From Oscillospiraceae bacterium (GTDB lineage: Bacteria; Bacillota; Clostridia; Oscillospirales; Oscillospiraceae): a stretch of 64,000 nt of DNA. The notes beneath the pieces were generated by a model that made no database searches, was not told the DNA's origin, and was given only the letters and a program-made list of their open reading frames with translations. Position 1 is the first letter of the stretch; each line of letters starts with the position of its first letter. A program made the translations under genes and the position numbers. Location of the stretch: positions 123,666-187,665 of the forward strand of contig CACZDN010000002.1 of NCBI GenBank assembly GCA_902779945.1. The letters run 5' to 3'. Shown in pieces: positions 1 through 64,000 of the stretch.

Positions 1-206
1 CCGACCAGCACTACCTGATCCGAAAGGAAGAGCGCGGCGGCAGGACCTATACGGACGTGCTGGCTCTCGACAGAGACGGCAGGCGGCATGAGCTTGCAAG
101 ACTCCACGGCGGCGACAACATCACCGACACCACACTTCAAAGCGCGGAGGAGCAGCTGGAGTCGTGCGAGCATTTTAAACACGGCCTTTCACATACTTGC
201 GTGTGA
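1..206 (+). CDS. recN: DNA repair protein RecN, C-terminal end (partial)
   Basis: Only the last 67 codons are in the window, read in the frame beginning at base 3 and ending with TGA at 204-206. The visible protein contains HYLIRKEE, a short loop, then GGRTYTDVLALD and HELARLHGGDNIT. This matches the end of RecN, where the ATPase head finishes with a grT.T.V..L segment, an ElARl.GG segment and a final helix of A.e.l type. RecN is an SMC-like ATPase that acts early at double-strand breaks. The 5' part lies outside the window, so integrity cannot be judged. tyrS starts 31 bases downstream on the same strand. Confidence 0.8.
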   Translation, partial: DQHYLIRKEERGGRTYTDVLALDRDGRRHELARLHGGDNITDTTLQSAEEQLESCEHFKHGLSHTCV

Positions 207-237
207 TCAAGAAAATAACAATACAGGGAGAATGAAA

Positions 238-1458
238 ATGGGAATCTACGAAGAACTGGTCGCCCGCGGCCTGATCGCACAGGTCACGAACGAGGATGAG
301 ATCCGCGAGATGGTCAACAACGGCAAAGCGGTTTTCTACATCGGCTTTGACTGCACGGCAGACTCACTCCATGTCGGGCACTTCATGGCGCTGTGCCTGA
401 TGAAGCGCCTGCAGATGGCGGGCAACAAGCCCATCGCCCTCATCGGCGACGGGACCACGCTCATCGGCGACCCCTCCGGCCGCAGCGATATGCGCAAGAT
501 GTTGAGCCGGGAGGACATTCAGCATAACGCCGAGTGCTTCAAGCGCCAGATGGAGAAGTTCATCGACTTCTCCGACGGCAAGGCCCTCATGCTCTATAAC
601 TCGGAATGGCTGGTGCCGCTGAATTATATCGAGCTTCTGCGCGAGGTGGGCGCCTGCTTCTCCGTGAACAACATGCTCCGGGCCGAGTGCTACAAGCAGC
701 GCATGGAGAAGGGCCTGAGCTTTTTGGAGTTCAATTATATGATTATGCAGTCCTACGACTTTTACTACATGTTCCAGCATTACGGCTGCAACATGCAGTT
801 TGGCGGCAACGACCAGTGGAGCAACATGCTCGGCGGCACGGAGCTGATCCGCAGAAAGCTCGGCAAAGATGCGCACGCCATGACCATCACGCTCCTGCTC
901 AACTCCGAGGGCAAGAAGATGGGCAAGACCGCGTCCGGCGCGGTGTGGCTCGATCCCAACAAGACAAGCCCCTTCGAGTTCTATCAGTACTGGCGCAACG
1001 TCGGCGACGCGGATGTGCTCAAATGCATCCGTATGCTGACCTTCCTCCCGCTCGAACAGATCGACGAGATGGACAAATGGGAGGGCAGCGAACTCAACCG
1101 CGCCAAGGAGATTCTGGCCTTTGAGCTGACCAGGCTCGTCCACGGCGAGGAGGAGGCCAAAAAGGCGGAGGCGTCGGCCAAGGCGCTCTTCGGCGGCGGC
1201 GAGGGCGGCGACCTGCCCGCTTCGGAGCTGGGCGAGACCGATCTGATCGACGGAAAGCTCGACATCCTGAGCATTCTTGTCAAGAGCGGACTGTGCCCCT
1301 CCAAGTCCGACGCCCGCCGCAACGTCCAGCAGGGCGGCGTCACAGTCGACGACGTGAAGATTTCCGACATTGCGGCAAGCTACGACGCGGATACCCTGCG
1401 CAATGGCATCATTGTGCGCCGCGGCAAGAAGAGCTTCAGTAAGGTCGTTTTGAAATAA
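238..1458 (+). CDS. tyrS: Tyrosyl-tRNA synthetase
   Basis: Class I aminoacyl-tRNA synthetase that charges tRNA-Tyr in the cytoplasm. With the ATG at 238 it is 406 residues. That start is preferred because AGGGAG (225-230) lies 7 bases upstream; an ATG at 232 is too close and longer in-frame starts run back into recN. The HIGH signature is HVGH at residues 45-48, and the KMSKS loop is KMGKT at 227-231. The tyrosine-pocket region YDFYYMFQHYGCNMQFGGNDQW is present, and the last ~60 residues form an S4 RNA-binding domain (SKSDARRNVQQGGVTVD). There is no room for a T-box leader after recN. The stop codon is part of the ATAA duplicated by the family A insertion that follows. Confidence 0.97.
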   Translation: MGIYEELVARGLIAQVTNEDEIREMVNNGKAVFYIGFDCTADSLHVGHFMALCLMKRLQMAGNKPIALIGDGTTLIGDPSGRSDMRKMLSREDIQHNAECFKRQMEKFIDFSDGKALMLYNSEWLVPLNYIELLREVGACFSVNNMLRAECYKQRMEKGLSFLEFNYMIMQSYDFYYMFQHYGCNMQFGGNDQWSNMLGGTELIRRKLGKDAHAMTITLLLNSEGKKMGKTASGAVWLDPNKTSPFEFYQYWRNVGDADVLKCIRMLTFLPLEQIDEMDKWEGSELNRAKEILAFELTRLVHGEEEAKKAEASAKALFGGGEGGDLPASELGETDLIDGKLDILSILVKSGLCPSKSDARRNVQQGGVTVDDVKISDIAASYDADTLRNGIIVRRGKKSFSKVVLK

Positions 1459-1617
1459 GGCAGCACCGCATAATTCGGCGAGAGCGAATCCCGAGAAAAA
1501 TTGGGTTCTGATGAAGGCAATTTTTCGCATGAATACTTTGTATATTGCAAGAAAAAATGACAAAATCAGGGCACAATTTTTCCGGGAGGCGCCGATGGCG
1601 CATTGTGCGGTGTTGCC
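1459..1617. mobile_element. Family A MITE-like palindromic element, copy A1
   Basis: A 159-bp imperfect inverted repeat beginning GGCAGCACCGCA and ending TGCGGTGTTGCC. It is flanked on both sides by ATAA (1455-1458 and 1618-1621), a candidate 4-bp target-site duplication whose left copy contains the tyrS stop codon. The sequence aligns along its length with copies at 45101 and 49483, and in inverse orientation with those at 3695, 28971 and 59913. It encodes no transposase. Insertion placed it between tyrS and the hairpin terminator at 1636. Confidence 0.85.
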
Positions 1618-1635
1618 ATAAGCGATACCACGGAT

Positions 1636-1673
1636 AAAACCCATAGGAGGGGAATTCCCTTCCTATGGGTTTT
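1636..1673 (+). terminator. Intrinsic terminator, probably of tyrS
   Basis: A 13-bp stem, AAAACCCATAGGA (1636-1648) with TCCTATGGGTTTT (1661-1673), around a GC-rich internal part, closing with a TTTT run. It lies 177 bases beyond the tyrS stop only because element A1 sits between them. The A- and T-rich ends would let it work in both directions. Confidence 0.7.
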
Positions 1674-1693
1674 GAGACAGGAGAGAGCCTGCA

Positions 1694-3526
1694 ATGTACG
1701 AATTCGACAAAATCAAGCTGGTTGTCTGGGACCTGGACTATACTCTGTGGCAGGGAACCCTGTCGGAGGGCGAGGTACAGGTTCCGGAGGAGAACCTGCG
1801 CCTTGTCAAACGCCTGACCGATGTGGGCATCGTCAACTCCATATGCAGCAAAAACGACAGGGCGACTGTCGAGAAAAAGCTGCGATCTCTCGGCCTGCTG
1901 GACGATTTCGTCTTCACGTCCATCAACTGGGAGGCGAAGGGCCAGCGTGTCCGTCAGCTTATCCAGGACATGCAGCTTCGCCCGGTGAACGTGCTGTTCC
2001 TTGACGACAATCCCTCCAACCGCGGCGAAGTTGCCTATTTCAGCGAGGGGATCATGACCGAGGGACCAGAGATCATCCCGCGCCTGCTGGAGGACGTGCT
2101 TGCCTGTAAAAAAGCGGACCCCGAGCACAAGCGCCTTCGGCAGTACCGCCTGCTGGAGACCAGGCGCAGGGAAATGTTGCAGTACAGCTCAAATGAGGAC
2201 TTTTTGCTGCACAGCGACGTGCGGGTGGTTGTCGGCCGCGACTGCCTCGATAACCTCAACCGCATCCACGATCTCATCCTGCGCTCCAACCAGCTTAATT
2301 TCACCAAGCTGCGCAGCACGGAGGAGGAGCTGCGGTCAACGCTCAGCGATCCTGCGGTCAAAAGCGGCTATGTATCCGTGACGGACCGCTTCGGTGACTA
2401 TGGCATCGTCGGTTTCTATGCCGTGAAGGACGCGGCGCTCCTGCACTTTGTCTTCTCCTGCCGCATCCTCGGCATGGGGGTGGAGCAGTATGTCTACAAC
2501 CTCCTGGGCCGTCCAAAGCTGGAGATTCAGGGCGAGGTGATCGGGGACCTCTCTTCAGCAGAGCTTCCCAGGTGGATCAACCGGACGGATGGCACGGCGC
2601 CGCAGCTCTCCAAAATGGAGATCAGCAATCTCAAAGCGCACAGCGTCCTGGTGAAAGGCCCATGCGACCTGAACGCGGTCTATCCCTTCATCGCGGACAC
2701 GGAGCTCTTCGATACGGAGTTTACCTACGTGGCGGACGGCGGCTTTCTGGTTGAATCGACCGGGCACACGACGCACATTGTCGAGGCGGACAGGCTGAGC
2801 GACGGACAGAAGCGCCTCGTCTGCGCAGAGGTACCCTTTGCCGACCCGGGGATGTACAATGACAATATCTTCCGACGGGACTATAAGGTCATCTTCATCA
2901 GCATCCTTCAGGATGCAAATCTGGGCGTCTATCACCGGAAGGGGACAGGGGAGAGGCTGGCCTTCCTACCGGCTTCCACACCGCTGACCGATCCCGGGAA
3001 CTGGCCGAAGCTCATCCGCGGCGACTGCTTTACCGCAAACTTCCGGTTCACCGAAGAGATTCTGCGTCTATTCTATGAAAAATACGAATTTGACGGGAGA
3101 AACACCCCCGAACAGACGCTTGAAAACCTGTTCCTGATCCGTGAAAAGCTGCCGCGAAGCTGTACCCTCTGTGTCATGCTGGGGGGCGAGCTTGAGAGGG
3201 AAGGGGAGAGCGACCCGAACTACCGGGACCGCCACCTTGTCCATAAGGCCTTCAACGACGCCATACGGGTCTGGGCGCGGGATGCGGAAAATGTCTGCCT
3301 GCTCGACGTCAACAAGTATCTGACGGATCAGAGCTGTTTTTACAACCATTTCAACCATTACTCCAAACCGGTCTACTATCAGATCGCAAAGGAGATGGTC
3401 GAGATCATCAACCGCTGCACCGGCAGCGAGATTCATGAAAAGTCCAGACTGTTCCTGGCCGCGACAAACGCGAGAGACAGGATGGCCCTCGTCTATCACG
3501 GCTTGAAAAAACGCGGAAAGCGATAG
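1694..3526 (+). CDS. FkbH-like HAD-IIIC family protein
   Basis: 610 residues, preceded by an AGGAGAG site. The N-terminal third is a HAD-superfamily IIIC domain: motif I DLDYT at residues 13-17, SKND at 52-55 and the DDNPSNR motif at 104-110. FkbH relatives load a glyceryl or other three-carbon unit onto carrier proteins in polyketide, peptide or glycan pathways. The C-terminal third (MLGGELERE..., then NHFNHYSKPVYYQIA near the end) resembles the SGNH-like part of these proteins, with an N-H-F-N-H stretch where the catalytic His would be. No carrier protein, synthase or glycan cluster flanks it, so the substrate is unknown. Family assignment is firm; the role is not. Confidence 0.8.
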   Translation: MYEFDKIKLVVWDLDYTLWQGTLSEGEVQVPEENLRLVKRLTDVGIVNSICSKNDRATVEKKLRSLGLLDDFVFTSINWEAKGQRVRQLIQDMQLRPVNVLFLDDNPSNRGEVAYFSEGIMTEGPEIIPRLLEDVLACKKADPEHKRLRQYRLLETRRREMLQYSSNEDFLLHSDVRVVVGRDCLDNLNRIHDLILRSNQLNFTKLRSTEEELRSTLSDPAVKSGYVSVTDRFGDYGIVGFYAVKDAALLHFVFSCRILGMGVEQYVYNLLGRPKLEIQGEVIGDLSSAELPRWINRTDGTAPQLSKMEISNLKAHSVLVKGPCDLNAVYPFIADTELFDTEFTYVADGGFLVESTGHTTHIVEADRLSDGQKRLVCAEVPFADPGMYNDNIFRRDYKVIFISILQDANLGVYHRKGTGERLAFLPASTPLTDPGNWPKLIRGDCFTANFRFTEEILRLFYEKYEFDGRNTPEQTLENLFLIREKLPRSCTLCVMLGGELEREGESDPNYRDRHLVHKAFNDAIRVWARDAENVCLLDVNKYLTDQSCFYNHFNHYSKPVYYQIAKEMVEIINRCTGSEIHEKSRLFLAATNARDRMALVYHGLKKRGKR

Positions 3527-3570
3527 GGGACAGGCGCGCAAAGCAGCCTGTCCCCCGGCGTGAAATACCC

Positions 3571-3640
3571 TGTCATCCTGAACGCAGCGAAGGATCTAAC
3601 TTCCAAGGCAGAAAGCCCCGGAGCTTAGATCCTTCGTCAT
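3571..3640. repeat. Family B palindromic repeat, copy B1
   Basis: Begins TGTCATCCTGAACGCAGCGA and contains AAGGATCT, then AGATCCTTCGTCAT after a short loop, forming a long hairpin. The left terminal arm matches the other family B copies; the right one is shortened to CGTCAT followed by a T-run. It lies in the intergenic stretch after the FkbH-like gene and could act as its terminator. Confidence 0.8.
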
Positions 3641-3694
3641 TTTTTTGATATCATTTAACGAAGCCTGGCACAAATCTGGCCGGAAAGATTCAAA

Positions 3695-3819
3695 GGCAAC
3701 ACCGCACAATCCGCCTTCGGCATCTCCTGGAAAAATTGCGCTCTGATTTCGTCACTTTTCCTTGAGGTACACAAAGTACATCTGCGAAAAAGTCTCTTGC
3801 CGAATTATGCGGTATTGCC
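3695..3819. mobile_element. Family A MITE-like element, copy A2 (internally shortened)
   Basis: Starts GGCAACACCGCACAAT and ends TATGCGGTATTGCC, with CAAA on both sides (3691-3694 and 3820-3823), a perfect candidate 4-bp target duplication. At 125 bp it lacks about 33 bp of one arm compared with full copies. It is inverted relative to copy A1. Confidence 0.85.
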
Positions 3820-3843
3820 CAAACTGTTCTGTCGTAAATAGTA

Positions 3844-4527
3844 TCAGCTTGTTTTTCTCTCCACAAGCAAAACGTTGCAGGTGAGAGCCAGGCTGTCGCG
3901 GCGGGCGTAGTCAGAGAACTCCCTGCGGTTGAGATAATACAGCCTCCCCCACGATGAAATGCGCAGCCATTCCGCATCCATTCCCGTCACGGTGAAAAAA
4001 TGTGCCTTTGCCCCCGCCGTTGGCCTGTAGGAGCCGTCGGCGGTTTTCCGATAAAAACGGACACATTTCTTTCCCCAGATGATGGGGAAATTCGGCCCGG
4101 CGGCGAGAATGACCGGGACGTCTGACCGCAGCATGGCTTCGATCCTGTTCCAGAGCCGGGACGATGCAAAGCACCAGCGGGCCGTAAAGGGCATCTGCTG
4201 TTCGCGGAAAAAACGCTCGACCCCGGCCATGAGCATGAGGCCGTTGATTCCGGCATAGGGGATCAGTGGAAAGAAGCGCCGGCTCATGCGCAGGATGCAC
4301 TCGTCATAGAGCGAAGAGGGGACAGGCCCCTCTTCGGGCACACCGTCAAAGAAGGCAGCCGGCACGGTCAGATGCCAGCGGTTGAGATAGAGCAGCAGAT
4401 CGGCCGCCGCGACTATACCGCAGCCGCAGCGCCTGACCATGGCGTCCGACGAGTACTGCTGCCCTCCGCCGTAACTCAGACCGCTGTGCATATCGATGGA
4501 GATATAAGGATGTTTTAGAGAGAGCAT
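3844..4527 (-). CDS. Putative C39-like papain-fold peptidase, hypothetical
   Basis: 227 residues from the ATG at 4527. Features fitting a C39/papain-like fold are CGCGIVAAADLLLYL at 34-48 (candidate nucleophile Cys36 at the start of a helix), AHFFTVTGMD at 175-184 (candidate His176) and ISSWGRLYYLN at 190-200, like the conserved D/S-W-G strand. No signal peptide or membrane segment is seen. An in-frame TTG further out (4617) would add 30 residues, but that sequence lies inside repeat C1 and looks non-coding, so the ATG with GGTGG just upstream is preferred. No relatives or partners are adjacent. Whether it is a peptidase or an inactive relative cannot be decided here. Confidence 0.55.
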   Translation of the reverse strand: MLSLKHPYISIDMHSGLSYGGGQQYSSDAMVRRCGCGIVAAADLLLYLNRWHLTVPAAFFDGVPEEGPVPSSLYDECILRMSRRFFPLIPYAGINGLMLMAGVERFFREQQMPFTARWCFASSRLWNRIEAMLRSDVPVILAAGPNFPIIWGKKCVRFYRKTADGSYRPTAGAKAHFFTVTGMDAEWLRISSWGRLYYLNRREFSDYARRDSLALTCNVLLVERKTS

Positions 4528-4570
4528 ATCCACCACGGCTTCATGATCAGGAACACCCCGCCCCTGAGCA

Positions 4571-4695
4571 GGCAATGTCAATGGTTTCGGAAAACGCCGT
4601 GCCAATCCGAGGGACAAAGCGGCAGAGAATCATCAGGATTCTTCAAAACCGCTTTGCTCCTCTCTGGATGACAGAGTCAGCTTCTTGACATTGCC
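4571..4695. repeat. Family C palindromic element, copy C1
   Basis: Outer arms GGCAATGTCAA (4571-4581) and TTGACATTGCC (4685-4695) are an exact 11-bp inverted repeat. Inside, read on the minus strand, GTCATCC, AAGCGG, GAAGAATC, GATTCT, TGCCGCTT and CTC blocks align in order with copy C2 at 62028-62150. The core resembles family B (GTCATCC arm) but has a different centre. It lies between the C39-like gene and pfp. Confidence 0.7.
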
Positions 4696-4732
4696 TCGAA
4701 CGGGAACGAGGTGTTACGCATTTTTGAATATT

Positions 4733-5974
4733 TTACTTGGCGAGGATCTTCTTGAGCTTGGCGTAGCGGGGCAGGGAATCGACCAGCGGGAGGACCGGCT
4801 CACCCTGGATGAGGGGCAGCACGTAGTCGATGAACTCCTGCTTGAGACCGTTGCCGGTCTCGTTGATCCACTCCAGCGGGACCTTCTTCTCGTAGTTGGC
4901 GACAGAGGAGAGGGGGAGGAGGACCATCTTGCAGTGGTACTTGCCGTCGATCATCTCACGCTCAAAGGCGACCATCTTGCCGGAGACACCGTTGACTGCC
5001 TGACGCACGGCCTCCATGCCGGCCTCGCAGGCCTCGTTCACGTCGGTGGCGGAGGCGAGGTGCGCGCCGCAGCGCTGCAGCAGGCTCAGCTCGATGCCGC
5101 GGACCTTGGCGCCGGTGTGGGCCTTGATGATCTCCGCCAACATCGCGGCCAGACCGCCGAGCTGGGCGTGGCCGAAGCCGTCGGTCGCGGAGGTCTTGGC
5201 CTCGGATACAAAGCTGCCGTCGGCATAGTGGATGCCTTCGGACACGGCGATGAAGACCTTGCCGTTCTCCTTGTAGATGCGCACGACGTCCGCCAGGAAC
5301 TTGTCCATGTCGAAGTTGAGCTCAGGCAGATAGATCAGGTCGGGGCCGGAGCCATAGGCGGTGGCCAGTGCCGCGCTCGCAGCGAGCCAGCCGGCGTGAC
5401 GGCCCATAATCTCCACCACGGTGATCATGCCGTTGTCATAGACGCGGGCGTCCTTGTTGATCTCCATGCAGGAGGTGGCGATATACTTGGCGGCGCTGGC
5501 AAAGCCGGGGCAGTGGTCGGTGCCGAAGAGGTCGTTGTCGATGGTCTTGGGCACGCCCATCACGTGGCAGGCATAGCCGACGGACTCCATATAGCGGCTG
5601 ATCTTGTTGCAGGTGTCCATGGAGTCGTTGCCGCCGTTGTAAAAGAAGTAGCGGACGTTGTACTTCTTGAAGATCTCAAGAATGCGCTTATAGTCGGTAT
5701 CGTCGTCGTCGGGGTCGGCGATCTTATAGCGGCAGGAGCCGAGCTCGGAAGACGGGGTATGAAGCAGGAGCTTCAGCTCTTCGGGGTCCTCCTCGTCCAT
5801 CACGAACAGCTTGTCGTCAAGCACGCCCTTGATGCCGTGATATGCGCCGTAGACTTTTGTGATCTCATCCGCGTCGAGCGCAGCGCGGATGACGCCGTAG
5901 GCGCTGGCGTTGATGACCGCCGTGGGACCGCCGGACTGACCGAAGATGCAGGAGCCGATGAGCTTCTCAGACAT
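4733..5974 (-). CDS. pfp: Pyrophosphate-dependent 6-phosphofructokinase
   Basis: 413 residues from the ATG at 5974, chosen because GGAGG lies 8 bases upstream; an upstream in-frame Met has no ribosome site. It phosphorylates fructose 6-phosphate, using pyrophosphate rather than ATP by family criteria. Motifs: phosphate-binding GQSGGPTAVINAS at 12-24, GGNDSMDT at 114-121 (ATP enzymes have GGDGS), and PKTIDND at 142-148, where Lys replaces the Gly of ATP-dependent PGTIDND enzymes. MGRHAGW is also present. It is divergent from fba across 147 bp, so two consecutive glycolytic steps share one intergenic region. Confidence 0.93.
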   Translation of the reverse strand: MSEKLIGSCIFGQSGGPTAVINASAYGVIRAALDADEITKVYGAYHGIKGVLDDKLFVMDEEDPEELKLLLHTPSSELGSCRYKIADPDDDDTDYKRILEIFKKYNVRYFFYNGGNDSMDTCNKISRYMESVGYACHVMGVPKTIDNDLFGTDHCPGFASAAKYIATSCMEINKDARVYDNGMITVVEIMGRHAGWLAASAALATAYGSGPDLIYLPELNFDMDKFLADVVRIYKENGKVFIAVSEGIHYADGSFVSEAKTSATDGFGHAQLGGLAAMLAEIIKAHTGAKVRGIELSLLQRCGAHLASATDVNEACEAGMEAVRQAVNGVSGKMVAFEREMIDGKYHCKMVLLPLSSVANYEKKVPLEWINETGNGLKQEFIDYVLPLIQGEPVLPLVDSLPRYAKLKKILAK

Positions 5975-6026
5975 TATGATTCCTCCAGTTGATTTAAAAA
6001 TTATTTCTTTTTGTAGAAAGTCCATA

Positions 6027-6055
6027 TTGATTATGAGCTGGAATGAGGATATAAT
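6027..6055 (+). promoter_or_regulatory. Sigma-A-type promoter of fba
   Basis: TTGATT (6027-6032), 17-bp spacer, perfect TATAAT (6050-6055). Expected start of transcription is near 6062, about 60 bases before the fba ATG. Confidence 0.75.
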
Positions 6056-6121
6056 AATAATGAAAATTTGTAAATGTGCTTTTTGTACAAATTTTTAAAA
6101 AAACAAAGGAGAATTTGAATT

Positions 6122-7090
6122 ATGCCTCTCGTAACCACCAAGGAAATGTTTGCAAAAGCCTATGACGGCGGTTATGCCGTCGGCGCGTTCAACGTGAACA
6201 ACATGGAGATCGTCCAGGGCATCACCGAGGCCGCGGGCGAACTGAATAGCCCGGTGATCCTCCAGGTGTCCAAGGGCGCCCGTGCCTATGCCAACCATAC
6301 TTACCTGGTCAAGCTGGTCGAAGCCGCCATCATCGAGAATCCCGAGATCCCCATCGCCCTGCATCTTGACCACGGCGATACCTTTGAGCTCTGCAAATCC
6401 TGCATCGACGGCGGTTTTACCTCCGTTATGATCGACGCCTCCTCCAAATCCTTCGAGGACAATATCGCCCTGACCCGTCAGGTCGTGGAATATGCGCATG
6501 ACCACGGCGTAGTGGTCGAGGCTGAGCTCGGCACTCTCGCCGGCGTTGAGGATGAGGTCGCGGTCGAGCACGGCCACGAGAGCTACACCCGTCCCGAGGA
6601 GGTCGAGGAGTTCGTCACCCGCACCGGCTGCGACTCTCTGGCCATCGCGATCGGCACCTCCCACGGCGCATACAAGTTCAAGGCCTCCCAGTGCACCCGC
6701 AATGCGGACGGCATTCTGGTCCCGCCTCCTCTCCGCTTCGACGTTCTGCATGAGTGCATCAAGCGTCTGCCCGGCTTCCCCATCGTGCTGCACGGCTCCT
6801 CCTCTGTCCCGCAGGAGTTTGTCAAGATGATCAACCAGTACGGCGGCAACATGCCCGACGCCATCGGCATCCCCGAGGATCAGCTCCGCGAGGCTGCCAA
6901 GCTCGCCGTCTGCAAGATCAATATCGACTCCGATATTCGCCTTGCCATGACCGGCAATATCCGCAAGTACTTTGCGGAGCACCCGGATCACTTCGATCCG
7001 CGCCAGTACCTCAAGCCCGCACGTCAGGCTGTGAAGGACATGGTCGCACATAAGATCGTTCACGTTCTCGGTTCGGACGGCAAAGCCTGA
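6122..7090 (+). CDS. fba: Class II fructose-bisphosphate aldolase
   Basis: 322 residues, AAGGAGAA upstream of the ATG. Zinc-dependent aldolase that interconverts fructose 1,6-bisphosphate with glyceraldehyde 3-phosphate and DHAP. The metal/catalytic motif HLDHGD is at 81-86, followed by EAELG, the IGTSHGAYKF loop and VLHGSSSVP, all characteristic of class II enzymes with zinc-binding His residues. Full length for the family. It follows its own strong promoter, is divergent from pfp, and is 32 bp upstream of the P-type-ATPase-like gene, with which it may be co-transcribed. Confidence 0.96.
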   Translation: MPLVTTKEMFAKAYDGGYAVGAFNVNNMEIVQGITEAAGELNSPVILQVSKGARAYANHTYLVKLVEAAIIENPEIPIALHLDHGDTFELCKSCIDGGFTSVMIDASSKSFEDNIALTRQVVEYAHDHGVVVEAELGTLAGVEDEVAVEHGHESYTRPEEVEEFVTRTGCDSLAIAIGTSHGAYKFKASQCTRNADGILVPPPLRFDVLHECIKRLPGFPIVLHGSSSVPQEFVKMINQYGGNMPDAIGIPEDQLREAAKLAVCKINIDSDIRLAMTGNIRKYFAEHPDHFDPRQYLKPARQAVKDMVAHKIVHVLGSDGKA

Positions 7091-7122
7091 TCTCTCTTCA
7101 GGATCAACAGGGAGGTGGCAGA

Positions 7123-8772
7123 ATGCCCCGGAAACATGTAAAAGAAGAGCCGCCCAAAATCGACGCGGCAAAGCTTTCCGCCACACTTGGTAATTCTCTG
7201 GTTATCAGACTTGTCATCGCGACAGTTGTTTTCGCCATTTCTCTTATCGTCTCCATGCCGGATTTCGTGAGCATTATTCTCCTGGTGCTCGTATCCGTCA
7301 TCGCCGGCTATGATATTATCCTTAGTGCCGTGGATGCTGTTGAGGGCGGCAGCTTCTTTGACACGCCTGTCATCGTGGTGGTGACGGCTGTCCTCGCGTT
7401 CTTTATCGGCTTCGGCATCGAGGGGGCAGCGCTGGTCCTGCTGTATCAGATCGGGATGCTGCTTCTGCGCTTCGCAAAGGACCACACAAAGAAGGCAGCG
7501 CTGGAGCTCGTGCAGGATCAGGATGAGCAGATCATCCAGCAGATGCGGGAGATTGTCGCTGACGATGAGAAAACCTACATGTCCATCCGGAATGTGATGG
7601 GCGAGAGCGCCGGACTTGTCCTGAAACTCGCAATGCTGCTTGCGCTCGCATATGCGATCGTCATGCCTGTCCTCACGGGCATGAGCTTCAGCGTTTCGAT
7701 CCATAGAGCGCTGATGATTCTGCTCGTAGCGACACCGTTTTCTGTCGTAGCTTCCATCCCGACAGCCGGAGCGGTCGGCCTCTGCCAGAGCGCGAAATAC
7801 GGCGTCGTTTTCGGCGAGGCGTACAGTCTCGAGGCCATGGCGGATGTCTCCGCCGCGGTTTTCGACAAGAGCGGCATTTTTGCGGAGGAGTGCCCCCGTA
7901 TCATCGCCATGCACTCCGATGTGCTGGATTATGACACGTTCCTGAATTTCGTGGCGCACGCCGTCTATTATTCTGAGCAGCCCATCGCAAACGCGATCTC
8001 CGCCGTCTTCGATCATGATTACAAGCTCGACGTGATCAAGGATTTCCGGGAGATCCCCGGCTACGGCGTTGAGCTCTCCATCGACGGGATCAACGTGGTG
8101 TTCGCCACGAGAGAGCTGCTTGAACAGCGGGGGATCGCCCTGCCAGACAGCGGCAATGAGCTCGGCACAGCCTATTATATGGTCGTCGCCGGCAGACCGA
8201 TGGGGAAGGTGGTCGTCTCCTCCGATGTGAACCAGGACCTTGAGGATCTCGTCCCTGAAATGAAGGCCGCCGGTGTGTCCAGATGCGTCCTGCTCAGTGA
8301 AGACAGCAAGGAGGCAGGACAGCAGTTTGCGGAAATGATGAATTTCTCCGAAATGTATGCCCAGTGCGGCACGGAGAAGAAGCTCGCCATCATCAGTGAA
8401 ATCGCCCGCAAGACCAAGGGCGCGGTGCTCTTTGTGTACGCAAACGGCATCGAGACCCACAGCGCCGCCGCGGTGGATATCAGGGTCAGCAGTCGCGCCA
8501 GATATGCCGACGCGATCGTACTTCCGGACGCCGTGAGCAATCTCCCGGTTGCCAAGCACGTATCCCGCCGCGTCCGCGAGATCTGCGTGGAGAACGCGCT
8601 GTTTGCGTTCATTGTGAAGGCGGTGCTGATCTTCCTGAGCATCATCGGGTACTGCAATCTGTGGTTTGCGATCTTTCTCGATTTCGTCGCCGCCGTCGCC
8701 ACGGTGCTCAACACCATCCGCGTGACAAGTGAATCCCTGCGTAACAATCTCCGATACAAAATGGGAAAATGA
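7123..8772 (+). CDS. P-type ATPase-like membrane protein with degenerate catalytic motifs
   Basis: 549 residues behind a GGGAGGTGG site. The layout is that of a P1B (heavy-metal) P-type ATPase without an N-terminal metal domain: hydrophobic pairs near residues 25-65 and 80-115, a pair near 165-215, a cytoplasmic region, and a final pair near 495-535. Nearly every signature is changed. The intramembrane CPx motif is ATPFS (203-207, no Cys), the phosphorylation motif DKTGT is DKSGI (248-252, Asp and Lys kept), the SEHP motif is SEQP, and the GDGxND hinge is replaced by YANGIETHS (439-447), losing both Asp. Transport by the usual cycle therefore looks unlikely; a regulatory or structural role is possible. 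The frame is intact, which argues against simple decay. Confidence 0.75.
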   Translation: MPRKHVKEEPPKIDAAKLSATLGNSLVIRLVIATVVFAISLIVSMPDFVSIILLVLVSVIAGYDIILSAVDAVEGGSFFDTPVIVVVTAVLAFFIGFGIEGAALVLLYQIGMLLLRFAKDHTKKAALELVQDQDEQIIQQMREIVADDEKTYMSIRNVMGESAGLVLKLAMLLALAYAIVMPVLTGMSFSVSIHRALMILLVATPFSVVASIPTAGAVGLCQSAKYGVVFGEAYSLEAMADVSAAVFDKSGIFAEECPRIIAMHSDVLDYDTFLNFVAHAVYYSEQPIANAISAVFDHDYKLDVIKDFREIPGYGVELSIDGINVVFATRELLEQRGIALPDSGNELGTAYYMVVAGRPMGKVVVSSDVNQDLEDLVPEMKAAGVSRCVLLSEDSKEAGQQFAEMMNFSEMYAQCGTEKKLAIISEIARKTKGAVLFVYANGIETHSAAAVDIRVSSRARYADAIVLPDAVSNLPVAKHVSRRVREICVENALFAFIVKAVLIFLSIIGYCNLWFAIFLDFVAAVATVLNTIRVTSESLRNNLRYKMGK

Positions 8773-8779
8773 CAAAAGG

Positions 8780-8810
8780 GGACGGCCGCCGTACCAATCG
8801 GCAGCCGTCC
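8780..8810 (+). terminator. Hairpin after the P-type ATPase-like gene, possible terminator
   Basis: GGACGGC (8780-8786) pairs with GCCGTCC (8804-8810), 8 bases after the stop codon. The tail TGATTTG is only weakly T-rich, so termination strength is uncertain. Confidence 0.4.
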
Positions 8811-8950
8811 TGATTTGTAGCATAAAACAGATCCGTCTCATACGCAATCAGCGGACCGAGACCACCACACGTGCGTTGCATAAATCGCCGGGGGAATTCA
8901 GAGAGAAAACCTTCGTTTATGTGACGAACACATGAACAATTGATAATTGC

Positions 8951-8969
8951 TGTCAGAACATTTCTGACA
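8951..8969. promoter_or_regulatory. Perfect palindrome, candidate operator
   Basis: TGTCAGAA-CAT-TTCTGACA: 8-bp arms with a 3-bp centre, 28 bp upstream of the -35 box of the recombinase promoter. Position and symmetry suit a dimeric regulator. The regulator is unknown. Confidence 0.4.
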
Positions 8970-8997
8970 AACGTCCGGAAGAACGGAAAAGCCAGGC

Positions 8998-9025
8998 TTG
9001 ACAAACCGGTGGTTTTCGGTATAAT
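8998..9025 (+). promoter_or_regulatory. Consensus sigma-A promoter of the recombinase gene
   Basis: TTGACA (8998-9003), 16-bp spacer, TATAAT (9020-9025). It gives a leader of roughly 105 bases before the ATG at 9137, AT-rich and containing repeated ATTTAG motifs. Nothing else is recognised in the 364-bp gap from 8773 to 9136. Confidence 0.8.
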
Positions 9026-9136
9026 ACAAGCAAGAGGGAAGATACAGGTCCCTCTGTTCCAATGGGCACTAAATGTCGCATAATATTAATTTAGCGAAAT
9101 TTAGACACGATATTTCAGGGCTAAGGAGAACTCTCT

Positions 9137-10126
9137 ATGAATCTGGACCAAATCAGCGATGTGCCGGACATCGTGATGGAATTTCTCGAATACCACTCCA
9201 CCGTCCGCGGCCATTCCGACAAAACCGTCGCCGGATACTATCTTGATCTAAAAATCCTGTTTCGCTATCTCAAGCGCCGCAGAAATCTCGTCCCCAGAGA
9301 TACGCCTTTTCAAGAGATCGACATCACCGACGTCGACCTGGATTTTATCAAATCCATCCGCATCGAAGAGCTGTATCGCTATCAGTCCTTCTCGCCGGAA
9401 CTTGATCGCGCTCTCTCCGCGGCCAGCCGCTGCCGCAGGACCTCCTCTGTGAAATCCTTCTTCAACTACCTCATGCTCAAGCGCCATCTTCTGGATTTCA
9501 ATGTTTGTCAAGAACTTGACATGCCCAAACGCCAGGCGTCGCTGCCGCGCTATCTCGAGGAATCGGAATGCGAGCGCCTGCTCGCCGCCTGCGAGGGCCC
9601 TTTTGCCTACCGGGACTATGCGATTCTGATGCTGTTTCTCTCCTGCGGCCTGCGCGTGTCCGAGCTTGTCTCCCTCAATCTCACGGATGTCTATGACGAT
9701 CATGTGCGGGTCCTCGGCAAGGGCAACAAAGAGCGCGTCGTCTACTTCGCAGAGGGCTGCCAGGAGGCTGTTGAGGATTATTTGACCGTCAGAAATGACG
9801 AAGACGTGAAAGAATCCGACAAAAAAGCCCTTTTTATCAGTCAGAAAAGATGCAGGATGACAACGCGGGCGGTCCAGTACATGCTCAACAACAAGCTCCT
9901 GGCTGCGGGATTGGACGCGAGCCGCTACTCTCCGCACAAGCTGCGGCATACGGCGGCGACGCTGATGCTCAAAAACGGGGTGGACACCCGCGCCCTCCAG
10001 GAGGTACTCGGCCACAGCAATCTGAACACCACGCAAATCTACACGCATCTGGACAACGCCGCCCTGCACGAGGCCGCCATGGCCAACCCGATCGGGCGCA
10101 AGACGAAAAAAGAGATGGATGGTTGA
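9137..10126 (+). CDS. Tyrosine recombinase, XerC-like
   Basis: 329 residues, AAGGAG upstream. The N-terminal SAM-like core-binding domain covers about residues 10-125 and the catalytic domain the rest. Catalytic residues are visible: Arg173 (CGLRVSEL), His267 and Arg270 (HKLRH), His293 (GHSNLNTTQ) and nucleophile Tyr302. With XerD at 19229 it could form the chromosome-dimer resolution pair, but it also resembles integrase-like XerC paralogues. No attachment sites or cargo genes flank it. It has its own strong promoter and an upstream palindrome, so it is transcribed alone. Exact assignment as the housekeeping XerC is inference. Confidence 0.85.
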   Translation: MNLDQISDVPDIVMEFLEYHSTVRGHSDKTVAGYYLDLKILFRYLKRRRNLVPRDTPFQEIDITDVDLDFIKSIRIEELYRYQSFSPELDRALSAASRCRRTSSVKSFFNYLMLKRHLLDFNVCQELDMPKRQASLPRYLEESECERLLAACEGPFAYRDYAILMLFLSCGLRVSELVSLNLTDVYDDHVRVLGKGNKERVVYFAEGCQEAVEDYLTVRNDEDVKESDKKALFISQKRCRMTTRAVQYMLNNKLLAAGLDASRYSPHKLRHTAATLMLKNGVDTRALQEVLGHSNLNTTQIYTHLDNAALHEAAMANPIGRKTKKEMDG

Positions 10127-10169
10127 AATAATATTGTTTACATAATTCTATTGACGTCTCATCCCAGAC

Positions 10170-10260
10170 TGTCATCCTGAGGATCAAAGTAACGAAGGAT
10201 CTTTCCCTCTGCCTTTTCCGGCACTTTCGGAAAGATCCTTCGCTGCGCTCAGGATGACAT
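10170..10260. repeat. Family B palindromic repeat, copy B2
   Basis: TGTCATCCTGAGG... and ...CTCAGGATGACAT are the outer arms; inner arms are CGAAGGATCTTTCC and GGAAAGATCCTTCG. It is the clearest copy in the window. It lies between the convergent recombinase and radA genes and could terminate both. Confidence 0.85.
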
Positions 10261-10294
10261 TTTATACTGTTTCTTGACAGAAAAAGGTGGAGTA

Positions 10295-11659
10295 TTATTC
10301 TCTGGCGAGAACGGCGGCGATCGCCTCGCTGATATTGCGGACCTGGATCAGTTTGAGACCGGGAAAGCTGCCCGCCTCCTCCTTTCGGTGTACAGGGATC
10401 ACGCAGCGCTTGAAGCCGAGGCAGGAGATTTCGGACAGACGCTGGTTCAGGGCACTCACGCTCCGAATCTCGCCGGAGAGACCGATTTCCCCGATCGCCG
10501 CGAGATCGGCGCCAAGGGGGCGGTCCAGATAGCTCGAGGCCACGGCGAGACTGGTCGCAAGATCCGCCGCCGGCTCCTCGAGACTCAGACCGCCGATGAC
10601 ATTGATATAGGAATCGCAGCCCGCAACCGAGAGGCCGCCGCGTTTTTCCAGCACTGCCAGTAGCATGGCGGCACGGTTATAATCCACGCCGTTGCTCCGT
10701 CTCGCCGCATTGTATGCCGTGGGTGTCACAAGCGCCTGCACCTCGGCCAGAATGGGTCTGGTACCTTCGATCACGCAGGCAACGCAGGTGCCAGGGCAGT
10801 TCTCCGGCCTGCCGCTGAGCAGCATTTCGGACGGGTTTTCCACGCAGCTCAGGCCGCGGTCTGCCATCTCAAAGACGCCGATCTCGTTGGTGGAGCCGAA
10901 GCGGTTCTTCGCCGCGCGCAGGATGCGGAAGCTGGTGCTGCGTTCGCCCTCAAAATAGAGAACGCAGTCCACCATGTGCTCCAGTACCTTCGGCCCGGCA
11001 ATGCTGCCCTCCTTGTTGATATGGCCCACGACGAAAACCGTCAGGTTCTTCTCCTTGCAGAGGCGCATGATGCGCATGGTGCATTCGCGCACCTGCGTGA
11101 TGCTGCCCGGCGCGGAGCTGAGATCGGCCTGATTGACCGTCTGGATCGAGTCGATAATGACGATATCAGGCTTGAGGCTGTCAGCGGCGGCCAGGATGCT
11201 GTCAAGGTCCGTCTCCGCCAGGACATAGATCTCGCCCCCCGACACGCCGAGACGGTCGGCGCGCAGCTTGAGCTGCCGTTCGCTCTCCTCACCGGAGACG
11301 TAGAGGATACGCCGCACTCCCGCCGTGGCGGCGCACATCTGCAAAAGCAGTGTCGATTTGCCGATCCCGGGTGCGCCGCCCACGAGGATCAGGGAGCCGA
11401 GCACCGCGCCGCCTCCGAGCACACGGTCAAACTCGGAGATGCCGGTCGGAAAGCGTATCTCCTCCGCGGTATCCAGCTCCTGAAGACGCTTTGGCTTGAC
11501 TGTACGCTGGGAGCCGGCAGAGCGAGCCGGAGCACTTTTTTCAATGCGCAGCTCCTCCAGGGTGTTCCACGCGCCGCAGGAGGGGCACTTCCCTGCCCAA
11601 TTCGGCGTCTCGCTGCCGCATTCCGAGCAGAGGTAGACGGTTTTCTGTCTGTTGGCCAT
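10295..11659 (-). CDS. radA: DNA repair protein RadA (Sms)
   Basis: 454 residues from the ATG at 11659, preceded by AGGTG; longer in-frame starts run back into cwlD. RadA is a RecA-related, DnaB-like helicase that promotes branch migration during recombination. It has the N-terminal zinc finger (Cys11, Cys14, Cys25, Cys28), Walker A GAPGIGKS at 95-102, Walker B IVIIDSIQTV, the RadA-specific KNRFG motif at 251-255 and a C-terminal Lon-protease-like domain. It lies 29 bp after cwlD and probably shares its transcript. Confidence 0.96.
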   Translation of the reverse strand: MANRQKTVYLCSECGSETPNWAGKCPSCGAWNTLEELRIEKSAPARSAGSQRTVKPKRLQELDTAEEIRFPTGISEFDRVLGGGAVLGSLILVGGAPGIGKSTLLLQMCAATAGVRRILYVSGEESERQLKLRADRLGVSGGEIYVLAETDLDSILAAADSLKPDIVIIDSIQTVNQADLSSAPGSITQVRECTMRIMRLCKEKNLTVFVVGHINKEGSIAGPKVLEHMVDCVLYFEGERSTSFRILRAAKNRFGSTNEIGVFEMADRGLSCVENPSEMLLSGRPENCPGTCVACVIEGTRPILAEVQALVTPTAYNAARRSNGVDYNRAAMLLAVLEKRGGLSVAGCDSYINVIGGLSLEEPAADLATSLAVASSYLDRPLGADLAAIGEIGLSGEIRSVSALNQRLSEISCLGFKRCVIPVHRKEEAGSFPGLKLIQVRNISEAIAAVLARE

Positions 11660-11688
11660 TGTTATCACCTGATTACATATTGTATAGT

Positions 11689-12396
11689 CTATATACGTAC
11701 TGTATTCTGCACATATTGCAGATAGGACCCCATAATCGCGGCTGCAAGCGAGGTCTGGTAGCCGGGCTTTTTCAGATTCTCCAGGTCCGTCGGGTTGGAG
11801 ACAAAGCCGCATTCGATGAGGATCGCCGGGCATTCGAGGTGCGAGAGTATGTAGAGCCTCTTTGTAGCCGGCTCTGCGACACGCCTGCAATTCGGGTACA
11901 GCAGACGCAGGAGATTCGCATGGGTGAGCACGCCGAGCTCCTCGCTTCCCTCTCCGGCGGCATAAATCACCTGGGGACCGCTCGGCTGCCCGGTGGGAAA
12001 GTCGTTCTGGTGGATACTGACATAGACGGGATTCATCTGCGCCTGCGCAAGCTCAGTCCTGCATTCCAGATCCCGGTGCTCGCTGTAGGTCTCGCTGTCG
12101 CATTTGGTGCTGTCATCCTGGCGGATGAGGGCGTTATCCTGTCCGTAGAGCTCCGCCAGAGCGCGCAGCTTGAGACCGATGGCGAGATTGATGTCGCTCT
12201 CTTTCGTTCCGTCCGCACCGATGGCGCCGCTGTCGATCCCGCCGTGTCCCGGGTCGATCACAAGCGTCGTGCGGGGATTTGCATCGGCAGAGGTACGCTG
12301 TTTTTTCTCAAGTGCGAAAAGCAGAACCACGGCCAGAGCCAGCGCAAGCAGCAGAAGCAGCAGCTTTGCCCGTGTTCCGTGCAGTTTAAGCCGCAT
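11689..12396 (-). CDS. cwlD: N-acetylmuramoyl-L-alanine amidase CwlD
   Basis: 235 residues from the ATG at 12396, with AGGTGAG upstream. An N-terminal hydrophobic anchor (residues 11-29) is followed by an Amidase_3 domain. Zinc/catalytic residues fitting the family are His51 (DPGHGG), Glu66, His129 (SIHQN) and Glu195 (IECGF). CwlD cleaves stem peptides so that muramic-delta-lactam can form in spore cortex peptidoglycan. The neighbouring spoIVA supports the sporulation role; the specific name over other Amidase_3 proteins rests on length, single domain and context. Confidence 0.8.
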   Translation of the reverse strand: MRLKLHGTRAKLLLLLLALALAVVLLFALEKKQRTSADANPRTTLVIDPGHGGIDSGAIGADGTKESDINLAIGLKLRALAELYGQDNALIRQDDSTKCDSETYSEHRDLECRTELAQAQMNPVYVSIHQNDFPTGQPSGPQVIYAAGEGSEELGVLTHANLLRLLYPNCRRVAEPATKRLYILSHLECPAILIECGFVSNPTDLENLKKPGYQTSLAAAIMGSYLQYVQNTVRI

Positions 12397-12424
12397 GACA
12401 CTCACCTGCCCGGCAACGTCTTCC

Positions 12425-12453
12425 ATTATAGGCGCAGCTCCGGTACAAGTCAA
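12425..12453 (-). promoter_or_regulatory. Sigma-A-type promoter for cwlD-radA
   Basis: On the minus strand, TTGACT (12453-12448), 17-bp spacer, TATAAT (12430-12425), about 30 bp before the cwlD start. It would let radA be expressed in vegetative cells. Confidence 0.65.
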
Positions 12454-12471
12454 ATCGTTTCTGAGGTCCGA

Positions 12472-13950
12472 TCAGAGCAGTATGCATATCAGTCCCTCGC
12501 TCCCCTCGTTCAAAATGCGCTCCAGCGTCTCCCTCAGCTTCTCCTTGACATTCTCGGGCAGAGCGGCGATCTTTGCCGTCAGCCCCTCCTCGGCGATGTC
12601 GTTGAGCGATTTGCCGAAAATGTTGGACTGCCAGATGCGGTTGACGTCTCCGTCGAAGCCCTGGAGCAGGAAGTTGATGATCTCCTCGGACGCGCCTTCT
12701 CCGCCGATAGCGGGTGTGACCTCGGTCTCAATATCCGTCATGATCATGTGGATCGCCGGGGCGTTTGCCTTGAGCCTGACGCTGTATTTCCCGCCCTGCC
12801 GGACGATCTTGGGCTCCTCCAGCTGCATCTGGGAGGCGTCCGGCATCACGACGCCGTAGCCCGTGCTGCGCACCTGGTTCAAGGCTGCGCGCAGGGATTC
12901 GTAATCCGCGCGGATCGCGCTCATCTCCGTGAGGACCCGGATCAGATCGCGCTCTCCGTTGACGTCGAGTCCGGTCTGCTCGCTCAGGCTCCGGTAATAC
13001 AGGCTCTTCGGCAGTTGGATCGAGACCACGCTCACACCGGTGCCGAGGTCTTTTTTGACGATCTCCGCGTTCTCCACCTGCTCGTCTTCGCGCAGGCGCT
13101 GCAGGAAGGATTTGCAGTCCTTGATCTTCTCCATATCCGCCGCCGCATCGGAGACGGATTGCAGGAGGCTTTTTCTGAGCTCGTTCTCCTTCGGCAGGGC
13201 GTCCAGCCAATCCGGCAGGAAGACGCCGACCGCCGTGATCGGAAACTCCTCCAGCACGGCACCCATGATCCTGCCGATGTCGTCCTCACTCATATGCAGA
13301 CAGTCGACGGGAATGCAGCGCACATCATGCCGCTGTGAAAGCTCCTGCGCGAGGGCGGCGCACGCGCTGCTTCCGGGGTCTGCACTGTTGAGCAGCACCA
13401 CGAAGGGTTTGCCGATGTTCTTCAGCTCCGCAATCGTACGGGACTCAGCCGGGACATAGTTCTCCCGCGGGATCTCCCCGAAGCTGCCGTCTGTGGTGAC
13501 CACGATGCCGACACTCGAATGCTCGGCGATGACCTTGGTGGTCCCCTTCTCGGCCGCTTCCGTGATCGTCACCTCATGGTCAAACCAGGGTGTGGTCACC
13601 ATGCGCTCGTGGTCGTCCTCAAATTGTCCCGCCGCCCCCTCGACCATATATCCCACGCAGTCTACCAGACGGACGGAGAGCTCCGTCTTGTCGCTGAGGC
13701 GAATGGTGACCGCATTCTCCGGGACGAACTTCGGCTCGGCGGTCATGATGGTTTTCCCGGAGGAACTCTGGGGCAATTCGTCCCTGGCCCGTTCCCGCAG
13801 ATAATCGTTTTCGATATGGGGGATGACGAGGGTCTCCATGAAGGTCTTGATAAAGCTCGATTTTCCCGTGCGCACAGGGCCGACAACGCCAAGCATGACC
13901 GCCCCGTCCGTTCTCTCGGCAAGCTCGCTGTACAGATTGTTTTCACACAT
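12472..13950 (-). CDS. spoIVA: Stage IV sporulation protein A
   Basis: 492 residues from the ATG at 13950, the same length as Bacillus SpoIVA. It is the ATPase that polymerises on the forespore surface as the basement layer of the coat. Walker A GPVRTGKS is at 24-31, followed by the TRAFAC-like G-domain (VDCVGYMVEGA, VVTTDGSFGEI), a middle domain and the conserved C-terminal region. The GGAGG site lies 7 bases before the ATG and is buried in the 3' arm of a hairpin with a T-run (13951-14005). In known spore formers it is transcribed by sigma-E. Confidence 0.96.
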   Translation of the reverse strand: MCENNLYSELAERTDGAVMLGVVGPVRTGKSSFIKTFMETLVIPHIENDYLRERARDELPQSSSGKTIMTAEPKFVPENAVTIRLSDKTELSVRLVDCVGYMVEGAAGQFEDDHERMVTTPWFDHEVTITEAAEKGTTKVIAEHSSVGIVVTTDGSFGEIPRENYVPAESRTIAELKNIGKPFVVLLNSADPGSSACAALAQELSQRHDVRCIPVDCLHMSEDDIGRIMGAVLEEFPITAVGVFLPDWLDALPKENELRKSLLQSVSDAAADMEKIKDCKSFLQRLREDEQVENAEIVKKDLGTGVSVVSIQLPKSLYYRSLSEQTGLDVNGERDLIRVLTEMSAIRADYESLRAALNQVRSTGYGVVMPDASQMQLEEPKIVRQGGKYSVRLKANAPAIHMIMTDIETEVTPAIGGEGASEEIINFLLQGFDGDVNRIWQSNIFGKSLNDIAEEGLTAKIAALPENVKEKLRETLERILNEGSEGLICILL

Positions 13951-14005
13951 AAAAAAGCCTCCACTCTCATGTTCTCGCTTGTTCGAGTGTATGAGAGCCG
14001 GAGGC
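13951..14005 (-). terminator. Terminator-like hairpin containing the spoIVA Shine-Dalgarno
   Basis: On the minus strand: GCCTCC (14005-14000) and CTCTCAT (13997-13991) pair with ATGAGAG (13970-13964) and GGAGGC (13962-13957), with a nested CTCG/CGAG stem at the tip, followed directly by six T (13956-13951) and the spoIVA ATG. It starts 16 bases after the nif3 stop. The GGAGG of the 3' arm is the only ribosome site for spoIVA. It therefore looks able both to end trmK-nif3 transcripts and to hide the start of spoIVA. Confidence 0.75.
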
Positions 14006-14021
14006 TTGATAGAACCGGGCG

Positions 14022-14789
14022 TCAGGCAAAGCGGATGCAGGCCCTGTGCTCCTGACTGACTCGGAATTCCACGCCGGGGAACTCCTCGCGTAGCCTCTCC
14101 GCGAGCGCCGGGATAATCGGGTTTTCCGTATAGAAGTGATCCGCGTCGATGAGGGTGAGCCCGCATTCCGCCGCCCGCTGGAACTGGTGGTACTTCACGT
14201 CCGCGGTCACATAAGTGTCGCAGCCCAGGCGCACCGCGTCCTCCAGGCTGCCTCCGCCGGAGCCGCCCATGACCGCGATCCTGGACACGAGATCCTCGCC
14301 CTTGCAGTAGCGCAGCGCCGGAGCGTGCAGGATGTCCTTGCTGCGCTCCAGAAACGCGGAAAGCAGCATCGGCTCAGGCAGGCTGCCGATTCGCCCACAG
14401 CCGTCCGCGTCGAGCGGCGCTTCCGGCTCCGCGCCGAGAAGGCGGATCAGCACATCGTTCACGCCGCCCTCGGCGACGTCGAGATTCGTGTGCATGGAGA
14501 TAAGCGCGATTCCGTTTTCAATCAGATACAGCGCCCGCTTCTGCACGGGGTCTGCGTCCGTAACGGCCTTAAGCGGCGAGAAGATCAGCGGATGGTGCGA
14601 GATGATGAGTTCCGCGCCGTCTGACCGCGCCTCCTCGGCTACTGCGTCCGTCACGTCCAGCGCGAGCAGGACGCGCCTTGCCTCACGGTCTATGCGGCCG
14701 AGCTGAAAGCCTGCGTTGTCAAAGCCCATCTGGAGCTCCAACGGGGCGATCCCGCAGAGCGTTTTGAAGATGTCGCGTATCGTGGTCAT
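14022..14789 (-). CDS. Nif3-like dinuclear metal center hexameric protein
   Basis: 255 residues from the ATG at 14789, with GAGGAGG 6 bases upstream. The Nif3/DUF34 family has ELIISHHPLIF and SMHTNLDVAEGGVND, whose His and Asp residues bind the two metals, and a C-terminal LIDADHFYTENP segment with further ligands. The biochemical function of the family is unsettled (a GTP-cyclohydrolase-I-like fold). The start overlaps the trmK stop by 4 bases (ATGA), the usual trmK-nif3 arrangement in Firmicutes. Confidence 0.92.
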   Translation of the reverse strand: MTTIRDIFKTLCGIAPLELQMGFDNAGFQLGRIDREARRVLLALDVTDAVAEEARSDGAELIISHHPLIFSPLKAVTDADPVQKRALYLIENGIALISMHTNLDVAEGGVNDVLIRLLGAEPEAPLDADGCGRIGSLPEPMLLSAFLERSKDILHAPALRYCKGEDLVSRIAVMGGSGGGSLEDAVRLGCDTYVTADVKYHQFQRAAECGLTLIDADHFYTENPIIPALAERLREEFPGVEFRVSQEHRACIRFA

Positions 14790-15460
14790 GTCTGCCTCCT
14801 CAGGTTTTGAAGCTGTTCCCAAATTTCCAGCGTGAGTCTGTAATGGGGGCTGTCGCGTCGCCCCTCCATGCCGGCGAGCATTTTCTCAAAGCGGCGCGCA
14901 AGACTCTCAAGCTGCCTGTCATAGAGCGACAGGGACGGGCACAGGCTGCGTTTTCCAATGAAGAGCTCCGCATCGCCGAGGCCGGTGCTCCCGCCGTACG
15001 CCGCGCAGATAATCTGATAGAGCCTGCCCGCGTCCTCCGTCAGAATTTCGGACTCGATGCCAAAGCCGTTGTATATCAGCCAGTAGCGCAGCACCTCGGC
15101 CTTCGTCATCGGCTGGAGGATGAGGCGGTAGCGGCCGTCCAGGCACCACTCCGCGTCGTCCAAAATCTTGACGATCAGATCTCCGCCCATCCCGGCGACA
15201 ACGATGGTGTCGATCTCCTCCCGCGGGCAGAGCGAGAGCCCGTCGCACAGCAGAAAGCTGATCCGGTCCGAGACACCGGCCTCCGCCGCGGTACGTCTGG
15301 CAGCCGCCAGCGGGCCCGCGTTGATATCGGAGGCACAGAGCCTGCCGGGATAGCCGGACAAAGCCAGCGCCGTCGGGAGATACCCGTGGTCCGTGCCCAC
15401 GTCGATAAGACCTTTGCCGCTTTGTACAAGGGCCGCGATCGCCTCAAGCCGCCTGTTCAT
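14786..15460 (-). CDS. trmK: tRNA (adenine(22)-N1)-methyltransferase TrmK
   Basis: 224 residues from the ATG at 15460 (GGGGG about 9 bases upstream; a GTG at 15469 overlaps that site). SAM-dependent Rossmann methyltransferase modifying A22 in tRNA. Motif I is DVGTDHGYLP, followed by ASDIN, VVAGMGGDLI and LQPMTKAEVLRYWL, all typical of the TrmK/YqfN family. It heads the two-gene unit with nif3, with a 4-base overlap. A family B hairpin lies just upstream. Confidence 0.93.
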   Translation of the reverse strand: MNRRLEAIAALVQSGKGLIDVGTDHGYLPTALALSGYPGRLCASDINAGPLAAARRTAAEAGVSDRISFLLCDGLSLCPREEIDTIVVAGMGGDLIVKILDDAEWCLDGRYRLILQPMTKAEVLRYWLIYNGFGIESEILTEDAGRLYQIICAAYGGSTGLGDAELFIGKRSLCPSLSLYDRQLESLARRFEKMLAGMEGRRDSPHYRLTLEIWEQLQNLRRQT

Positions 15461-15511
15461 TTGCTTCACCCCCTATAAAAGAAAAGAGCTGCGTCAAAAC
15501 ACCGATTCAAT

Positions 15512-15597
15512 ATATCCTCCCGAGAAACGAAGCGGCGAAGGATCTCTTTCGTACTGCTGCCGAAGAAAGATCCTTCGCTTCGCTCAGGGGATGACAG
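15512..15597. repeat. Family B palindromic repeat, copy B3
   Basis: TATCCTCCCGAG, CGAAGGATCTCTTTC, GAAGAAAGATCCTTCG and CTCAGGGGATGACAG form the nested arms. It lies between trmK and the DUF1858 gene. Confidence 0.75.
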
Positions 15598-15627
15598 GGT
15601 GCTTTGATGCAGCGCTTTTTTATTCTC

Positions 15628-15828
15628 TCAGGCGGTCTCCAGAAAAGACTTGAGATAGGTCAGAAACTCATCGGGGTCAACGCCGTGAGCGCAGCAGGCC
15701 TGCTCGATATTCTCACCGCTGGCCATGGCGCAGCCCATGCAGTGCATCCCGATGGCCTGGAAGGCGGGCATGGCCTGGGGGCATTTTTCTACGACCTCGG
15801 AGATGAGGGTTTCACGGGTGATTTCCAT
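15628..15828 (-). CDS. DUF1858 domain protein (redox disulfide domain)
   Basis: 66 residues from the ATG at 15828, chosen for the GGAGG 8 bases upstream; a longer reading has no ribosome site. The whole protein is one DUF1858 domain (also named hybrid-cluster-protein-associated redox disulfide domain), with the pattern VVEKCPQAMPAFQAIGMHCMGCAMA. The CMGC pair plus a following Cys-Cys suggest a redox or metal role. The exact function is not established. Confidence 0.85.
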   Translation of the reverse strand: MEITRETLISEVVEKCPQAMPAFQAIGMHCMGCAMASGENIEQACCAHGVDPDEFLTYLKSFLETA

Positions 15829-15856
15829 TTCATATTCCTCCGTTTTTTCTAATGTG

Positions 15857-15882
15857 AAAGGGGACACCGAAGTGTCCCCTTT
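15857..15882. terminator. Hairpin between two small minus-strand genes
   Basis: AAAGGGGACAC (15857-15867), loop CGAA, GTGTCCCCTTT (15872-15882): a perfect 11-bp stem with a tetraloop, 18 bases after the zinc-ribbon gene. The flanking T-run is short, so it may stabilise as well as terminate. Confidence 0.55.
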
Positions 15883-15899
15883 CCTGGATTGTCAGGCGA

Positions 15900-16178
15900 T
15901 CAGGCCTGCTCTCTCATCTTAGCAAAGCACTCGCTGCAGTAAACAGGACGGTCGGATTTGGGCTCGAAGGGAACCCGGGCTTCGCCGCCGCAGGCAGCGC
16001 AGGTAGCAGTGAAGAACTCGCGGGGACCACGAGCAGCGTTCTTACGCGCGTCGCGGCAGGCCTTGCAGCGCTGGGGCTCATTCTGGAAGCCGCGCTCTGC
16101 GTAGAACTCCTGCTCACCGGCGGTAAAAACAAATTCCTTGCCGCATTCTTTGCATACTAAAGTCTTGTCTTCGTACAT
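15900..16178 (-). CDS. Small zinc-ribbon protein
   Basis: 92 residues with four CxxC pairs: CKECG (9-13), CKAC (38-41), CAACG and CSEC. The N-terminal half (LVCKECGKEFVFTAGEQEFYAERGFQNEPQRCKACR) is a recognised clostridial zinc-ribbon domain; the second pair forms a similar knuckle at the C-terminus. No enzymatic domain is present. It lies 45 bp after sigH and may be read from the same promoter. Function unknown. Confidence 0.8.
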   Translation of the reverse strand: MYEDKTLVCKECGKEFVFTAGEQEFYAERGFQNEPQRCKACRDARKNAARGPREFFTATCAACGGEARVPFEPKSDRPVYCSECFAKMREQA

Positions 16179-16223
16179 CTTGAATCCTCTCTTTTGATTT
16201 GTGCCTGTCGGCTGTATTTGCGT

Positions 16224-16841
16224 TCAGCTGATGCTGATATCGCCAAGAATATTCTCCCGTGACAGTTTTTGACGTATTCGCTGCACGGCATTGTCAATCG
16301 ACTTTGCGTTCCTGCAAAGCCTGTCCGCTATTTCTCTATACGACAAACCTTCCAAATAGAGGCCAAGGACCTTGATCTCAAACCTGGAAAGGCACCGGGA
16401 GAAAACCGCATTCAGCTCTTCCCTGCTCTCTTTGGCCAGAATCATTGTTTCCGGATTGTGGCGGATAAACTCAGGGAGGGTCGAGATGTCGGCACCGGGA
16501 TCTTCGGAGAGTTCTTCAAGTGAGATACCGTCGTTGAGGGGGAAATGTTTCAAACGGGAAGCGGATCTGATTGCGGATAGAAGACGCATACGGATACAGT
16601 GCTCGGCAAAGGTGCGAAATACGGTCCCGCCGTTCGGATCATACCTGCGGATCGCGGACAGAAGACCGAAGGTGCCCTCCTGGATCAAATCCTCACTGTC
16701 GCCCCCCGCAAGAAAGAGGGGCCTTGCGCAGATCCTGACGAGACGGAGATACCGCCCGGCGAGCGCATCTTCCGCGTCCCTGTCACCGGAGGCGGCAAGT
16801 GCCTGGAGCTTTGTGTCATCCAAAACTGCGTAATCTATCAT
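16224..16841 (-). CDS. sigH: RNA polymerase sigma factor, SigH family
   Basis: 205 residues. Region 2 contains GGDSEDLIQEGTFGLLSAIRRYDPNGG and TFAEHCIRMRLLSAIRSASRLKHFPLN, strongly like SigH (Spo0H), including the KH-PLN motif before region 3. Region 4 ends with a helix-turn-helix (LEGLSYREIADRLCRNAKSIDNAVQRIRQKL). SigH governs the transition to stationary phase and early sporulation. The family is firm. Whether this is the single Spo0H orthologue or a paralogue cannot be told, since the usual spoT/rlmB neighbours are absent. Confidence 0.82.
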   Translation of the reverse strand: MIDYAVLDDTKLQALAASGDRDAEDALAGRYLRLVRICARPLFLAGGDSEDLIQEGTFGLLSAIRRYDPNGGTVFRTFAEHCIRMRLLSAIRSASRLKHFPLNDGISLEELSEDPGADISTLPEFIRHNPETMILAKESREELNAVFSRCLSRFEIKVLGLYLEGLSYREIADRLCRNAKSIDNAVQRIRQKLSRENILGDISIS

Positions 16842-16875
16842 AGCTGTTTCAATATTCTAAATATATACATGTTGT

Positions 16876-16903
16876 ATTATACAGCACAAATTGCTAAAGT
16901 CAA
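16876..16903 (-). promoter_or_regulatory. Sigma-A-type promoter of sigH
   Basis: Minus strand: TTGACT (16903-16898), 16-bp spacer, TATAAT (16881-16876), 35 bp before the sigH ATG, in an AT-rich patch. Confidence 0.7.
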
Positions 16904-16929
16904 TACCTTTTTCTGTATAATGTGATGGA

Positions 16930-16957
16930 TTGTCCGGAAAACGCCTTATCCGGACAA
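16930..16957. other. Inverted repeat between ruvB and sigH
   Basis: TTGTCCGG (16930-16937) and CCGGACAA (16950-16957) are exact inverted 8-mers separated by 12 bases. It lies 19 bases after the ruvB stop and upstream of the sigH promoter. No T-run follows on either strand. It may be a ruvB 3' hairpin or a regulator site. Confidence 0.4.
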
Positions 16958-16975
16958 ATACAGCGGGCTTTCGTA

Positions 16976-18016
<1,041 letters not shown>

Positions 18017-18029
18017 TTGGAAATTCCCG

Positions 18030-18638
18030 TCACTTTACCATCTGTTTCAGAACAGAACGTATGATCTGCTCCGCCGTCATATCCTGCGTATCCAGCTTTT
18101 TGAGGACCGGTGCGATCTCGGCGCTGGAATAGCCGAGGACCGTGAGGCCCGCCAGCGCGTCGTTTACGGCAGTGGTCCCGGCCGCTGCGGGCGCGGCTGT
18201 AAAAGCCGCGGGGATTTCGGCCTTCGTGCCGGCCATCTCCTTGCTGACCTTGTCCTTGAGCTCGAGGATCACGCGCTGCGCAATTTTTTTGCCGATGCCC
18301 GGCGCAACCGTCAGCGCCTTTTCATCGCTGCTGATGATCGCAAGGGCCAGACCCTCCGGCGTGTTATGGGAGAGGATCGACATGGCGGCCTTGGGCCCGA
18401 TGCCGGAAACCGAAATCAGCATCTCAAAAAAGCGTTTCTCGTTTTTGTCCAGAAAGCCGTAGAGATCGAAATTGCTCTCCCCGATGGACTCGGACACATA
18501 GAGCTTCGCCCTCTCCCCGAGCTTCAGCCCGGCCAGGGTATTGGCCGTGACGTTCAGGGCAAAGCCGATCCCGCCGCAGTCGAGCACGGCCAGGGCCGGC
18601 TGCATCTCTGATACCATTCCCTCTATATGGTAGAGCAT
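18030..18638 (-). CDS. ruvA: Holliday junction branch migration protein RuvA
   Basis: 202 residues. N-terminal OB domain ([26 protein letters not shown]), two helix-hairpin-helix motifs ([20 protein letters not shown] and [22 protein letters not shown]) that grip the junction, and a C-terminal domain III ([21 protein letters not shown]) that contacts RuvB. Its start overlaps the end of ruvC by 16 bases, suggesting translational coupling. Confidence 0.97.
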
Positions 18639-19135
18639 TCTTCCTGATCTCCCCTATACAATAATGAAGTCGCGCTCCGCGCGTGGCACAGAGCCAGAGC
18701 GACGGCGTCCGCCGCGTCGTCCGGCTTTGGGGGCGACGGGAGCCTGCACAAGCGCTTGACCATGTCCATGACCTGCCCCTTCTCCGCGCGCCCGTAGCCA
18801 ACGACGGCCTGCTTGACCTGCAGCGGGGTATACTCATAGATCTTCACGCCCTGCTTATGGCAGGCCAGCAGGATCACGCCTCGTCCGTGGGCCACCGCGA
18901 TGCCGGTCGTGATATTGGTGTTGAAAAAGAGCTCCTCGATGGATACGGCGTCGGGCCTGAAAAGCTCCAGCAGCTTGAGCATGTCCTCATAGATCTGATC
19001 CAGGCGGCTTGACAGACTTGTATGCGCGGGCGTGGTGATGACGCCGCAGTTGATGAGCCTGTGGCTGTTTTTTTCCGAGTCCAGCACCCCGAAGCCTATC
19101 GTCGCAATGCCCGGGTCTATACCGAGTATACGCAT
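18623..19135 (-). CDS. ruvC: Holliday junction resolvase RuvC
   Basis: 170 residues from the ATG at 19135, where the protein begins MRILGIDPG as in the family. RNase-H-fold endonuclease that cuts Holliday junctions symmetrically. The four acidic catalytic residues are visible: Asp7, Glu67, Asp140 and Asp143 (KPDDAADA). It begins the ruvCAB unit, just after the xerD terminator. Confidence 0.96.
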   Translation of the reverse strand: MRILGIDPGIATIGFGVLDSEKNSHRLINCGVITTPAHTSLSSRLDQIYEDMLKLLELFRPDAVSIEELFFNTNITTGIAVAHGRGVILLACHKQGVKIYEYTPLQVKQAVVGYGRAEKGQVMDMVKRLCRLPSPPKPDDAADAVALALCHARSATSLLYRGDQEECSTI

Positions 19136-19195
19136 GTTATCACGTCCCGGGACGATTTTAACATAAACGGATACCGTCTGCAAGAAAAAAACGCG

Positions 19196-19225
19196 GCAGC
19201 CCGTCCCTTCGGTGAGACGGGCTGC
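19196..19225 (-). terminator. Intrinsic terminator after xerD
   Basis: GCAGCCCGTC (19196-19205) pairs with GACGGGCTGC (19216-19225). On the minus strand the stem is followed by CGCG and a run of seven T. It begins 3 bases after the xerD stop and separates xerD from ruvC. The plus-strand side also has a T-run. Confidence 0.8.
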
Positions 19226-19228
19226 TTT

Positions 19229-20119
19229 TTATGCTCTGGGGTGCGCCTTGATGTAGACGTCCTTGAGCTGCTTTTTGACGAGCTGCGAGTACATATGGGT
19301 CGAGGAGATGTCCCGATGGCCCAACATTTCCTGAATAGCGTGGATATCCGCGCCGTTTTCCAGCAGATGCGCCGCAAAAGAGTGGCGCAGCGTGTGGGGC
19401 GTGATGTCCTTTTCGATACCGGCCTTCTTCTGGTAGTGCTTGACGATCTTCCAGAAGCCCTGTCTGGACATACGCTCTCCGCTGACGTTCACAAAAAGCG
19501 ACTGCTCATCCGGCATCAGGATCATCTGCGGGCGGACCAGTGTGATATAATCGCTCAGCGCCTTGACAGCCGCCGGGTACATCGGGATAAAGCGCTCCCG
19601 GTTGCGGCTTGCGCAGCGGATCACGCCCGCGACGAGGTTGACGTCGGAGATGTTGAGCTCGATGAGCTCCGTCACGCGTATCCCCGTCGCATACAGGAGC
19701 TCCAGCATCGCCTTGTCCCGGTAGCCCTTGGGGTCGATGCATTTGGGCTGATCGAGCAGAAGCTCGACCTCCTTGCTGGTCAGGATCTCCGGCAGCTTCT
19801 GGGTGTTTTTGTCGGGGATCAGACCCTGAGCAGGGTTTACGGTGATGAGCTGCTTGATGAACAGGTGCGAATACAGACACTTGATCGACGCGATCGAGCG
19901 CGAGACCGTCGCAACGGACTTGCCCTGCGCGCGCAGCATCCCGATATATTCCGAGAGATCCTCCGAGCTCGCGTCAACGATACCGTTTTCACTGTGCTCG
20001 TCGAGGTATTCTCCCAACTGTCGAATGTCCCTGAGGTATGAGCTGAGGGTGTTTGCCGATGCTTTCTTGTCTTCCACGAGATATTTTTCAAACATCTCTA
20101 TGCATTCAGAATTCTGCAT
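19229..20119 (-). CDS. xerD: Tyrosine recombinase XerD
   Basis: 296 residues, the usual XerD length. Core-binding domain at about 5-90; catalytic residues Arg148 (TGIRVTEL), His242 and Arg245 (HTLRH), His268 (GHRDISSTH) and Tyr277. Together with a XerC partner it resolves chromosome dimers at dif. It sits between a small membrane protein gene (26 bp upstream) and ruvCAB. XerD rather than XerC is based on length and the GHRDISSTHMY signature, so moderately secure. Confidence 0.88.
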   Translation of the reverse strand: MQNSECIEMFEKYLVEDKKASANTLSSYLRDIRQLGEYLDEHSENGIVDASSEDLSEYIGMLRAQGKSVATVSRSIASIKCLYSHLFIKQLITVNPAQGLIPDKNTQKLPEILTSKEVELLLDQPKCIDPKGYRDKAMLELLYATGIRVTELIELNISDVNLVAGVIRCASRNRERFIPMYPAAVKALSDYITLVRPQMILMPDEQSLFVNVSGERMSRQGFWKIVKHYQKKAGIEKDITPHTLRHSFAAHLLENGADIHAIQEMLGHRDISSTHMYSQLVKKQLKDVYIKAHPRA

Positions 20120-20145
20120 TCAAACGCCCTCCTTTCTATAAGGTA

Positions 20146-20628
20146 TTATATCAGCCCGTGCTGAAACAGAAGCATGACCAGAGCGGCAGACGACGCGGCA
20201 GTGAGCATCAGCAGAAGCGAGACGCCGCACAGCCGTCTCCTGTGTCCGCGGTCCGTTATAAGCCGCCGGATCTCCGCCGCCGTGCCGAGACTCCAGGCGC
20301 AGAGAAGAAAGTGGAGTGCAGCAGCGATAAACAGCAGGAGAAGCCAGCGCCACCAATTCTCTTCCAGGTCGAGGACCCTGGTCCCCACGATGACCGAGAC
20401 CGCGCCGAACGCAAGCGTCGTCACCGGCAGGAGAAAGCGGCAGAGCAGCGAGCCGGCCATGGCCGCGTCGATCGCCAGGATCACGGCGATCCACTCCCCT
20501 TCCGCTCCCCACACAGGAAGCTCCAGATCGAGCAGCCTGTGCCGGAGGAAAATGCAGAGCAACGCGCCGAGAGAGAACAAAACCAGCAGCAGCTCGCACA
20601 CGGCGGGATCAGCGTTCGTTTCTCTCAT
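20146..20628 (-). CDS. Hypothetical four-helix membrane protein
   Basis: 160 residues with four clear hydrophobic segments (about 11-30, 45-67, 70-85/92-112 and 134-155) and a basic loop (RRLITDRGHRRRLCG). No motif or family is recognised. It is 26 bp upstream of xerD on the same strand. The upstream 217 bp (20629-20845) is strikingly AT-rich, holds a TTTGTAAT/ATTACAAA inverted repeat and a perfect minus-strand TTGACA without a good -10 box, and nothing else recognisable. Confidence 0.65.
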   Translation of the reverse strand: MRETNADPAVCELLLVLFSLGALLCIFLRHRLLDLELPVWGAEGEWIAVILAIDAAMAGSLLCRFLLPVTTLAFGAVSVIVGTRVLDLEENWWRWLLLLFIAAALHFLLCAWSLGTAAEIRRLITDRGHRRRLCGVSLLLMLTAASSAALVMLLFQHGLI

Positions 20629-20845
20629 CTGCTGCTATTTGTCAGAAATTTGTAATAACAATTTGATTGACATAATTGAACTGGTAACAATATATTACAA
20701 AGCCGCAAAATAATCAAGTCCTTTTTTCGATTTTCTTAAAAAATATTTTTCTTTTATGTCAACTCTTGTTACTGTTATATGTCAGAAGAGCGTTGTTCCG
20801 GCACGATGATAAGCAAGGAGAAAGCACTTTACGCTTTCAATTATG

Positions 20846-21268
20846 TTAATTGTGGTGAAAGCCCCGATGTTTTGGCGACTTTTTCACGCTTTTCGGCGTC
20901 AGCAGCGTTCCGGCCAGCGTTCCGGCATAAGTAAAGCTCACGAGACTGAGAATCAGGGACGGGTCCAGACCACGCCCCGCAATCAGAAAGCCGAGCGTCA
21001 GAAGCAGGATGATCAGAAAGCTCCCCGTAATGAGCGAGGTGGCAAGTCCGTTGGCTTTGCTCTTTCGGGACGCAGCGCCTCCCGCAGCAGCGGCGCACAG
21101 AAAGCTCAACGCGGAGCCGAGGTACGCGACGCCGCGCTCCCCCATACCCGCGGCGTTTGCAAGGATACTGCCAAGACAGAGCAGCGCGCAGGCGCTGAGA
21201 AGCCATGCCGCCGCCGCGTTCAGGAGGAAGCTCCCGTCCGGCAGCTTTTCGATTTTGCCAAAAAACAA
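20846..21268 (-). CDS. TIGR04086 family membrane protein
   Basis: About 140 residues from a TTG at 21268. Four hydrophobic segments and the position after yajC fit the TIGR04086 family of unknown function, frequent in Clostridia. The start is unusual: the frame is open back to an ATG at 21301, but that ATG is in the loop of the yajC terminator and has no ribosome site. The TTG lies 5 bases after GGGGGTG, a good anti-SD match that sits partly in the 3' arm of the same hairpin. Translation therefore seems to require read-through or opening of the terminator, or another start further in. Confidence 0.6.
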   Translation of the reverse strand: MFFGKIEKLPDGSFLLNAAAAWLLSACALLCLGSILANAAGMGERGVAYLGSALSFLCAAAAGGAASRKSKANGLATSLITGSFLIILLLTLGFLIAGRGLDPSLILSLVSFTYAGTLAGTLLTPKSVKKSPKHRGFHHN

Positions 21269-21316
21269 AAAAACACCCCCGGGCAAATAAGATCTCTTCA
21301 TCTTATTTGCCCGGGG
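21260..21316 (-). terminator. Strong intrinsic terminator after yajC, overlapping the next gene's start
   Basis: A perfect 16-bp stem CCCCGGGCAAATAAGA (21277-21292) with TCTTATTTGCCCGGGG (21301-21316), loop of 8, followed on the minus strand by GTG, TTTTTTT, G, TTTTTT. It starts 25 bases after the yajC stop. The T-run contains the candidate TTG start of the TIGR04086 gene. Confidence 0.88.
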
Positions 21317-21341
21317 ATGTGATCATGCGCGGGGACAGGCC

Positions 21342-21692
21342 TTATTTTTTTCTGCCCCTGGATTTGGCAGCACGGGCCTCCGCTTCTGCGGCCTCCATCT
21401 TGGCGGTCGTGGAGACGCCCCACTTTTTGATCTGGATGCGGACACGGTCCTCACCGGTCTCAAAGGTGACGGTGTCCTCGGTGACCTGCACGATCTTGCC
21501 GGTCATGGCGCCGATGGTGGTGATCTCATCGCCGACGCTCAGCGAGTTGCGCATCTCCTCGACGGTCTTCTTTTTCTTGTTCTCGGGACGGATAAAGAAG
21601 AAGTAGAACACCGCGAACATCAGCGCGAGCATAAGGAGCATGGAAGTGGACCCGGCGCCGGCGCCGGCTGCTTCGGCAGAAAGGAAATTCAT
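21342..21692 (-). CDS. yajC: Preprotein translocase subunit YajC
   Basis: 116 residues with one transmembrane helix (about 17-35, MLLMLALMFAVFYFFFIRP), the FFIRPENKKKK signature and a C-terminal cytoplasmic domain (NSLSVGDEITTIGAMTGKIVQV). It is an accessory of the SecDF complex. The usual partners secD/secF are not in the window. It follows tgt by 66 bp, as in many genomes. Confidence 0.95.
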   Translation of the reverse strand: MNFLSAEAAGAGAGSTSMLLMLALMFAVFYFFFIRPENKKKKTVEEMRNSLSVGDEITTIGAMTGKIVQVTEDTVTFETGEDRVRIQIKKWGVSTTAKMEAAEAEARAAKSRGRKK

Positions 21693-21758
21693 TCTGAAAA
21701 AACCTCCGAATTCAAAGTGACTGTATTATATATGGAAACGCCGCAAATTTCAAGATGC

Positions 21759-22889
21759 TCAGATACGTTTGTCGAGGATTTCCGAAAAATTGCGCCGGAA
21801 GTCCTCAAACGTACCCGCGTCCAGACTGTCGCGTATCCTCTGCGCAAGGCTGTTGTAAAAATACAGATTGTGCATGACCGCAAAGCGCATGGCCAGCATC
21901 TCCTCCGCTTTGAAGAGATGGCGGATGTAAGCCCGGGAGTAGCGCCTGCAGACCGGGCAGCCGCAGGCCGGGTCGATCGGGCTCTTGTCCCTGAGATATT
22001 TCTCGTTCTTGATGTTGATGATCCCGTCCCAGGTGAAGAGATGGCCATGGCGCCCGTTGCGCGCCGGCATGACGCAGTCGAAGAAATCCACGCCCCGGGC
22101 CACGCTCTCGATGATGTTGCCGGGTGTGCCGACGCCCATGAGATAACGCGGCCTGTCTTTGGGCATATGCTCCTCCACGATCTCGATGGTGTCGTACATC
22201 TCCTGATGCGTCTCCCCGACGGCAAGGCCGCCGATCGCGTAGCCGGGCAGATCGAGCTCCGCAATCTGCTTCATGTGTTCCCGGCGGATGTCCGGAAACA
22301 CCGCGCCCTGGTTGATGCCGAAGAGCATCTGCCCCGGGTTGACTGCATCCTCCTCCGCGTTATAAGCTGCCAGCGCGGTCTTGCAGCGCCGCAGCCAGCG
22401 GTAGGTCCTGTCGCAGGAGCTCCGGACGTACTCCTTCGGAGAGGGGATCTTTACACACTCATCAAAGGCCATGGCGATATCAGAGCCCAGGTTTGACTGG
22501 ATGCGCATACTCTCCTCCGGCCCCATGAAGATATGCCGCCCGTCGACATGGCAGTTGAATTTGACGCCCTCCTCGGTAATCTTGCGGAGCTTTGCGAGCG
22601 AGAAGATCTGAAAGCCGCCGCTGTCCGTCAGGATCGGTCCCTCCCAGGTCATGAAGCGGTGCAGCCCTCCGAGAGCTTTGACCAGCCCGTCCCCGGGCCT
22701 CACATGGAGATGATAGGTATTCGACAGCTCAATCTGGCAGCCGATGGTTTTCAGGTCAGCCGCCGAGAGAGCGCCCTTGATGGCCCCCTGGGTGCCGACG
22801 TTCATAAACACAGGCGTCTGGACTGTACCGTGCGGCGTCTGGAATTCCCCGCGCCGGGCGTGTCCCTCCTGTTTGAGAAGATTAAACAC
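21759..22889 (-). CDS. tgt: Queuine tRNA-ribosyltransferase
   Basis: 376 residues. It exchanges guanine-34 for preQ1 in GUN-anticodon tRNAs. TIM-barrel motifs include ILTDSGGFQIFS (general acid/base Asp), VGETHQEMYD, LMGVGTPGNI and FDCVMPARNGRHG (nucleophile Asp in the FDCV stretch); the zinc site is CGCPVCRRYSRAYIRHL. QueA, the next enzyme of the pathway, is encoded 3.5 kb upstream on the same strand, separated by an inserted block. It lies 14 bp downstream of rfbB and is probably in the same transcript. Confidence 0.97.
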   Translation of the reverse strand: MFNLLKQEGHARRGEFQTPHGTVQTPVFMNVGTQGAIKGALSAADLKTIGCQIELSNTYHLHVRPGDGLVKALGGLHRFMTWEGPILTDSGGFQIFSLAKLRKITEEGVKFNCHVDGRHIFMGPEESMRIQSNLGSDIAMAFDECVKIPSPKEYVRSSCDRTYRWLRRCKTALAAYNAEEDAVNPGQMLFGINQGAVFPDIRREHMKQIAELDLPGYAIGGLAVGETHQEMYDTIEIVEEHMPKDRPRYLMGVGTPGNIIESVARGVDFFDCVMPARNGRHGHLFTWDGIINIKNEKYLRDKSPIDPACGCPVCRRYSRAYIRHLFKAEEMLAMRFAVMHNLYFYNSLAQRIRDSLDAGTFEDFRRNFSEILDKRI

Positions 22890-22903
22890 AGTAAGCTCCT
22901 TTG

Positions 22904-23923
22904 TCAGCGATTGCCGTACATTCTCTCATAGTAGTTCTGATATTCACCGGAGATGATCTCCTCCCACCAGGGCCTGTTGTCCAGATACCACCGGATCGTC
23001 TTCCTGATACCGTCTTCAAATCCGGTCTCCGGGAGCCAGCCGAGCTCGTTGTGGATCTTGGTCGGGTCGATGGCGTAGCGCATGTCATGCCCCTTCCTGT
23101 CTGTGACGTAGGTGATCAGGCTCTCCGGCTTGCCGAGTTCATGGCAGATCAGCCTGACGATGTCGATGTTGCGCATCTCGTTGTGCCCGCCAATGTTGTA
23201 GACCTCCCCTTCTCTGCCCTTGTGGATGACAAGGTCGATCGCCTTGCAGTGGTCCTCGACATAGAGCCAGTCCCGCACGTTCAGTCCCTGCCCGTATACC
23301 GGCAGGGGTTTGTCGTTGAGGCAGTTTGCGATCATGAGAGGGATGAGCTTTTCCGGGAAATGATAGGGCCCGTAGTTATTCGAACAGCGGCTGATGGACA
23401 CGGGCAGCCCGTAGGTCCGGCTGTAGGCCTGCACCAGAAGGTCCGCCCCGGCCTTGGAGCTGGAATATGGGGAGCTGGTGTGGATCGGGGTCTCCTCCGT
23501 GAAGAAGAGGTCCGGTCTGTCGAGCGGCAGGTCGCCGTATACCTCATCGGTGGAGACCTGGTGATAGCGTCCGACCCCGTATTTGCGGCAGGCGTCCATC
23601 AAAACGGAGGTCCCGATGATGTTGGTCTGCAAGAAGATCGAAGGGTTTTCAATGGAGCGGTCCACATGGCTCTCAGCCGCGAAATTGACGACGATGTCTG
23701 GATGCTCCTCCTCAAAGAGCGTATACACCGCTTCCCTGTCGCAGATGTCCGCCTTGACGAAGCGGAAGCGCTCATCATTCATGATAGGAGCCAGCGTGGA
23801 GAGGTTGCCCGCGTAGGTGAGCTTGTCGATGCAGACAATGCGGTAATCCGGATGCTTGTCCAGCATGTAGAAGATGAAGTTTGAGCCGATAAATCCGGCG
23901 CCGCCTGTCACAAGTATCGTCAT
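22904..23923 (-). CDS. rfbB: dTDP-glucose 4,6-dehydratase
   Basis: 339 residues, extended SDR. Rossmann motif GGAGFIG at 7-13, the catalytic STDEVYGDL segment, YSSSKAG with the Tyr-x3-Lys pair, SRCSNNYGP and NVRDWLYVEDH as in RmlB. It converts dTDP-glucose to the 4-keto-6-deoxy sugar. It lies 16 bp after rfbA. The rfbC and rfbD steps of the dTDP-rhamnose route are not in the window. Confidence 0.95.
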   Translation of the reverse strand: MTILVTGGAGFIGSNFIFYMLDKHPDYRIVCIDKLTYAGNLSTLAPIMNDERFRFVKADICDREAVYTLFEEEHPDIVVNFAAESHVDRSIENPSIFLQTNIIGTSVLMDACRKYGVGRYHQVSTDEVYGDLPLDRPDLFFTEETPIHTSSPYSSSKAGADLLVQAYSRTYGLPVSISRCSNNYGPYHFPEKLIPLMIANCLNDKPLPVYGQGLNVRDWLYVEDHCKAIDLVIHKGREGEVYNIGGHNEMRNIDIVRLICHELGKPESLITYVTDRKGHDMRYAIDPTKIHNELGWLPETGFEDGIRKTIRWYLDNRPWWEEIISGEYQNYYERMYGNR

Positions 23924-23939
23924 GTTCTTACTCCTCTGT

Positions 23940-24824
23940 TCAATAAATGATCTTCCCGTCGGCGACGTTTTTCAGATGCGCGCCGTAGCTGGACTTTCCA
24001 TAGTGCTCGGCCGAGGCATAGAGCGTCTCCCGGCTGATCCAGCCCTTATAGAAGGCGATCTCCTCCAGGGCTGCGATCATGACGCTCTGCCGGTTCTCGA
24101 TCATATGTACGAAGTCCGCGGCCTCCATGAGGGAATCCATGGTGCCGGTATCGAACCAGGCAAAGCCGCGGCTCATCAGACGTACATCGAGCAGGCCGTC
24201 CTTCAGATACAGCTCGTTGAGCGTCGTGATCTCCAGCTCCCCGCGCGCGGAGGGCCTGACCGCTTTCGCGCGCTCGCTCACGCCGGCGGGATAGAAATAG
24301 AGCCCCGTGATACAGTAGTTGCTTCTGGGATTATCGGGTTTTTCCTCGACCGAAATGACCCTGCGGTTCTCATCGAACTCGACGATGCCGTAGCGCTCCG
24401 GGTCCGTCACATAGTAGCCGAAGATAGTGGCCCGCCCCTCTTCCGCGCTGCGCACAGCCTCACGACAGATGGTGCCGAGGCCGTTCCCGTAAAAAATGTT
24501 GTCGCCGAGAACCATCGCGCAAGGCTCGTCCCCGATAAAGCTCTCCCCGATGAGAAACGCCTGGGCAAGCCCGTCCGGAGAGGGCTGCTCGGCATAGCTC
24601 AGCCGGATGCCGAACTGCTCCCCGTCCCCCAACAGCTGCCGGAAGCGCGGCAGATCCTGGGGTGTGGAGATGAGCAGAATATCCCGTATCCCCGCCAGCA
24701 TCAGAACCGAGATCGGGTAATAGACCATGGGCTTGTCGTAGATCGGCAGAAGCTGCTTCGATGTCACCATGGTCAGGGGGTAAAGGCGTGTCCCGCTGCC
24801 GCCGGCTAAAACGATTCCTTTCAT
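23940..24824 (-). CDS. rfbA: Glucose-1-phosphate thymidylyltransferase
   Basis: 294 residues from the ATG at 24824 (AAGGAAC upstream), giving the canonical [18 protein letters not shown] start. It makes dTDP-glucose from dTTP and glucose 1-phosphate. Conserved segments [50 protein letters not shown] and FAWFDTGT are present. First enzyme of the dTDP-sugar pathway, paired with rfbB. Confidence 0.96.
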
Positions 24825-24844
24825 ATGTTCCTTCTCTCTACTAA

Positions 24845-25147
24845 TCATAATAGAAATTTCCCGTCTTGCTCATAGACACTGACAGTCTGATTCTCTGAAT
24901 CTCTCGTGGCGACAGCAATGACTCCATCCTCACGTACCGCGAAGCAATAGATGGCCCGTCTGGGCGGCTCCGACTCCACAAGATTGACGCGCAGCCGGGA
25001 CGTGAGTACAGTTTTGTCCGCCTCTGAAATCGGCTCTGTTGTAAAGGGCAGGCTCAGCGCAAAAGCCGCAGAGGACATTGCTCCACAGAAAAAGAGTGTT
25101 AAGACGAAGAAGGAAACAATCGTTCTAATTGTTTCGTTTTTAGTCAT
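24845..25147 (-). CDS. Membrane-anchored hypothetical protein, probably truncated
   Basis: 100 residues. One N-terminal hydrophobic helix (about 9-32) is followed by [43 protein letters not shown] and the stop. That tail looks like the opening strands of a clostridial beta-rich hypothetical family (a C/S-F-DVS..G..A......I.VYD..G.F pattern) that normally runs on for well over 100 more residues. Here it stops 20 bp before the rfbA start, so it is likely a 3'-truncated remnant. Family comparison is from memory. The surrounding DNA is noticeably more AT-rich than the core genes. Confidence 0.55.
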
Positions 25148-25160
25148 TCAGATTCGTCTC

Positions 25161-25520
25161 CTATGGATTTCGATAGTCGAAAGTATCACTTCCGACATTC
25201 AGCACAATTCCGTTAATTGTCACTGTATGGCCGTCGAGCCATGTGACTTCGGCGTTCCAGCAAGGATAATTCCAATAGATGTTTTTGGTTTTGCCCGTCT
25301 GATTGTTTTTCACCGAACACAAGACAGCATAGTTTGTAGTTGCTCCGCCATTGTTCAGATAGGCAAGCAAAGTGTATTGACCGTCCGGAGAGGTAAGTTC
25401 CTGTATCTTTTCCTGCCCTTTGATTCTCTGTATATCAAAAAACAGGTTATAAACTCCGTAAGCGCAAAGGGCAAAGATTGCAAGTGCGCAAAGCAGGAAA
25501 ATGAGCAGCTTTTTTTTCAT
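25161..25520 (-). CDS. DUF5412-like membrane-anchored protein
   Basis: 119 residues. An N-terminal helix (residues 4-27) anchors a small extracytoplasmic domain: ELTSPDGQYTLLAYLNNGGATTNYAVLCSV...KNIYWNYPCWNAEVTWLDGHTVTINGIVLNV. The SPDG-YT..AY.NNGGATT.YAV pattern and NIYW-Y are what I recall of DUF5412 proteins. Function unknown. It lies between the truncated protein and another small hypothetical gene in an accessory, AT-richer block. Confidence 0.65.
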   Translation of the reverse strand: MKKKLLIFLLCALAIFALCAYGVYNLFFDIQRIKGQEKIQELTSPDGQYTLLAYLNNGGATTNYAVLCSVKNNQTGKTKNIYWNYPCWNAEVTWLDGHTVTINGIVLNVGSDTFDYRNP

Positions 25521-25535
25521 AACTGCGCCCTTATC

Positions 25536-25943
25536 CTATGCTCCGGTAACTGGCCGCCAGCGGAGAGACTTGGCGCGGACGCTTATCCCACGGTAGTCGT
25601 CGAAATATTCCGGGCCAATGTCGCCGCAGTCACACCAGCAGATGAGTCCGTCCCGAAGGAACAAGGCGGCGTCCAGGATCTCACTGGTGTAAGCCGGATC
25701 AGTCGGGTAAAGCCGCAGTTCCTGCAAGCCCGAAAACTCCAGCTCCAGCGCGGGCAGCATTTCGTCCTGCCGCTGAATCAGTACACGCAGGCAGGCTTTG
25801 TCATCCACGGGATGCATGTTCAAATCTTCGTCCACATACGCGCCGCTGACATAGGAAAGCTCCTTGAGCACGCTGTCGTGGAACCAGCTCACCCGGTTCA
25901 TAAAGGCTGCAAGCTCTTCCTCGGTTTTCAGTTCAGTCCACAT
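25536..25943 (-). CDS. Hypothetical cytoplasmic protein
   Basis: 135 residues from the ATG at 25943 (AGGGGAAG upstream). Acidic, without signal or membrane segment. The central part reads WFHDSVLKELSYVSGAYVDEDLNMHPVDDKACLRVLIQRQ, then LELEFSGLQELRLYP and LICWCDCGD. Similar proteins occur as single accessory genes in clostridia, sometimes near polymorphic-toxin loci, but no toxin is seen here and no function can be assigned. On the minus strand TATAATG lies about 20 bp upstream, next to an inverted repeat. Confidence 0.6.
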   Translation of the reverse strand: MWTELKTEEELAAFMNRVSWFHDSVLKELSYVSGAYVDEDLNMHPVDDKACLRVLIQRQDEMLPALELEFSGLQELRLYPTDPAYTSEILDAALFLRDGLICWCDCGDIGPEYFDDYRGISVRAKSLRWRPVTGA

Positions 25944-25986
25944 GTTACTTCCCCTGCATCTTTTCATTATACGTCTTACTATCATC

Positions 25987-26019
25987 GCATCTCCGTAACT
26001 AGCGGGAGTAAGGAGATGC
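25987..26019. other. Inverted repeat upstream of a hypothetical gene
   Basis: GCATCTCC (25987-25994) and GGAGATGC (26012-26019), exact 8-bp arms with a 17-bp spacer, located where the -35 region of the minus-strand hypothetical gene would be. It could be an operator or an mRNA hairpin; no further support. Confidence 0.3.
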
Positions 26020-26052
26020 ATTGATATTCATTCTTCAAATAATTCTAAATTA

Positions 26053-26071
26053 GCCGGGAAGATTTCCCGGC
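26053..26071. terminator. Short hairpin after the DUF4160/DUF2442 remnant
   Basis: GCCGGGAA (26053-26060), loop GAT, TTCCCGGC (26064-26071). TTTT follows on the plus strand, while the minus-strand tail TAATTTAG is weaker. Its place just after the remnant's stop suggests it was that gene's terminator. Confidence 0.5.
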
Positions 26072-26078
26072 TTTTGGT

Positions 26079-26279
26079 TTAATGCGTACAAATACTGTTC
26101 TCGTACAGCTCATGTGGAGCAATATCCTGTCCGTTTACCCATTCAATTCCGATACCACCCGGAAGCAGATGAACAGACTTGAAGCTCGGCGTGGATGTGA
26201 GGCAGACTGTGTCTTTCACCAGATTCCTTATACAAACGTACTATGATTCCGTAAACGCGCTTAATACCGACATAGTCAT
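26079..26279 (-). pseudogene. Decayed DUF4160/DUF2442 toxin-antitoxin-like module
   Basis: Read on the minus strand from ATG at 26279 (GGAGGAGG upstream): MTMSVL, then after a one-base frameshift KRVYGIIVRLYKES and GERHSLPHIHAE, which is the start of a DUF4160 protein (YGI.VR.Y.ESG..H.LPHIHA). It then breaks into a second frame reading LVKDTVCLTSTPSFKSV and GIGIEWVNGQDIAPHELYENS before TAA at 26081-26079, which resembles the end of DUF2442. The two families are usually adjacent, separate genes. Here a deletion seems to have joined the start of one to the end of the other. No intact product is possible. Family matches are from memory of consensus patterns. Confidence 0.6.
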
Positions 26280-26352
26280 TCCTCCTCCGATTCATATTTT
26301 ATCAGAATGATATTTACCAGTCAACAGCAAAGAAAAACAGTGTCAAAGCAGT

Positions 26353-27375
26353 TTACATAATAAGCATCGCATCGCCGAAGGAGAAGAAACGGTATTTCTC
26401 CTGTACGGCGACCTCGTAGGCGTGCAGGACCTGTTCTCTTCCGGCGAGGGCGGAGACCAGCATGATGAGCGTACTCTCGGGCAGGTGGAAATTTGTGACC
26501 AGCGCGTCGATGCACTTGAAGCGATAGCCGGGATAAATGAAGATATTGGTCCAGCGTGAGCCGGGGACGAGGGTCCCGTCCTCCTCCGCAAAGCTCTCCA
26601 GCGTCCTGCAGGAGGTGGTGCCGACCGCGATCACACGCCCGCCGCTGCGCTTCGTCTCGTTGACCACAGCGGCTGTCTCGGGTGTGACGACGCAGAATTC
26701 CGAGTGCATCGCGTGGTCCTCGATCTCTTCCTCCTTCACCGGGCGGAAGGTGCCGAGGCCGACGTGCAGCGTCACATAGCAGAGTTTCACGCCCTTATCC
26801 CGGATCTGACGCAGGAGCTCCGGTGTGAAGTGAAGGCCCGCCGTCGGCGCTGCGGCACTTCCCAGCTCCCGGGAATAGACTGTCTGATAGCGCTCGGAGT
26901 CCTGCAGCTCCTCCCGGATATAGGGCGGCAGCGGCATTTTACCGAGGCGCTCCAGAACCTCCAGAAAGATTCCCTCGAAGTGAAAGCGGACGATACGGTT
27001 GCCGCCCTCGGCTACCGCTTCGACCGTTGCGGTGAGCTCCCCGTCGCCAAAGCTGAGCTCCGTGCCTGGCTTCGTCTTCCGGCCGGGCCGGCTCAGGCAC
27101 TCCCAGCAGCCGTCTCCGAGATCACGCAGCAGCACCAGCTCGACGTTACCGCCGCTCTTTCGGCAGCCGAGAAGCCTTGCCGGCAGGACTCTCGTATCGT
27201 TCAGGACAAGGCAGTCCCCCGCGCGCAGATAGTCCGGCAGTTCATAAAAATGCCGATGCTCGATTGCGCCGGTCTGTCTGTCCAAATGCAAAAGCCTCGA
27301 GGAGTCGCGCTTTTCCAGCGGTGTCTGCGCGATCAGCTCCTCAGGCAGGTCAAAGCAAAAATCCGATTTTTTCAA
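26353..27375 (-). CDS. queA: S-adenosylmethionine:tRNA ribosyltransferase-isomerase
   Basis: 340 residues from a TTG start at 27375 with AGGGGAA 5 bases upstream. It transfers the ribosyl part of SAM to preQ1-tRNA to make epoxyqueuosine. Conserved segments: [33 protein letters not shown], the [10 protein letters not shown] motif, [20 protein letters not shown] and [16 protein letters not shown]. Usually directly before tgt; here a block with rfbAB and accessory genes lies between. Divergent from dapA. Confidence 0.96.
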
Positions 27376-27416
27376 GTTGTTCCCCTATCCGCAACAAATA
27401 GTTTATAAGCGTTGTT

Positions 27417-27445
27417 ATTATAGCAGACCGACCGTGTTTTTTCAA
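27417..27445 (-). promoter_or_regulatory. Sigma-A-type promoter of queA
   Basis: Minus strand: TTGAAA (27445-27440), 17-bp spacer, TATAAT (27422-27417), 42 bp before the TTG start. Confidence 0.7.
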
Positions 27446-27516
27446 TCAATCTGTGATAAATCCGGCAGTATATTCATAGATTGTTTGCTGTAATCTTGAA
27501 TTGGGAGGCTGGTTTA

Positions 27517-28404
27517 TTGAAAACGCCGGTATTTCGGGGCTCCTGTACAGCGATCGTCACACCCTTTGACGAGCATGGCATAGACTACGAGAGGCTGCGC
27601 AGAAATCTGGATTTCCAGTATGAAAACGGAACGTCCGCCATCGTGGTCTGCGGCACGACCGGAGAGAACGCGACGCTCACATCGGACGAATACCAGGAGC
27701 TGGTGCGGGTCACGATCCGGGATAACGCCGGACGCATGAAGGTCATTGTCGGCGTCGGGAGCAACAACACACAAATCGCCTGCAAACGCGCCGAAAGCGC
27801 ACGCGCCCTCGGCGCCGACGCTATTCTGATGGTGACGCCCTACTATAACAAGAGCACGCAAAAGGGGCTTATCGAGCACTTCTCCCATGTGGCAGACCGC
27901 GTGGACATCCCGATGATCCTGTACAATGTCCCGAGCAGGACAGGGATCGGCCTCCGGGCGGAGACCTGCGCGCATCTTGCAAAGCATCCGAATATCGTCG
28001 GCATCAAGGAGGCCTCCGGCGACATTGCCCTCGCGGCAAAAATCCGAAGCCTCTGCGGCGACGAGCTTATCATCTGGAGCGGGAACGACGACTGCACGGT
28101 GCCTCTTATGTCCCTGGGCGCGCTCGGGGTGATCTCCGTCGCGAGCAATATTGTTCCGGGGGCCGTTGCAAAGCTCTGTTCCCTCTGCCTTGCCGGCGCG
28201 TTTGAGGAGGCCACAGCCCTGTATGGCAAATATGCGGCGCTGATCTCCGCCCTGTTCATCGAGACCAATCCCATCCCCGTCAAGGCCGCCATGCAGCTCA
28301 TGGGAATCGACAGCGGCATCCTGCGCCTCCCGCTTGTGGAGATCACACAGGAGAGCAGAAGCAAGCTTGCCGCCGCCATGCGGGACGCGGGGATCGCAGT
28401 TTAA
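27517..28404 (+). CDS. dapA: 4-hydroxy-tetrahydrodipicolinate synthase
   Basis: 295 residues from the TTG at 27517, chosen because GGGAGG lies about 9 bases upstream and the protein then begins MKTPVFRGSCTAIVTPF as expected. It condenses pyruvate with aspartate semialdehyde, the first committed step to lysine and diaminopimelate. TTGE at 47-50, Tyr136 (YNVPSRTG), Arg141 and Schiff-base Lys164 (GIKEASGD) are present. It stands alone; the lysine-riboswitch transporter is 6-8 kb away. It converges with the HD gene, their stops overlapping. Confidence 0.93.
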   Translation: MKTPVFRGSCTAIVTPFDEHGIDYERLRRNLDFQYENGTSAIVVCGTTGENATLTSDEYQELVRVTIRDNAGRMKVIVGVGSNNTQIACKRAESARALGADAILMVTPYYNKSTQKGLIEHFSHVADRVDIPMILYNVPSRTGIGLRAETCAHLAKHPNIVGIKEASGDIALAAKIRSLCGDELIIWSGNDDCTVPLMSLGALGVISVASNIVPGAVAKLCSLCLAGAFEEATALYGKYAALISALFIETNPIPVKAAMQLMGIDSGILRLPLVEITQESRSKLAAAMRDAGIAV

Positions 28405-28943
28405 GCACGCATCGCATCCAGGGTCATGGCGACAAGATCGGGCAGCTCCATTTCCAGCATCTCCGCGCCCATGCGGATCACGTCGCGCGAGCAGCCGGCG
28501 GCGAATTTTTTGTCCTTGAACTTTTTCATGACGGACTTCGTCTCCATGTCGGAGATCCCGGTGGGCCGCATGAGAGCGACCGCACCGATGAGCCCTGTCA
28601 GCTCGTCGGTTGCGAAGAGGATCTTCTCCATGTATTTCTCGGGCTTGACGTCCGCGCAGATCCCGTAGCCGTGGCTCACCACCGCGTGGATCACATCCTC
28701 GTCCACGTCCAGCTCATGCAGGAGCTCGTCTGCCTTGACGCAGTGCTGCTCGGGCCAGCGCTCAAAGTCGATATCGTGGAGCATCCCCACGACACGCCAG
28801 AAATCCACATTTTCAGGGTCCGCCTCTCTGGCGATCTCTCCCATGACCTTGGACACCGTTTCGGCGTGCTGAAGGTGAAACGCCTCCTTGTTGTAGCGCG
28901 TCAAAAGCTCCCGCGCCTGTTCGACGGTCGGTATATAGCTCAT
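28401..28943 (-). CDS. HD-domain (HDIG) phosphohydrolase family protein
   Basis: 180 residues from the ATG at 28943 (AGGAGG upstream). Contains the HD signature LQHAETVSKVM... MLHDIDFERWPEQHCVKADELL and later VSHGYG and ATDELTG, metal-binding positions of small HDIG proteins. These hydrolyse phosphoesters, but substrates for this subgroup are not known. The 3' end overlaps the dapA stop by 4 bases, tail to tail. Element A3 is inserted 27 bp upstream of the start and may supply or disturb its promoter. Confidence 0.82.
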   Translation of the reverse strand: MSYIPTVEQARELLTRYNKEAFHLQHAETVSKVMGEIAREADPENVDFWRVVGMLHDIDFERWPEQHCVKADELLHELDVDEDVIHAVVSHGYGICADVKPEKYMEKILFATDELTGLIGAVALMRPTGISDMETKSVMKKFKDKKFAAGCSRDVIRMGAEMLEMELPDLVAMTLDAMRA

Positions 28944-28970
28944 GTATCTGAAACCTCCTGTTTTGTTTAT

Positions 28971-29128
28971 GGCAACACCGCACAATACGCCAGCGGCATC
29001 TTCCGGAAAATCGCGCTCTGATTTCGTCACTTCTTCCTGGCATACACAAAGTATGCCTGCGAAAAACTGCCATCATCAGAACCTGTTTTTTCTCGGAATT
29101 TGCTCTTGCCGCATGATGCTGTGATGCC
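28971..29128. mobile_element. Family A MITE-like element, copy A3
   Basis: Full 158-bp copy starting GGCAACACCGCACAAT. Both sides carry TTAT (28967-28970 and 29129-29132), a perfect candidate 4-bp duplication. The right terminus has drifted (GATGCTGTGATGCC). It is inverted relative to A1 and lies between the HD protein and DUF362 genes. Confidence 0.83.
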
Positions 29129-29199
29129 TTATGGAAAAACAGCTGCCATCCGGCGGCTGTTTTTCCTGTTCAATGTGTATGAAACCGCTGTCAAGACAA

Positions 29200-30321
29200 T
29201 CAGATTCTGATAAGCTCGTACTCTCTGCTGCCAAGGCCGATCTCCTCGGCGTGGACAAGCCCTGCTTCCCACTCGGCGTCCGGGTGGTTCAGATGGAAAT
29301 ACTCGTGATTGGGATCGTCGTTCCAGAAGGATTTGATATGCCGGTCGAGACGGCTGCCCTCGACGACGGGCATCCTGTTGCAGAGATCCACACATGCCTG
29401 ATCCAGTGCGACGGGATCAAACGAGGCCAGCATCCCGACGTCGGGGATGATGGGGACGTCGTTTTCGGCATGGCAGTCGCAGAAGGGCGAGACGTCGCAG
29501 ATCAGGGAGATATGGAACGAGGGACGGTCCTTGACTACGGCGTAGGCATACTCGGAGATCTTGCAGGAGAGGATGGCAGTGGAGTTTGCGACGCTGGGCT
29601 CGATCGCGTTCTTGGGACAGATGGCGAGACACCTGCCGCAGCCGACGCACTTTGCGTGGTCAATGCTGGCCTTCCCGTTTACAACGCTGGGACCGCTGTG
29701 TGCGCAGATGCGGACGCAGGAGCCGCAGCCGACGCAGAGCTCCTGTTCTACAACGGGCTTGCCCTCCCAGTGCTGCTCCATCTTTCCGGCGCGGGAGCCG
29801 CTGCCCATGCCGAGGTTCTTGAGCGCACCGCCGAAGCCTGCCTCCTCGTGGCCCTTGAAATGGCTGAGGGAAATCACGATATCGGCGTCCATGATGGCCT
29901 GGCCGATCTTTGCCTCCTTGACAAGGGGCAGGTTGATGGGGACCAGGGCCTCGTCGCTGCCCTTGAGGCCGTCCGCAATAATGACATGGCAGCCGGTCTG
30001 CAGCGGGGAAAAGCCGTTGAGGTAAGCGGTATCCATGTGGTCCAGCGCGTTCTTGCGGCTTCCGACGTAGAGCGTGTTGCAGTCGGTCAAAAAGGCGTTG
30101 CCGCCGAGGGCGCGGACGTAGTCGACGACGACCCTGGCGTACTGCGGGCGCAAATAGGCGAGGTTGCCGAGCTCGCCGAAGTGGATCTTGATCGCGGCAA
30201 AGCGGTCTGTGAAGTCGATCTGCTCGAAGCCTGCGCGCTTCATCAGCCTGTGCAGCTTCTGCGGGAGGGGTTCGTTGGGGGTGGCGTGAAAGTCGGTGAA
30301 GAATACGGGTGATTTGTTCAT
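29200..30321 (-). CDS. DUF362 domain protein with 2[4Fe-4S] ferredoxin module
   Basis: 373 residues from the ATG at 30321. The N- and C-terminal parts form the DUF362 domain (KIHFGELGNLAYLRPQYARVVVDYV, SHFKGHEEAGFGGALKNLGMG). A ferredoxin module is inserted near residues 190-250 with two cysteine clusters, CVGCGSCVRIC and CVGCGRCLAICP. Such proteins are common in anaerobes and probably pass electrons to an unknown partner. The segment CDCHAENDVPIIPDVGMLAS adds further Cys residues that could bind metal. Monocistronic, with its own promoter at 30392-30420. Confidence 0.88.
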   Translation of the reverse strand: MNKSPVFFTDFHATPNEPLPQKLHRLMKRAGFEQIDFTDRFAAIKIHFGELGNLAYLRPQYARVVVDYVRALGGNAFLTDCNTLYVGSRKNALDHMDTAYLNGFSPLQTGCHVIIADGLKGSDEALVPINLPLVKEAKIGQAIMDADIVISLSHFKGHEEAGFGGALKNLGMGSGSRAGKMEQHWEGKPVVEQELCVGCGSCVRICAHSGPSVVNGKASIDHAKCVGCGRCLAICPKNAIEPSVANSTAILSCKISEYAYAVVKDRPSFHISLICDVSPFCDCHAENDVPIIPDVGMLASFDPVALDQACVDLCNRMPVVEGSRLDRHIKSFWNDDPNHEYFHLNHPDAEWEAGLVHAEEIGLGSREYELIRI

Positions 30322-30391
30322 GAATATCACTTCCTCATATGTGTGTCAGGACGGTCTGGCCGTCTCGCTTGGGATGTTTACCAACAGCATC

Positions 30392-30420
30392 ATTATACAT
30401 AAAACAGGCTGAAACATCAA
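30392..30420 (-). promoter_or_regulatory. Sigma-A-type promoter of the DUF362 gene
   Basis: Minus strand: TTGATG (30420-30415), 17-bp spacer, TATAAT (30397-30392). Confidence 0.65.
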
Positions 30421-30479
30421 GTGCGGGTTTGCGCCGCAGCGGAGAAAGCCATGTTGTCGTTCCGGAATCGCATAAGCTC

Positions 30480-30508
30480 TTGACGCGCCGGGGAAATAGC
30501 GATAAAAT
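30480..30508 (+). promoter_or_regulatory. Promoter of the xpaC-telA operon
   Basis: TTGACG (30480-30485), 17-bp spacer, TAAAAT (30503-30508), about 65 bp before the first start codon. Confidence 0.65.
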
Positions 30509-30571
30509 AATATAGAAAAATTATCAGGTCTTCAGCTCTCTCACGAAGGCGTATCGCTTGGGGTGATCTCT

Positions 30572-31279
30572 TTGGAAGGAAAGAACAAATTCAAACGCTG
30601 GCTCACGCTCGGGAGCGTCGGCGTATTTGTCGGCGTCTGGGTTCTGGCGGCGGAGCTGCATCTTGACACGCTGATGAACGTTCTGGTGGCTCTGGCCGCC
30701 GCAGGAGGCGCTGCGGGCGTGACCGCCTGGATCTACAACAGACGCGCGAGCCGCAAGGCACGCAAGGCGGAGAAGGAAAAGCAGGACCGGGAGAAGCAGA
30801 AGCCCGCGGAAGCGAAAGCCGCCCCCATCAAGAGCTACGGCCCGGAGATTGACCCCATCATCGCCGAGGGCAACCGGGCGCTGAGCGAGATGGGCAGGCT
30901 CTACCTCTCCATCAAGGACCCGGAGGTGCGCAGGAAGATCAACGAGATCATGCGCATCACGGACAAGATTACGCAGGACGCCATCGCCGACCCGACCGAT
31001 ATTCCGCAGATCAAGAAGTTCATGAACTATTATCTCCCCACAACCATTAAGCTTCTCAACGCCTACGACCGCATGAGCTCGCAGGGCATCGAGGGGGAGA
31101 ATTTGGACAAGAGTATGAAGAGCATCAACGACATGCTCGACGCCGCGATCGTGGCCTATAAAAAGCGTCTTGATTCCCTGTTTGAAAACCAGGCCCTGGA
31201 CATCGAGACGGATATTGAAGTCATGAACACCATGCTTGCCCGAGAGGGACTCTCCGGCGGCAAAGATTTTGATATTTGA
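30572..31279 (+). CDS. XpaC-like (5-bromo-4-chloroindolyl phosphate hydrolysis) protein
   Basis: 235 residues from the TTG at 30572, preferred because GGGGTGAT lies directly upstream. Two hydrophobic segments near the N-terminus (about 10-50) are followed by a lysine-rich linker and a helical cytoplasmic domain (PEIDPIIAEGNRALSEMGRLYLSIKDPEVRRKINEIMRITDKI...FMNYYLPTTIKLLNAYDRM) that defines the XpaC family. The name comes from an indirect phenotype; the true function is unknown. It precedes telA by 17 bp, the conserved pairing in Firmicutes. Confidence 0.85.
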   Translation: MEGKNKFKRWLTLGSVGVFVGVWVLAAELHLDTLMNVLVALAAAGGAAGVTAWIYNRRASRKARKAEKEKQDREKQKPAEAKAAPIKSYGPEIDPIIAEGNRALSEMGRLYLSIKDPEVRRKINEIMRITDKITQDAIADPTDIPQIKKFMNYYLPTTIKLLNAYDRMSSQGIEGENLDKSMKSINDMLDAAIVAYKKRLDSLFENQALDIETDIEVMNTMLAREGLSGGKDFDI

Positions 31280-31296
31280 GAAAGGAAACAGACAGC

Positions 31297-32493
31297 ATGA
31301 ACGAAGAAAGCCGTATTCCCTCCCTGACGCTGGATTCCGCGCCCGCCGAGACGCCCGCCGAGGCGCCTGCCGAGACGGCCGCCGCAGTCGAACAGGCGCC
31401 CGTGCCTGCCGAAGAGACCGCCGCGGAGAAAGAGGAAGCAGCAGAAACCATAAAGGAAGTCGACCTCAGCAGCCTCTCCCCCGCCGAACAGGCCGCGGTC
31501 CGCACTTTCTCCGAGAAGATCGACGTCATGAACACCGAGCAGATCATGCACTACGGCAGCAACGCCCAGAAGAACATCTCCGATTTCTCCGGCGCAGCGC
31601 TGAGCTCCGTACGCACCAAGGACCTCGGCGAAGTCGGCGGGATGCTCGGCGATCTTGTGGTGGAGCTGCAGGGTCTCAACTTTGACGGCGAGCAGAAAAA
31701 GGGCTTCATGGGTCTCTTCAAAAAATCCACGCAGAGCATTGCGGAGCTGAAGGCCTCCTACGACAAGGCGGAGCTCAACGTCGACAAGATCGTGGAGTCC
31801 CTTGAAAAGCACGAGATCACGCTGATGAAGGACGTCAGCATGATGGACAAGATGTACGACAAAAACCAGGAGTATCTGAAAGAGCTGACCATGTACATCC
31901 TCGCCGGCAAGCTGCGGATCGAGCAGCTTCGCAATGAGGAGCTTCCGAAATACAAGGCCAGAGCCATGGAGACCGGCCTGCCCGAGGATGCCCAGGCCGC
32001 AAACGACTTCTCCAACATGATCGGCCGTTTTGAGAAGAAAATCCACGATCTGGAGCTCACCCGCACGATCTCCGTCCAGATGGCCCCGCAGATCCGCATG
32101 ATCCAGAATAACGACAGCCTCATGGCAGAAAAGATCCGCTCCTCCATCATGAACACCATCCCCCTCTGGAAGAGCCAGATGGTCCTTGCTCTCTCCCAGT
32201 ACCACTCCGATCAGGCCATGAAGGCCCAGCGTGAGGTGACCGACGTGACAAACAATCTCCTTATGAAAAACGCCGAGGCCCTCCACCAGGGCAGCGTCAA
32301 CATCGCCAAGGAGGCCGAACGCGGCATCGTCGATATTGAGACGCTCAAGAAGACCAATCTCGAACTCATCCAGACCCTGGACGAGGTGCGCCAGATTCAG
32401 GATGAGGGCCGCGCCAAGCGTATGCAGGCCGAGGCAGAGCTTGCCCAGATTGAGGGGGAGCTCAAGCAGAAGCTCCTGTCCATGCGGGGCTGA
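31297..32493 (+). CDS. TelA/KlaA-type toxic anion resistance protein
   Basis: 398 residues from the ATG at 31297, with AAAGGA 10 bases upstream. A low-complexity Ala/Pro/Glu-rich N-terminus (about 12-55) leads into the TelA domain: EKIDVMNTEQIMHYGSNAQKNISDFSGAAL, FFKKS-like GLFKKSTQSIAELKASYDKAE, and a long helical region ending in a coiled coil. Family members are linked to tellurite resistance and to envelope stress. Co-transcribed with the XpaC-like gene, which suggests they work together at the membrane; mechanism unknown. Confidence 0.88.
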   Translation: MNEESRIPSLTLDSAPAETPAEAPAETAAAVEQAPVPAEETAAEKEEAAETIKEVDLSSLSPAEQAAVRTFSEKIDVMNTEQIMHYGSNAQKNISDFSGAALSSVRTKDLGEVGGMLGDLVVELQGLNFDGEQKKGFMGLFKKSTQSIAELKASYDKAELNVDKIVESLEKHEITLMKDVSMMDKMYDKNQEYLKELTMYILAGKLRIEQLRNEELPKYKARAMETGLPEDAQAANDFSNMIGRFEKKIHDLELTRTISVQMAPQIRMIQNNDSLMAEKIRSSIMNTIPLWKSQMVLALSQYHSDQAMKAQREVTDVTNNLLMKNAEALHQGSVNIAKEAERGIVDIETLKKTNLELIQTLDEVRQIQDEGRAKRMQAEAELAQIEGELKQKLLSMRG

Positions 32494-32517
32494 GCGCCCG
32501 GAAAAGAGGATATTCCA

Positions 32518-32988
32518 TTGTCTATTGAAAAGGGCCGCGCGTATTTCAGGGCGCTCGGCATTGAGGACCGCGTGCTGGAGTTTGACGTCTCCTCCGCCAC
32601 GGTGGAGCTTGCGGCGAAGGCCGTCGGCGTGGAGGGCGCGCGCATCGCCAAGACGCTCTCCTTCAAGACGGCGGAGGGCTGTATGCTTATCCTCGCCGCC
32701 GGAGACGCACGGATCGACAACCAGAAGTTCAAGGCGCAGTTTCACACGAAGGCCAAAATGCTCACGGCGGACGAGGTGTTGACGCTGGTCGGCCACCCGG
32801 TCGGCGGCGTATGCCCCTTCGGCTGCAACGAGGGGATCCCCGTCTATCTGGACGAGAGCCTCAAGCGCTTCGAGACGGTCTTCCCCGCCGTCGGCAGCGC
32901 CAACAGCGCCATCGAGCTGAACCTGGACGAGCTGTACCGTTACGCCAACGCCATTGCGTGGATCGACGTGTGCAGGCTGCCGGAGTAA
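32518..32988 (+). CDS. YbaK/ProX-type aminoacyl-tRNA deacylase
   Basis: 156 residues from a TTG start (AGAGGAT upstream). A single YbaK/aaRS-associated domain: ELAAKAVGVEGARIAKTLSFK (catalytic-Lys region), AGDARIDNQKFKAQF and the GGVCPFG loop. Such proteins clear mischarged tRNAs such as Cys- or Ala-tRNA-Pro. Which misacylated tRNA this one takes is not evident. It follows telA by 24 bp and may be read from the same transcript. Confidence 0.85.
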   Translation: MSIEKGRAYFRALGIEDRVLEFDVSSATVELAAKAVGVEGARIAKTLSFKTAEGCMLILAAGDARIDNQKFKAQFHTKAKMLTADEVLTLVGHPVGGVCPFGCNEGIPVYLDESLKRFETVFPAVGSANSAIELNLDELYRYANAIAWIDVCRLPE

Positions 32989-33003
32989 GAAAAACATCAA
33001 GCA

Positions 33004-33096
33004 TGTTATCCTGAGCAAAGAGAAGGATCTTTCCCGCCATGATTGCAGAATATGCAGCGGGAAAGATCCTTCGTCGCTTTGTCCCTCAGGACGACA
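33004..33096. repeat. Family B palindromic repeat, copy B4
   Basis: TGTTATCCTGAGC, GAAGGATCTTTCCCGC, GCGGGAAAGATCCTTCG and CCCTCAGGACGACA make a long nested hairpin. It sits between the convergent YbaK and ABC ATPase genes, where it could terminate both. Confidence 0.82.
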
Positions 33097-33155
33097 AGCC
33101 TGCTTCTCCGGAAATCTGACAGAAATGCCTGTCGGCTCTCTTCCAGAGACCCGTA

Positions 33156-33893
33156 TTACCCACGAAAGCGCGCGAGGAAGTCGATGGTCTCCGGCTTTTT
33201 CGGATGGCTGAACAACTCGTCCGGGGTCCCCTGCTCGCAGATGACGCCCTGACTCATGTAGACGACGCGGTGGCTCACATCGCGGGCAAAGGCCATCTCA
33301 TGCGTCACGACCAGCATGGTGATGCCGGTCTCGGCCAGCCTGCGCATGACCTGCAGTACCTCGCCCACCATCTCGGGGTCGAGGGCGGAGGTCGGCTCGT
33401 CAAACAGCAGCACCTCCGGGCCCATGGCGAGGGCGCGGGCAATAGCCACGCGCTGCTTCTGGCCGCCGGAGATCTGGCGTGGTCGCGCGTTGATATAGGG
33501 CGCCATGCCGACCCTTTCGAGAAATTCCATGGCGTGGGCCTCGGATTCAGCCCTGCCGCGCTTGAGCACGCGCTGCTGACCGACGATGCAGTTTTCCAGC
33601 ACCGTCATGTTGTTGAAGAGATTGAAGGACTGGAACACCATGCCGACATGCGAGCGGTACTGCGCAGGTTTCGAGCCGTGGGCGAGGATATTGCGCCCGT
33701 GGTAAAGGATTTCGCCCGAGCTCGGCATTTCAAGCAGGTTGATGCAGCGCAGGAGCGTCGACTTGCCGGAGCCGGACGCGCCGATGATGCTGATCACGTC
33801 GCCCTTGTCCACGGTAAAGTCGATGTCGCGCAGGACCAGGTTGCTGCCGAAGGATTTGGAGAGGTGGTTTACCTGCAAAATGGTCTCGCTCAT
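33156..33893 (-). CDS. Amino-acid ABC transporter ATP-binding protein (probable lysine uptake)
   Basis: 245 residues from the ATG at 33893 (GGGAGG upstream). Walker [10 protein letters not shown] at 38-46, Q-loop VFQSFNLF, signature [15 protein letters not shown], Walker [15 protein letters not shown] and H-loop THEM place it in the polar amino-acid (GlnQ/HisP) group. It is the last gene of the binding protein-permease-ATPase order; its start overlaps the permease stop by 4 bases. Lysine specificity is inferred from the riboswitch ahead of the operon. Confidence 0.93.
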
Positions 33894-34837
33894 CTGTCCG
33901 CCTCCCTTCTGTCCGTCATGCCGCGGTCTCGCCGCGTCTCCGCGCGCTGGCCCTGGCACAGTGCCTCTTCCCGTTCGATCTGGCGGCGCAGGGCCTCGCG
34001 CTGCACACTCTTGACAGCCTCGGGATTGCGCTCGTCAAACGGCGAGCTGCGGTCCGGGAAGCTGTAGGTGCCCGCCGTCATGGTCAGGGAATCGACCTGT
34101 ACGAGCTCGTAGCTGGAGCTTCCGTCCATCTTTTTCTCGATCCAGCGCAGCAGGAAGGAGGCGAGCAGGGTCATGGTGAGATAGCCCGCCATCTCCACCG
34201 TGGCCGAGGGAAAATACAGGTAGCTCGCTCCGACGGCCGCGCGGTGCGCCGCGAAGAAATCGGGGAAGCCGATGATGAACATGACGGAGGTGTCCTTCAC
34301 GTTAATGATAAAGTTGTTGCCGATCTGCGGCATGATGTTGCGCAGGGCCTGGGGCAGAATGACATAGGTCATGGTCTGCACATGGGTCATGCCGATGGCC
34401 TTCGCGCCCTCGGTCTGCCCGGGGTCAACGGAGATGATGCCGCCGCGCACGGATTCGGCCATATACGCGCCTGTGTTGATGGAGACGACGATGATGGCCG
34501 CCGCCCAGACACTGGAAAAGCGCAGACTGTTGTTGGAGAAATAGGGCAGGCCGTAATAGAAAAACACAGCCTGGAGCACCATCGGCGTGCCGCGGAAGAT
34601 CTCGACATAGACGCGGATCACAACGCGGATGAGGCACAGGAAAAAGCGCTTGAGCGGCGGGTCGTTTTTCGTATAGGGGATCGTATTCAGCACGCCGCAG
34701 AGAAAGCCGATCAGGCAGCCGAGAAGCGTGCCGACCAGTGCGAGAATCAGAGTGTTCTTGACGCCGAGGAGATAGGAATTGCCGTATTTTCCCCAGAGCC
34801 TGACGATATCGAGACCGAGCTGCGAGAACCTGTTCAT
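33890..34837 (-). CDS. Amino-acid ABC transporter permease (probable lysine uptake)
   Basis: 315 residues. The His/Glu/Gln/Arg-type permease domain covers about residues 20-245 with some five membrane segments; the ATPase-coupling EAA loop is [21 protein letters not shown]. After the last helix there is a hydrophilic, Arg/Glu-rich tail of about 60 residues ([32 protein letters not shown]...), longer than usual for the family. One permease gene implies a homodimer. Confidence 0.92.
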
Positions 34838-34876
34838 TCGCTTTGCTCCTTTGAGAGTGTTCTTTTTTACAGCTTG

Positions 34877-34900
34877 AGCCGCGGGTCATGCCCCGCGGCT
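34877..34900 (-). terminator. Intercistronic hairpin between binding protein and permease genes
   Basis: AGCCGCGGG (34877-34885) and CCCGCGGCT (34892-34900) form a perfect 9-bp stem 41 bases after the binding-protein stop. The following T-run is poor, so it probably shields or partly attenuates the transcript, giving more binding protein than permease. Confidence 0.5.
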
Positions 34901-34940
34901 CTTACACGCTGTTAACGCTGTGGTCGCATAGCGGAAGGGC

Positions 34941-35807
34941 TTACTCCTCGCTCGTCGGCGCGATGGCGATCGCCTCGGCCATGAGATTGTTGAAGTCCTC
35001 TACGCTCATCTGGGACAGCACGCCGTCGATGGCCTCGCGCAGGACGGTGTTGCCCTTCATCATGGACACGCCGATGTTGACGTTCTCGGCGCGCTCCTGC
35101 TCGGTGAACGCAAAGTCGCCGTCGGTGCCGGAGAAGTCGAGGATAACGAGCTCAAGCTGATCCTTGTAGGAGTTGACCGCGCCCTGAGCGGTGGGCATAT
35201 CGGTGCAGATAAAGTCCACATTGCCGGTGACCAGCGCCATCAGCATGGCGGGAGCGGTCTCGGCCGCGGGCAGGATATTCGCGCCGGTGATCTGAGGCAG
35301 GCAGTTGTCATACCAGATGGTGGCGAGCTGGGCGGTGCAGGTACCACCGGAGAGATCGGCCAGGCTCTTCGCATTGGCATAGGGGCTGTTGGCGGTGGTG
35401 AGGCAGACGATGGTCGCGTAGAAGTAGGGGCCCGCGAAATCGACCTGCTCTGCGCGTTCGGCCGTCATGGACTGGCCGGCAATGACTGCGTCAAAGGTGC
35501 CGGTCTGGACGCCGGGGACGAGAGAGTCCCAGTCGGACTGCAGGACCTCGAGCTGCCAGCCGTTGGCCTCGCAGATCTTCTTTGCGATCATGACGTCGTA
35601 GCCGTTGGCGTAGGAGCCCTCGACATTGGCGATGGGGACGGCGCCGTTGGAGTCGTCGGACTGGGTCCAGTTGTAGGGGGCGTAGGCGCATTCCATGGCG
35701 ATGGTGAGCACCCCGTCCTCCACGCCGCTCGGCACATCGGCAAAGGCGGCTGCAGACAGGCTCAGGAGCATCAGCGCGGTCAGCGCGACAGCAAGAATTC
35801 TTCTCAT
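34941..35807 (-). CDS. Amino-acid ABC transporter substrate-binding protein (probable lysine)
   Basis: 288 residues. Signal peptide at 1-23 ending AAAFA-DV; there is no lipobox Cys, unusual for a Gram-positive binding protein. The mature part is an SBP_bac_3 domain: TIAMECAYAPYNW, YANGYDVMIAKKICEANGWQLEVLQSDWDSLVPGVQTGTFDAVIAGQSMTAERAEQVDFAGPYF, the family signature around the hinge. The first gene after a lysine riboswitch, so lysine or another cationic amino acid is the likely ligand. Confidence 0.92.
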   Translation of the reverse strand: MRRILAVALTALMLLSLSAAAFADVPSGVEDGVLTIAMECAYAPYNWTQSDDSNGAVPIANVEGSYANGYDVMIAKKICEANGWQLEVLQSDWDSLVPGVQTGTFDAVIAGQSMTAERAEQVDFAGPYFYATIVCLTTANSPYANAKSLADLSGGTCTAQLATIWYDNCLPQITGANILPAAETAPAMLMALVTGNVDFICTDMPTAQGAVNSYKDQLELVILDFSGTDGDFAFTEQERAENVNIGVSMMKGNTVLREAIDGVLSQMSVEDFNNLMAEAIAIAPTSEE

Positions 35808-35864
35808 GGTTTTCCTTTCCGAATCCGAAACGATTCACCGGACCTTTTCCCCGCCGGCGAGGGA

Positions 35865-35893
35865 AATTAAAAATGAACCGCTTTGTCAGCGGT
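35865..35893 (-). terminator. Riboswitch expression-platform terminator
   Basis: Minus strand: ACCGCT (35893-35888), loop GACAA, AGCGGT (35882-35877), then TCATTTTTAAT. It follows the lysine aptamer by 43 bases and precedes the binding-protein gene, the usual place for the ligand-controlled terminator. Confidence 0.75.
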
Positions 35894-35936
35894 CCATGAA
35901 AAATCGGGTGTGAGACAGAAGCCTCTCCGGTGTTTC

Positions 35937-36095
35937 GATAGCGCTCCACAAAGACTTGTGACAGTCCGCACGATTTTCTCGGGCGGCCCAGAACCGGTAC
36001 TTCAGGCAAGGCCCCGGTCCTTCGGCGATGCTCCCTTTCCCTCCGGCAGCTGCCTGGCTTTGCCGGACGGTACTGATGAACACCGCGCCTCTATC
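35937..36095 (-). promoter_or_regulatory. Lysine riboswitch (L-box) aptamer
   Basis: On the minus strand the conserved L-box blocks occur in order: GATAGAGGCGCGG, ATCAGTA, GGAGGGAAAGGGAGCATCG, CGCCGAAGGA, TTCTGGGCCG, GACTGTCACAAGTCTTTGTG and GGAGCGCTATC, whose end pairs with the starting GATAG (closing P1). These are the hallmark sequences of the lysine aptamer. With a terminator downstream it should switch the ABC operon off when lysine is plentiful. Confidence 0.93.
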
Positions 36096-36118
36096 ATTCA
36101 GCGATTCACTTTGGCTGC

Positions 36119-36147
36119 ATCTTATCATTACGCTTCAACACTGTCAA
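36119..36147 (-). promoter_or_regulatory. Promoter of the lysine riboswitch-ABC operon
   Basis: Minus strand: TTGACA (36147-36142), 17-bp spacer, TAAGAT (36124-36119), about 24 bp before the aptamer. Confidence 0.75.
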
Positions 36148-36231
36148 GGGGTAAAGCACTAAATCGCCGTTTTTTGGCGAATGCAGCGAAACTTACAAAA
36201 GAAATTTTGCTTATTTGTATATTTTGACGGG

Positions 36232-36771
36232 TCAATGCACCCGCAGCTTCCGTTTCTCCGCCGGCAGATGCGCTGTGATGATCTCCCAGGCCCGGTCTGA
36301 CTTCTCACACTCCGGCAGCAGAAACGCCCTCGCCGCGCTGCCGTACAGGTAGATGCAGTCCGGGAAGCGGTACGCCATATAGACGTCGTTCCATGTGTAA
36401 GACGCGCTCTCCTTCCCCTTCTCCACCTTGAAGCCGTCCGGAAGGAGCGTCACGTAATACTGCACTCTGTCGTGTGAAAGGCTGCTCAGCTTCGCCTGTC
36501 TGTTCATCGAGGCCAGAAAGCTCCCGAACCACACGAGCGGCAGCACGATCCCGATGCCGAGCAGCACAGATCCGATCATCACAGCCTCCTCCCTGCCTTC
36601 CCGCCCCAGAAAACAGACAACGGCAAAGGCAGTCAGGATCAGCGTAAAGAGCAGCGGATTGCGCCACGCCTTTTTTCGTATCACGGAATCAAAAACCCCA
36701 AAGCGCATGAAGGTCCTTCTGTCGATATTTCCGGCCATCGTCAGCGCGGAAATCTTTTTTTCATCCTGCAT
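36232..36771 (-). CDS. YcxB-like membrane protein
   Basis: 179 residues. Two adjacent transmembrane helices (about 40-58 and 64-88) are followed by a cytoplasmic YcxB-type C-terminal domain: YYVTLLPDGFKVEKGKESASYTWNDVYMAYRFPDCIYLYGSAARAFLLPE. No enzymatic motif. It is divergent from the sensor kinase gene and ends just before the riboswitch promoter region. Function unknown. Confidence 0.7.
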   Translation of the reverse strand: MQDEKKISALTMAGNIDRRTFMRFGVFDSVIRKKAWRNPLLFTLILTAFAVVCFLGREGREEAVMIGSVLLGIGIVLPLVWFGSFLASMNRQAKLSSLSHDRVQYYVTLLPDGFKVEKGKESASYTWNDVYMAYRFPDCIYLYGSAARAFLLPECEKSDRAWEIITAHLPAEKRKLRVH

Positions 36772-36929
36772 CCTGCCGCCCCCCCGTTTTACTTACCGCC
36801 ATTATTTTACACGCCGTTCGGGCGATCGGCAACCATAAATTCAAACAGAGCACAAAAAAACGCTGTTCAAAAGGGTGTTTTTGCGGTATGATAGAGAGTA
36901 AGAAAAACGGGAGAAAGGAGGGACCGGTC

Positions 36930-38450
36930 GTGAAAAGGCTGCTCCTGCCCGGACTCACGCTGTCCAGGCGCATCATCCTGTTTTTGATCCTTTTCGGCTT
37001 TGCGCTTTTCACACAGGTTATTCTCCTGCGCTACCAGTCCGCGCATGTGTTGAATCCGACCCAGGAGCGAACAGAGGCCATCCAGACGATCAGCCAGTTT
37101 CTCGACGCGACAGGCAACTGCGTCACGGCGCTGGCGGACTACCGCTGGGACTACGGCGACCCTGCTTCGCTGACGGCGACCGTCCAGTCCTATCGCAGCG
37201 CGGCGTCGGAACAGCTTCTTCTGATCCACGCTGAGCCGTGGACGGCTACCGAGGAATACTGCCTGCTCCTCGGCGCGGTCGAGACCAGCTATTCGTTTTT
37301 TTCGGGCAGGGCGGACGCGATCTGCGGGGCTCTCAGCCACGGACAGAGCGCCTATGCGGCCCAGCTCTATTATAACCGCACGGCCTCCTGCGGCGCATAT
37401 CTGATGCAGTACGCCAGAGAACTTTTGGAGCAGGCCATTCTGGATAACCACGGCGCCTTCTCCCAGCTCTACGCCACGAACGACCAGCTCCAGCTTCTGC
37501 AGCTCATGACGACGCTGCTGTCTGTCATCGCCACGGTACTGCTTGTGATCTCGCTCTACCATCTGCTGCGCTCCGTCATGCAGCTCTCCCGAGCCTCCCG
37601 GCAGATCAGCCAGGGCGAGCTGGACATTCCGGACGTGGACGACAGCCGTCAGGATGAGATTGGCCACCTCGCCGGGACTTTCAACGAGATGAAGCGCTCC
37701 ATGAAGCAGCAGATGCAGCTTTTGCAGGAGAAGAACGAAATGGAGAGGGAGCTTTACACCAAGGAGACCGAGGCGCTTGCCCTGCAAAATCTCATCGAAG
37801 CCGGAAAGCTCCAGCTCCTGCGCAGCCAGATCCATCCTCACTTTCTGTTCAACACCCTCAATCTGATCACCTATACCGCCAGGCAGGAGAAGGCGGAAAA
37901 GACCGGCGCGCTCATCACCTCGCTCAGCCGCTTCTTCCGCTACTCCCTCGGCAGCAACGCGGCTTCGGTCCCGCTGGAGAAGGAAAAGCAGATCGTGGAC
38001 GACTACTACTCCCTCTACCACGCCCGCTTTGGAGACCGCATCCGCCTGAGCTGGCGGATCGACCCGGACGTCGATCTCTCGGAGACGCTGATCCCCTCCT
38101 TTCTGATCCAGCCGCTGGTGGAAAACGCCATCCAGCACGGCATTGCGCCGAAGGAGGAGGGCGGCTGCGTTGAGATCCGGATCGACAAAGCGGACGGACT
38201 TCTGCTGATCACGGTCAGCGACGACGGCGTCGGCATGAGCGAGGAGGCGCTTGCGCGACTCCAGGACCATCTGCAGAACGGCTCGCTCACCGGGGAGCAT
38301 ATCGGATTGTACAATGTGGCGGCGCGGCTCAGGCTCTCCGGGCGTTCCGAGGGGCTTGTGATCCGCTCCGAGGTCAATTCGGGCACAAGCGCGACGATGC
38401 GCCTGCCTCTGATGCTGGCGCAAAAGGAAACGGAGGCGGAGGATGAATAG
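36930..38450 (+). CDS. LytS/YesM-type sensor histidine kinase
   Basis: 506 residues from the GTG at 36930, chosen because AAGGAGG lies 8 bases upstream. TM1 (about 12-32), an extracytoplasmic helical sensor region, TM2 (about 195-217), a HAMP linker (RQISQGELDIPDVDDSRQDEIGHLAGTFNEMK), a coiled coil, the His_kinase box QIHPHFLFNTLN and a HATPase domain (NAIQHGI, VSDDGVGM, HIGLYNV). It overlaps the response-regulator gene by 8 bases and is followed by a TRAP binding lipoprotein and TRAP genes, so it most likely controls uptake of an organic acid. Confidence 0.92.
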   Translation: MKRLLLPGLTLSRRIILFLILFGFALFTQVILLRYQSAHVLNPTQERTEAIQTISQFLDATGNCVTALADYRWDYGDPASLTATVQSYRSAASEQLLLIHAEPWTATEEYCLLLGAVETSYSFFSGRADAICGALSHGQSAYAAQLYYNRTASCGAYLMQYARELLEQAILDNHGAFSQLYATNDQLQLLQLMTTLLSVIATVLLVISLYHLLRSVMQLSRASRQISQGELDIPDVDDSRQDEIGHLAGTFNEMKRSMKQQMQLLQEKNEMERELYTKETEALALQNLIEAGKLQLLRSQIHPHFLFNTLNLITYTARQEKAEKTGALITSLSRFFRYSLGSNAASVPLEKEKQIVDDYYSLYHARFGDRIRLSWRIDPDVDLSETLIPSFLIQPLVENAIQHGIAPKEEGGCVEIRIDKADGLLLITVSDDGVGMSEEALARLQDHLQNGSLTGEHIGLYNVAARLRLSGRSEGLVIRSEVNSGTSATMRLPLMLAQKETEAEDE

Positions 38451-39231
38451 AATTCTGATCGTGGACGACGAGCGCTTTGAGCGCGAGCAGCTTTGCCAGA
38501 TTGTCGAAGAGGTTTTTCCCCGCGAGGTCCAGACCCGCACGGCGGAGAACGGGCGCCAGGCTGTGGAGACTGCGGCCCTTTGGTCGCCGGGGATCGTCCT
38601 CATGGATATCGAGATGCCGGGGCTCAACGGTATCGAGGCCGCCAAGCGCATCCTGAGCCAGCTTCCGGGCTGCCGTATCATTTTTGTCACGGCCTACAGC
38701 CTGTTCCAGTATGCCTATGAGGCGGTCAAGATGGGGGCGTACGACTACATTCTCAAGCCCGTCAACCCCGACGACGTTGCGCGCGCTGTGCGCAGCTGCA
38801 TCGACCGGGCCGAGACGGAGGAGGAGCTGAAGGCCATGGCCCCGATGGCGGAGACGCTTTCGGACGGCGCCTCCCTGGACAAGACGGCGATACTGATGGC
38901 AAATGTCAAAAAGTACCTCCAGCACAATTACATGCTCTACGACGTCAGTCTCGACTCTGTCGGTGACATTTTACATATCAATTCCTCGTATCTCTCCATG
39001 CTGTTCAAGAAGTCCTTCGGGGTCAATTTTGTCGACTATCTCACGGAGCTGCGTATCCATGCCGCCAGAGAGCTTCTGACCGACCCCTTCCTCTCGGCGG
39101 CGGAGGTGGCCAACATGGTGGGCTATGAAAGCCCGAACTACTTTGCCCGCGTCTTCAAGAAAAATACCGGCCTGACCCCCACCGAATACCGCAAATCAGG
39201 CGCGGCAGGCGGAAAGGACAGAGGCGTATGA
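38443..39231 (+). CDS. YesN-type response regulator with AraC DNA-binding domain
   Basis: 262 residues. Receiver domain at 1-120 (IVDDERFEREQL, phospho-acceptor in LMDIEMPGLNG, T in FVTAYS, K in LKPVN) and an AraC-type double helix-turn-helix at about 155-255 (SLDSVGDILHINSSYLSMLFKKSFGVNFVDYL, then AAEVANMVGYESPNYFARVFKKNTGLTPTEYR). Translation is coupled to the kinase before it and the DctP lipoprotein after it (4-base overlap). Its target is probably the promoter at 40298. Confidence 0.93.
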   Translation: MNRILIVDDERFEREQLCQIVEEVFPREVQTRTAENGRQAVETAALWSPGIVLMDIEMPGLNGIEAAKRILSQLPGCRIIFVTAYSLFQYAYEAVKMGAYDYILKPVNPDDVARAVRSCIDRAETEEELKAMAPMAETLSDGASLDKTAILMANVKKYLQHNYMLYDVSLDSVGDILHINSSYLSMLFKKSFGVNFVDYLTELRIHAARELLTDPFLSAAEVANMVGYESPNYFARVFKKNTGLTPTEYRKSGAAGGKDRGV

Positions 39232-40223
39232 GACGGGGGCTTATACTGCTCACGGCGGCACTCATAGCAGTCCTGCTCTGCGGGTGCGGCGCCGTGGCGG
39301 AGCACGGGCCGACGCTTCTCCTGCGCTGCGCGGACAACCAGCCGGAGGATTACCCCACTACCAAGGCGGCGGAGTACTTTGCCTCACTGGTCGAGGCACG
39401 GACCGACGGGCGCGTCGTCATACGGGTGTTTCCCAACGCCGAGCTCGGCGGTGAAAAGAGCGTCTTTGAACAAATGCAGTTCGGCGGAATCGACTTTGCG
39501 CGTGTCTCTGTCGGAACGCTGGCGGCTGAGGTTCCGGAGGCAGAGATGCTGCAGCTGCCCTACCTGTTCCGGGACGCGGAGCATATGTGGCGCGTGCTGG
39601 ACGGGAAGATCGGGGACGAGCTTCTGCTCTCCGTGCGCAGGGCCGATGTGGTCGGGCTGAGCTGGTTCGACGCGGGCGCGCGAAACATCTATACCCGTGA
39701 GCCCGTTGCGAGCCTGCAGGATCTCAAGGGTCTGACCATCCGCGTGCAGGAATCGGAGCTTATGAGCGAGATGATCCGTCTCTGGGGTGCGATACCCGTA
39801 CAGATGGTCTACAGCGAGGTCTATTCCGCCCTGGAGACCGGAAGCATCGACGGCGCGGAAAACAACTGGCCCAGCTATGAGGCAACGGGACATTTTGAAG
39901 CCGCGCCCTATTATCTGCTGGACGGTCACGCCCGCCTGCCGGAGCTTCTGCTCATCAGCAAGGTCACGCTGGAAAAGATCACAGCGCTGGACAGCAGCTA
40001 CGGCGACATTCTCATACAGTGCGCGCGCGAGGCGGCGATCTATGAACGGGAGCTCTGGAAGGAGCGCGAGGGCGCATCGGAGGCGCTGGTACGCGAAAAC
40101 GGCTGCATTGTGACAGAGCTGGACGACGCGGCGCTGCAGGAATTCCGGGAGGCTGTAACACCTCTTTACGAGGGCTTCCCGCCCGAAATCCAGACGCTTA
40201 TCCGGCAGATACAGGCGGCGTAA
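39228..40223 (+). CDS. TRAP-type DctP lipoprotein, likely sensor partner
   Basis: 331 residues. Lipoprotein signal ending VLLCGCG, then a DctP fold: PEDYPTTKAAEYFASLVEARTDGRVVIRVFPNAELGGEKSVFEQMQFGGIDFARVS, with the ligand-binding Arg in LKGLTIRVQ and the VYSALETGSIDGAENN signature. The gene overlaps the response regulator by 4 bases and is separated from the TRAP operon by its own promoter region. It is thus better explained as the periplasm-side ligand sensor of the kinase than as the transport component, which is the second DctP gene. This assignment is inference from overlap. Confidence 0.85.
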   Translation: MRRGLILLTAALIAVLLCGCGAVAEHGPTLLLRCADNQPEDYPTTKAAEYFASLVEARTDGRVVIRVFPNAELGGEKSVFEQMQFGGIDFARVSVGTLAAEVPEAEMLQLPYLFRDAEHMWRVLDGKIGDELLLSVRRADVVGLSWFDAGARNIYTREPVASLQDLKGLTIRVQESELMSEMIRLWGAIPVQMVYSEVYSALETGSIDGAENNWPSYEATGHFEAAPYYLLDGHARLPELLLISKVTLEKITALDSSYGDILIQCAREAAIYERELWKEREGASEALVRENGCIVTELDDAALQEFREAVTPLYEGFPPEIQTLIRQIQAA

Positions 40224-40297
40224 AGCCCCCTTCCGTGCGATCCGCTTTCCGGCAGTCCGCACATTTTTTGGATAGTTAGCACAATTTTTGAAAGCCC

Positions 40298-40326
40298 TTG
40301 AAATGGTTTTTGCGGGCTGGTATAGT
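40298..40326 (+). promoter_or_regulatory. Promoter of the TRAP transport operon
   Basis: TTGAAA (40298-40303), 17-bp spacer, TATAGT (40321-40326), 55 bp before the dctP start. The 70 bp before it are the likely binding region for the AraC-type regulator. Confidence 0.65.
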
Positions 40327-40381
40327 AAAATCACCAATAAGGGCAGGAAGCCCAAAAGAAATTTTTACAGGAGGAATCATC

Positions 40382-41380
40382 ATGAAGAAAACTCTGGCGC
40401 TCGTTATGGCACTGTGCATGATCTTCGCACTCTGCTCCGTCTCCGCTTGCGCGGATGAACCCATCACCCTGACCTATGCTGAGGTCAACCCGCTTGAGGG
40501 CACCATCGTCGGCGCGATGGCCAAGGCCTTCAAGGAAAAGACGGAAGAGCTCTCCGGCGGCCAGGTCCTGATCGACATTCAGGCCAGCGGCGTTCTGGGC
40601 TCTGAGGACCAGGTTCTGGACAACCTGCTCGGCGGCGGCAACATCACCGACATCAGCCGCATCTCCGCTTTCGCGCTCACCCAGTACGGCTGCGACAAGG
40701 CCAGCCTCCTGTCCATCCCCTACACCTTTGTGAACGAGGATCACTTCTGGAACTTCGCCGCCAGCGATCTAGCGCAGGATTTCCTGATGGAGCCGCAGGA
40801 GATCGGCCTGCCCCTGCGCGGCCTCTGCTACGGTGAGGAAGGCTTCCGTCACTTCTTCTTCAAGAACGAGGTCAGGAGCCTTGAGGACCTCAAGGGTCTC
40901 AAGATCCGCGTCTCCTCCGACCCCGTTATGACCGGTATGGTCACCAACCTCGGCGCCTCCGCCACCAGCGTTCCCTTTACCGAGCTCTACAGCGCTCTGA
41001 ACACCGGCGTTGTTGACGGCGCTGAGCAGCCCACCGCCAACTACCGCTCCAACGCCTTCCAGGAAGTCGCCCCCTACCTGCTTCTCGACGGCCACACCCT
41101 CGGCGCTCTGCAGATCATCATCACTGACGCCGCCTGGGCCAAGCTCAATGAGGAGCAGCAGGGCTGGATCATGGAGGCCGCCAAGTACGCCTCTCAGGTC
41201 TGCCGTGAGAAGGTCGCCGAAATCGAGGCTCAGACCTTTGAGCTTCTGAAGGAAGACGGCGCCACCGTGATCGAGGTCACCGACAAGGGCCCCTGGATCG
41301 AGGCCTGCCAGCCCACCATCAAGGCCAACACCGAGAAGCTCGCCGATCTGTATGCTGAGCTCGTCGCCATGGCCGGCTGA
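40382..41380 (+). CDS. dctP: TRAP transporter substrate-binding protein DctP
   Basis: 332 residues from the ATG at 40382 (AGGAGG upstream). N-terminal signal with candidate lipobox VSAC. DctP-family features: KEKTEELSGGQVLIDIQASGVLGSEDQVLDNLLGGGNITDISRIS, the carboxylate-binding Arg in DLKGLKIRVS, and ELYSALNTGVVDGAEQPT. It captures an organic anion (C4-dicarboxylate, keto or sugar acid) for the DctQM membrane parts. Ligand not identifiable. A strong hairpin follows before dctQ. Confidence 0.93.
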   Translation: MKKTLALVMALCMIFALCSVSACADEPITLTYAEVNPLEGTIVGAMAKAFKEKTEELSGGQVLIDIQASGVLGSEDQVLDNLLGGGNITDISRISAFALTQYGCDKASLLSIPYTFVNEDHFWNFAASDLAQDFLMEPQEIGLPLRGLCYGEEGFRHFFFKNEVRSLEDLKGLKIRVSSDPVMTGMVTNLGASATSVPFTELYSALNTGVVDGAEQPTANYRSNAFQEVAPYLLLDGHTLGALQIIITDAAWAKLNEEQQGWIMEAAKYASQVCREKVAEIEAQTFELLKEDGATVIEVTDKGPWIEACQPTIKANTEKLADLYAELVAMAG

Positions 41381-41409
41381 TCCGATCCGTCTGATTTTCA
41401 AAACCTGAA

Positions 41410-41439
41410 AGGGGTGCAGGGGTAATCCCCTGCGCCCCT
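41410..41439 (+). other. Intercistronic hairpin dctP/dctQ
   Basis: AGGGGTGCAGGGG (41410-41422), loop TAAT, CCCCTGCGCCCCT (41427-41439): a 13-bp stem with one G-U pair and no T-run. Expected to stabilise the dctP mRNA or lower downstream expression rather than to terminate fully. Confidence 0.65.
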
Positions 41440-41477
41440 CGTCTATACTCCGAAAAAACTGAGAAAGGAGTTTTTGT

Positions 41478-42008
41478 ATGCCTGCTTTTTTCCGGGCTCT
41501 TGAGAAGATCAGGCCCGTGTACGATTGGACGTACAAAATTCTGATGTTTGTGTGCAAGCTGCTGCTCATCGGCGATATCCTGATCACCGCCTGGGCCGTG
41601 GCCGGACGCTATATCCCCTTCATCACCGACCCGCACTGGAGCGAGGAGATCGTGCTGACCCTGATGGTCTACATGGCGGTGCTGTCCGCCACGCTCGCCA
41701 TCCGCAAGGGCGCGCACATCCGCATGACAGCCTTTGACACCTATCTTCCCAAAAAGGTCCTGATGGTGTCCGATATTCTGGCTGACCTTGCCGTGCTGAT
41801 TCTGGGCATTTTTCTGGTTAAATACGGCATCCAGTTCTGCAATTCCCCCCTCAGCCTGCGCGGCAAATACGCCTCCCTTCCGCTGAGCAAGTTCTGGCAG
41901 TATCTCCCCATTCCGGTCGCGGGCGTCGGCATGATCATTTTCGAGCTGGAGCAGGTTTTCCAGCATATTGCGGCTTTCTTTGTGAAAAAAGAAAAGGAGG
42001 CGGTCTGA
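41478..42008 (+). CDS. dctQ: TRAP transporter small permease DctQ
   Basis: 176 residues with four membrane segments (about 19-41, 53-74, 96-118 and 140-160). The family segment WSEEIVLTLMVYMAVLSATLAIRKGAHIRMTAFDTYLP is present. It forms the small membrane subunit with DctM. Directly precedes dctM with a 3-bp gap. Confidence 0.93.
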   Translation: MPAFFRALEKIRPVYDWTYKILMFVCKLLLIGDILITAWAVAGRYIPFITDPHWSEEIVLTLMVYMAVLSATLAIRKGAHIRMTAFDTYLPKKVLMVSDILADLAVLILGIFLVKYGIQFCNSPLSLRGKYASLPLSKFWQYLPIPVAGVGMIIFELEQVFQHIAAFFVKKEKEAV

Positions 42009-42011
42009 TCC

Positions 42012-43310
42012 ATGACTCCTGAAACCATATCCACCATCGTTTTGCTGGGGAGCTTCTTCGTCATGATCTTCCTCCGCTTCCCCATCGCCTATTCCGTCGG
42101 TATCTCGACGATCCTGTGCATGATGTCCATGGGCCAGAATCTGGTCACTCTGCCGCAGCAGATGGTCAAGGGCGTCTGGTCCTTCTCTCTGATGGCGGTC
42201 CCCTTCTTCATCACGATGGGCGTGCTGATGGGCACAGGCGGCATTTCCGACAAGCTGATCGCACTTGCAAACTCCCTGGTCGGCTGGATGCGCGGCGGCC
42301 TTGCCATGGTCAACATCGTGGCCTCCTACTTCTTCGGCGGCATCTCCGGCTCCGCCTCGGCGGATACGGCATCGCTCGGCTCCATCCTCATCCCCATGAT
42401 GGTGGACGAGGGCTATGACGCGGACTTCTCCACCGCCGTTACGATCACCTCCTCCTGCGAGGGCCTGCTTGTCCCGCCGAGCCACAACATGGTCATCTAT
42501 GCCACCTCCGCCGGCGGCGTATCCGTGGGCGCGCTCTTCATGGCGGGCTATCTGCCCGGCGCGCTGCTCGCCATCGCGCTGATGGTCGGCTCTTACATTC
42601 TCTCCGTCAAGCACAACTATCCCAAGGGTGCGGCCTTCTCTCTCATGAACTTCATCAAGCAGATCGGCAAGTCCATCTGGGCGCTGCTGGCTGTGCTGAT
42701 CGTTGTCGTCGGCGTCGTCGGCGGCGTGTTCACCGCGACGGAGTCCGCCGCTATCGCCGTTATCTATTCCCTGCTCGTCTCCGTGTTTATCTACAAGGGT
42801 CTCGACTGGAAGGGCGTCTGGAAGAGTCTTGAGCAGTGCATCGACACGCTGGCCATCGTGCTCATCCTCATCGCCATGAGCGCGGCCTTCGGCAACTGCC
42901 TGACGCTCCTGCACGTCCCCGCCAAGGCTGCGACCTTTATCACCAGCATCTCCAGCAGCCCCGTCGTCGTCATCCTGCTTCTGAACGTGATCCTGCTCAT
43001 TCTCGGCATGATTATGGACATGGCGCCGATCATCCTGATCGCCACGCCGATCCTGCTGCCGGTCGCGCAGAGCGTGGGCCTGCACCCCGTCCAGTTCGGC
43101 ATCATGATGGTGCTCAACTGCGGCATTGGCCTGCTGACGCCGCCGGTCGGCGCGGTGCTGTTCATCGGCTCCGCCGTCGCAAAGCGGCCGATGGAGAAGG
43201 TCGTCAAGGCGACCCTGCCGTTCTATCTCTGCATGGTCGTCGCACTGCTGCTGATCTCCTTTATCCCGTCCATCAGCCTGTGGCTGCCGCGGCTGACCGG
43301 TGCGCTGTAA
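42012..43310 (+). CDS. dctM: TRAP transporter large permease DctM
   Basis: 432 residues, the usual DctM length, with about 12 hydrophobic segments. Signature regions: VPFFITMGVLMGTGGISDKLI, GGISGSASADTASLGSILIPMM, SSCEGLLVPPSHNMVIYA, VGGVFTATESAAIAVIYSLLV and MDMAPIILIATPILLPVAQSVGLHPVQFGIMMVLNCGIGLLTPPVGAVLF. It is the sodium-coupled transport channel. Followed 9 bp later by a cupin gene in the same operon. Confidence 0.95.
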   Translation: MTPETISTIVLLGSFFVMIFLRFPIAYSVGISTILCMMSMGQNLVTLPQQMVKGVWSFSLMAVPFFITMGVLMGTGGISDKLIALANSLVGWMRGGLAMVNIVASYFFGGISGSASADTASLGSILIPMMVDEGYDADFSTAVTITSSCEGLLVPPSHNMVIYATSAGGVSVGALFMAGYLPGALLAIALMVGSYILSVKHNYPKGAAFSLMNFIKQIGKSIWALLAVLIVVVGVVGGVFTATESAAIAVIYSLLVSVFIYKGLDWKGVWKSLEQCIDTLAIVLILIAMSAAFGNCLTLLHVPAKAATFITSISSSPVVVILLLNVILLILGMIMDMAPIILIATPILLPVAQSVGLHPVQFGIMMVLNCGIGLLTPPVGAVLFIGSAVAKRPMEKVVKATLPFYLCMVVALLLISFIPSISLWLPRLTGAL

Positions 43311-43319
43311 GGGGTACGG

Positions 43320-43667
43320 ATGATGAAGCTACCCGAAAAGCATCAGCGCTGGGTCGCGCATGACGAGACGCTTCCGCAAAACGCCGGGACAGGCGTTACG
43401 CGCAGGGTGCTCGCCTATACGGACGGCCTTATGTGCGTGGAAAACCGTTTTGAACGCGGGGCTGTCGGCAGTCTGCACAGTCACCCGCACACCCAGATCA
43501 CCTACATCGTCTCCGGCGAATTTGAGTTTACCATCGACGGCGAGACCCGTACCGTGAAGGCCGGGGACACGCTTCTCAAGGAGGACGGCGTTGTCCACGG
43601 CTGCGTATGCAAAGTGGCCGGCGTTTTGCTCGATATCTTCAACCCCATGCGGGAGGACTTTGTTTGA
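43320..43667 (+). CDS. Small cupin-domain protein
   Basis: 115 residues, one cupin_2 barrel. Metal ligands are in HSHPHTQITYIVSGEFEF (three His and the following residue) and the second motif GVVHGCVC. The first part has GAVGSLHSHPHTQ, the classic G(X)5HXH layout. Its place in the TRAP operon suggests an isomerase or sensor acting on the imported carboxylate or sugar acid; substrate unknown. Confidence 0.82.
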   Translation: MMKLPEKHQRWVAHDETLPQNAGTGVTRRVLAYTDGLMCVENRFERGAVGSLHSHPHTQITYIVSGEFEFTIDGETRTVKAGDTLLKEDGVVHGCVCKVAGVLLDIFNPMREDFV

Positions 43668-43701
43668 CAATTTGAGACAACAGGAGGGGGGGCATCGGCT
43701 T

Positions 43702-45066
43702 ATGACGGAACAACGGCCACGGCGCAGACGATGGCCCTCTCTCACCCTGTTCATGATCCTCATGTTTGTCGCGGGGATCACGATGTCCGGTCTGCTGCTC
43801 TCCATCGCCGCGCGCGTCACGGAGCAGTACGACGAGACCAAGCAGGCGACCGACGATTATCTCTCCTGTCAAAACGCCGTTTACATCGTCCGGGATACCA
43901 TCGACGAGCTGGACGGGCGGACGATGAACTATATCGTCACCGGCAATTTGAAGGAAGTGACCGCCTACTCCGACGAGATTCTGACGGCGCGCGCCATGGA
44001 TAAAGCCGTGGAGGTACTCAAGAGCTATCTGACGGAGGAGCGCTCCCTCCAGCAACTGAACACGGCGATCAACCTGCATAACATGATGGCGAAGATGCAG
44101 CGGCGCGCCATGCGCCTTGCGATGCAGGCGCGCGGGCAGGACATATCGAAATATCCGCTGCTCTCTGAAGTTGAGCTGAGCGCGGAGGAGCTTTCCCTCT
44201 CGCCGGAGGAGCAGCTTGCGCAGGCTCTCGACATGCTGTACACGCTGGACTATACCCATCTCAAGGGTCAGGTGGACGTGCGCATCCGTCTGTGCAAGGA
44301 GGGGCTGAGCGTCTCCATGACGAACCGGCAGCAGAGCGTATCCCGGGAGCTGGAGCAGCTTTTGCAGAGGCAGCGCACATTGATCACCATCATGTCGGCA
44401 GGGTTTTTACTGGTGCTGGTTTTCGTGATGACGCTGGTGGTTGCTCCGATCAACCGGCTTATCAAGCTCATTCAGAAAAAGGCGGAGGTGGCAGTCAGGG
44501 GCTCCTCCGAGATCATCTTTCTGGCCGAGACCTATAACCACATGCGCGGGCAGATGGAGGCCGCAAACTCCCGCCTCAGCTATGAGGCGGCCCACGATGC
44601 GCTGACGGGGGTCTATAACCGCAGCGCCTTTGAGGAGATGCAGGCCGGCTGTGCCGGGAAAAACATCGCCCTGCTGATTCTGGACGTGGACTTCTTCAAG
44701 CAGGTCAACGACACCTATGGCCATGATATGGGGGACCGCGTGCTGAAAAGGGTCGCGCATGTCCTGCGCGCTTCCTTCCGGGAGGCGGACATGGTCTGCC
44801 GCATCGGCGGGGACGAGTTCTGTGTGTTCGTGGTCGGGGTGACCTCCGCCTCCGAAAACGTCATCGGGGAGAAGCTCGTAAAGCTGGCCGATACGCTGCG
44901 CGAGCCGGAGGCAGATGTACCCGGCGTAACGGTAAGCGTGGGCTGCGCCTTCTCCGACCGGCTTTCCGGGGAAGAGAGCATCACCAAAAAAGCGGACCGC
45001 GCCCTCTACCGCGTCAAGAAAAACGGCCGCGACAGCTTTTGCTTTTACACGGGAGAGGATATGTAA
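43702..45066 (+). CDS. Membrane-bound diguanylate cyclase (GGDEF)
   Basis: 454 residues from the ATG at 43702 (GGAGGGGGG upstream). TM1 (about 13-38), an extracytoplasmic helical sensor of about 180 residues, TM2 (about 225-250), then a GGDEF domain. The active-site motif is intact (RIGGDEFCVF) and the inhibitory I-site RxxD (READ) lies five residues before it. The metal/substrate residues DALTGVYNRSAFEEM and LDVDFFKQVNDTYGHDMGD are present. Predicted to make cyclic di-GMP. Last gene of the TRAP operon, perhaps linking substrate supply to lifestyle. Confidence 0.92.
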   Translation: MTEQRPRRRRWPSLTLFMILMFVAGITMSGLLLSIAARVTEQYDETKQATDDYLSCQNAVYIVRDTIDELDGRTMNYIVTGNLKEVTAYSDEILTARAMDKAVEVLKSYLTEERSLQQLNTAINLHNMMAKMQRRAMRLAMQARGQDISKYPLLSEVELSAEELSLSPEEQLAQALDMLYTLDYTHLKGQVDVRIRLCKEGLSVSMTNRQQSVSRELEQLLQRQRTLITIMSAGFLLVLVFVMTLVVAPINRLIKLIQKKAEVAVRGSSEIIFLAETYNHMRGQMEAANSRLSYEAAHDALTGVYNRSAFEEMQAGCAGKNIALLILDVDFFKQVNDTYGHDMGDRVLKRVAHVLRASFREADMVCRIGGDEFCVFVVGVTSASENVIGEKLVKLADTLREPEADVPGVTVSVGCAFSDRLSGEESITKKADRALYRVKKNGRDSFCFYTGEDM

Positions 45067-45100
45067 AGCGCCGGCATTGAGACTGTCTTAAAACGTTTAG

Positions 45101-45258
45101 GGCAACACCGCATAATTCGGCGAGAGCGAATCCTGAGAAAATTTGGGTTCTGATGCAGGCTTTTTTTGCAGGAATACTTTATGTATTTCAAGAAAAAGTG
45201 ACGAAATCAGGGTTCAAATTTTCCAGGAGATGCCGCAGGCGAATTGTGCGGTGTTGCC
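45101..45258. mobile_element. Family A MITE-like element, copy A4
   Basis: Full 158-bp copy with ends GGCAACACCGCA and TGCGGTGTTGCC, flanked by TTAG on both sides (45097-45100 and 45259-45262). Same orientation as A1. Its exact terminal repeats suggest a recent insertion. Confidence 0.9.
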
Positions 45259-45288
45259 TTAGCTTCCTGTCTTCCTGTGGAATATTGT

Positions 45289-45358
45289 GACGAAGGATCA
45301 TTCCTTTCGAGGTTTTTTGAGCCTCCGGGGAAAGATCCTTCGTTTTGCTCAGAATGCT
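45289..45358. repeat. Family B palindromic repeat, copy B5
   Basis: TGACGAAGGATCATTCC and GGGGAAAGATCCTTCGTTTTGCTCAGAATG form the arms; the left end is shortened compared with B2. It lies 26 bp after element A4. Confidence 0.75.
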
Positions 45359-45367
45359 CTGTATGAA

Positions 45368-45396
45368 TTGACAGCCCCGGCGGTATCTTTTATAAT
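45368..45396 (+). promoter_or_regulatory. Consensus promoter of the methionine synthase operon
   Basis: TTGACA (45368-45373), 17-bp spacer, TATAAT (45391-45396), 38 bp before the first gene. There is no S-box or other riboswitch between promoter and gene. Confidence 0.85.
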
Positions 45397-45434
45397 ACCT
45401 GTACAAGACCGTCATGCGCAGAGGAGGGAGAGCG

Positions 45435-46106
45435 ATGGAGTACAGACTGGACAGGATTCCGCGCGAGCAGACGCTGCACTATCTGGGCTGGCACGGCGGG
45501 AAACTCCCGGCTGAGATCGAGGACTCGCTCTCCCGCTGCGAGGCGCTTCTGCTTTCAGCCGCGAAGCCGCGCATAGTCTGGAAGCTGTTTGCGTATCGGG
45601 AAGACGGCAGCTTTGCCGGTACGGACTACACCCCGGACGGACAGGACATCCGGGCCTTTCTCCGCGGCTGCGAGCAGGTCGTTCTTCTGGCCGCTACCCT
45701 CGGGATCGAGACCGAGGCGCTGATCCGCCGCGCGCAGACGCGCGACATGGGTGAGGCGGTCATGCTCGACGCCGCCGGGAGCGCCGCGATCGAGGCGCTC
45801 TGTGACAGCTTCTGTGCGGAGCTCGGGAAAGAGCTCTCCCCCTGCTGTCTGACGGAGCGCTACAGCCCCGGCTACGGGGACTATCCCCTGTCGGAGCAGA
45901 GGGCGATTTTCAGGCTGCTGGATGTGTCGCGGCGCATCGGCGTCAGCCTGTCGGACAGCGGTTTGATGATCCCGCAAAAAAGCGTCACGGCGCTCATCGG
46001 CGTATCGAAGCGCCCCATACCCAAACAGCGAACTGGCTGCGAGGTCTGTCAGCTCCGCGGGAGCTGCGCGTTCAGGAAGGAAGGGAAGCACTGTGGAAAA
46101 ACCTGA
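45435..46106 (+). CDS. Methionine synthase activation-domain protein
   Basis: 223 residues from the ATG at 45435. It corresponds to the C-terminal reactivation domain of cobalamin-dependent MetH as a separate protein: EALLLSAAKPRIVWKLFAY..., VMLDAAGSAAIEALCDSFCAEL and the conserved RYSPGYGDYPLSEQRAIFRLLDVSRRIGVSLSDSGLMIPQKSVTALIGVS, which binds SAM. A Cys-rich tail (CEVCQLRGSCAFRKEGKHC) may hold an iron-sulfur or metal site. It overlaps metH by 14 bases. Confidence 0.92.
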   Translation: MEYRLDRIPREQTLHYLGWHGGKLPAEIEDSLSRCEALLLSAAKPRIVWKLFAYREDGSFAGTDYTPDGQDIRAFLRGCEQVVLLAATLGIETEALIRRAQTRDMGEAVMLDAAGSAAIEALCDSFCAELGKELSPCCLTERYSPGYGDYPLSEQRAIFRLLDVSRRIGVSLSDSGLMIPQKSVTALIGVSKRPIPKQRTGCEVCQLRGSCAFRKEGKHCGKT

Positions 46107-48444
46107 AATCCTCATCCTTGACGGCGCTATGGGCACCATGCTCCAGGCTGCCGGGCTCTCGACCGGTGAGCTGCCGGAGAGCTGGAATCTCACTCATCCA
46201 GAGCGCGTGACCGCGATCCACCGCCGCTACGTGGAGGCCGGGAGCCGTGTCCTCTATACCAATACCTTCGGGGCAAACCGCCGCAAGAGCAAGGGCTGCG
46301 GATACACACCCACGGAGCTGATCGCCGGCGCGGTGCGCTGCGCAAGAGCAGCGGCAGACGGGCATGAGATAAAGGTCGCCCTGGACATTGGGCCTATCGG
46401 ACAGCTTTTGGAGCCCCTCGGCGACCTCAGCTTTGGCGAAGCCTATGATATTTTCAGGGAAATGGTCGTCGCCGGCGAAGAGGCCGGCGCGGATCTCGTC
46501 GTCATCGAGACGATGAGCGATCTCTACGAGGTCAAGGCCGCGGTCCTCGCAGCAAAGGAGAACAGCAGGCTGCCCGTCTGGGTGACGATGACCTTTGAGG
46601 CGAGCGGACGGACCTTTCTGGGTACGACGGTGTCTTCCATGGCCTTGACGCTGACGGGGCTCGGCGTGGACGCGCTGGGCTTCAACTGCAGCCTCGGCCC
46701 GAAGGAGCTTCTGCCACTTGTGCGGGAGCTGCGGGCATGGACTCCCCTGCCTCTGATCCTCAAGCCTAACGCGGGTCTGCCCGATCCCGCGACCGGCGCT
46801 TATCATATCACGCCCGAGGACTTCGCGGCCGAGCTCAAGGAAGCGCTTCCCTGCGGCGTCCATGCCTTTGGCGGCTGCTGCGGGACGACGCCGGATTTCA
46901 TCCGTGCCGTATGCAAAGCGCTTGCGGACGCAGTCCCCGTATCCGCAACGCCCGCGGCACGGCACGGCATCTGCTCCTCCGTCAGTACGGCGGAGCTGAA
47001 CGGCGTGCGCGTGGTCGGCGAGCGGATCAATCCCACCGGCAAGCGCCGCTTTCAGCAGGCGCTGCGTGAGCATGACCTCGACTACATCGTGCGCCAGGGC
47101 ATCGAGCAGCAGGACGCGGGCGCAGAGATTCTGGACGTCAATGTCGGCCTGCCCGGGATCGACGAGGCAGCGCTCATGCGGGAGACTGTCCGGGCTCTTC
47201 AGGCGGCGGTCGATCTGCCGCTGCAAATCGACTCCTCCAGCTCTGCCGCCATTGAGGCGGGCCTGCGCGCATACAACGGCAAGGCCATCGTCAACTCCGT
47301 CAACGGCAAGCGGGAAGTGCTGGACGCCGTGCTGCCGCTGTGTAAAAAATACGGGGCTGCCGTCGTCGGGCTCTGCATGGACGAAAACGGCATCCCGGAC
47401 TCCTGGCAGGGCCGCGCCGTTATCGCGCGGCGTATTCTGAACGCCGCCCTTTCCTGCGGGATTCCCAAAGAAGATGTGGTGATCGACTGCCTGACACTCA
47501 CGGTGTCCGCGCAGCAGAAACAGGCATTCGAGACGCTGCGCGCCGTGCGATATGTCAAGGAGGAACTGGGGCTGCACACTACGCTGGGCGTCAGCAACAT
47601 TTCCTTCGGCCTGCCCGCGCGGGAGACAATCTCCGCGAGCTTCTTGAATCAGGCGCTGTACGCCGGACTGGACCTGCCCATCATCAACCCCAATCAGGCC
47701 GCAATGATGGACGCGGTGGCTTCGTTCCGGGCGCTCTCCGGCGAGGACCGGGACTGCGCCGCCTATATCCGCCGCTTTTCCCGGGCGCCTTCGGCTCCCG
47801 CGTCTGCGGCGGGGCCGCCGCACGACATGAGTATAGCAGAGGCCGTCATGCGCGGTCTCGGCGGTGAGACCGCCGCGCTCACGGAAAAAGCGCTCACGGA
47901 AATGGATGAGCTTGCGGTGATCGACCGCTTGCTGATCCCGGCGCTGGACCTTGTCGGCGCGCGCTACGAAAAGCAGGAGATTTTTCTGCCGCAGCTTATC
48001 AACGCCGCAAACGCCGCGTGTGAGGGCTTCGAGCTTATCAAAAAACGCATCGCCGCGCGGGGCGGAGAGTCCATCACCAAAGGAAAAATCATCCTCGCCA
48101 CCGTGCAGGGCGACATTCATGACATCGGGAAAAACATTGTCAAGGTCGTGCTTGAAAATTACGGCTATACGGTTCTGGACCTCGGGCGGGACGTGCCGCC
48201 GGAGCGTGTGGTGGAGACCGCAAGACGCGAGGACGTAAGGCTTGTCGGCCTCTCCGCGCTCATGACCACCACGGTTTCAAGCATGGCCGCCACGATCCTC
48301 GCGCTGCGGCAGAGCGGCCACCCCTGTAAAATCATGGTCGGCGGCGCAGTGCTGACCCCGGAATACGCCGAGGAGATCGGGGCGGACTATTACGCAAAGG
48401 ACGCCAAGCAGAGCGCCGATATAGCAAAGCAGGTGTTGGGATGA
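46093..48444 (+). CDS. metH: Cobalamin-dependent methionine synthase, lacking activation domain
   Basis: 783 residues from a GTG start. Domains in order: homocysteine-binding barrel (1-~290) with zinc ligands Cys199 and Cys262-Cys263 (FNCSLGP, GGCCGTTP); methyltetrahydrofolate/pterin-binding barrel (~300-560; GERINPTGKRRFQQAL, ILDVNVGLPG); B12 cap (~590-660); and B12-binding Rossmann domain with DIHDIG at 674-679 (axial His676) and GGAVLTPEYA. It transfers the methyl group of methyl-THF to homocysteine. The C-terminal activation domain of E. coli MetH is absent and encoded just upstream. Confidence 0.95.
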   Translation: MEKPEILILDGAMGTMLQAAGLSTGELPESWNLTHPERVTAIHRRYVEAGSRVLYTNTFGANRRKSKGCGYTPTELIAGAVRCARAAADGHEIKVALDIGPIGQLLEPLGDLSFGEAYDIFREMVVAGEEAGADLVVIETMSDLYEVKAAVLAAKENSRLPVWVTMTFEASGRTFLGTTVSSMALTLTGLGVDALGFNCSLGPKELLPLVRELRAWTPLPLILKPNAGLPDPATGAYHITPEDFAAELKEALPCGVHAFGGCCGTTPDFIRAVCKALADAVPVSATPAARHGICSSVSTAELNGVRVVGERINPTGKRRFQQALREHDLDYIVRQGIEQQDAGAEILDVNVGLPGIDEAALMRETVRALQAAVDLPLQIDSSSSAAIEAGLRAYNGKAIVNSVNGKREVLDAVLPLCKKYGAAVVGLCMDENGIPDSWQGRAVIARRILNAALSCGIPKEDVVIDCLTLTVSAQQKQAFETLRAVRYVKEELGLHTTLGVSNISFGLPARETISASFLNQALYAGLDLPIINPNQAAMMDAVASFRALSGEDRDCAAYIRRFSRAPSAPASAAGPPHDMSIAEAVMRGLGGETAALTEKALTEMDELAVIDRLLIPALDLVGARYEKQEIFLPQLINAANAACEGFELIKKRIAARGGESITKGKIILATVQGDIHDIGKNIVKVVLENYGYTVLDLGRDVPPERVVETARREDVRLVGLSALMTTTVSSMAATILALRQSGHPCKIMVGGAVLTPEYAEEIGADYYAKDAKQSADIAKQVLG

Positions 48445-49343
48445 ATAAACAGCAGGAGAATCCGATAACAGAAGAACACGGCGCGCTCTGGGACGCGCTC
48501 TGCGCCCCAGAACAGCGCCCCTTCGCGGTTGAGCTGGACTCCCCCGCGGACGGCAGTATCGACCGTTTTATGGCAGGCGCGCGGGAGCTGATCGACGGCG
48601 GCGCAGCGCTCATCACCGTGGCCGACTGTCCCTTTGCAAAGCCCCGCATGGACGCGAGCATTACAGCCTGCAAGCTCCGGCGCGAGCTCGGGATCGACGT
48701 GATGCCGCATCTGACCTGCCGCGACCGGAATCTCAACGCGACGCAGGCGCTTTTGATGGGGCTGTGCGCCGAGGACGTGGGAAACGTCCTGCTCGTCACC
48801 GGCGACCCGGTCCCGGCCTCCGGGCGCGAGAGCGTCAAGAGCGTGTATCAGTTCAATTCCCGCGGCCTCATAGCCTTCGTGGACAGGCTGAACAGGACTT
48901 CCCTGCCGAAACCCTTTCACATCTTCGCCGCGCTGAACGTCAATGCGTATAACTTTCCCGTGCAGCTCGCGCTTGCGAGGGAGAAGGAAGCAAGCGGTGC
49001 GGTCGGCTTTCTCACGCAGCCGATCTATACGGAGGAGGCGCTGGACAATCTGCAGCTCGCCCGGGAGACGCTCAGAGGAAAGCTCCTCGGCGGGATCATG
49101 CCGATCATCAGCCACCGCAACGCGCTCTATCTGAAAAACGAGGTGGCGGGGATACGTGTGGACGAGGCGACCGTCTCCCGCTACGAGGGTGCCGACCGCG
49201 CCCGTGGCGAGGAGCTGGCGCTTGAGCTCTCCTGCTCGCTGGCCCGCCGCATGAGGGAGTATGTGGACGGCTATTATCTGATTACGCCCTTCTCCCGCAC
49301 GGCGCTCATGGCGCGCATCATGGAGCAGATACGGGCCGATTAA
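48441..49343 (+). CDS. metF: Methylenetetrahydrofolate reductase family protein
   Basis: 300 residues with a 4-base ATGA overlap with metH. MTHFR-fold TIM barrel: FAVELDSPAD, DVMPHLTCRDRN, LLVTGDP, FHIFAALNVNAYNF, REKEASGAVGFLTQPIYTEEAL and IMPIISHRNALYLKNEV. It supplies methyl-THF for MetH. The glutamate and FAD-loop residues (PHLTCRDRN) match MetF, but clostridial members often work with MetV or a separate electron donor, none of which is nearby. Confidence 0.9.
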   Translation: MNKQQENPITEEHGALWDALCAPEQRPFAVELDSPADGSIDRFMAGARELIDGGAALITVADCPFAKPRMDASITACKLRRELGIDVMPHLTCRDRNLNATQALLMGLCAEDVGNVLLVTGDPVPASGRESVKSVYQFNSRGLIAFVDRLNRTSLPKPFHIFAALNVNAYNFPVQLALAREKEASGAVGFLTQPIYTEEALDNLQLARETLRGKLLGGIMPIISHRNALYLKNEVAGIRVDEATVSRYEGADRARGEELALELSCSLARRMREYVDGYYLITPFSRTALMARIMEQIRAD

Positions 49344-49352
49344 AACGGTCTT

Positions 49353-49444
49353 TCTCATCCTGAATGCTGCGAAGGATCTTTCCTGCTCATTTGCGATCAC
49401 GCAATAGGAAAGATCCTTCGTCATTTTATTCTTCAGGATGACAT
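49353..49444. repeat. Family B palindromic repeat, copy B6
   Basis: TCTCATCCTGAA, GCGAAGGATCTTTCCTG, AGGAAAGATCCTTCG and CTTCAGGATGACA are nested arms. It follows the metF stop by 9 bases and lies between convergent metF and rnjA, together with A5 filling the 299-bp gap. Confidence 0.82.
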
Positions 49445-49482
49445 GCGGCGAGCTTTTGGCGGCACCCCTTATTGAAGATTAA

Positions 49483-49643
49483 TGCAGCACCGCATAATAC
49501 GTCGAGAGCAGATTTCGAGAAAAACCACGTTCTGATGAAGTCACTTTTTTTGCAGGAATACTTTTGTGTATTGCAAGATAAAGTGACGAGATCAGGGCGT
49601 GATTCTTCCGGAAGGTACCGAAGGCGGATTGTACGGTGTCGCC
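49483..49643. mobile_element. Family A MITE-like element, copy A5
   Basis: About 161 bp, starting TGCAGCACCGCATAAT (first G changed) and ending TGTACGGTGTCGCC. Same orientation as A1. Flanks TTAA and TATA do not match exactly, so the duplication is lost or this is an older copy. The right end meets the rnjA stop codon (49645-49643). Confidence 0.75.
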
Positions 49644-51301
49644 TATATCTCCGTAATCACGGGCAAAATCATGGGACTTCTCCGGGTCGTCTTGTAGAGA
49701 TAGCCGGAGAGATTGTTCTTTACCTTGCCCTTGATCGCGGTCCAGTCGTTGATGTGCTGCTGGGCGCAGGAGTCCGCGGACTCCATGGCGACGCGCTTGA
49801 GCTCATCCATCAGCGCCTCGGCCTCTTTGACATAGATGAAGCCGCGGGTAATAATCTGGGGCTCGGACAGGAGCCGGTGATCGTGGGTAGAATACGGCAG
49901 AACTACGACGACCATGCCGTCCTCCGCGAGCTTGTGGCGGTCGCGCAGGACCACGCTGCCGACCTCGCCGACACCGCTGCCGTCCACCAGGATCGCGCCC
50001 GCCGGTACGCTTGCCTCACACTTGATGCTCTTTTTTGTGATCTCGATGACGCCGCCGTTTTCCGCGATGACCACGTTTTTCGGCGCAACACCCATGCGCT
50101 TTGCAAGCTCCGCGTGCTTGACGAGCATACGGTGCTCGCCGTGGATGGGGACGAAGAACTTCGGCTTCGTCAGCGCCAGCATCATCTTGAGCTCCTCCTG
50201 GCAGGCGTGGCCGGTGACATGAAGATCGGTGTGGCGGTCGTAGATGACCTCCGCACCCTTGTGGAAAAGCTCGTCGATCACGCGGCTGATCGTGGTCTCG
50301 TTGCCGGGGATGGCCGACGCCGAGATGATCACGCGGTCGCCCGCGTCCACCTGGATCTGCTTATGCTCGGAAAACGCCATGCGGTAGAGGGCGGACATGG
50401 TCTCGCCCTGGCTGCCGGTGGAGATGATGACGGTCTGGCTGCGGGGCAGCTTGTTGATCTTCTCAATGTCCACCATCACGTTTTCAGGGATGTCCATATA
50501 ACCGAGGACATTGGCCACGTTCAGCACGTTTTCCATGCTGCGCCCGGTGATGCCGACCTTGCGGTGATATTTTGCCGCAACGTTGATGATCTGCTGGAGC
50601 CTGTGGACGTTGGAGGCAAAGGTGGTGATGATGATGCGCTTGTCACAGCCCATGAAGAGCTTGTCAAAGCTCTCCCCGACCTTACTCTCGGAATCAGAGT
50701 GACCGCGCACCTCCACATTCGTGGACTCTCCCAGCAGGGCGAGGACCCCCTCGTTGCCGAACTGGCCGAAGCGGACCAGGTCGATCATCCTGCCGGAGAT
50801 CGGCGTTACGTCGATCTTGAAGTCGCCGGTGTGGATCACAGTGCCGATGGGTGTGGTGATGGCTACCGCAGCGGAGTCCGGAATGGAGTGGTTCACATGG
50901 ATAAACTCCACGGTGAAGCAGCCCAGCCGGAAGCTCGACCCTGTTTTCTTTGTAAAAATTTGCGTGTTGTAGAGCAGATTGTGCTCCTCGAGCTTGAGCT
51001 CGATCAGGGCGGCGGTCAGGGGCAGCGTATAGATCGGCACGTCCAGGTCGCGCAGAATATAGGGGACCGCGCCGATGTGGTCCTCATGCCCGTGCGTGAG
51101 GATGATGCCGCGCAGCTTCTCATGATTGGCGCGCAGATACGTGATGTCGGGAAAGACGCTGTCGATGCCGTACATGTCCTCGTCGGGAAAGCCCATGCCG
51201 CAGTCGACGACGATGATGTCGTTGCCGAACTCATAGGCGTACATGTTTTTCCCGATCTCGCCGAGGCCGCCCAGCGGGATTATTTTTAACTTAGAAATCA
51301 T
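49643..51301 (-). CDS. rnjA: Ribonuclease J
   Basis: 552 residues from the ATG at 51301 (GGAGAAG upstream). Metallo-beta-lactamase/beta-CASP nuclease with both 5'-3' exo- and endonuclease activity in mRNA decay and rRNA processing. Metal motif HGHEDHIGA, then the beta-CASP segments (FASNVHRLQQIINVAAKYHRKVGITGRSM), SASAIPGNE, HVTGHACQEEL, and the C-terminal domain. Full length. The stop codon overlaps the edge of element A5. It follows recR by 76 bp. Confidence 0.95.
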   Translation of the reverse strand: MISKLKIIPLGGLGEIGKNMYAYEFGNDIIVVDCGMGFPDEDMYGIDSVFPDITYLRANHEKLRGIILTHGHEDHIGAVPYILRDLDVPIYTLPLTAALIELKLEEHNLLYNTQIFTKKTGSSFRLGCFTVEFIHVNHSIPDSAAVAITTPIGTVIHTGDFKIDVTPISGRMIDLVRFGQFGNEGVLALLGESTNVEVRGHSDSESKVGESFDKLFMGCDKRIIITTFASNVHRLQQIINVAAKYHRKVGITGRSMENVLNVANVLGYMDIPENVMVDIEKINKLPRSQTVIISTGSQGETMSALYRMAFSEHKQIQVDAGDRVIISASAIPGNETTISRVIDELFHKGAEVIYDRHTDLHVTGHACQEELKMMLALTKPKFFVPIHGEHRMLVKHAELAKRMGVAPKNVVIAENGGVIEITKKSIKCEASVPAGAILVDGSGVGEVGSVVLRDRHKLAEDGMVVVVLPYSTHDHRLLSEPQIITRGFIYVKEAEALMDELKRVAMESADSCAQQHINDWTAIKGKVKNNLSGYLYKTTRRSPMILPVITEI

Positions 51302-51377
51302 TTCTTCTCCATTCGATAAACAGTAGTAAATATATGTAATACGATAAGGAATTATAACCGGGATCACCCGGCGCTAT

Positions 51378-51977
51378 TCAGATCTCCGTGCGCCCCTCGA
51401 TTGCGCGGCTGAGGGTCGCGTCGTCCGTGAATTCCAGATTCGAGCCGACAGGAATGCCATAGGCAAGGCGTGTGGTTTTTACGCCGAAGGGTTTTAAAAG
51501 GCGTGAGATATACATGGCCGTGGCCTCCCCCTCCGTGTCGGGGTTCGTCGCCATGATGACCTCCTCCACCTCGCTGTCCGCGACGCGCACGAGCAGCTCC
51601 TTGATGCGGATATCGTCCGGCCCCACATGGCTCATTGGACTGAGGACGCCGTGCAGCACATGGTAGGTGCCGTTATACTCATGCCCGCGCTCAATGCTCG
51701 CCACGTCGCGCGGTTCGGATACGACGCAGATGGTGCTCTTGTCCCGCGCGGGGCTGGCGCAGACAGAGCAGACGTCCCCCTCGGTCAGGTTCTGGCAGAT
51801 GCGGCAGCAGTGTACATTGCTCTTGGCGTCCAGTATCGCCTCTGCGAAGGCCTTTGCCTCCGCGTCGGGCAGGGAGAGAACATGGAAGGCGAGTCTCTGC
51901 GCACTCTTTCTGCCGATGCCGGGCAGTGAAGCGAAGCGGTCAACGAGATTATCCAGGGATGCGGGAAAAAACGACAT
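51378..51977 (-). CDS. recR: Recombination protein RecR
   Basis: 199 residues. Helix-hairpin-helix LPGIGRKSAQRLAFHVL, four-Cys zinc finger CRICQNLTEGDVCSVC, and a Toprim domain (TICVVSEPRDVASIERGHEYNGTYHVLHGVLSPM...IMATNPDTEGEATAMYI). It loads RecA with RecO/RecF at gaps. It is usually found next to dnaX and ybaB, which are absent here; instead it lies 12 bp after rpe. Confidence 0.97.
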   Translation of the reverse strand: MSFFPASLDNLVDRFASLPGIGRKSAQRLAFHVLSLPDAEAKAFAEAILDAKSNVHCCRICQNLTEGDVCSVCASPARDKSTICVVSEPRDVASIERGHEYNGTYHVLHGVLSPMSHVGPDDIRIKELLVRVADSEVEEVIMATNPDTEGEATAMYISRLLKPFGVKTTRLAYGIPVGSNLEFTDDATLSRAIEGRTEI

Positions 51978-51989
51978 GTTGTGTGATCC

Positions 51990-52655
51990 TCAATTCTTTT
52001 GCGAATGCGTGCGGATGGCGCGGATGGCCGCGGCGCGGTCCTCCCTGCCGAAGACGGCGCTGCCGGCGACAAGGACGTTTGCGCCGGCGTCAATGCACAG
52101 CGCTGCGGTCCTCTCATTGACGCCGCCGTCAACCTCAAGCTCGCAGGCAAGCCCGCGCGCTTCGATCATCTGCCGGATGGCGCTGATCTTGGGCAGCTGG
52201 TCCGACATGAAATGCTGACCGCCGAAGCCGGGTTCCACCGTCATGACGAGGACGAGATCACAGCTGTCCAGAAACGGCAGGATCGCCTGCGCCTGGGTGC
52301 CGGGCTTGAGCGTCACGCCGGCCCTCTTTCCGCGGGCTTTGATGAGGGCGACAGCCTTTTTTGTATTTTCCACTGTGTCCGCCTCCGCGTGGACGTTCAC
52401 AAGGTCCGCGCCGGCCTCGCAGAAGCGCTCCACAAAGCGGACCGGTCTGTCGATCATAAGGTGTACGTCGAAGAACATGTCTGTCGCCCTGCGGAGAGAT
52501 TCGATCACCGGCAGTCCGACGGAGATATTCGGAACGAAGATGCCGTCCATCACATCAATATGGAGATAATCAGCGCCGGATGTCTTCACATCCGCGACTT
52601 CTCCGCCGAGTCTGCTGAAATCGGCCGCCAGAATAGAGGGCGCGATCTTGATCAT
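51990..52655 (-). CDS. rpe: Ribulose-phosphate 3-epimerase
   Basis: 221 residues, TIM barrel of the pentose phosphate pathway. Motifs: IAPSILAADFSRLGGEV, ADYLHIDVMDGIFVPNI (metal His and Asp), VHLMID, LVMTVEPGFGGQHF and LEVDGGVNERT, with the expected metal and catalytic Asp/His residues. It heads the rpe-recR-rnjA group with its own promoter. Confidence 0.96.
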   Translation of the reverse strand: MIKIAPSILAADFSRLGGEVADVKTSGADYLHIDVMDGIFVPNISVGLPVIESLRRATDMFFDVHLMIDRPVRFVERFCEAGADLVNVHAEADTVENTKKAVALIKARGKRAGVTLKPGTQAQAILPFLDSCDLVLVMTVEPGFGGQHFMSDQLPKISAIRQMIEARGLACELEVDGGVNERTAALCIDAGANVLVAGSAVFGREDRAAAIRAIRTHSQKN

Positions 52656-52691
52656 GCCTGTTGCCTGCCTTGTTGTAATAAATTGTATTTT

Positions 52692-52721
52692 ATTATACTA
52701 CAACTGTACCGGTATTTGCAA
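52692..52721 (-). promoter_or_regulatory. Sigma-A-type promoter of rpe-recR
   Basis: Minus strand: TTGCAA (52721-52716), 18-bp spacer, TATAAT (52697-52692), 37 bp before the rpe start. Confidence 0.6.
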
Positions 52722-52959
52722 GTGCCATACATGGATGCAATGGATTTGTTATATGCGATTTGCGGTCTTTTCGGCCGCAGTGATTACGTTTTGTATTGAG
52801 CGCTGCACAGACGCCGCTTCCTGTCTGCCGCGGGTCTGTGATTCCGGCGGAAAAAGTCCGGAAATCTGGCCAATCTGTCAGGAATGTATCCGAGTTTCCG
52901 TATGAAAACAGCATATCCGTCGTTGACATAAATATGACTCTCCCTGATATAGCAAGGAG

Positions 52960-53014
52960 TTATCAACATTTTCAACAGACTTTTCAACATGCGAAAAAGC
53001 GGGACCTGTCAACA
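52960..53014 (+). other. Cluster of DnaA-box-like 9-mers in a 449-bp gene-free stretch
   Basis: TTATCAACA (52960-52968), TTTTCAACA (52969-52977), TTTTCAACA (52981-52989) and CTGTCAACA (53006-53014) lie in one direction. The first differs from the DnaA consensus TTATCCACA by one base. The gene-free region 52656-53104 otherwise holds only the rpe promoter and a stray TTGACA at 52923; short open frames across it look non-coding. Confidence 0.35.
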
Positions 53015-53104
53015 GCTTTGGCGAAATTAAAGGATTCCTGTCGAATCCTCAATTGAGGTTTTATTACAATACGGTTACAAATTGGAGGAAACATAATATC
53101 GCCC

Positions 53105-53791
53105 TCAGTAGCGGAGCACCCCCATCAAGCCTGAATCGGCGAAGGAGATATAGTCCTCGTCCGCAACGATGATGTGATCCTCCAGGTGTATTCCGACGGT
53201 CTCCATCGCGTTGAAGAGTGTTCTGGTAAAAATGTCGTCCTCCCGGGAGGGCATGGCGATCCCGTTCGGGTGGTTGTGCGCGAGGATGACCGACACGGCT
53301 TTCACCTTGAGCGCCTTTTCGACCATGCGGCGCACACTCGTGTCCACGGAGTTCACAACGCCCCGGCCCATCTCCGCACAGCAGATCACGGCTCGCTTGT
53401 TGTCCAGACAGAGCAGATAGGCAACCTCGTCCTGCTCATTCATGAAAAACGGAAGAAGATATTGCCCTGCGTCCTCGGAATTTCGGATCTGCCTGAGCTC
53501 GCGCGCTTTGGAGATCCGCGCTTTCTTCATGAGCTCCGGGACCAGCAGGAGGAGCGCGGCCGCGTATTCGCCGACGCCCTCAACCTCGCACAGGTCCTCA
53601 GCGGATGCCGCGAACACGCCGTCCAGACTCCCGAAGCGCTGGAGCAGAAGGTGCGCGGTCACGTTGGTGTCACGGCGCGGCAGCGCGTAGAAGAGCAGAA
53701 GTTCCAGTGCCTGAATATCCGTTATGCTCTGCGCTCCGTTTTCAAAAAAGCTCCTACGGAGTCGCTCTCTGTGTCCCTCGTGCACGTTCAT
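53105..53791 (-). CDS. radC: RadC family JAB-domain protein
   Basis: 228 residues. N-terminal helix-hairpin-helix region (DLCEVEGVGEYAAALLLLVPELMKK) and a C-terminal JAB/MPN metal-binding domain with AHNHPNGIAMPSREDDIFT (HxH...S..D). Despite the name, a direct repair role for RadC is not supported; the molecular function is uncertain. Last gene of the uvrB-polA-rimI-tsaD-radC run, 25 bp after tsaD. Confidence 0.93.
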   Translation of the reverse strand: MNVHEGHRERLRRSFFENGAQSITDIQALELLLFYALPRRDTNVTAHLLLQRFGSLDGVFAASAEDLCEVEGVGEYAAALLLLVPELMKKARISKARELRQIRNSEDAGQYLLPFFMNEQDEVAYLLCLDNKRAVICCAEMGRGVVNSVDTSVRRMVEKALKVKAVSVILAHNHPNGIAMPSREDDIFTRTLFNAMETVGIHLEDHIIVADEDYISFADSGLMGVLRY

Positions 53792-53816
53792 GCTTTTTCT
53801 CCCCGTGCTGTGTGTT

Positions 53817-54818
53817 TCAGATCTCCATGGTCGCGTAGGCGTTCAGGTCGCTTCCCGCCCTGACGCCGGCAATATATTCATAATAGCCCTGCGCGCCGAC
53901 CATGGCGCCGTTGTCGCCGCAGAGCTTCAGCGGCGGGATATAGAGCCTGCACCCGGCCTTTTCGGCCTCGCGTCTGAAATCATCGCGGATACGGGCGTTG
54001 GCCGCCACGCCGCCTGCGACGACGATCCTGTCGTACCCGAGCTCTGCCGCCGCCTGCATGGTACGCGGGACAAGGCTGTCGCTCACCGCCTTGGTGAAGG
54101 AGGCTGCGAGGGACGCCCGGTCCAGCTCCTCCCCCTTCTGCTCGGCGTTATGGACGAGATTGATGACCGCGGTCTTGAGTCCCGAAAAGCTCATATCATA
54201 GGGGCTGCCCTCGACGTGGGCGTTCGGGAAGACGTACCTGCTGTCATCCCCGCCCTTGGACAGCTCCTCAATCGGTCTTCCGCCGGGATACGGCAGACCC
54301 AGTACGCGGGCGGTCTTGTCGAAGCACTCCCCTGCCGCGTCGTCCCTGGTGCAGCCGATGATCTTCATGTCCGTGTAATCCCGCACATCGACCAGCAGCG
54401 AGTTGCCGCCGGAGATGGCAAGACAGAGAAAGGGCGGCTCAAGCTCCGGATAGGCGAGATAGTTTGCCGCGATGTGGCCCCGGATATGGTGCACCGGGAT
54501 CAGCGGCACATGCAGGGCCGAGGCGCAGGCCTTGGCGAAATTGACGCCGACCAAAACCGCGCCGATGAGCCCCGGGGCGTAGGATACGGCCACGGCGTCG
54601 ATGTCCTTCTTTTCGATCCCGGCCGCCTCGATCGCGCGCTGCGCCAGGATGGAGATGGCCTCCACATGACAGCGCGAGGCGATCTCGGGTACGACGCCGC
54701 CATAGACAGCGTGCAGAGCTGCCTGGGATAAAATCTGATCCGTGAGGATCTTTCTTCCGTCCTCCACGACCGCGACGGCAGTCTCGTCACAGGTGGATTC
54801 AAATGCGAGTATCTTCAA
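53817..54818 (-). CDS. tsaD: tRNA threonylcarbamoyladenosine transferase TsaD
   Basis: 333 residues, ASKHA fold. It performs the final transfer step of t6A37 formation with TsaB and TsaE. FESTCDETAVAVVEDG, the metal-binding HHIRGHIAANYL at 110-121 (His111, His115), the AISGGNSLLVDVRDY loop, ETGARVLGLPYPGG-like KTARVLGLPYPGG and VVAGGVAANARIRD are present. Its start overlaps the rimI end by 20 bases. tsaB and tsaE are not in the window. Confidence 0.96.
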   Translation of the reverse strand: MKILAFESTCDETAVAVVEDGRKILTDQILSQAALHAVYGGVVPEIASRCHVEAISILAQRAIEAAGIEKKDIDAVAVSYAPGLIGAVLVGVNFAKACASALHVPLIPVHHIRGHIAANYLAYPELEPPFLCLAISGGNSLLVDVRDYTDMKIIGCTRDDAAGECFDKTARVLGLPYPGGRPIEELSKGGDDSRYVFPNAHVEGSPYDMSFSGLKTAVINLVHNAEQKGEELDRASLAASFTKAVSDSLVPRTMQAAAELGYDRIVVAGGVAANARIRDDFRREAEKAGCRLYIPPLKLCGDNGAMVGAQGYYEYIAGVRAGSDLNAYATMEI

Positions 54819-55275
54819 GCGTATTGCCTCGTTTCCAGAATTTTGTCATGATGAGTGCGTCCTCGCGGGGGCGCTCGTAATAATATCGCCGGATACCGGC
54901 TCTCAGAAAGCCGTGTTTTTCGTAGAGGGCGATGGCGGGTGCGTTTCCGGCACGGACCTCCAGACTCACAAAGGCGAGCGCGCGGTCCTCGCATATTGCG
55001 AGGAGCCGTTCGATCATCATGTCGCCGATGCCTCGGCGGCGAAAGTCGGGATCGACCGCCACGTTGGAGATATAGCCCTCGTCCAGCACAACCATCATGC
55101 CGACATAGCCGAGGACCCTGTCCTGTGCGTCCAGCGCCGCGATAAACTCGTGCTGCTCGTCTTTGAGCTGGGTCTGAAGCTGCTCCGCCGTCCAGGGCAT
55201 GGAGAAGCAGCGCGTCTCGAGCTGCGCGATCTGCGGGATGTGCGCAGGCTGAACGTCCAGTATTTGATAACCCAT
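54799..55275 (-). CDS. rimI: Ribosomal protein S18 alanine N-acetyltransferase RimI
   Basis: 158 residues from the ATG at 55275, which overlaps the polA stop (TGATG). GNAT fold: FSMPWTAEQLQTQLKDEQHEFIAAL, then NVAVDPDFRRRGIGDMMIERLL (acetyl-CoA-binding R-R-x-G-I-G) and SLEVRAGNAPAIALYEKHGF. It typically acetylates the N-terminus of S18. In Firmicutes rimI normally lies between tsaB and tsaD; here polA takes tsaB's place. Confidence 0.9.
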   Translation of the reverse strand: MGYQILDVQPAHIPQIAQLETRCFSMPWTAEQLQTQLKDEQHEFIAALDAQDRVLGYVGMMVVLDEGYISNVAVDPDFRRRGIGDMMIERLLAICEDRALAFVSLEVRAGNAPAIALYEKHGFLRAGIRRYYYERPREDALIMTKFWKRGNTLEDTRI

Positions 55276-57833
55276 CAGTGCGCCTCGGCCCAGCTGTGCC
55301 CGATATGCGCCTCTGCCGTGAGCGGGACGGAGAGCTTGACCGCGTTCTCCATCTCCTGCTCCAGAAGGGCGCGCACCTGCTGCGCCTCCGCCTCCGGGCA
55401 CTCGACGATGAGCTCATCGTGTACCTGCAAAATCAGGCGGGCACGAAGCTTTTCCTCTTTCAATCTGCGGTGGACGTTCACCATGGCGAGCTTCATCACG
55501 TCCGCGGCTGTGCCCTGTACGGGCATGTTGAGGGCCACGCGCTCGCCGAAGGAGCGGACGTTGAAGCTGGCGCTCTTGAGCTCCGGCAGCCAGCGGCGGC
55601 GGTGGAAGATGGTCTCAACATAGCCGTCCTGCTTTGCGCGTGCCTTGATGCTCTCCATGTAATCGCGCACGCCGTGGTATTTGTCAAGATAGGCGTCCAT
55701 GTAGGCCTTGGCCTCGTTTGGGAAGACGCCGATGTCCTGCGCCAGCGAGAAGGCCGAGATGCCGTAGACGATGCCGAAGTTGACCGCCTTGGCGCGGCTC
55801 CTCTGCGTCGGCGTGACCTCGCTGACCGGGACGCCGAAGACCTTGGAGGCCGTGACGGTGTGGAAATCCTCACCGCTCAAAAACGCCTCGCGCATGGCCT
55901 GGTCGCCGGAGATATGGGCCAGCAGCCGCAGCTCGATCTGGCTGTAATCTGCGTCAACGAGCACCATATCCGGCCCCGCGACGAACATCTTGCGGATCTC
56001 CGCGCCGAGCTGCTTTCGCACCGGGATGTTCTGCAGGTTCGGCTCCGTGGAGGAGAGCCTGCCGGTCGCCGTCACGGTCATCTGGAAACTGGAGTGGATG
56101 CGCCCGTCCTCGCCGATCACCTTCAGAAGCCCGTCGGCGTAAGTGGATTTGAGCTTCGTGAGCGTGCGGTATTCCAGCACCTCGTCCACGATAGGGTGCT
56201 TGCCGCGCAGCTTCTCCATGACGTCGATGTTGGTGCTCCACCCGGTTTTGGTCTTCTTCCCGGAGGGCAGCATCAGCTCTTCAAACAGAACCTCGCCGAG
56301 CTGTTTGGGGGAATTGATGTTGAACTCGTGGCCCGCGTGCTGCCAGATGCTGTTTTGCAGACGCTCGATATCGCCGTTCAGATTCTCGCCGAATTCGTAG
56401 AGTGCCCTGCGGTCCACGTAAAAGCCCGCCTGCTCCATGTCGGAGAGGACGATGCAGAGCGGCAGCTCGATCTCATCATAGAGCTTTGTCATGCCCAGCT
56501 CCTCGAGCTTCCGGCGCAGAACCGGCCAGAGCTCCAGCAGCGTATCCGTACCGGCCGTATCGCAGCCGAGATAACGGGCGGCGACGCGGCTGAGGGGATA
56601 GTCGCTTTCATTGGCGTCCAGAAGATAAGCCGCCAGCGCCGTGTCAAAGACGAAGCCCTCGCGGCCCAGGTTCTTTTCGATCAGTGCGTTCATCAGTTCC
56701 TTGACATGGTGGCCGATCTTCGGCTTATCGGGGCTGAAAATCGCCGCGAGCAGTGCGGGAAACTTCTCCGGCGCACTGTCAAAGTCCAGGCCATAGACCG
56801 TTTTGCCGTCGCTGAATTCCAGGCTGTCATCCCTTCCCGCATGGAGCGTCACGGCGAGGCACCCGGCCTCCTCGACAGCCCTGAGAATGTCCAGGAGCGC
56901 CGCGTCCTCTGCGCGGATATACGGCAGCTCCTTCCGCGCAGAGGAGGATACGGCTTCCCCGCTCTCCTGCAGGCCCCATTTCTCAATAAATTTCTGGAAG
57001 CCGAAGCGCTTGAACAGACCATACAGCGCGCTGGTATAATTTTTGTCCCAGAGGTTTTCGGCGGGGTCGAACTCCATCGGGACCTCTTTCAGTATGGTCG
57101 CGAGCCAGTAGGACAGGCGGGCGCTCTCCTCCCCGGCGGCGAGCTTTTTGCGCACTCCGTCCTTCACGTCGAGCGCGTCGAGATCAGAATAGATCTTCTC
57201 CACCGTCCCGTACCTGCGCACCAGCTCGAGCGCGGTCTTTTCGCCGATGCCAGGCACGCCGGGGATGTTGTCGGAGCTGTCGCCCATCAGGGCTTTCAGA
57301 TCGACCATCTGCGGCGGATCGAAGCCGTATTCCTCCCGGAAAACCGCGGGGGTATAGTTGATGGTCTCGGTCTGGCCCATGCGGGTCTTGACATTGCAGA
57401 CCGTGGTGGTATCGGTAATGAGCTGCAGGCTGTCCTTGTCGCCGGTGACGATGACGCAGTCCCAGCCCTGCTCCCGGCATTTGACGGAGACGGTGCCCAG
57501 AATATCGTCCGCCTCGTAGCCGGAAAGCTCGTAGCGGCGGATGCCCATGGCGTCCAGCGTCTCCTTCAGGAGCGGCATCTGCTGACTGAGCTCCTCCGGC
57601 ATTCCCTTTCGCTGCGCCTTGTAGCCTTCGTAGGCCCGGTGGCGGAAGGTCGGCTCCTTCCGGTCAAAGCTCACACATACGGCGTCCGGCTTCTGTTCGT
57701 CCAGCATACGCTGGAGGATGTTCAGAAAGCCGAAGATCGCGTTGGTCGGCGTGCCGTCCGGGGCGTTGAGGGCGTGCACGCCGTAGAAGGCCCGGTTCAC
57801 AATGCTGTTGCCGTCCAGTATCATCAGTTTCAT
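55275..57833 (-). CDS. polA: DNA polymerase I
   Basis: 852 residues. 5'-3' exonuclease domain (1-~290; MILDGNSIVNRAFYG, SGYEADDILGTV, VTGDKDSLQLI, GIGEKTALELV), a 3'-5' exonuclease-like domain in which the DxE motif is missing (LAVTLHAGRDDSLEF), and a polymerase domain with motif A VDADYSQIELRLLAH, motif B RSRAKAVNFGIVYGISAF and motif C LQVHDELIVE. So it probably lacks proofreading, as in Bacillus. It follows uvrB by 18 bp. Confidence 0.97.
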   Translation of the reverse strand: MKLMILDGNSIVNRAFYGVHALNAPDGTPTNAIFGFLNILQRMLDEQKPDAVCVSFDRKEPTFRHRAYEGYKAQRKGMPEELSQQMPLLKETLDAMGIRRYELSGYEADDILGTVSVKCREQGWDCVIVTGDKDSLQLITDTTTVCNVKTRMGQTETINYTPAVFREEYGFDPPQMVDLKALMGDSSDNIPGVPGIGEKTALELVRRYGTVEKIYSDLDALDVKDGVRKKLAAGEESARLSYWLATILKEVPMEFDPAENLWDKNYTSALYGLFKRFGFQKFIEKWGLQESGEAVSSSARKELPYIRAEDAALLDILRAVEEAGCLAVTLHAGRDDSLEFSDGKTVYGLDFDSAPEKFPALLAAIFSPDKPKIGHHVKELMNALIEKNLGREGFVFDTALAAYLLDANESDYPLSRVAARYLGCDTAGTDTLLELWPVLRRKLEELGMTKLYDEIELPLCIVLSDMEQAGFYVDRRALYEFGENLNGDIERLQNSIWQHAGHEFNINSPKQLGEVLFEELMLPSGKKTKTGWSTNIDVMEKLRGKHPIVDEVLEYRTLTKLKSTYADGLLKVIGEDGRIHSSFQMTVTATGRLSSTEPNLQNIPVRKQLGAEIRKMFVAGPDMVLVDADYSQIELRLLAHISGDQAMREAFLSGEDFHTVTASKVFGVPVSEVTPTQRSRAKAVNFGIVYGISAFSLAQDIGVFPNEAKAYMDAYLDKYHGVRDYMESIKARAKQDGYVETIFHRRRWLPELKSASFNVRSFGERVALNMPVQGTAADVMKLAMVNVHRRLKEEKLRARLILQVHDELIVECPEAEAQQVRALLEQEMENAVKLSVPLTAEAHIGHSWAEAH

Positions 57834-57851
57834 GCTGTGCCTCCAAGCCGT

Positions 57852-59816
57852 TTACTTTACGCCGCGAAGGCGTATGATCTCATCGCGCAGCTGCGCTGCG
57901 ATCTCGTACTCGAGCATTTGCGCCGCCTTCTTCATCTGCGCCTCCAGCGAGGCGATGAGCTCTTTGCGCTCGCGCTCGGTCATCTTGACGCCGTTGGCCT
58001 TGAGCCTGGGCGCGGCTTCCGTGGAGATCTCAAGCAGCTCACGCACACTCTTGGTGATGGTCTTCGGGACAATGCCGTGCGACTCGTTATATGCCTGCTG
58101 CTTTTTGCGACGGCGCTCGGTCTCGTCGATGCAGGCGCGCATGGAGGGCGTGATCGTGTCCGCGTACATGATGACGAAGCTGTCGGCGTTTCGCGCCGCG
58201 CGCCCGACGGTCTGGATCAGGCTCGTCTCGCTTCGCAGGAAGCCCTCCTTGTCTGCGTCGAGTATGGCGACAAGCCCCACCTCCGGGATATCCAGCCCTT
58301 CGCGCAGAAGGTTGATCCCCACCAGAACGTCAAATTCCCCGAGGCGGAGGTCGCGTATGATCTCCATACGCTCAATGGTGCTGATGTCGTGGTGCATATA
58401 GCGGCAGCGGATGCCGGCGCCGGTCAGGTAAGCCGACAGGTCCTCCGCCATCTTCTTGGTGAGTGTGGTGACGAGGGTGCGCTGGCCCTTTTTGATTTTG
58501 TCGTTGATCTCGCCGATGAGGTCGTCGATCTGGCCCTCGACGGGGCGGACATAGATTTTCGGGTCCAGGAGCCCGGTCGGGCGTATAATCTGCTCTGCGA
58601 TCTGGCCCGCGCGTTCGCGCTCAAACTCTCCGGGTGTGGCGGAAACGTAGACCCGCTGGTGGATGCGCTCGGAAAACTCGTCGAACTTGAGGGGGCGGTT
58701 GTCGAAGGCGGAGGGCAGGCGGAAGCCGAATTCCACCAGCGACTCCTTCCGCGCCCTGTCTCCCCGGTACATGGCCCGCACCTGCGGGAGCGTCACATGG
58801 CTCTCGTCCACGAAGAGCAAAAAGTCCTTCGGAAAGTAGTCGAGCAGGGTCATCGGCGGGCTGCCGGGGGCACGGTTGGAGATCACGCGGGAATAGTTCT
58901 CGATCCCGGTGCAATAGCCCAGCTCCTGCATCATTTCAATGTCGTAGTCCGTGCGCTGCCTGATGCGCTGCGCCTCGAGGAGCTTGTTGTTGTCGGTGAA
59001 GTATTTGACGCGCTGCTCGCACTCCTCCCGGATGCGCACGATGGCCTCCGCCATTTTCTCTTTTGTGGTGACGTAGTGGCTCGCGGGATAGATGGCGGCA
59101 TGGTTGAGATAGCGCGTGGCCGCTCCGGTCACGACGTTGATCTCGCTGATGCGGTCGATCTCATCGCCGAAGAACTCCACTCGAATGGCCTTGTCGTAGG
59201 AGTAGGCGGGGTAGATTTCCAGCGTGTCACCGCGGACGCGGAACTTGTTGCGCTCAAAGGCCACGTCGTTTCTCTCGTAGCGGATCTCGACCAGCTTTCG
59301 CAGCAACTCGTCAAAATCCCGCGTCTGGCCCGGGCGCAGGGAGATCACCATATTGGCGTAGTCGATGGGGTCGCCGAGGCCGTAGATGCAGGACACGGAG
59401 GAGACGACGATCACATCCCGCCGCTCAAACAGACTTGACGTGGCACTGTGGCGCAGGCGTTCGATCTCGTCGTTGATCGAGCAGTCCTTCTCGATGAAGG
59501 TGTCCGTGTGCGGGATATACGCCTCCGGCTGGTAGTAGTCGTAGTAGGAGACGAAATACTCCACCGCGTTTTCCGGGAAGAATTCCTTGAACTCGCTGCA
59601 GAGCTGCGCTGCCAGCGTCTTGTTGTGTGCCAGCACTAGCGTCGGCCGGTTCAGCCGCGCGATGACGTTCGCCATCGTAAAGGTCTTGCCGGAGCCCGTG
59701 ACGCCCAGCAGGATCTGCTCGTCGATGCCGTTCTCGATCCCTGCGACAAGCGCGTCGATCGCCTCCGGCTGATCGCCGGTGGGCTTGTAGTCGGATACCA
59801 GTGTGAAACGATCCAT
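57852..59816 (-). CDS. uvrB: UvrABC system protein B
   Basis: 654 residues from the ATG at 59816 (GGGGAAA upstream). Damage-verifying helicase of nucleotide excision repair. Walker [11 protein letters not shown] near residue 35, the beta-hairpin region [30 protein letters not shown], helicase motifs V and VI ([44 protein letters not shown]) and the C-terminal UvrB/UvrC coiled coil. First gene of the repair run. uvrA and uvrC are not in the window. Confidence 0.97.
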
Positions 59817-59854
59817 AGTTTTTCCCCGCATCTTGATCCAAGTACTATTTTATT

Positions 59855-59883
59855 ATTATATCATAGCCTTCTTTATTTCACAA
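59855..59883 (-). promoter_or_regulatory. Promoter of the uvrB-polA operon
   Basis: Minus strand: TTGTGA (59883-59878), 17-bp spacer, TATAAT (59860-59855), 39 bp before the uvrB ATG. No LexA-type CGAAC-N4-GTTCG box was noticed. Confidence 0.65.
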
Positions 59884-59912
59884 GCGATTGAGCAAAAGAT
59901 TCTCCGGCTTCA

Positions 59913-59985
59913 GGCAGCAACGCACGATCTGCCACCGGGGGTCTCCCGGAAAATCTGCGCTCCGATTTTGTCACTTTTTCTTGCC
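59913..59985. mobile_element. Family A element, truncated copy A6
   Basis: Left half only: GGCAGCAACGCACGATCTGCC, then TCCCGGAAAATCTGCGCTCCGA and TTTGTCACTTTTTCTTG matching the other copies; similarity stops near 59985. The right half is missing. Confidence 0.7.
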
Positions 59986-60009
59986 AGCACGTTGTTCACA
60001 TGTTAAAAT
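59981..60009 (+). promoter_or_regulatory. Promoter of the HD-GYP gene
   Basis: TTGCCA (59981-59986), 17-bp spacer, TAAAAT (60004-60009), about 80 bp before the start codon. The -35 box comes from the end of the truncated element A6. Confidence 0.55.
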
Positions 60010-60091
60010 AGTAAAAAATGTGATACGGCTTCTGGCGTTTCTCTCCTGATAATGTACACGCTTTTCCGAATACGGCAAAGGAGCTTTGACC

Positions 60092-61783
60092 TTGAACAAG
60101 ATGCCCGACAACAGAGTCCTGCGTTTTCTCCTCTGCGGCGGCGTCAGCCGTGAGGATTACGATTCCCTCCGCCCGATGCTTTGGCGCTGGAATCTGAACA
60201 ACCTGCGCATCACAGCCTCGCTTGCCGCGGGGATGGGCGCGGTCTTTCTTGTGATCACGTCCCTGTTGCGTTCTGGCAGCCGGATCCCGTATCTGCTCCT
60301 GCTCTGTGGGAGCTCGCTCACACTCTGTCTGCTTCCCGTGGCGCGCAAAAGCAAGGCCCGCACGGAGCTCTGGAGTATTCTGATATGCTACGGCCAGATG
60401 ATCCTGATCTGCGGCTACGCGACCATTCTCAGCATGCAGCCTGCAAACTACGATATTCCCGCGACGAGTGCCATCGTGTTTCTTGCCCTCCTTCCCCTCA
60501 GCATCGACGACCGCCCGATCCGCATGTTCTCCGTCATGCTCGGCGAGGCAGCGGTGTATCTGCTCTTTTCCCATATGCTGAAATCCCCGCGCGCCTTCTC
60601 ACTGGACCTCATGAACGTCCTGAGCTTCTGCGTTGTGGGCATGATCCTGTACGTCCTCGTCTGCGCGCGGAACATCCGGGAGCTGCGCCAGAGCCAGAGG
60701 ATCGAGCAGATGTCCTTTCAGACGATACGCGCCCTCGCAAACGCGATCGACGCCAAGGACCCCTATACGAAGGGCCATTCGACCCGCGTGAGCCAGTATG
60801 CAGTCCTGATTGCCAAAGATCTGGGCTGGCCTGCGGAGCGGATCAACGATCTGCGCTGCGCCGCACTGCTGCACGACATCGGCAAAATCGGCGTCCCCGA
60901 TTCGATTCTGAACAAACCGACAAGGCTCACGGACGTGGAATACGACATCATCAAATCCCATACTACAATGGGCGCGGACATTCTGCGGGGCCGCACGACC
61001 ATCGACTCGGCCGAGAATGTCGCCTGCAGCCATCACGAACGCTATGACGGCAGGGGTTATCCCCGCGGACTCTCGGGAACGGAGATCTCGGAGGAAGCCA
61101 GGATCGTCGGGATCGCGGACGCGTTTGACGCGATGAACTCCAACCGCGTCTACCGGAAGGCCTGCGACCGCGACTACATCTACCGGCAGCTGACAGAGGG
61201 CCGAGGCAAGCAGTTCGATCCCGCATATGTCGACGTCCTGATCGGGCTCTGGAACCGCGGCAGCCTGGAGGAGAGCCTGCAGAGCATCCCCGGCTGGAAG
61301 GAGCGCAGCGAGTCGCTGGAGTCCTCTCTGCATGAGGCGGTGGAGTCCTTTATCAGCGAGAGCACCGACACAAGCAGTCTCTTCGAGGACATCAAGAGCA
61401 ACGGCCGCTTCGAGGGCGCGCTGAACGTCGAATACAGCCAGTTTACAAGGCTCTATGAATTCATCGCCAATCTGGAAAAGCGCTTTGACCACAGCTTCAA
61501 GCTTGTTCTGATCACACTGGAGGAAAGCCCCGGCGAGGAAGCAGGGACGGTAAGTCTGGAAAAGGCGATGTTTTACCTGGAACGTGCCATCCGAATCAGC
61601 ATCCGCGATGTGGATATTGTCACGCACTACAACCGGCGGCAGTTTCTCCTCATTCTGGTCGGGGCCGATCCGAACGGTGTAAAAACGGCGGTGGACCGGA
61701 TCTTCAAAAGCTATTTCCGCATGAGCGGCGGCAGCGAGTATACGCCGTCCTACTCCATCCTCGGCATGACGGAGCCGTCCTGA
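60092..61783 (+). CDS. Membrane HD-GYP protein with degenerate GGDEF tail
   Basis: 563 residues from the TTG at 60092, 8 bases after AAGGAG. About six N-terminal membrane segments (40-200), a short helix, then an HD-GYP domain: KGHSTRVSQYAVLIAKDLGW, LLHDIGKIGVPDSIL and HHERYDGRGYPRGL, intact for c-di-GMP hydrolysis. The last ~130 residues resemble a GGDEF fold, but the active-site segment reads RDVDIVTHYNRRQFLLIL, with no GGDEF residues. It should degrade c-di-GMP, the opposite of the cyclase at 43702. The degenerate domain may sense nucleotide or dimerise. Confidence 0.85.
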   Translation: MNKMPDNRVLRFLLCGGVSREDYDSLRPMLWRWNLNNLRITASLAAGMGAVFLVITSLLRSGSRIPYLLLLCGSSLTLCLLPVARKSKARTELWSILICYGQMILICGYATILSMQPANYDIPATSAIVFLALLPLSIDDRPIRMFSVMLGEAAVYLLFSHMLKSPRAFSLDLMNVLSFCVVGMILYVLVCARNIRELRQSQRIEQMSFQTIRALANAIDAKDPYTKGHSTRVSQYAVLIAKDLGWPAERINDLRCAALLHDIGKIGVPDSILNKPTRLTDVEYDIIKSHTTMGADILRGRTTIDSAENVACSHHERYDGRGYPRGLSGTEISEEARIVGIADAFDAMNSNRVYRKACDRDYIYRQLTEGRGKQFDPAYVDVLIGLWNRGSLEESLQSIPGWKERSESLESSLHEAVESFISESTDTSSLFEDIKSNGRFEGALNVEYSQFTRLYEFIANLEKRFDHSFKLVLITLEESPGEEAGTVSLEKAMFYLERAIRISIRDVDIVTHYNRRQFLLILVGADPNGVKTAVDRIFKSYFRMSGGSEYTPSYSILGMTEPS

Positions 61784-61836
61784 CAGGACAGCAAAGGCGG
61801 GTATCCCCTGCCCCGCACGGCGGAATAGGAAAAAAC

Positions 61837-61869
61837 AAAACCCTGTAGTCATTGAAACTACAGGGTTTT
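61837..61869. terminator. Bidirectional terminator between HD-GYP gene and tRNA-Thr
   Basis: AAAACCCTGTAGT (61837-61849) and ACTACAGGGTTTT (61857-61869) form a perfect 13-bp stem. On the minus strand it is followed by GTTTTTT, making a standard tRNA terminator, and it also ends the HD-GYP transcript. Confidence 0.85.
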
Positions 61870-61872
61870 CCA

Positions 61873-61948
61873 TGGAGCTGGTAATGTGACTCGAACACAC
61901 GACCTGCTGATTACGAATCAGCTGCTCTACCAACTGAGCTATACCAGC
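61873..61948 (-). tRNA. tRNA-Thr (anticodon CGU)
   Basis: 76 nt on the minus strand. Acceptor arms GCTGGTA/TACCAGC, discriminator T and encoded CCA; D-arm TAGCTCAGTTGGTAGAGCA; anticodon stem GCTGA/TCAGC with loop TTCGTAA giving anticodon CGT (reads ACG, threonine); T-arm GTGTGTTCGAGTCACAT with TTCGAGT loop. Confidence 0.95.
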
Positions 61949-61967
61949 GTTTTCCAAAGCGGAATGT

Positions 61968-61996
61968 ATATTAGCATGTTTTTTCTCCAAAGTCAA
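61968..61996 (-). promoter_or_regulatory. Promoter of tRNA-Thr
   Basis: Minus strand: TTGACT (61996-61991), 17-bp spacer, TAATAT (61973-61968), 20 bp before the mature tRNA. Confidence 0.7.
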
Positions 61997-62027
61997 GGAT
62001 TTTTTATTACAAAATCGCCCGGGCGCC

Positions 62028-62150
62028 GCAATGTCATGATCCGTTGCTGTCATCCTGAGCGAAGCGAAGCGGACGTGAAGAATCTCTCGGATTCTTTGCC
62101 GCTTCGCTCCTCAGAATGGCGCGGTGTTTTGCCTTATGCAGCGACATTGC
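62028..62150. repeat. Family C palindromic element, copy C2
   Basis: Outer arms GCAATGTC (62028-62035) and GACATTGC (62143-62150). Inside: TGTCATCCTGAGCGAAGCG, GAAGAATC, GATTCT, TTGCCGCTTCGCTCCTCAG. It aligns over its length with C1 read on the minus strand. It lies between tRNA-Thr and the lipoprotein gene. Confidence 0.72.
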
Positions 62151-62189
62151 GTGGTTCCGGGCGGGTTACCTGGCTTTCGGTTTCCGGCT

Positions 62190-62447
62190 TCAGTTTGCTG
62201 TCGGACGCGGGGCTGCGCTGTTCATGTCAGGCATGGGCGTGCCGTTTCCGATTTCCGGGGTGCTGTTTCCGTTCGTGCCGGGTACGGGCGTTGCGCTGGG
62301 CGCGGGACTCTGAGTGGGCAGGATCGGCGTGGTCACGTCGGGCCAGGGAGACGCGGCGACATTGCCGTCGTCCGTCATGCTGCCACAGCCGCAGAGCAGC
62401 ACGCTCAGCGCCAAGGCAAGGATCAGATATACGAAAGATCTTTTCAT
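62190..62447 (-). CDS. Small proline/threonine-rich lipoprotein
   Basis: 85 residues from the ATG at 62447 (GGAGG 6 bases upstream). Signal peptide with lipobox LLCGC; the mature part is short and low-complexity (SPWPDVTTPILPTQSPAPSATPVPGTNGNSTPEIGNGTPMPD). It looks like a cell-surface tether or spacer with no folded domain. No homologue is recognised. Confidence 0.65.
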   Translation of the reverse strand: MKRSFVYLILALALSVLLCGCGSMTDDGNVAASPWPDVTTPILPTQSPAPSATPVPGTNGNSTPEIGNGTPMPDMNSAAPRPTAN

Positions 62448-62572
62448 TTCCATCCTCCTATCGGTTTTTGCAGAGCTATTATGTGCCGACGCCAGCGTTC
62501 TATACACGACGCCGCATGTATTTTTTTATTTTGAATTGCCATCCCGCTTCGCTTGTGGTATAAAATAGTATT

Positions 62573-64000
62573 ATGGATAGTATAAAGAAAAATCAGATCG
62601 TCCGCGCCGTGATCGACGGCTACAGCGCGGATGCTTCCGGGATCGCCCATGTGGACGGGCTTGCCGTCTTCGTCCCGGGGACCATTGCGGGAGAGGAATG
62701 GGAGATACGCTTTCTCAAGGTGCAGAAGAGCTGTGCCTTTGCCAGAGGCGAAAGACTCCTGCGTCCCTCCCCTGCCCGCACGGATCCCGGCTGTCCTGCC
62801 TTCGGCAAGTGCGGCGGCTGCGACTGCCGGCATATGGACTATGAGGAGGAACTGCGTTTCAAGCTCACCAAGGTCAACGACGCCCTGGCGCGCATCGGGA
62901 GGCAGACGGTCCTCGCCTCACAGATCGTCGGCAGCGGGCAGGTCGACGCCTACCGGAACAAGGGTATCCTCGCGATCGGAACCATGGACGGGAAAACGGT
63001 CTCAGGCTTCTACCGGGAGCGCAGCCACCAGATCGTCCCCGTTGCGCACTGCGCGATCCAGGACGAGCTGACGCACCGCGCGGCTTTCGCACTCACGGCC
63101 TTCATGGACCGAAACGGGATCGAAGCCTACGACGAGACGAGCGGCTCCGGCGTCGTACGCCATCTGTACTGCCGCCGTGCCGTCCACGGGGATGACCGTC
63201 TGCTGTGCATCGTGGCGCGCAGGGGCTTCGGCACAAAGACGCAGGCGCTTGCGGATACGCTGCGGAAAGCCTGTCCCGAGCTCAGCGGCATCGTCCTGAA
63301 CGTCAACAAGACGGGGGGAAACACGGTGCTCACCGGGGACTTTTACACGCTCTGGGGCAAGGACACGATACGCGACACCCTGTGCGGCATGTCCTTCGAC
63401 ATCGCCCCGCAGGCCTTTTTCCAGGTCAATCCCCCGCAGGCCGAAAAACTCTACAGCAGAGCGCTGGATTACGCGGCGCTTGAAAGAGGCGATCTTGCCT
63501 TCGACCTCTACTGCGGCGCGGGTACGATCAGCCTTTGTCTTGCGAGGTGCGCGGGACAGGTCATCGGTGCGGAGATCGTGCCGGAGGCCGTCGACAACGC
63601 CAGGGCAAACGCAGCGCTGAACGGGATCGGAAACGTGGAATTTCTCTGTGCCGACGCAGGCGAGGCCGCGCAGGCACTCGCTTCCCGCGGACTGCGCCCG
63701 AAGGTCGTCGTGGTTGATCCCCCGCGCAAGGGGATGCGGGAGGACGCGATCGCCGCCGTCGCCTCCATGTCGCCGGAGCGCGTCGTCTATGTCTCCTGCG
63801 AACCCTCGACGCTGGCACGGGATATTCTGCGCTTCAACGCATACGGCTATACGCTGCTGGATGCGACCGCGTTCGACCTGTTTCCGCGGACAAAGCACGT
63901 TGAGACGGTTGTCTTGCTTTCCAAGGGCGAGGTCGACTCGAAAAAGATTCGGGTTGAGTTCTCTTTGGAAGATATGGATATGTCCGAATTTCAGGATGGG
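62573..64000 (+). CDS. rlmD: 23S rRNA (uracil-5-)-methyltransferase RlmD family (3' end outside window)
   Basis: 476 codons visible from the ATG at 62573 and still open at the window end. TRAM domain (VDGLAVFVPGTIAGEEWEIRFLKV), Fe-S ligands CPAFGKCGGC, SAM motif AFDLYCGAGTISL, VVVDPPRKGM and the catalytic-Cys motif VYVSCEPSTLARD. It should methylate a uracil in 23S rRNA (U1939 type). After the methyltransferase domain the frame continues with KKIRVEFSLEDMDMSEFQ, a C-terminal extension seen in clostridial members. No strong ribosome site precedes the ATG; TATAAA lies only 9 bases upstream of it. Confidence 0.9.
   Translation, partial: MDSIKKNQIVRAVIDGYSADASGIAHVDGLAVFVPGTIAGEEWEIRFLKVQKSCAFARGERLLRPSPARTDPGCPAFGKCGGCDCRHMDYEEELRFKLTKVNDALARIGRQTVLASQIVGSGQVDAYRNKGILAIGTMDGKTVSGFYRERSHQIVPVAHCAIQDELTHRAAFALTAFMDRNGIEAYDETSGSGVVRHLYCRRAVHGDDRLLCIVARRGFGTKTQALADTLRKACPELSGIVLNVNKTGGNTVLTGDFYTLWGKDTIRDTLCGMSFDIAPQAFFQVNPPQAEKLYSRALDYAALERGDLAFDLYCGAGTISLCLARCAGQVIGAEIVPEAVDNARANAALNGIGNVEFLCADAGEAAQALASRGLRPKVVVVDPPRKGMREDAIAAVASMSPERVVYVSCEPSTLARDILRFNAYGYTLLDATAFDLFPRTKHVETVVLLSKGEVDSKKIRVEFSLEDMDMSEFQDG

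What the first reader, a model, noticed from the sequence alone, without database searches (positions are those of the whole stretch)
1455..60009. Family A: a dispersed MITE-like palindrome with 4-bp target-site duplications
Six related elements (1459, 3695, 28971, 45101, 49483, 59913) have GGCAACACCGCA/TGCGGTGTTGCC ends and an imperfect whole-length inverted repeat, but no coding capacity. Four are bordered by perfect, mutually different 4-bp direct repeats: ATAA, CAAA, TTAT and TTAG. Different flanks with identical ends are the signature of transposition rather than of a shared regulatory site. No transposase is in the window, so mobilisation would be in trans.
Basis: partly seen in the sequence, partly recalled or inferred. 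Interest (0 to 1): 0.72.

Follow-up and report, generated by a model that had tools for sequence, protein, structure and literature searches.

The report
Jumping DNA hairpins with swappable ends
The window holds copies of a small non-coding jumping element that is probably moved by a transposase made elsewhere; its folded middle section also occurs in related gut bacteria inside elements with quite different ends, so the middle, not the ends, appears to be the part that persists.

Summary
The elements are real: five full-length or nearly so, one truncated (59913). The four perfect 4-bp duplications are as reported. The own genome has 202 exact ends (reversed control 0); 24 of 38 sampled full copies have perfect 4-bp duplications, against 7.6% for flanks of different copies. 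Two copies sit inside other copies. No transposase was found in the own assembly (85.8% complete), but relatives carry IS5-family insertion sequences of 1.13-1.15 kb with the same ends and 4-bp duplications, three of them in the same genus.

The surprise is the interior: about 115 bases folding into one long hairpin. It recurs in same-genus elements with other ends (best pair: interior 92%, ends 54% identical), across the order and in a few other Bacillota. Pairing is kept by compensatory change (30 of 35 pairs) and folding is strand-specific (-34.4 against -12.1 kcal/mol). Three end classes match IS5-family sequences; none of 48 fetched transposase loci holds the interior.

Verdict: a MITE superfamily with a conserved, strand-specifically folded module and exchangeable ends. 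Mobilisation by IS5 and the module's function are inferred.

The parts
1459..1617 (+). Full element, 159 bp, class-A ends; folded module 1481-1596 on this strand; ATAA duplicated at 1455-1458 and 1618-1621
3695..3819 (-). Element with an internal deletion, 125 bp; module match 3716-3821 on the - strand (39.6 bits); CAAA duplicated at 3691-3694 and 3820-3823
28971..29128 (-). Full element, 158 bp; module 28992-29106 on the - strand; TTAT duplicated at 28967-28970 and 29129-29132
45101..45258 (+). Full element, 158 bp, both 12-bp ends exact; module 45123-45237; TTAG duplicated at 45097-45100 and 45259-45262
49483..49643 (+). Full but diverged element, 161 bp; module 49505-49622; no perfect duplication (TTAA/TATA)
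59913..60008 (-). Truncated, diverged copy, model positions 64-159 only; no second end; not found by the structure model

Best explanation
Each element is a non-autonomous transposon of about 159 bp made of two parts. The outer 12-16 bp are the terminal repeats of an IS5-family insertion sequence; an IS5 transposase acting in trans, from a copy that is not in this assembly, moves the element into 4-bp AT-rich intergenic targets and duplicates them. The inner ~115 bp are a module that folds, on one strand only, into a long hairpin with an apical TTTGT, a GCA/AA internal loop and an AAGGC...AACG frame. The module is not part of the insertion sequences examined; it occurs combined with end types of at least three IS5-family groups and with other ends, so it spreads by riding on whichever transposase is at hand. 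Shown by sequence: the elements, their duplications, nested insertions, partner IS ends, the shared interior with different ends, compensatory change, strand asymmetry. Inferred: that IS5 transposase moves them; that ends are exchanged by recombination or template switching rather than by slow drift; that the module works as a folded single strand, most likely as RNA from copies that happen to be transcribed, with a single-stranded DNA hairpin used in mobility as the main alternative.
For: Duplications: 24 of 38 perfect at 4 bp, 0, 1, 0, 0 at 2, 3, 5, 6 bp, 7.6% for different-copy flanks. Nested copies restore outer elements of 159 and 158 bp. Class-A insertion sequences with 4-bp duplications: L037, L040, and in the same genus L335, L336, L337; IS5 family by Pfam and NCBIfam. 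Class B: L045, L046, L049. Class C: L344. Interior A against D mean 76.8%, best 91.9%, ends mean 47.8%. No module in 48 transposase loci, some overlapping, 142,930 bases. Covariation 0.587 against 0.176 +- 0.009 shuffled and at most 0.198 slid. Strand: -34.35 with G.T 195, A.C 35; reverse complement -12.05 with G.T 60, A.C 92.
Against: The transposase is not in the own assembly, so the pairing with IS5 rests on ends and duplications. 14 of 38 copies lack a perfect duplication. No IS with exact class-D, E, F, G or H ends was found. Copies lie in either orientation to genes (17 with, 14 against in tandem gaps), so a transcript of the folded strand is not assured. Outside the core the unpaired columns are on average no more conserved than the paired ones (0.581 against 0.625); only parts such as AAGG and ACG are. 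The core's own conservation is partly by construction, since most loci were found through it.
Confidence: 0.78

Rival explanations
1. An ordinary IS5-derived MITE family: one ancestral element whose ends drifted together with its transposases in different hosts; the interior is alike only by descent and does nothing.
For: End classes B, C and D resemble one another, as do the matching insertion sequences; interior identity falls with distance between hosts.
Against: Within one genus, A and D elements reach 91.9% in the interior with 54% at the ends; the interior is absent from 48 transposase loci; outside the class the module sits in elements with GTACCTTG-type ends beside TA.
Confidence: 0.12
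2. The pairing is kept without selection, by template-switch correction of imperfect palindromes during replication.
For: Such correction of inverted repeats is known (recalled, no call), and both arms covary along the whole length. Unpaired columns outside the core are not more conserved overall (0.581 against 0.625).
Against: It should treat both strands alike, yet G.T far exceeds A.C on one strand (155 against 33 outside the core, 51 of 59 sequences) and the other strand folds worse. RNAalifold may favour G.T in choosing pairs, but the stem beside the core, counted at fixed positions, shows the same: 56 against 13 in 150 elements, 60 against 16 in 61 own ones.
Confidence: 0.1
3. Host regulatory palindromes or terminators (REP-like), not mobile elements.
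For: Intergenic placement: 2 of 70 hits lie inside a called gene; strong hairpin.
Against: Copy-specific 4-bp duplications, one copy inserted in another, ends shared with insertion sequences, and gap types in proportion to gap length (31 tandem, 18 convergent, 15 divergent).
Confidence: 0.03

Closest known systems
Bacterial MITEs moved by an insertion sequence in trans, e.g. RUP of pneumococcus with IS630-Spn1 (passages of PMC2229807)
   Same: Short, non-coding, intergenic, high copy number, terminal repeats like those of an IS, target duplication
   Different: RUP is reported to show no structure or function signature beyond its ends; here the interior is the constant part and the ends vary
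IS5-family insertion sequences (NCBIfam NF033581)
   Same: Ends GGCAAYACCGCA and 4-bp duplications such as TTAG, CTAA, TTAA
   Different: 1.13-1.22 kb with a transposase and no trace of the folded module
bcr1 repeat of the Bacillus cereus group (passages of PMC6542083)
   Same: Group of 100-400-bp repeats, bcr1 up to 130 copies, mobile; structure kept by compensatory change (recalled)
   Different: Mobility there is linked to a TTTAT motif and a recombination-like mechanism, restricted to one species group; no exchange of ends that I know of
CORE-SINE-type modular retrotransposons of animals (recalled)
   Same: A conserved middle with exchangeable ends; an analogy only
   Different: Retrotransposons; no relation by descent

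Membership tests
MITE (non-autonomous DNA transposon) | short, terminal inverted repeats, no coding capacity | tested here: met
   125-161 bp with matching inverted ends; no transposase homologue in the own genome
MITE (non-autonomous DNA transposon) | target-site duplication | tested here: met
   24 of 38 perfect at 4 bp against 7.6% expected from different copies
MITE (non-autonomous DNA transposon) | an autonomous element with the same ends | tested here: met
   IS5-family elements L037, L040, L335-L337; in relatives, not in the own assembly
MITE (non-autonomous DNA transposon) | movement by that transposase | not testable with these tools
   needs a transposition assay
Internal-deletion derivative of the IS | interior related to the IS interior | tested here: not met
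   structure model: 0 matches at E up to 1 in 48 transposase loci; core absent from L035-L062
IS5 family (the partner) | IS5-type transposase | tested here: met
   DUF772 plus DDE_Tnp_1; NF033581 at 320 and 313 bits, cut-off 140
REP/BIME elements of RAYT transposases | no target duplication (recalled) | tested here: not met
   4-bp duplications present; RAYT genes were not searched for
Known RNA family (Rfam 15) | match at gathering score | tested here: not met
   window 44900-45500 at E up to 5: three miRNA models far below their cut-offs; 16 loci at gathering: only rRNA and tRNA, in L279

The most novel reading that the evidence does not exclude
An old mobile RNA (or single-stranded DNA) module of Bacillota that persists by taking on the ends of whatever transposon is active in its host: the folded module, recognised by a conserved partner yet to be found, is the unit of selection, and transposases of different families are replaceable vehicles.
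Probability: 0.35. Interest if true: 0.88.

Novelty: new variant of a known kind. Interest (0 to 1): 0.74.

Why it matters
Bacterial MITEs are usually described as worn-down insertion sequences in which only the ends matter. Here the ends are the replaceable part and a structured interior is the constant part, over a bacterial order and beyond. That makes a vague question (do MITE interiors do anything?) directly testable: transposition with and without the module, RNA-seq on the folded strand, and a search for the protein that recognises it. It also gives an annotation model for a repeat that can reach hundreds of copies per genome in gut bacteria and that matched no Rfam family in the sequences tested.

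Tried and rejected
(1) One-ended 'half' copies as a separate mobile unit. In the own genome 18 partial copies stop 90-105 bp from the intact end. 16 of these 18 have a near-identical copy (at least 98.9%), against 14 of 39 full copies; two contigs begin at the same point (L009, L027); a full-length copy of that young subfamily exists in another genome (L334). I judge them mostly assembly artefacts of a repeat longer than the assembler's word length, about 0.7 likely, not proven; several keep both ends and the duplication, so real deletions are possible.
(2) Host use by orientation: no bias seen.
(3) PF13340-type IS5 transposase: one sub-threshold match, in G053.
(4) Known RNA family: none at cut-off.
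(5) The structure-model match in G866 (L279) lies between a tRNA gene and 23S rRNA; I do not count it as a member.
(6) Literature: seven searches. No paper in the held PMC library has the 15-16-base core or end words or both 'miniature inverted-repeat transposable' and Oscillospiraceae; the others were seen as listings with the starts of abstracts, capped at 8 to 15 rows, and nothing listed describes this family. Passages of three papers were seen. Most subscription journals are not held.
(7) One search was a faulty script (wrong pattern, zero rows), replaced.
Full report
What is in the window. Five full or nearly full elements and one truncated copy (59913) are present. The window lies in a 2.87-Mb assembly (39 contigs, 85.8% complete) with 202 exact end matches (reversed control 0) and 440 with up to one mismatch (control 9), which points to roughly 200-270 copies (440 ends halved, or six per 64 kb; my estimate).

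Transposition. I fetched 20 stretches (about 399 kb, chosen where listed matches lay, so copy density there is biased upward). A profile of five window elements gave 78 non-overlapping hits in these and the window, 39 of them full-length. One lies at a contig end and was dropped from the duplication test. Of the other 38, 24 have a perfect 4-bp duplication; perfect 2-, 3-, 5- and 6-bp ones occur in 0, 1, 0 and 0. Pairing flanks of different copies gives 7.6% at 4 bp. The duplicated words centre on TA: 10 of 24 are YTAR, which is 0.3% of intergenic words. In L019 and L023 one copy sits inside another; taking out the insert and one TTAG restores outer elements of 159 and 158 bp that match the consensus at 139 and 147 of 159 positions.

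The partner. PF01609 had no match in the own genome but matched in G108, where the 12-mer end lies beside the gene at contig ends. A 74-aa piece found relatives in 25 of 400 family genomes at E <= 1e-10. Insertion sequences with class-A ends (within two mismatches) and perfect 4-bp duplications are L037 (TTAG, 1137 bp) and L040 (CTAA, 1150 bp), and in the window's genus L335 (CTAA, 1145 bp), L336 (TTAA, 1134 bp) and L337 (TTAA, 1135 bp). Two proteins tested are IS5 family. In 101 same-genus genomes 12 have such a gene at E <= 1e-15; the own genome has none, as.

The shared interior. A search with the 159-base consensus matched 93 of 400 family genomes, 47 of 106 genera, many only over the central 25-30 bases, and the fetched places are palindromes with other ends. 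The 25-base core occurs at up to 3 mismatches in 22 of 295 order genomes, reversed control zero, in eight families. The viral collection gave two. Ends seen with this core include GGCAAYACCGCA, GGAACCTCTGATT, GGAARCGCTGATT, GTAAACGMTGATT, GGCCTTGTTTGA, GAGCCTGTTTAA, GGAACTGTGCAG and GAACCTGTATTC types.

Ends differ while the interior stays. Of 56 elements from the own genus that I could assign, 34 are class A (32 from the own genome; 22 with perfect duplication), 6 class C (5) and 16 class D (12). Interiors of A and D average 76.8% and reach 91.9%, against 83.5% between two class-A copies; the 28 end bases average 47.8% between A and D and 91.4% within A. In loci brought in by the core, a scan by ends with a duplication within one mismatch gave 23 class-A elements (20 with the core), 20 class-B (20), 8 class-C (8), 2 class-D (2), 1 G (1) and 1 H (0); this sample is biased towards the core. 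Insertion sequences with class-B ends (L045, L046, L049), class-C ends (L344, TTAA, 1223 bp) and near C/D ends (L242, L251) also exist. None of 48 transposase loci, some overlapping, contains the interior. No IS with exact ends of classes D to H was found.

Structure. From 211 elements I took 131 non-redundant ones and aligned 59, leaving out by eye truncated and strongly divergent ones, which favours the consensus. They fold as one hairpin with 35 pairs, 30 with changes on both sides. 90.9% of cells pair, against 67.6 +- 0.7% in shuffles and at most 53.5% in slid versions; covariation 0.587 against 0.176 +- 0.009 and at most 0.198. Without that selection, in 150 elements outside the own genome, the eight positions beside the core hold 973 Watson-Crick, 56 G.T, 13 A.C and 158 other cells of 1200. 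36 of 36 loci holding left-out members from outside the own genome match the model, though they were found through the core. Folding is strand-specific: -34.35 kcal/mol with G.T 195 and A.C 35, against -12.05 with 60 and 92 for the reverse complement; own-genome copies -40.60 against -27.86, class D -63.69 against -46.93. Against a simple story of conserved loops, unpaired columns outside the core average 0.581 majority frequency and paired ones 0.625; only some unpaired stretches (AAGG, ACG, A) stand out.

Spread. The model finds the module in 45 of 61 same-genus genomes, the own genome included, and in 7 of 249 phylum genomes at E <= 1e-4, five of them outside the class. One of these, in G866, lies beside 23S rRNA and I set it aside. 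In G873 and G848 the frame ACAAGGC...AACGCAG is kept, the apical loop differs, and the ends are GTACCTTG-like with TA outside the left end in 6 of 6 and outside the right end in 5 of 6. G618, another family of the order, has five copies of a ~275-bp element with the module off-centre. In near-finished genomes, 8 of 16 core places had recognisable ends with a 4-bp repeat within one mismatch, 5 are the G618 element and 3 are unclear.

Host context. Of 70 hits of at least 80 bp, 2 lie inside a gene called by my simple caller, 31 in tandem gaps, 18 convergent, 15 divergent, 4 at sequence edges; in tandem gaps 17 have the folded strand with the genes, 14 against. So the strand-specific constraint is hardly host use at each site. 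It more likely belongs to the element's own life, on RNA from read-through of some copies or on single-stranded DNA; which of the two is open.

Known or new. The MITE nature and the IS-in-trans model are familiar (RUP and IS630-Spn1, passages of PMC2229807; review PMC10969869, passages). I found no description of this family in the held library. I file it as a new variant of a known kind: a MITE superfamily with a conserved folded module and exchangeable ends.

Noticed in passing
own genome, e.g. L009:2-97, L027:1-99, L010:3098-3197, L022:16105-16204: Partial copies that stop 90-105 bp from the intact end (18 in the sample), at the edge of the central hairpin; probably assembly artefacts of a near-identical young subfamily, possibly real deletions.
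   Followed up: partly
L175:5491-5719, L182:4739-5041, L134:2195-2425, L174:2330-2607: Two or three folded modules side by side, direct or inverted, in public genome contigs.
   Followed up: no
L258, L265, L270, L272, L273 (G618): Five copies of a ~275-bp element with GGCGTGC/GCACGCC ends and the module off-centre.
   Followed up: partly
L029 and L031 (G108): Two IS5-type transposase pieces at contig ends, both cut short after CLAA about 100 bp from a class-A end: perhaps a multi-copy transposase-deleted intermediate.
   Followed up: no
L222:5009-5169 and 6951-7110: Class-A ends with a different central hairpin than the common core.
   Followed up: no
window 1455-1458, 29129-29132, 49643: Insertions at gene edges: the ATAA duplication holds the TAA stop of the ORF 88-1458; the TTAT duplication runs into the ATG of the ORF 29131-30312; the 49483 element ends at the stop of the - strand ORF 49643-51367.
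   Followed up: partly
L106:1142-1425: A 284-bp element with GAACCTGTATTC ends beside a class-A-like module element; it lacks the core.
   Followed up: no
L238, L239 (IMG/VR contigs): Two viral-collection contigs carry the core pattern, so phages or misbinned host DNA may carry the module.
   Followed up: no
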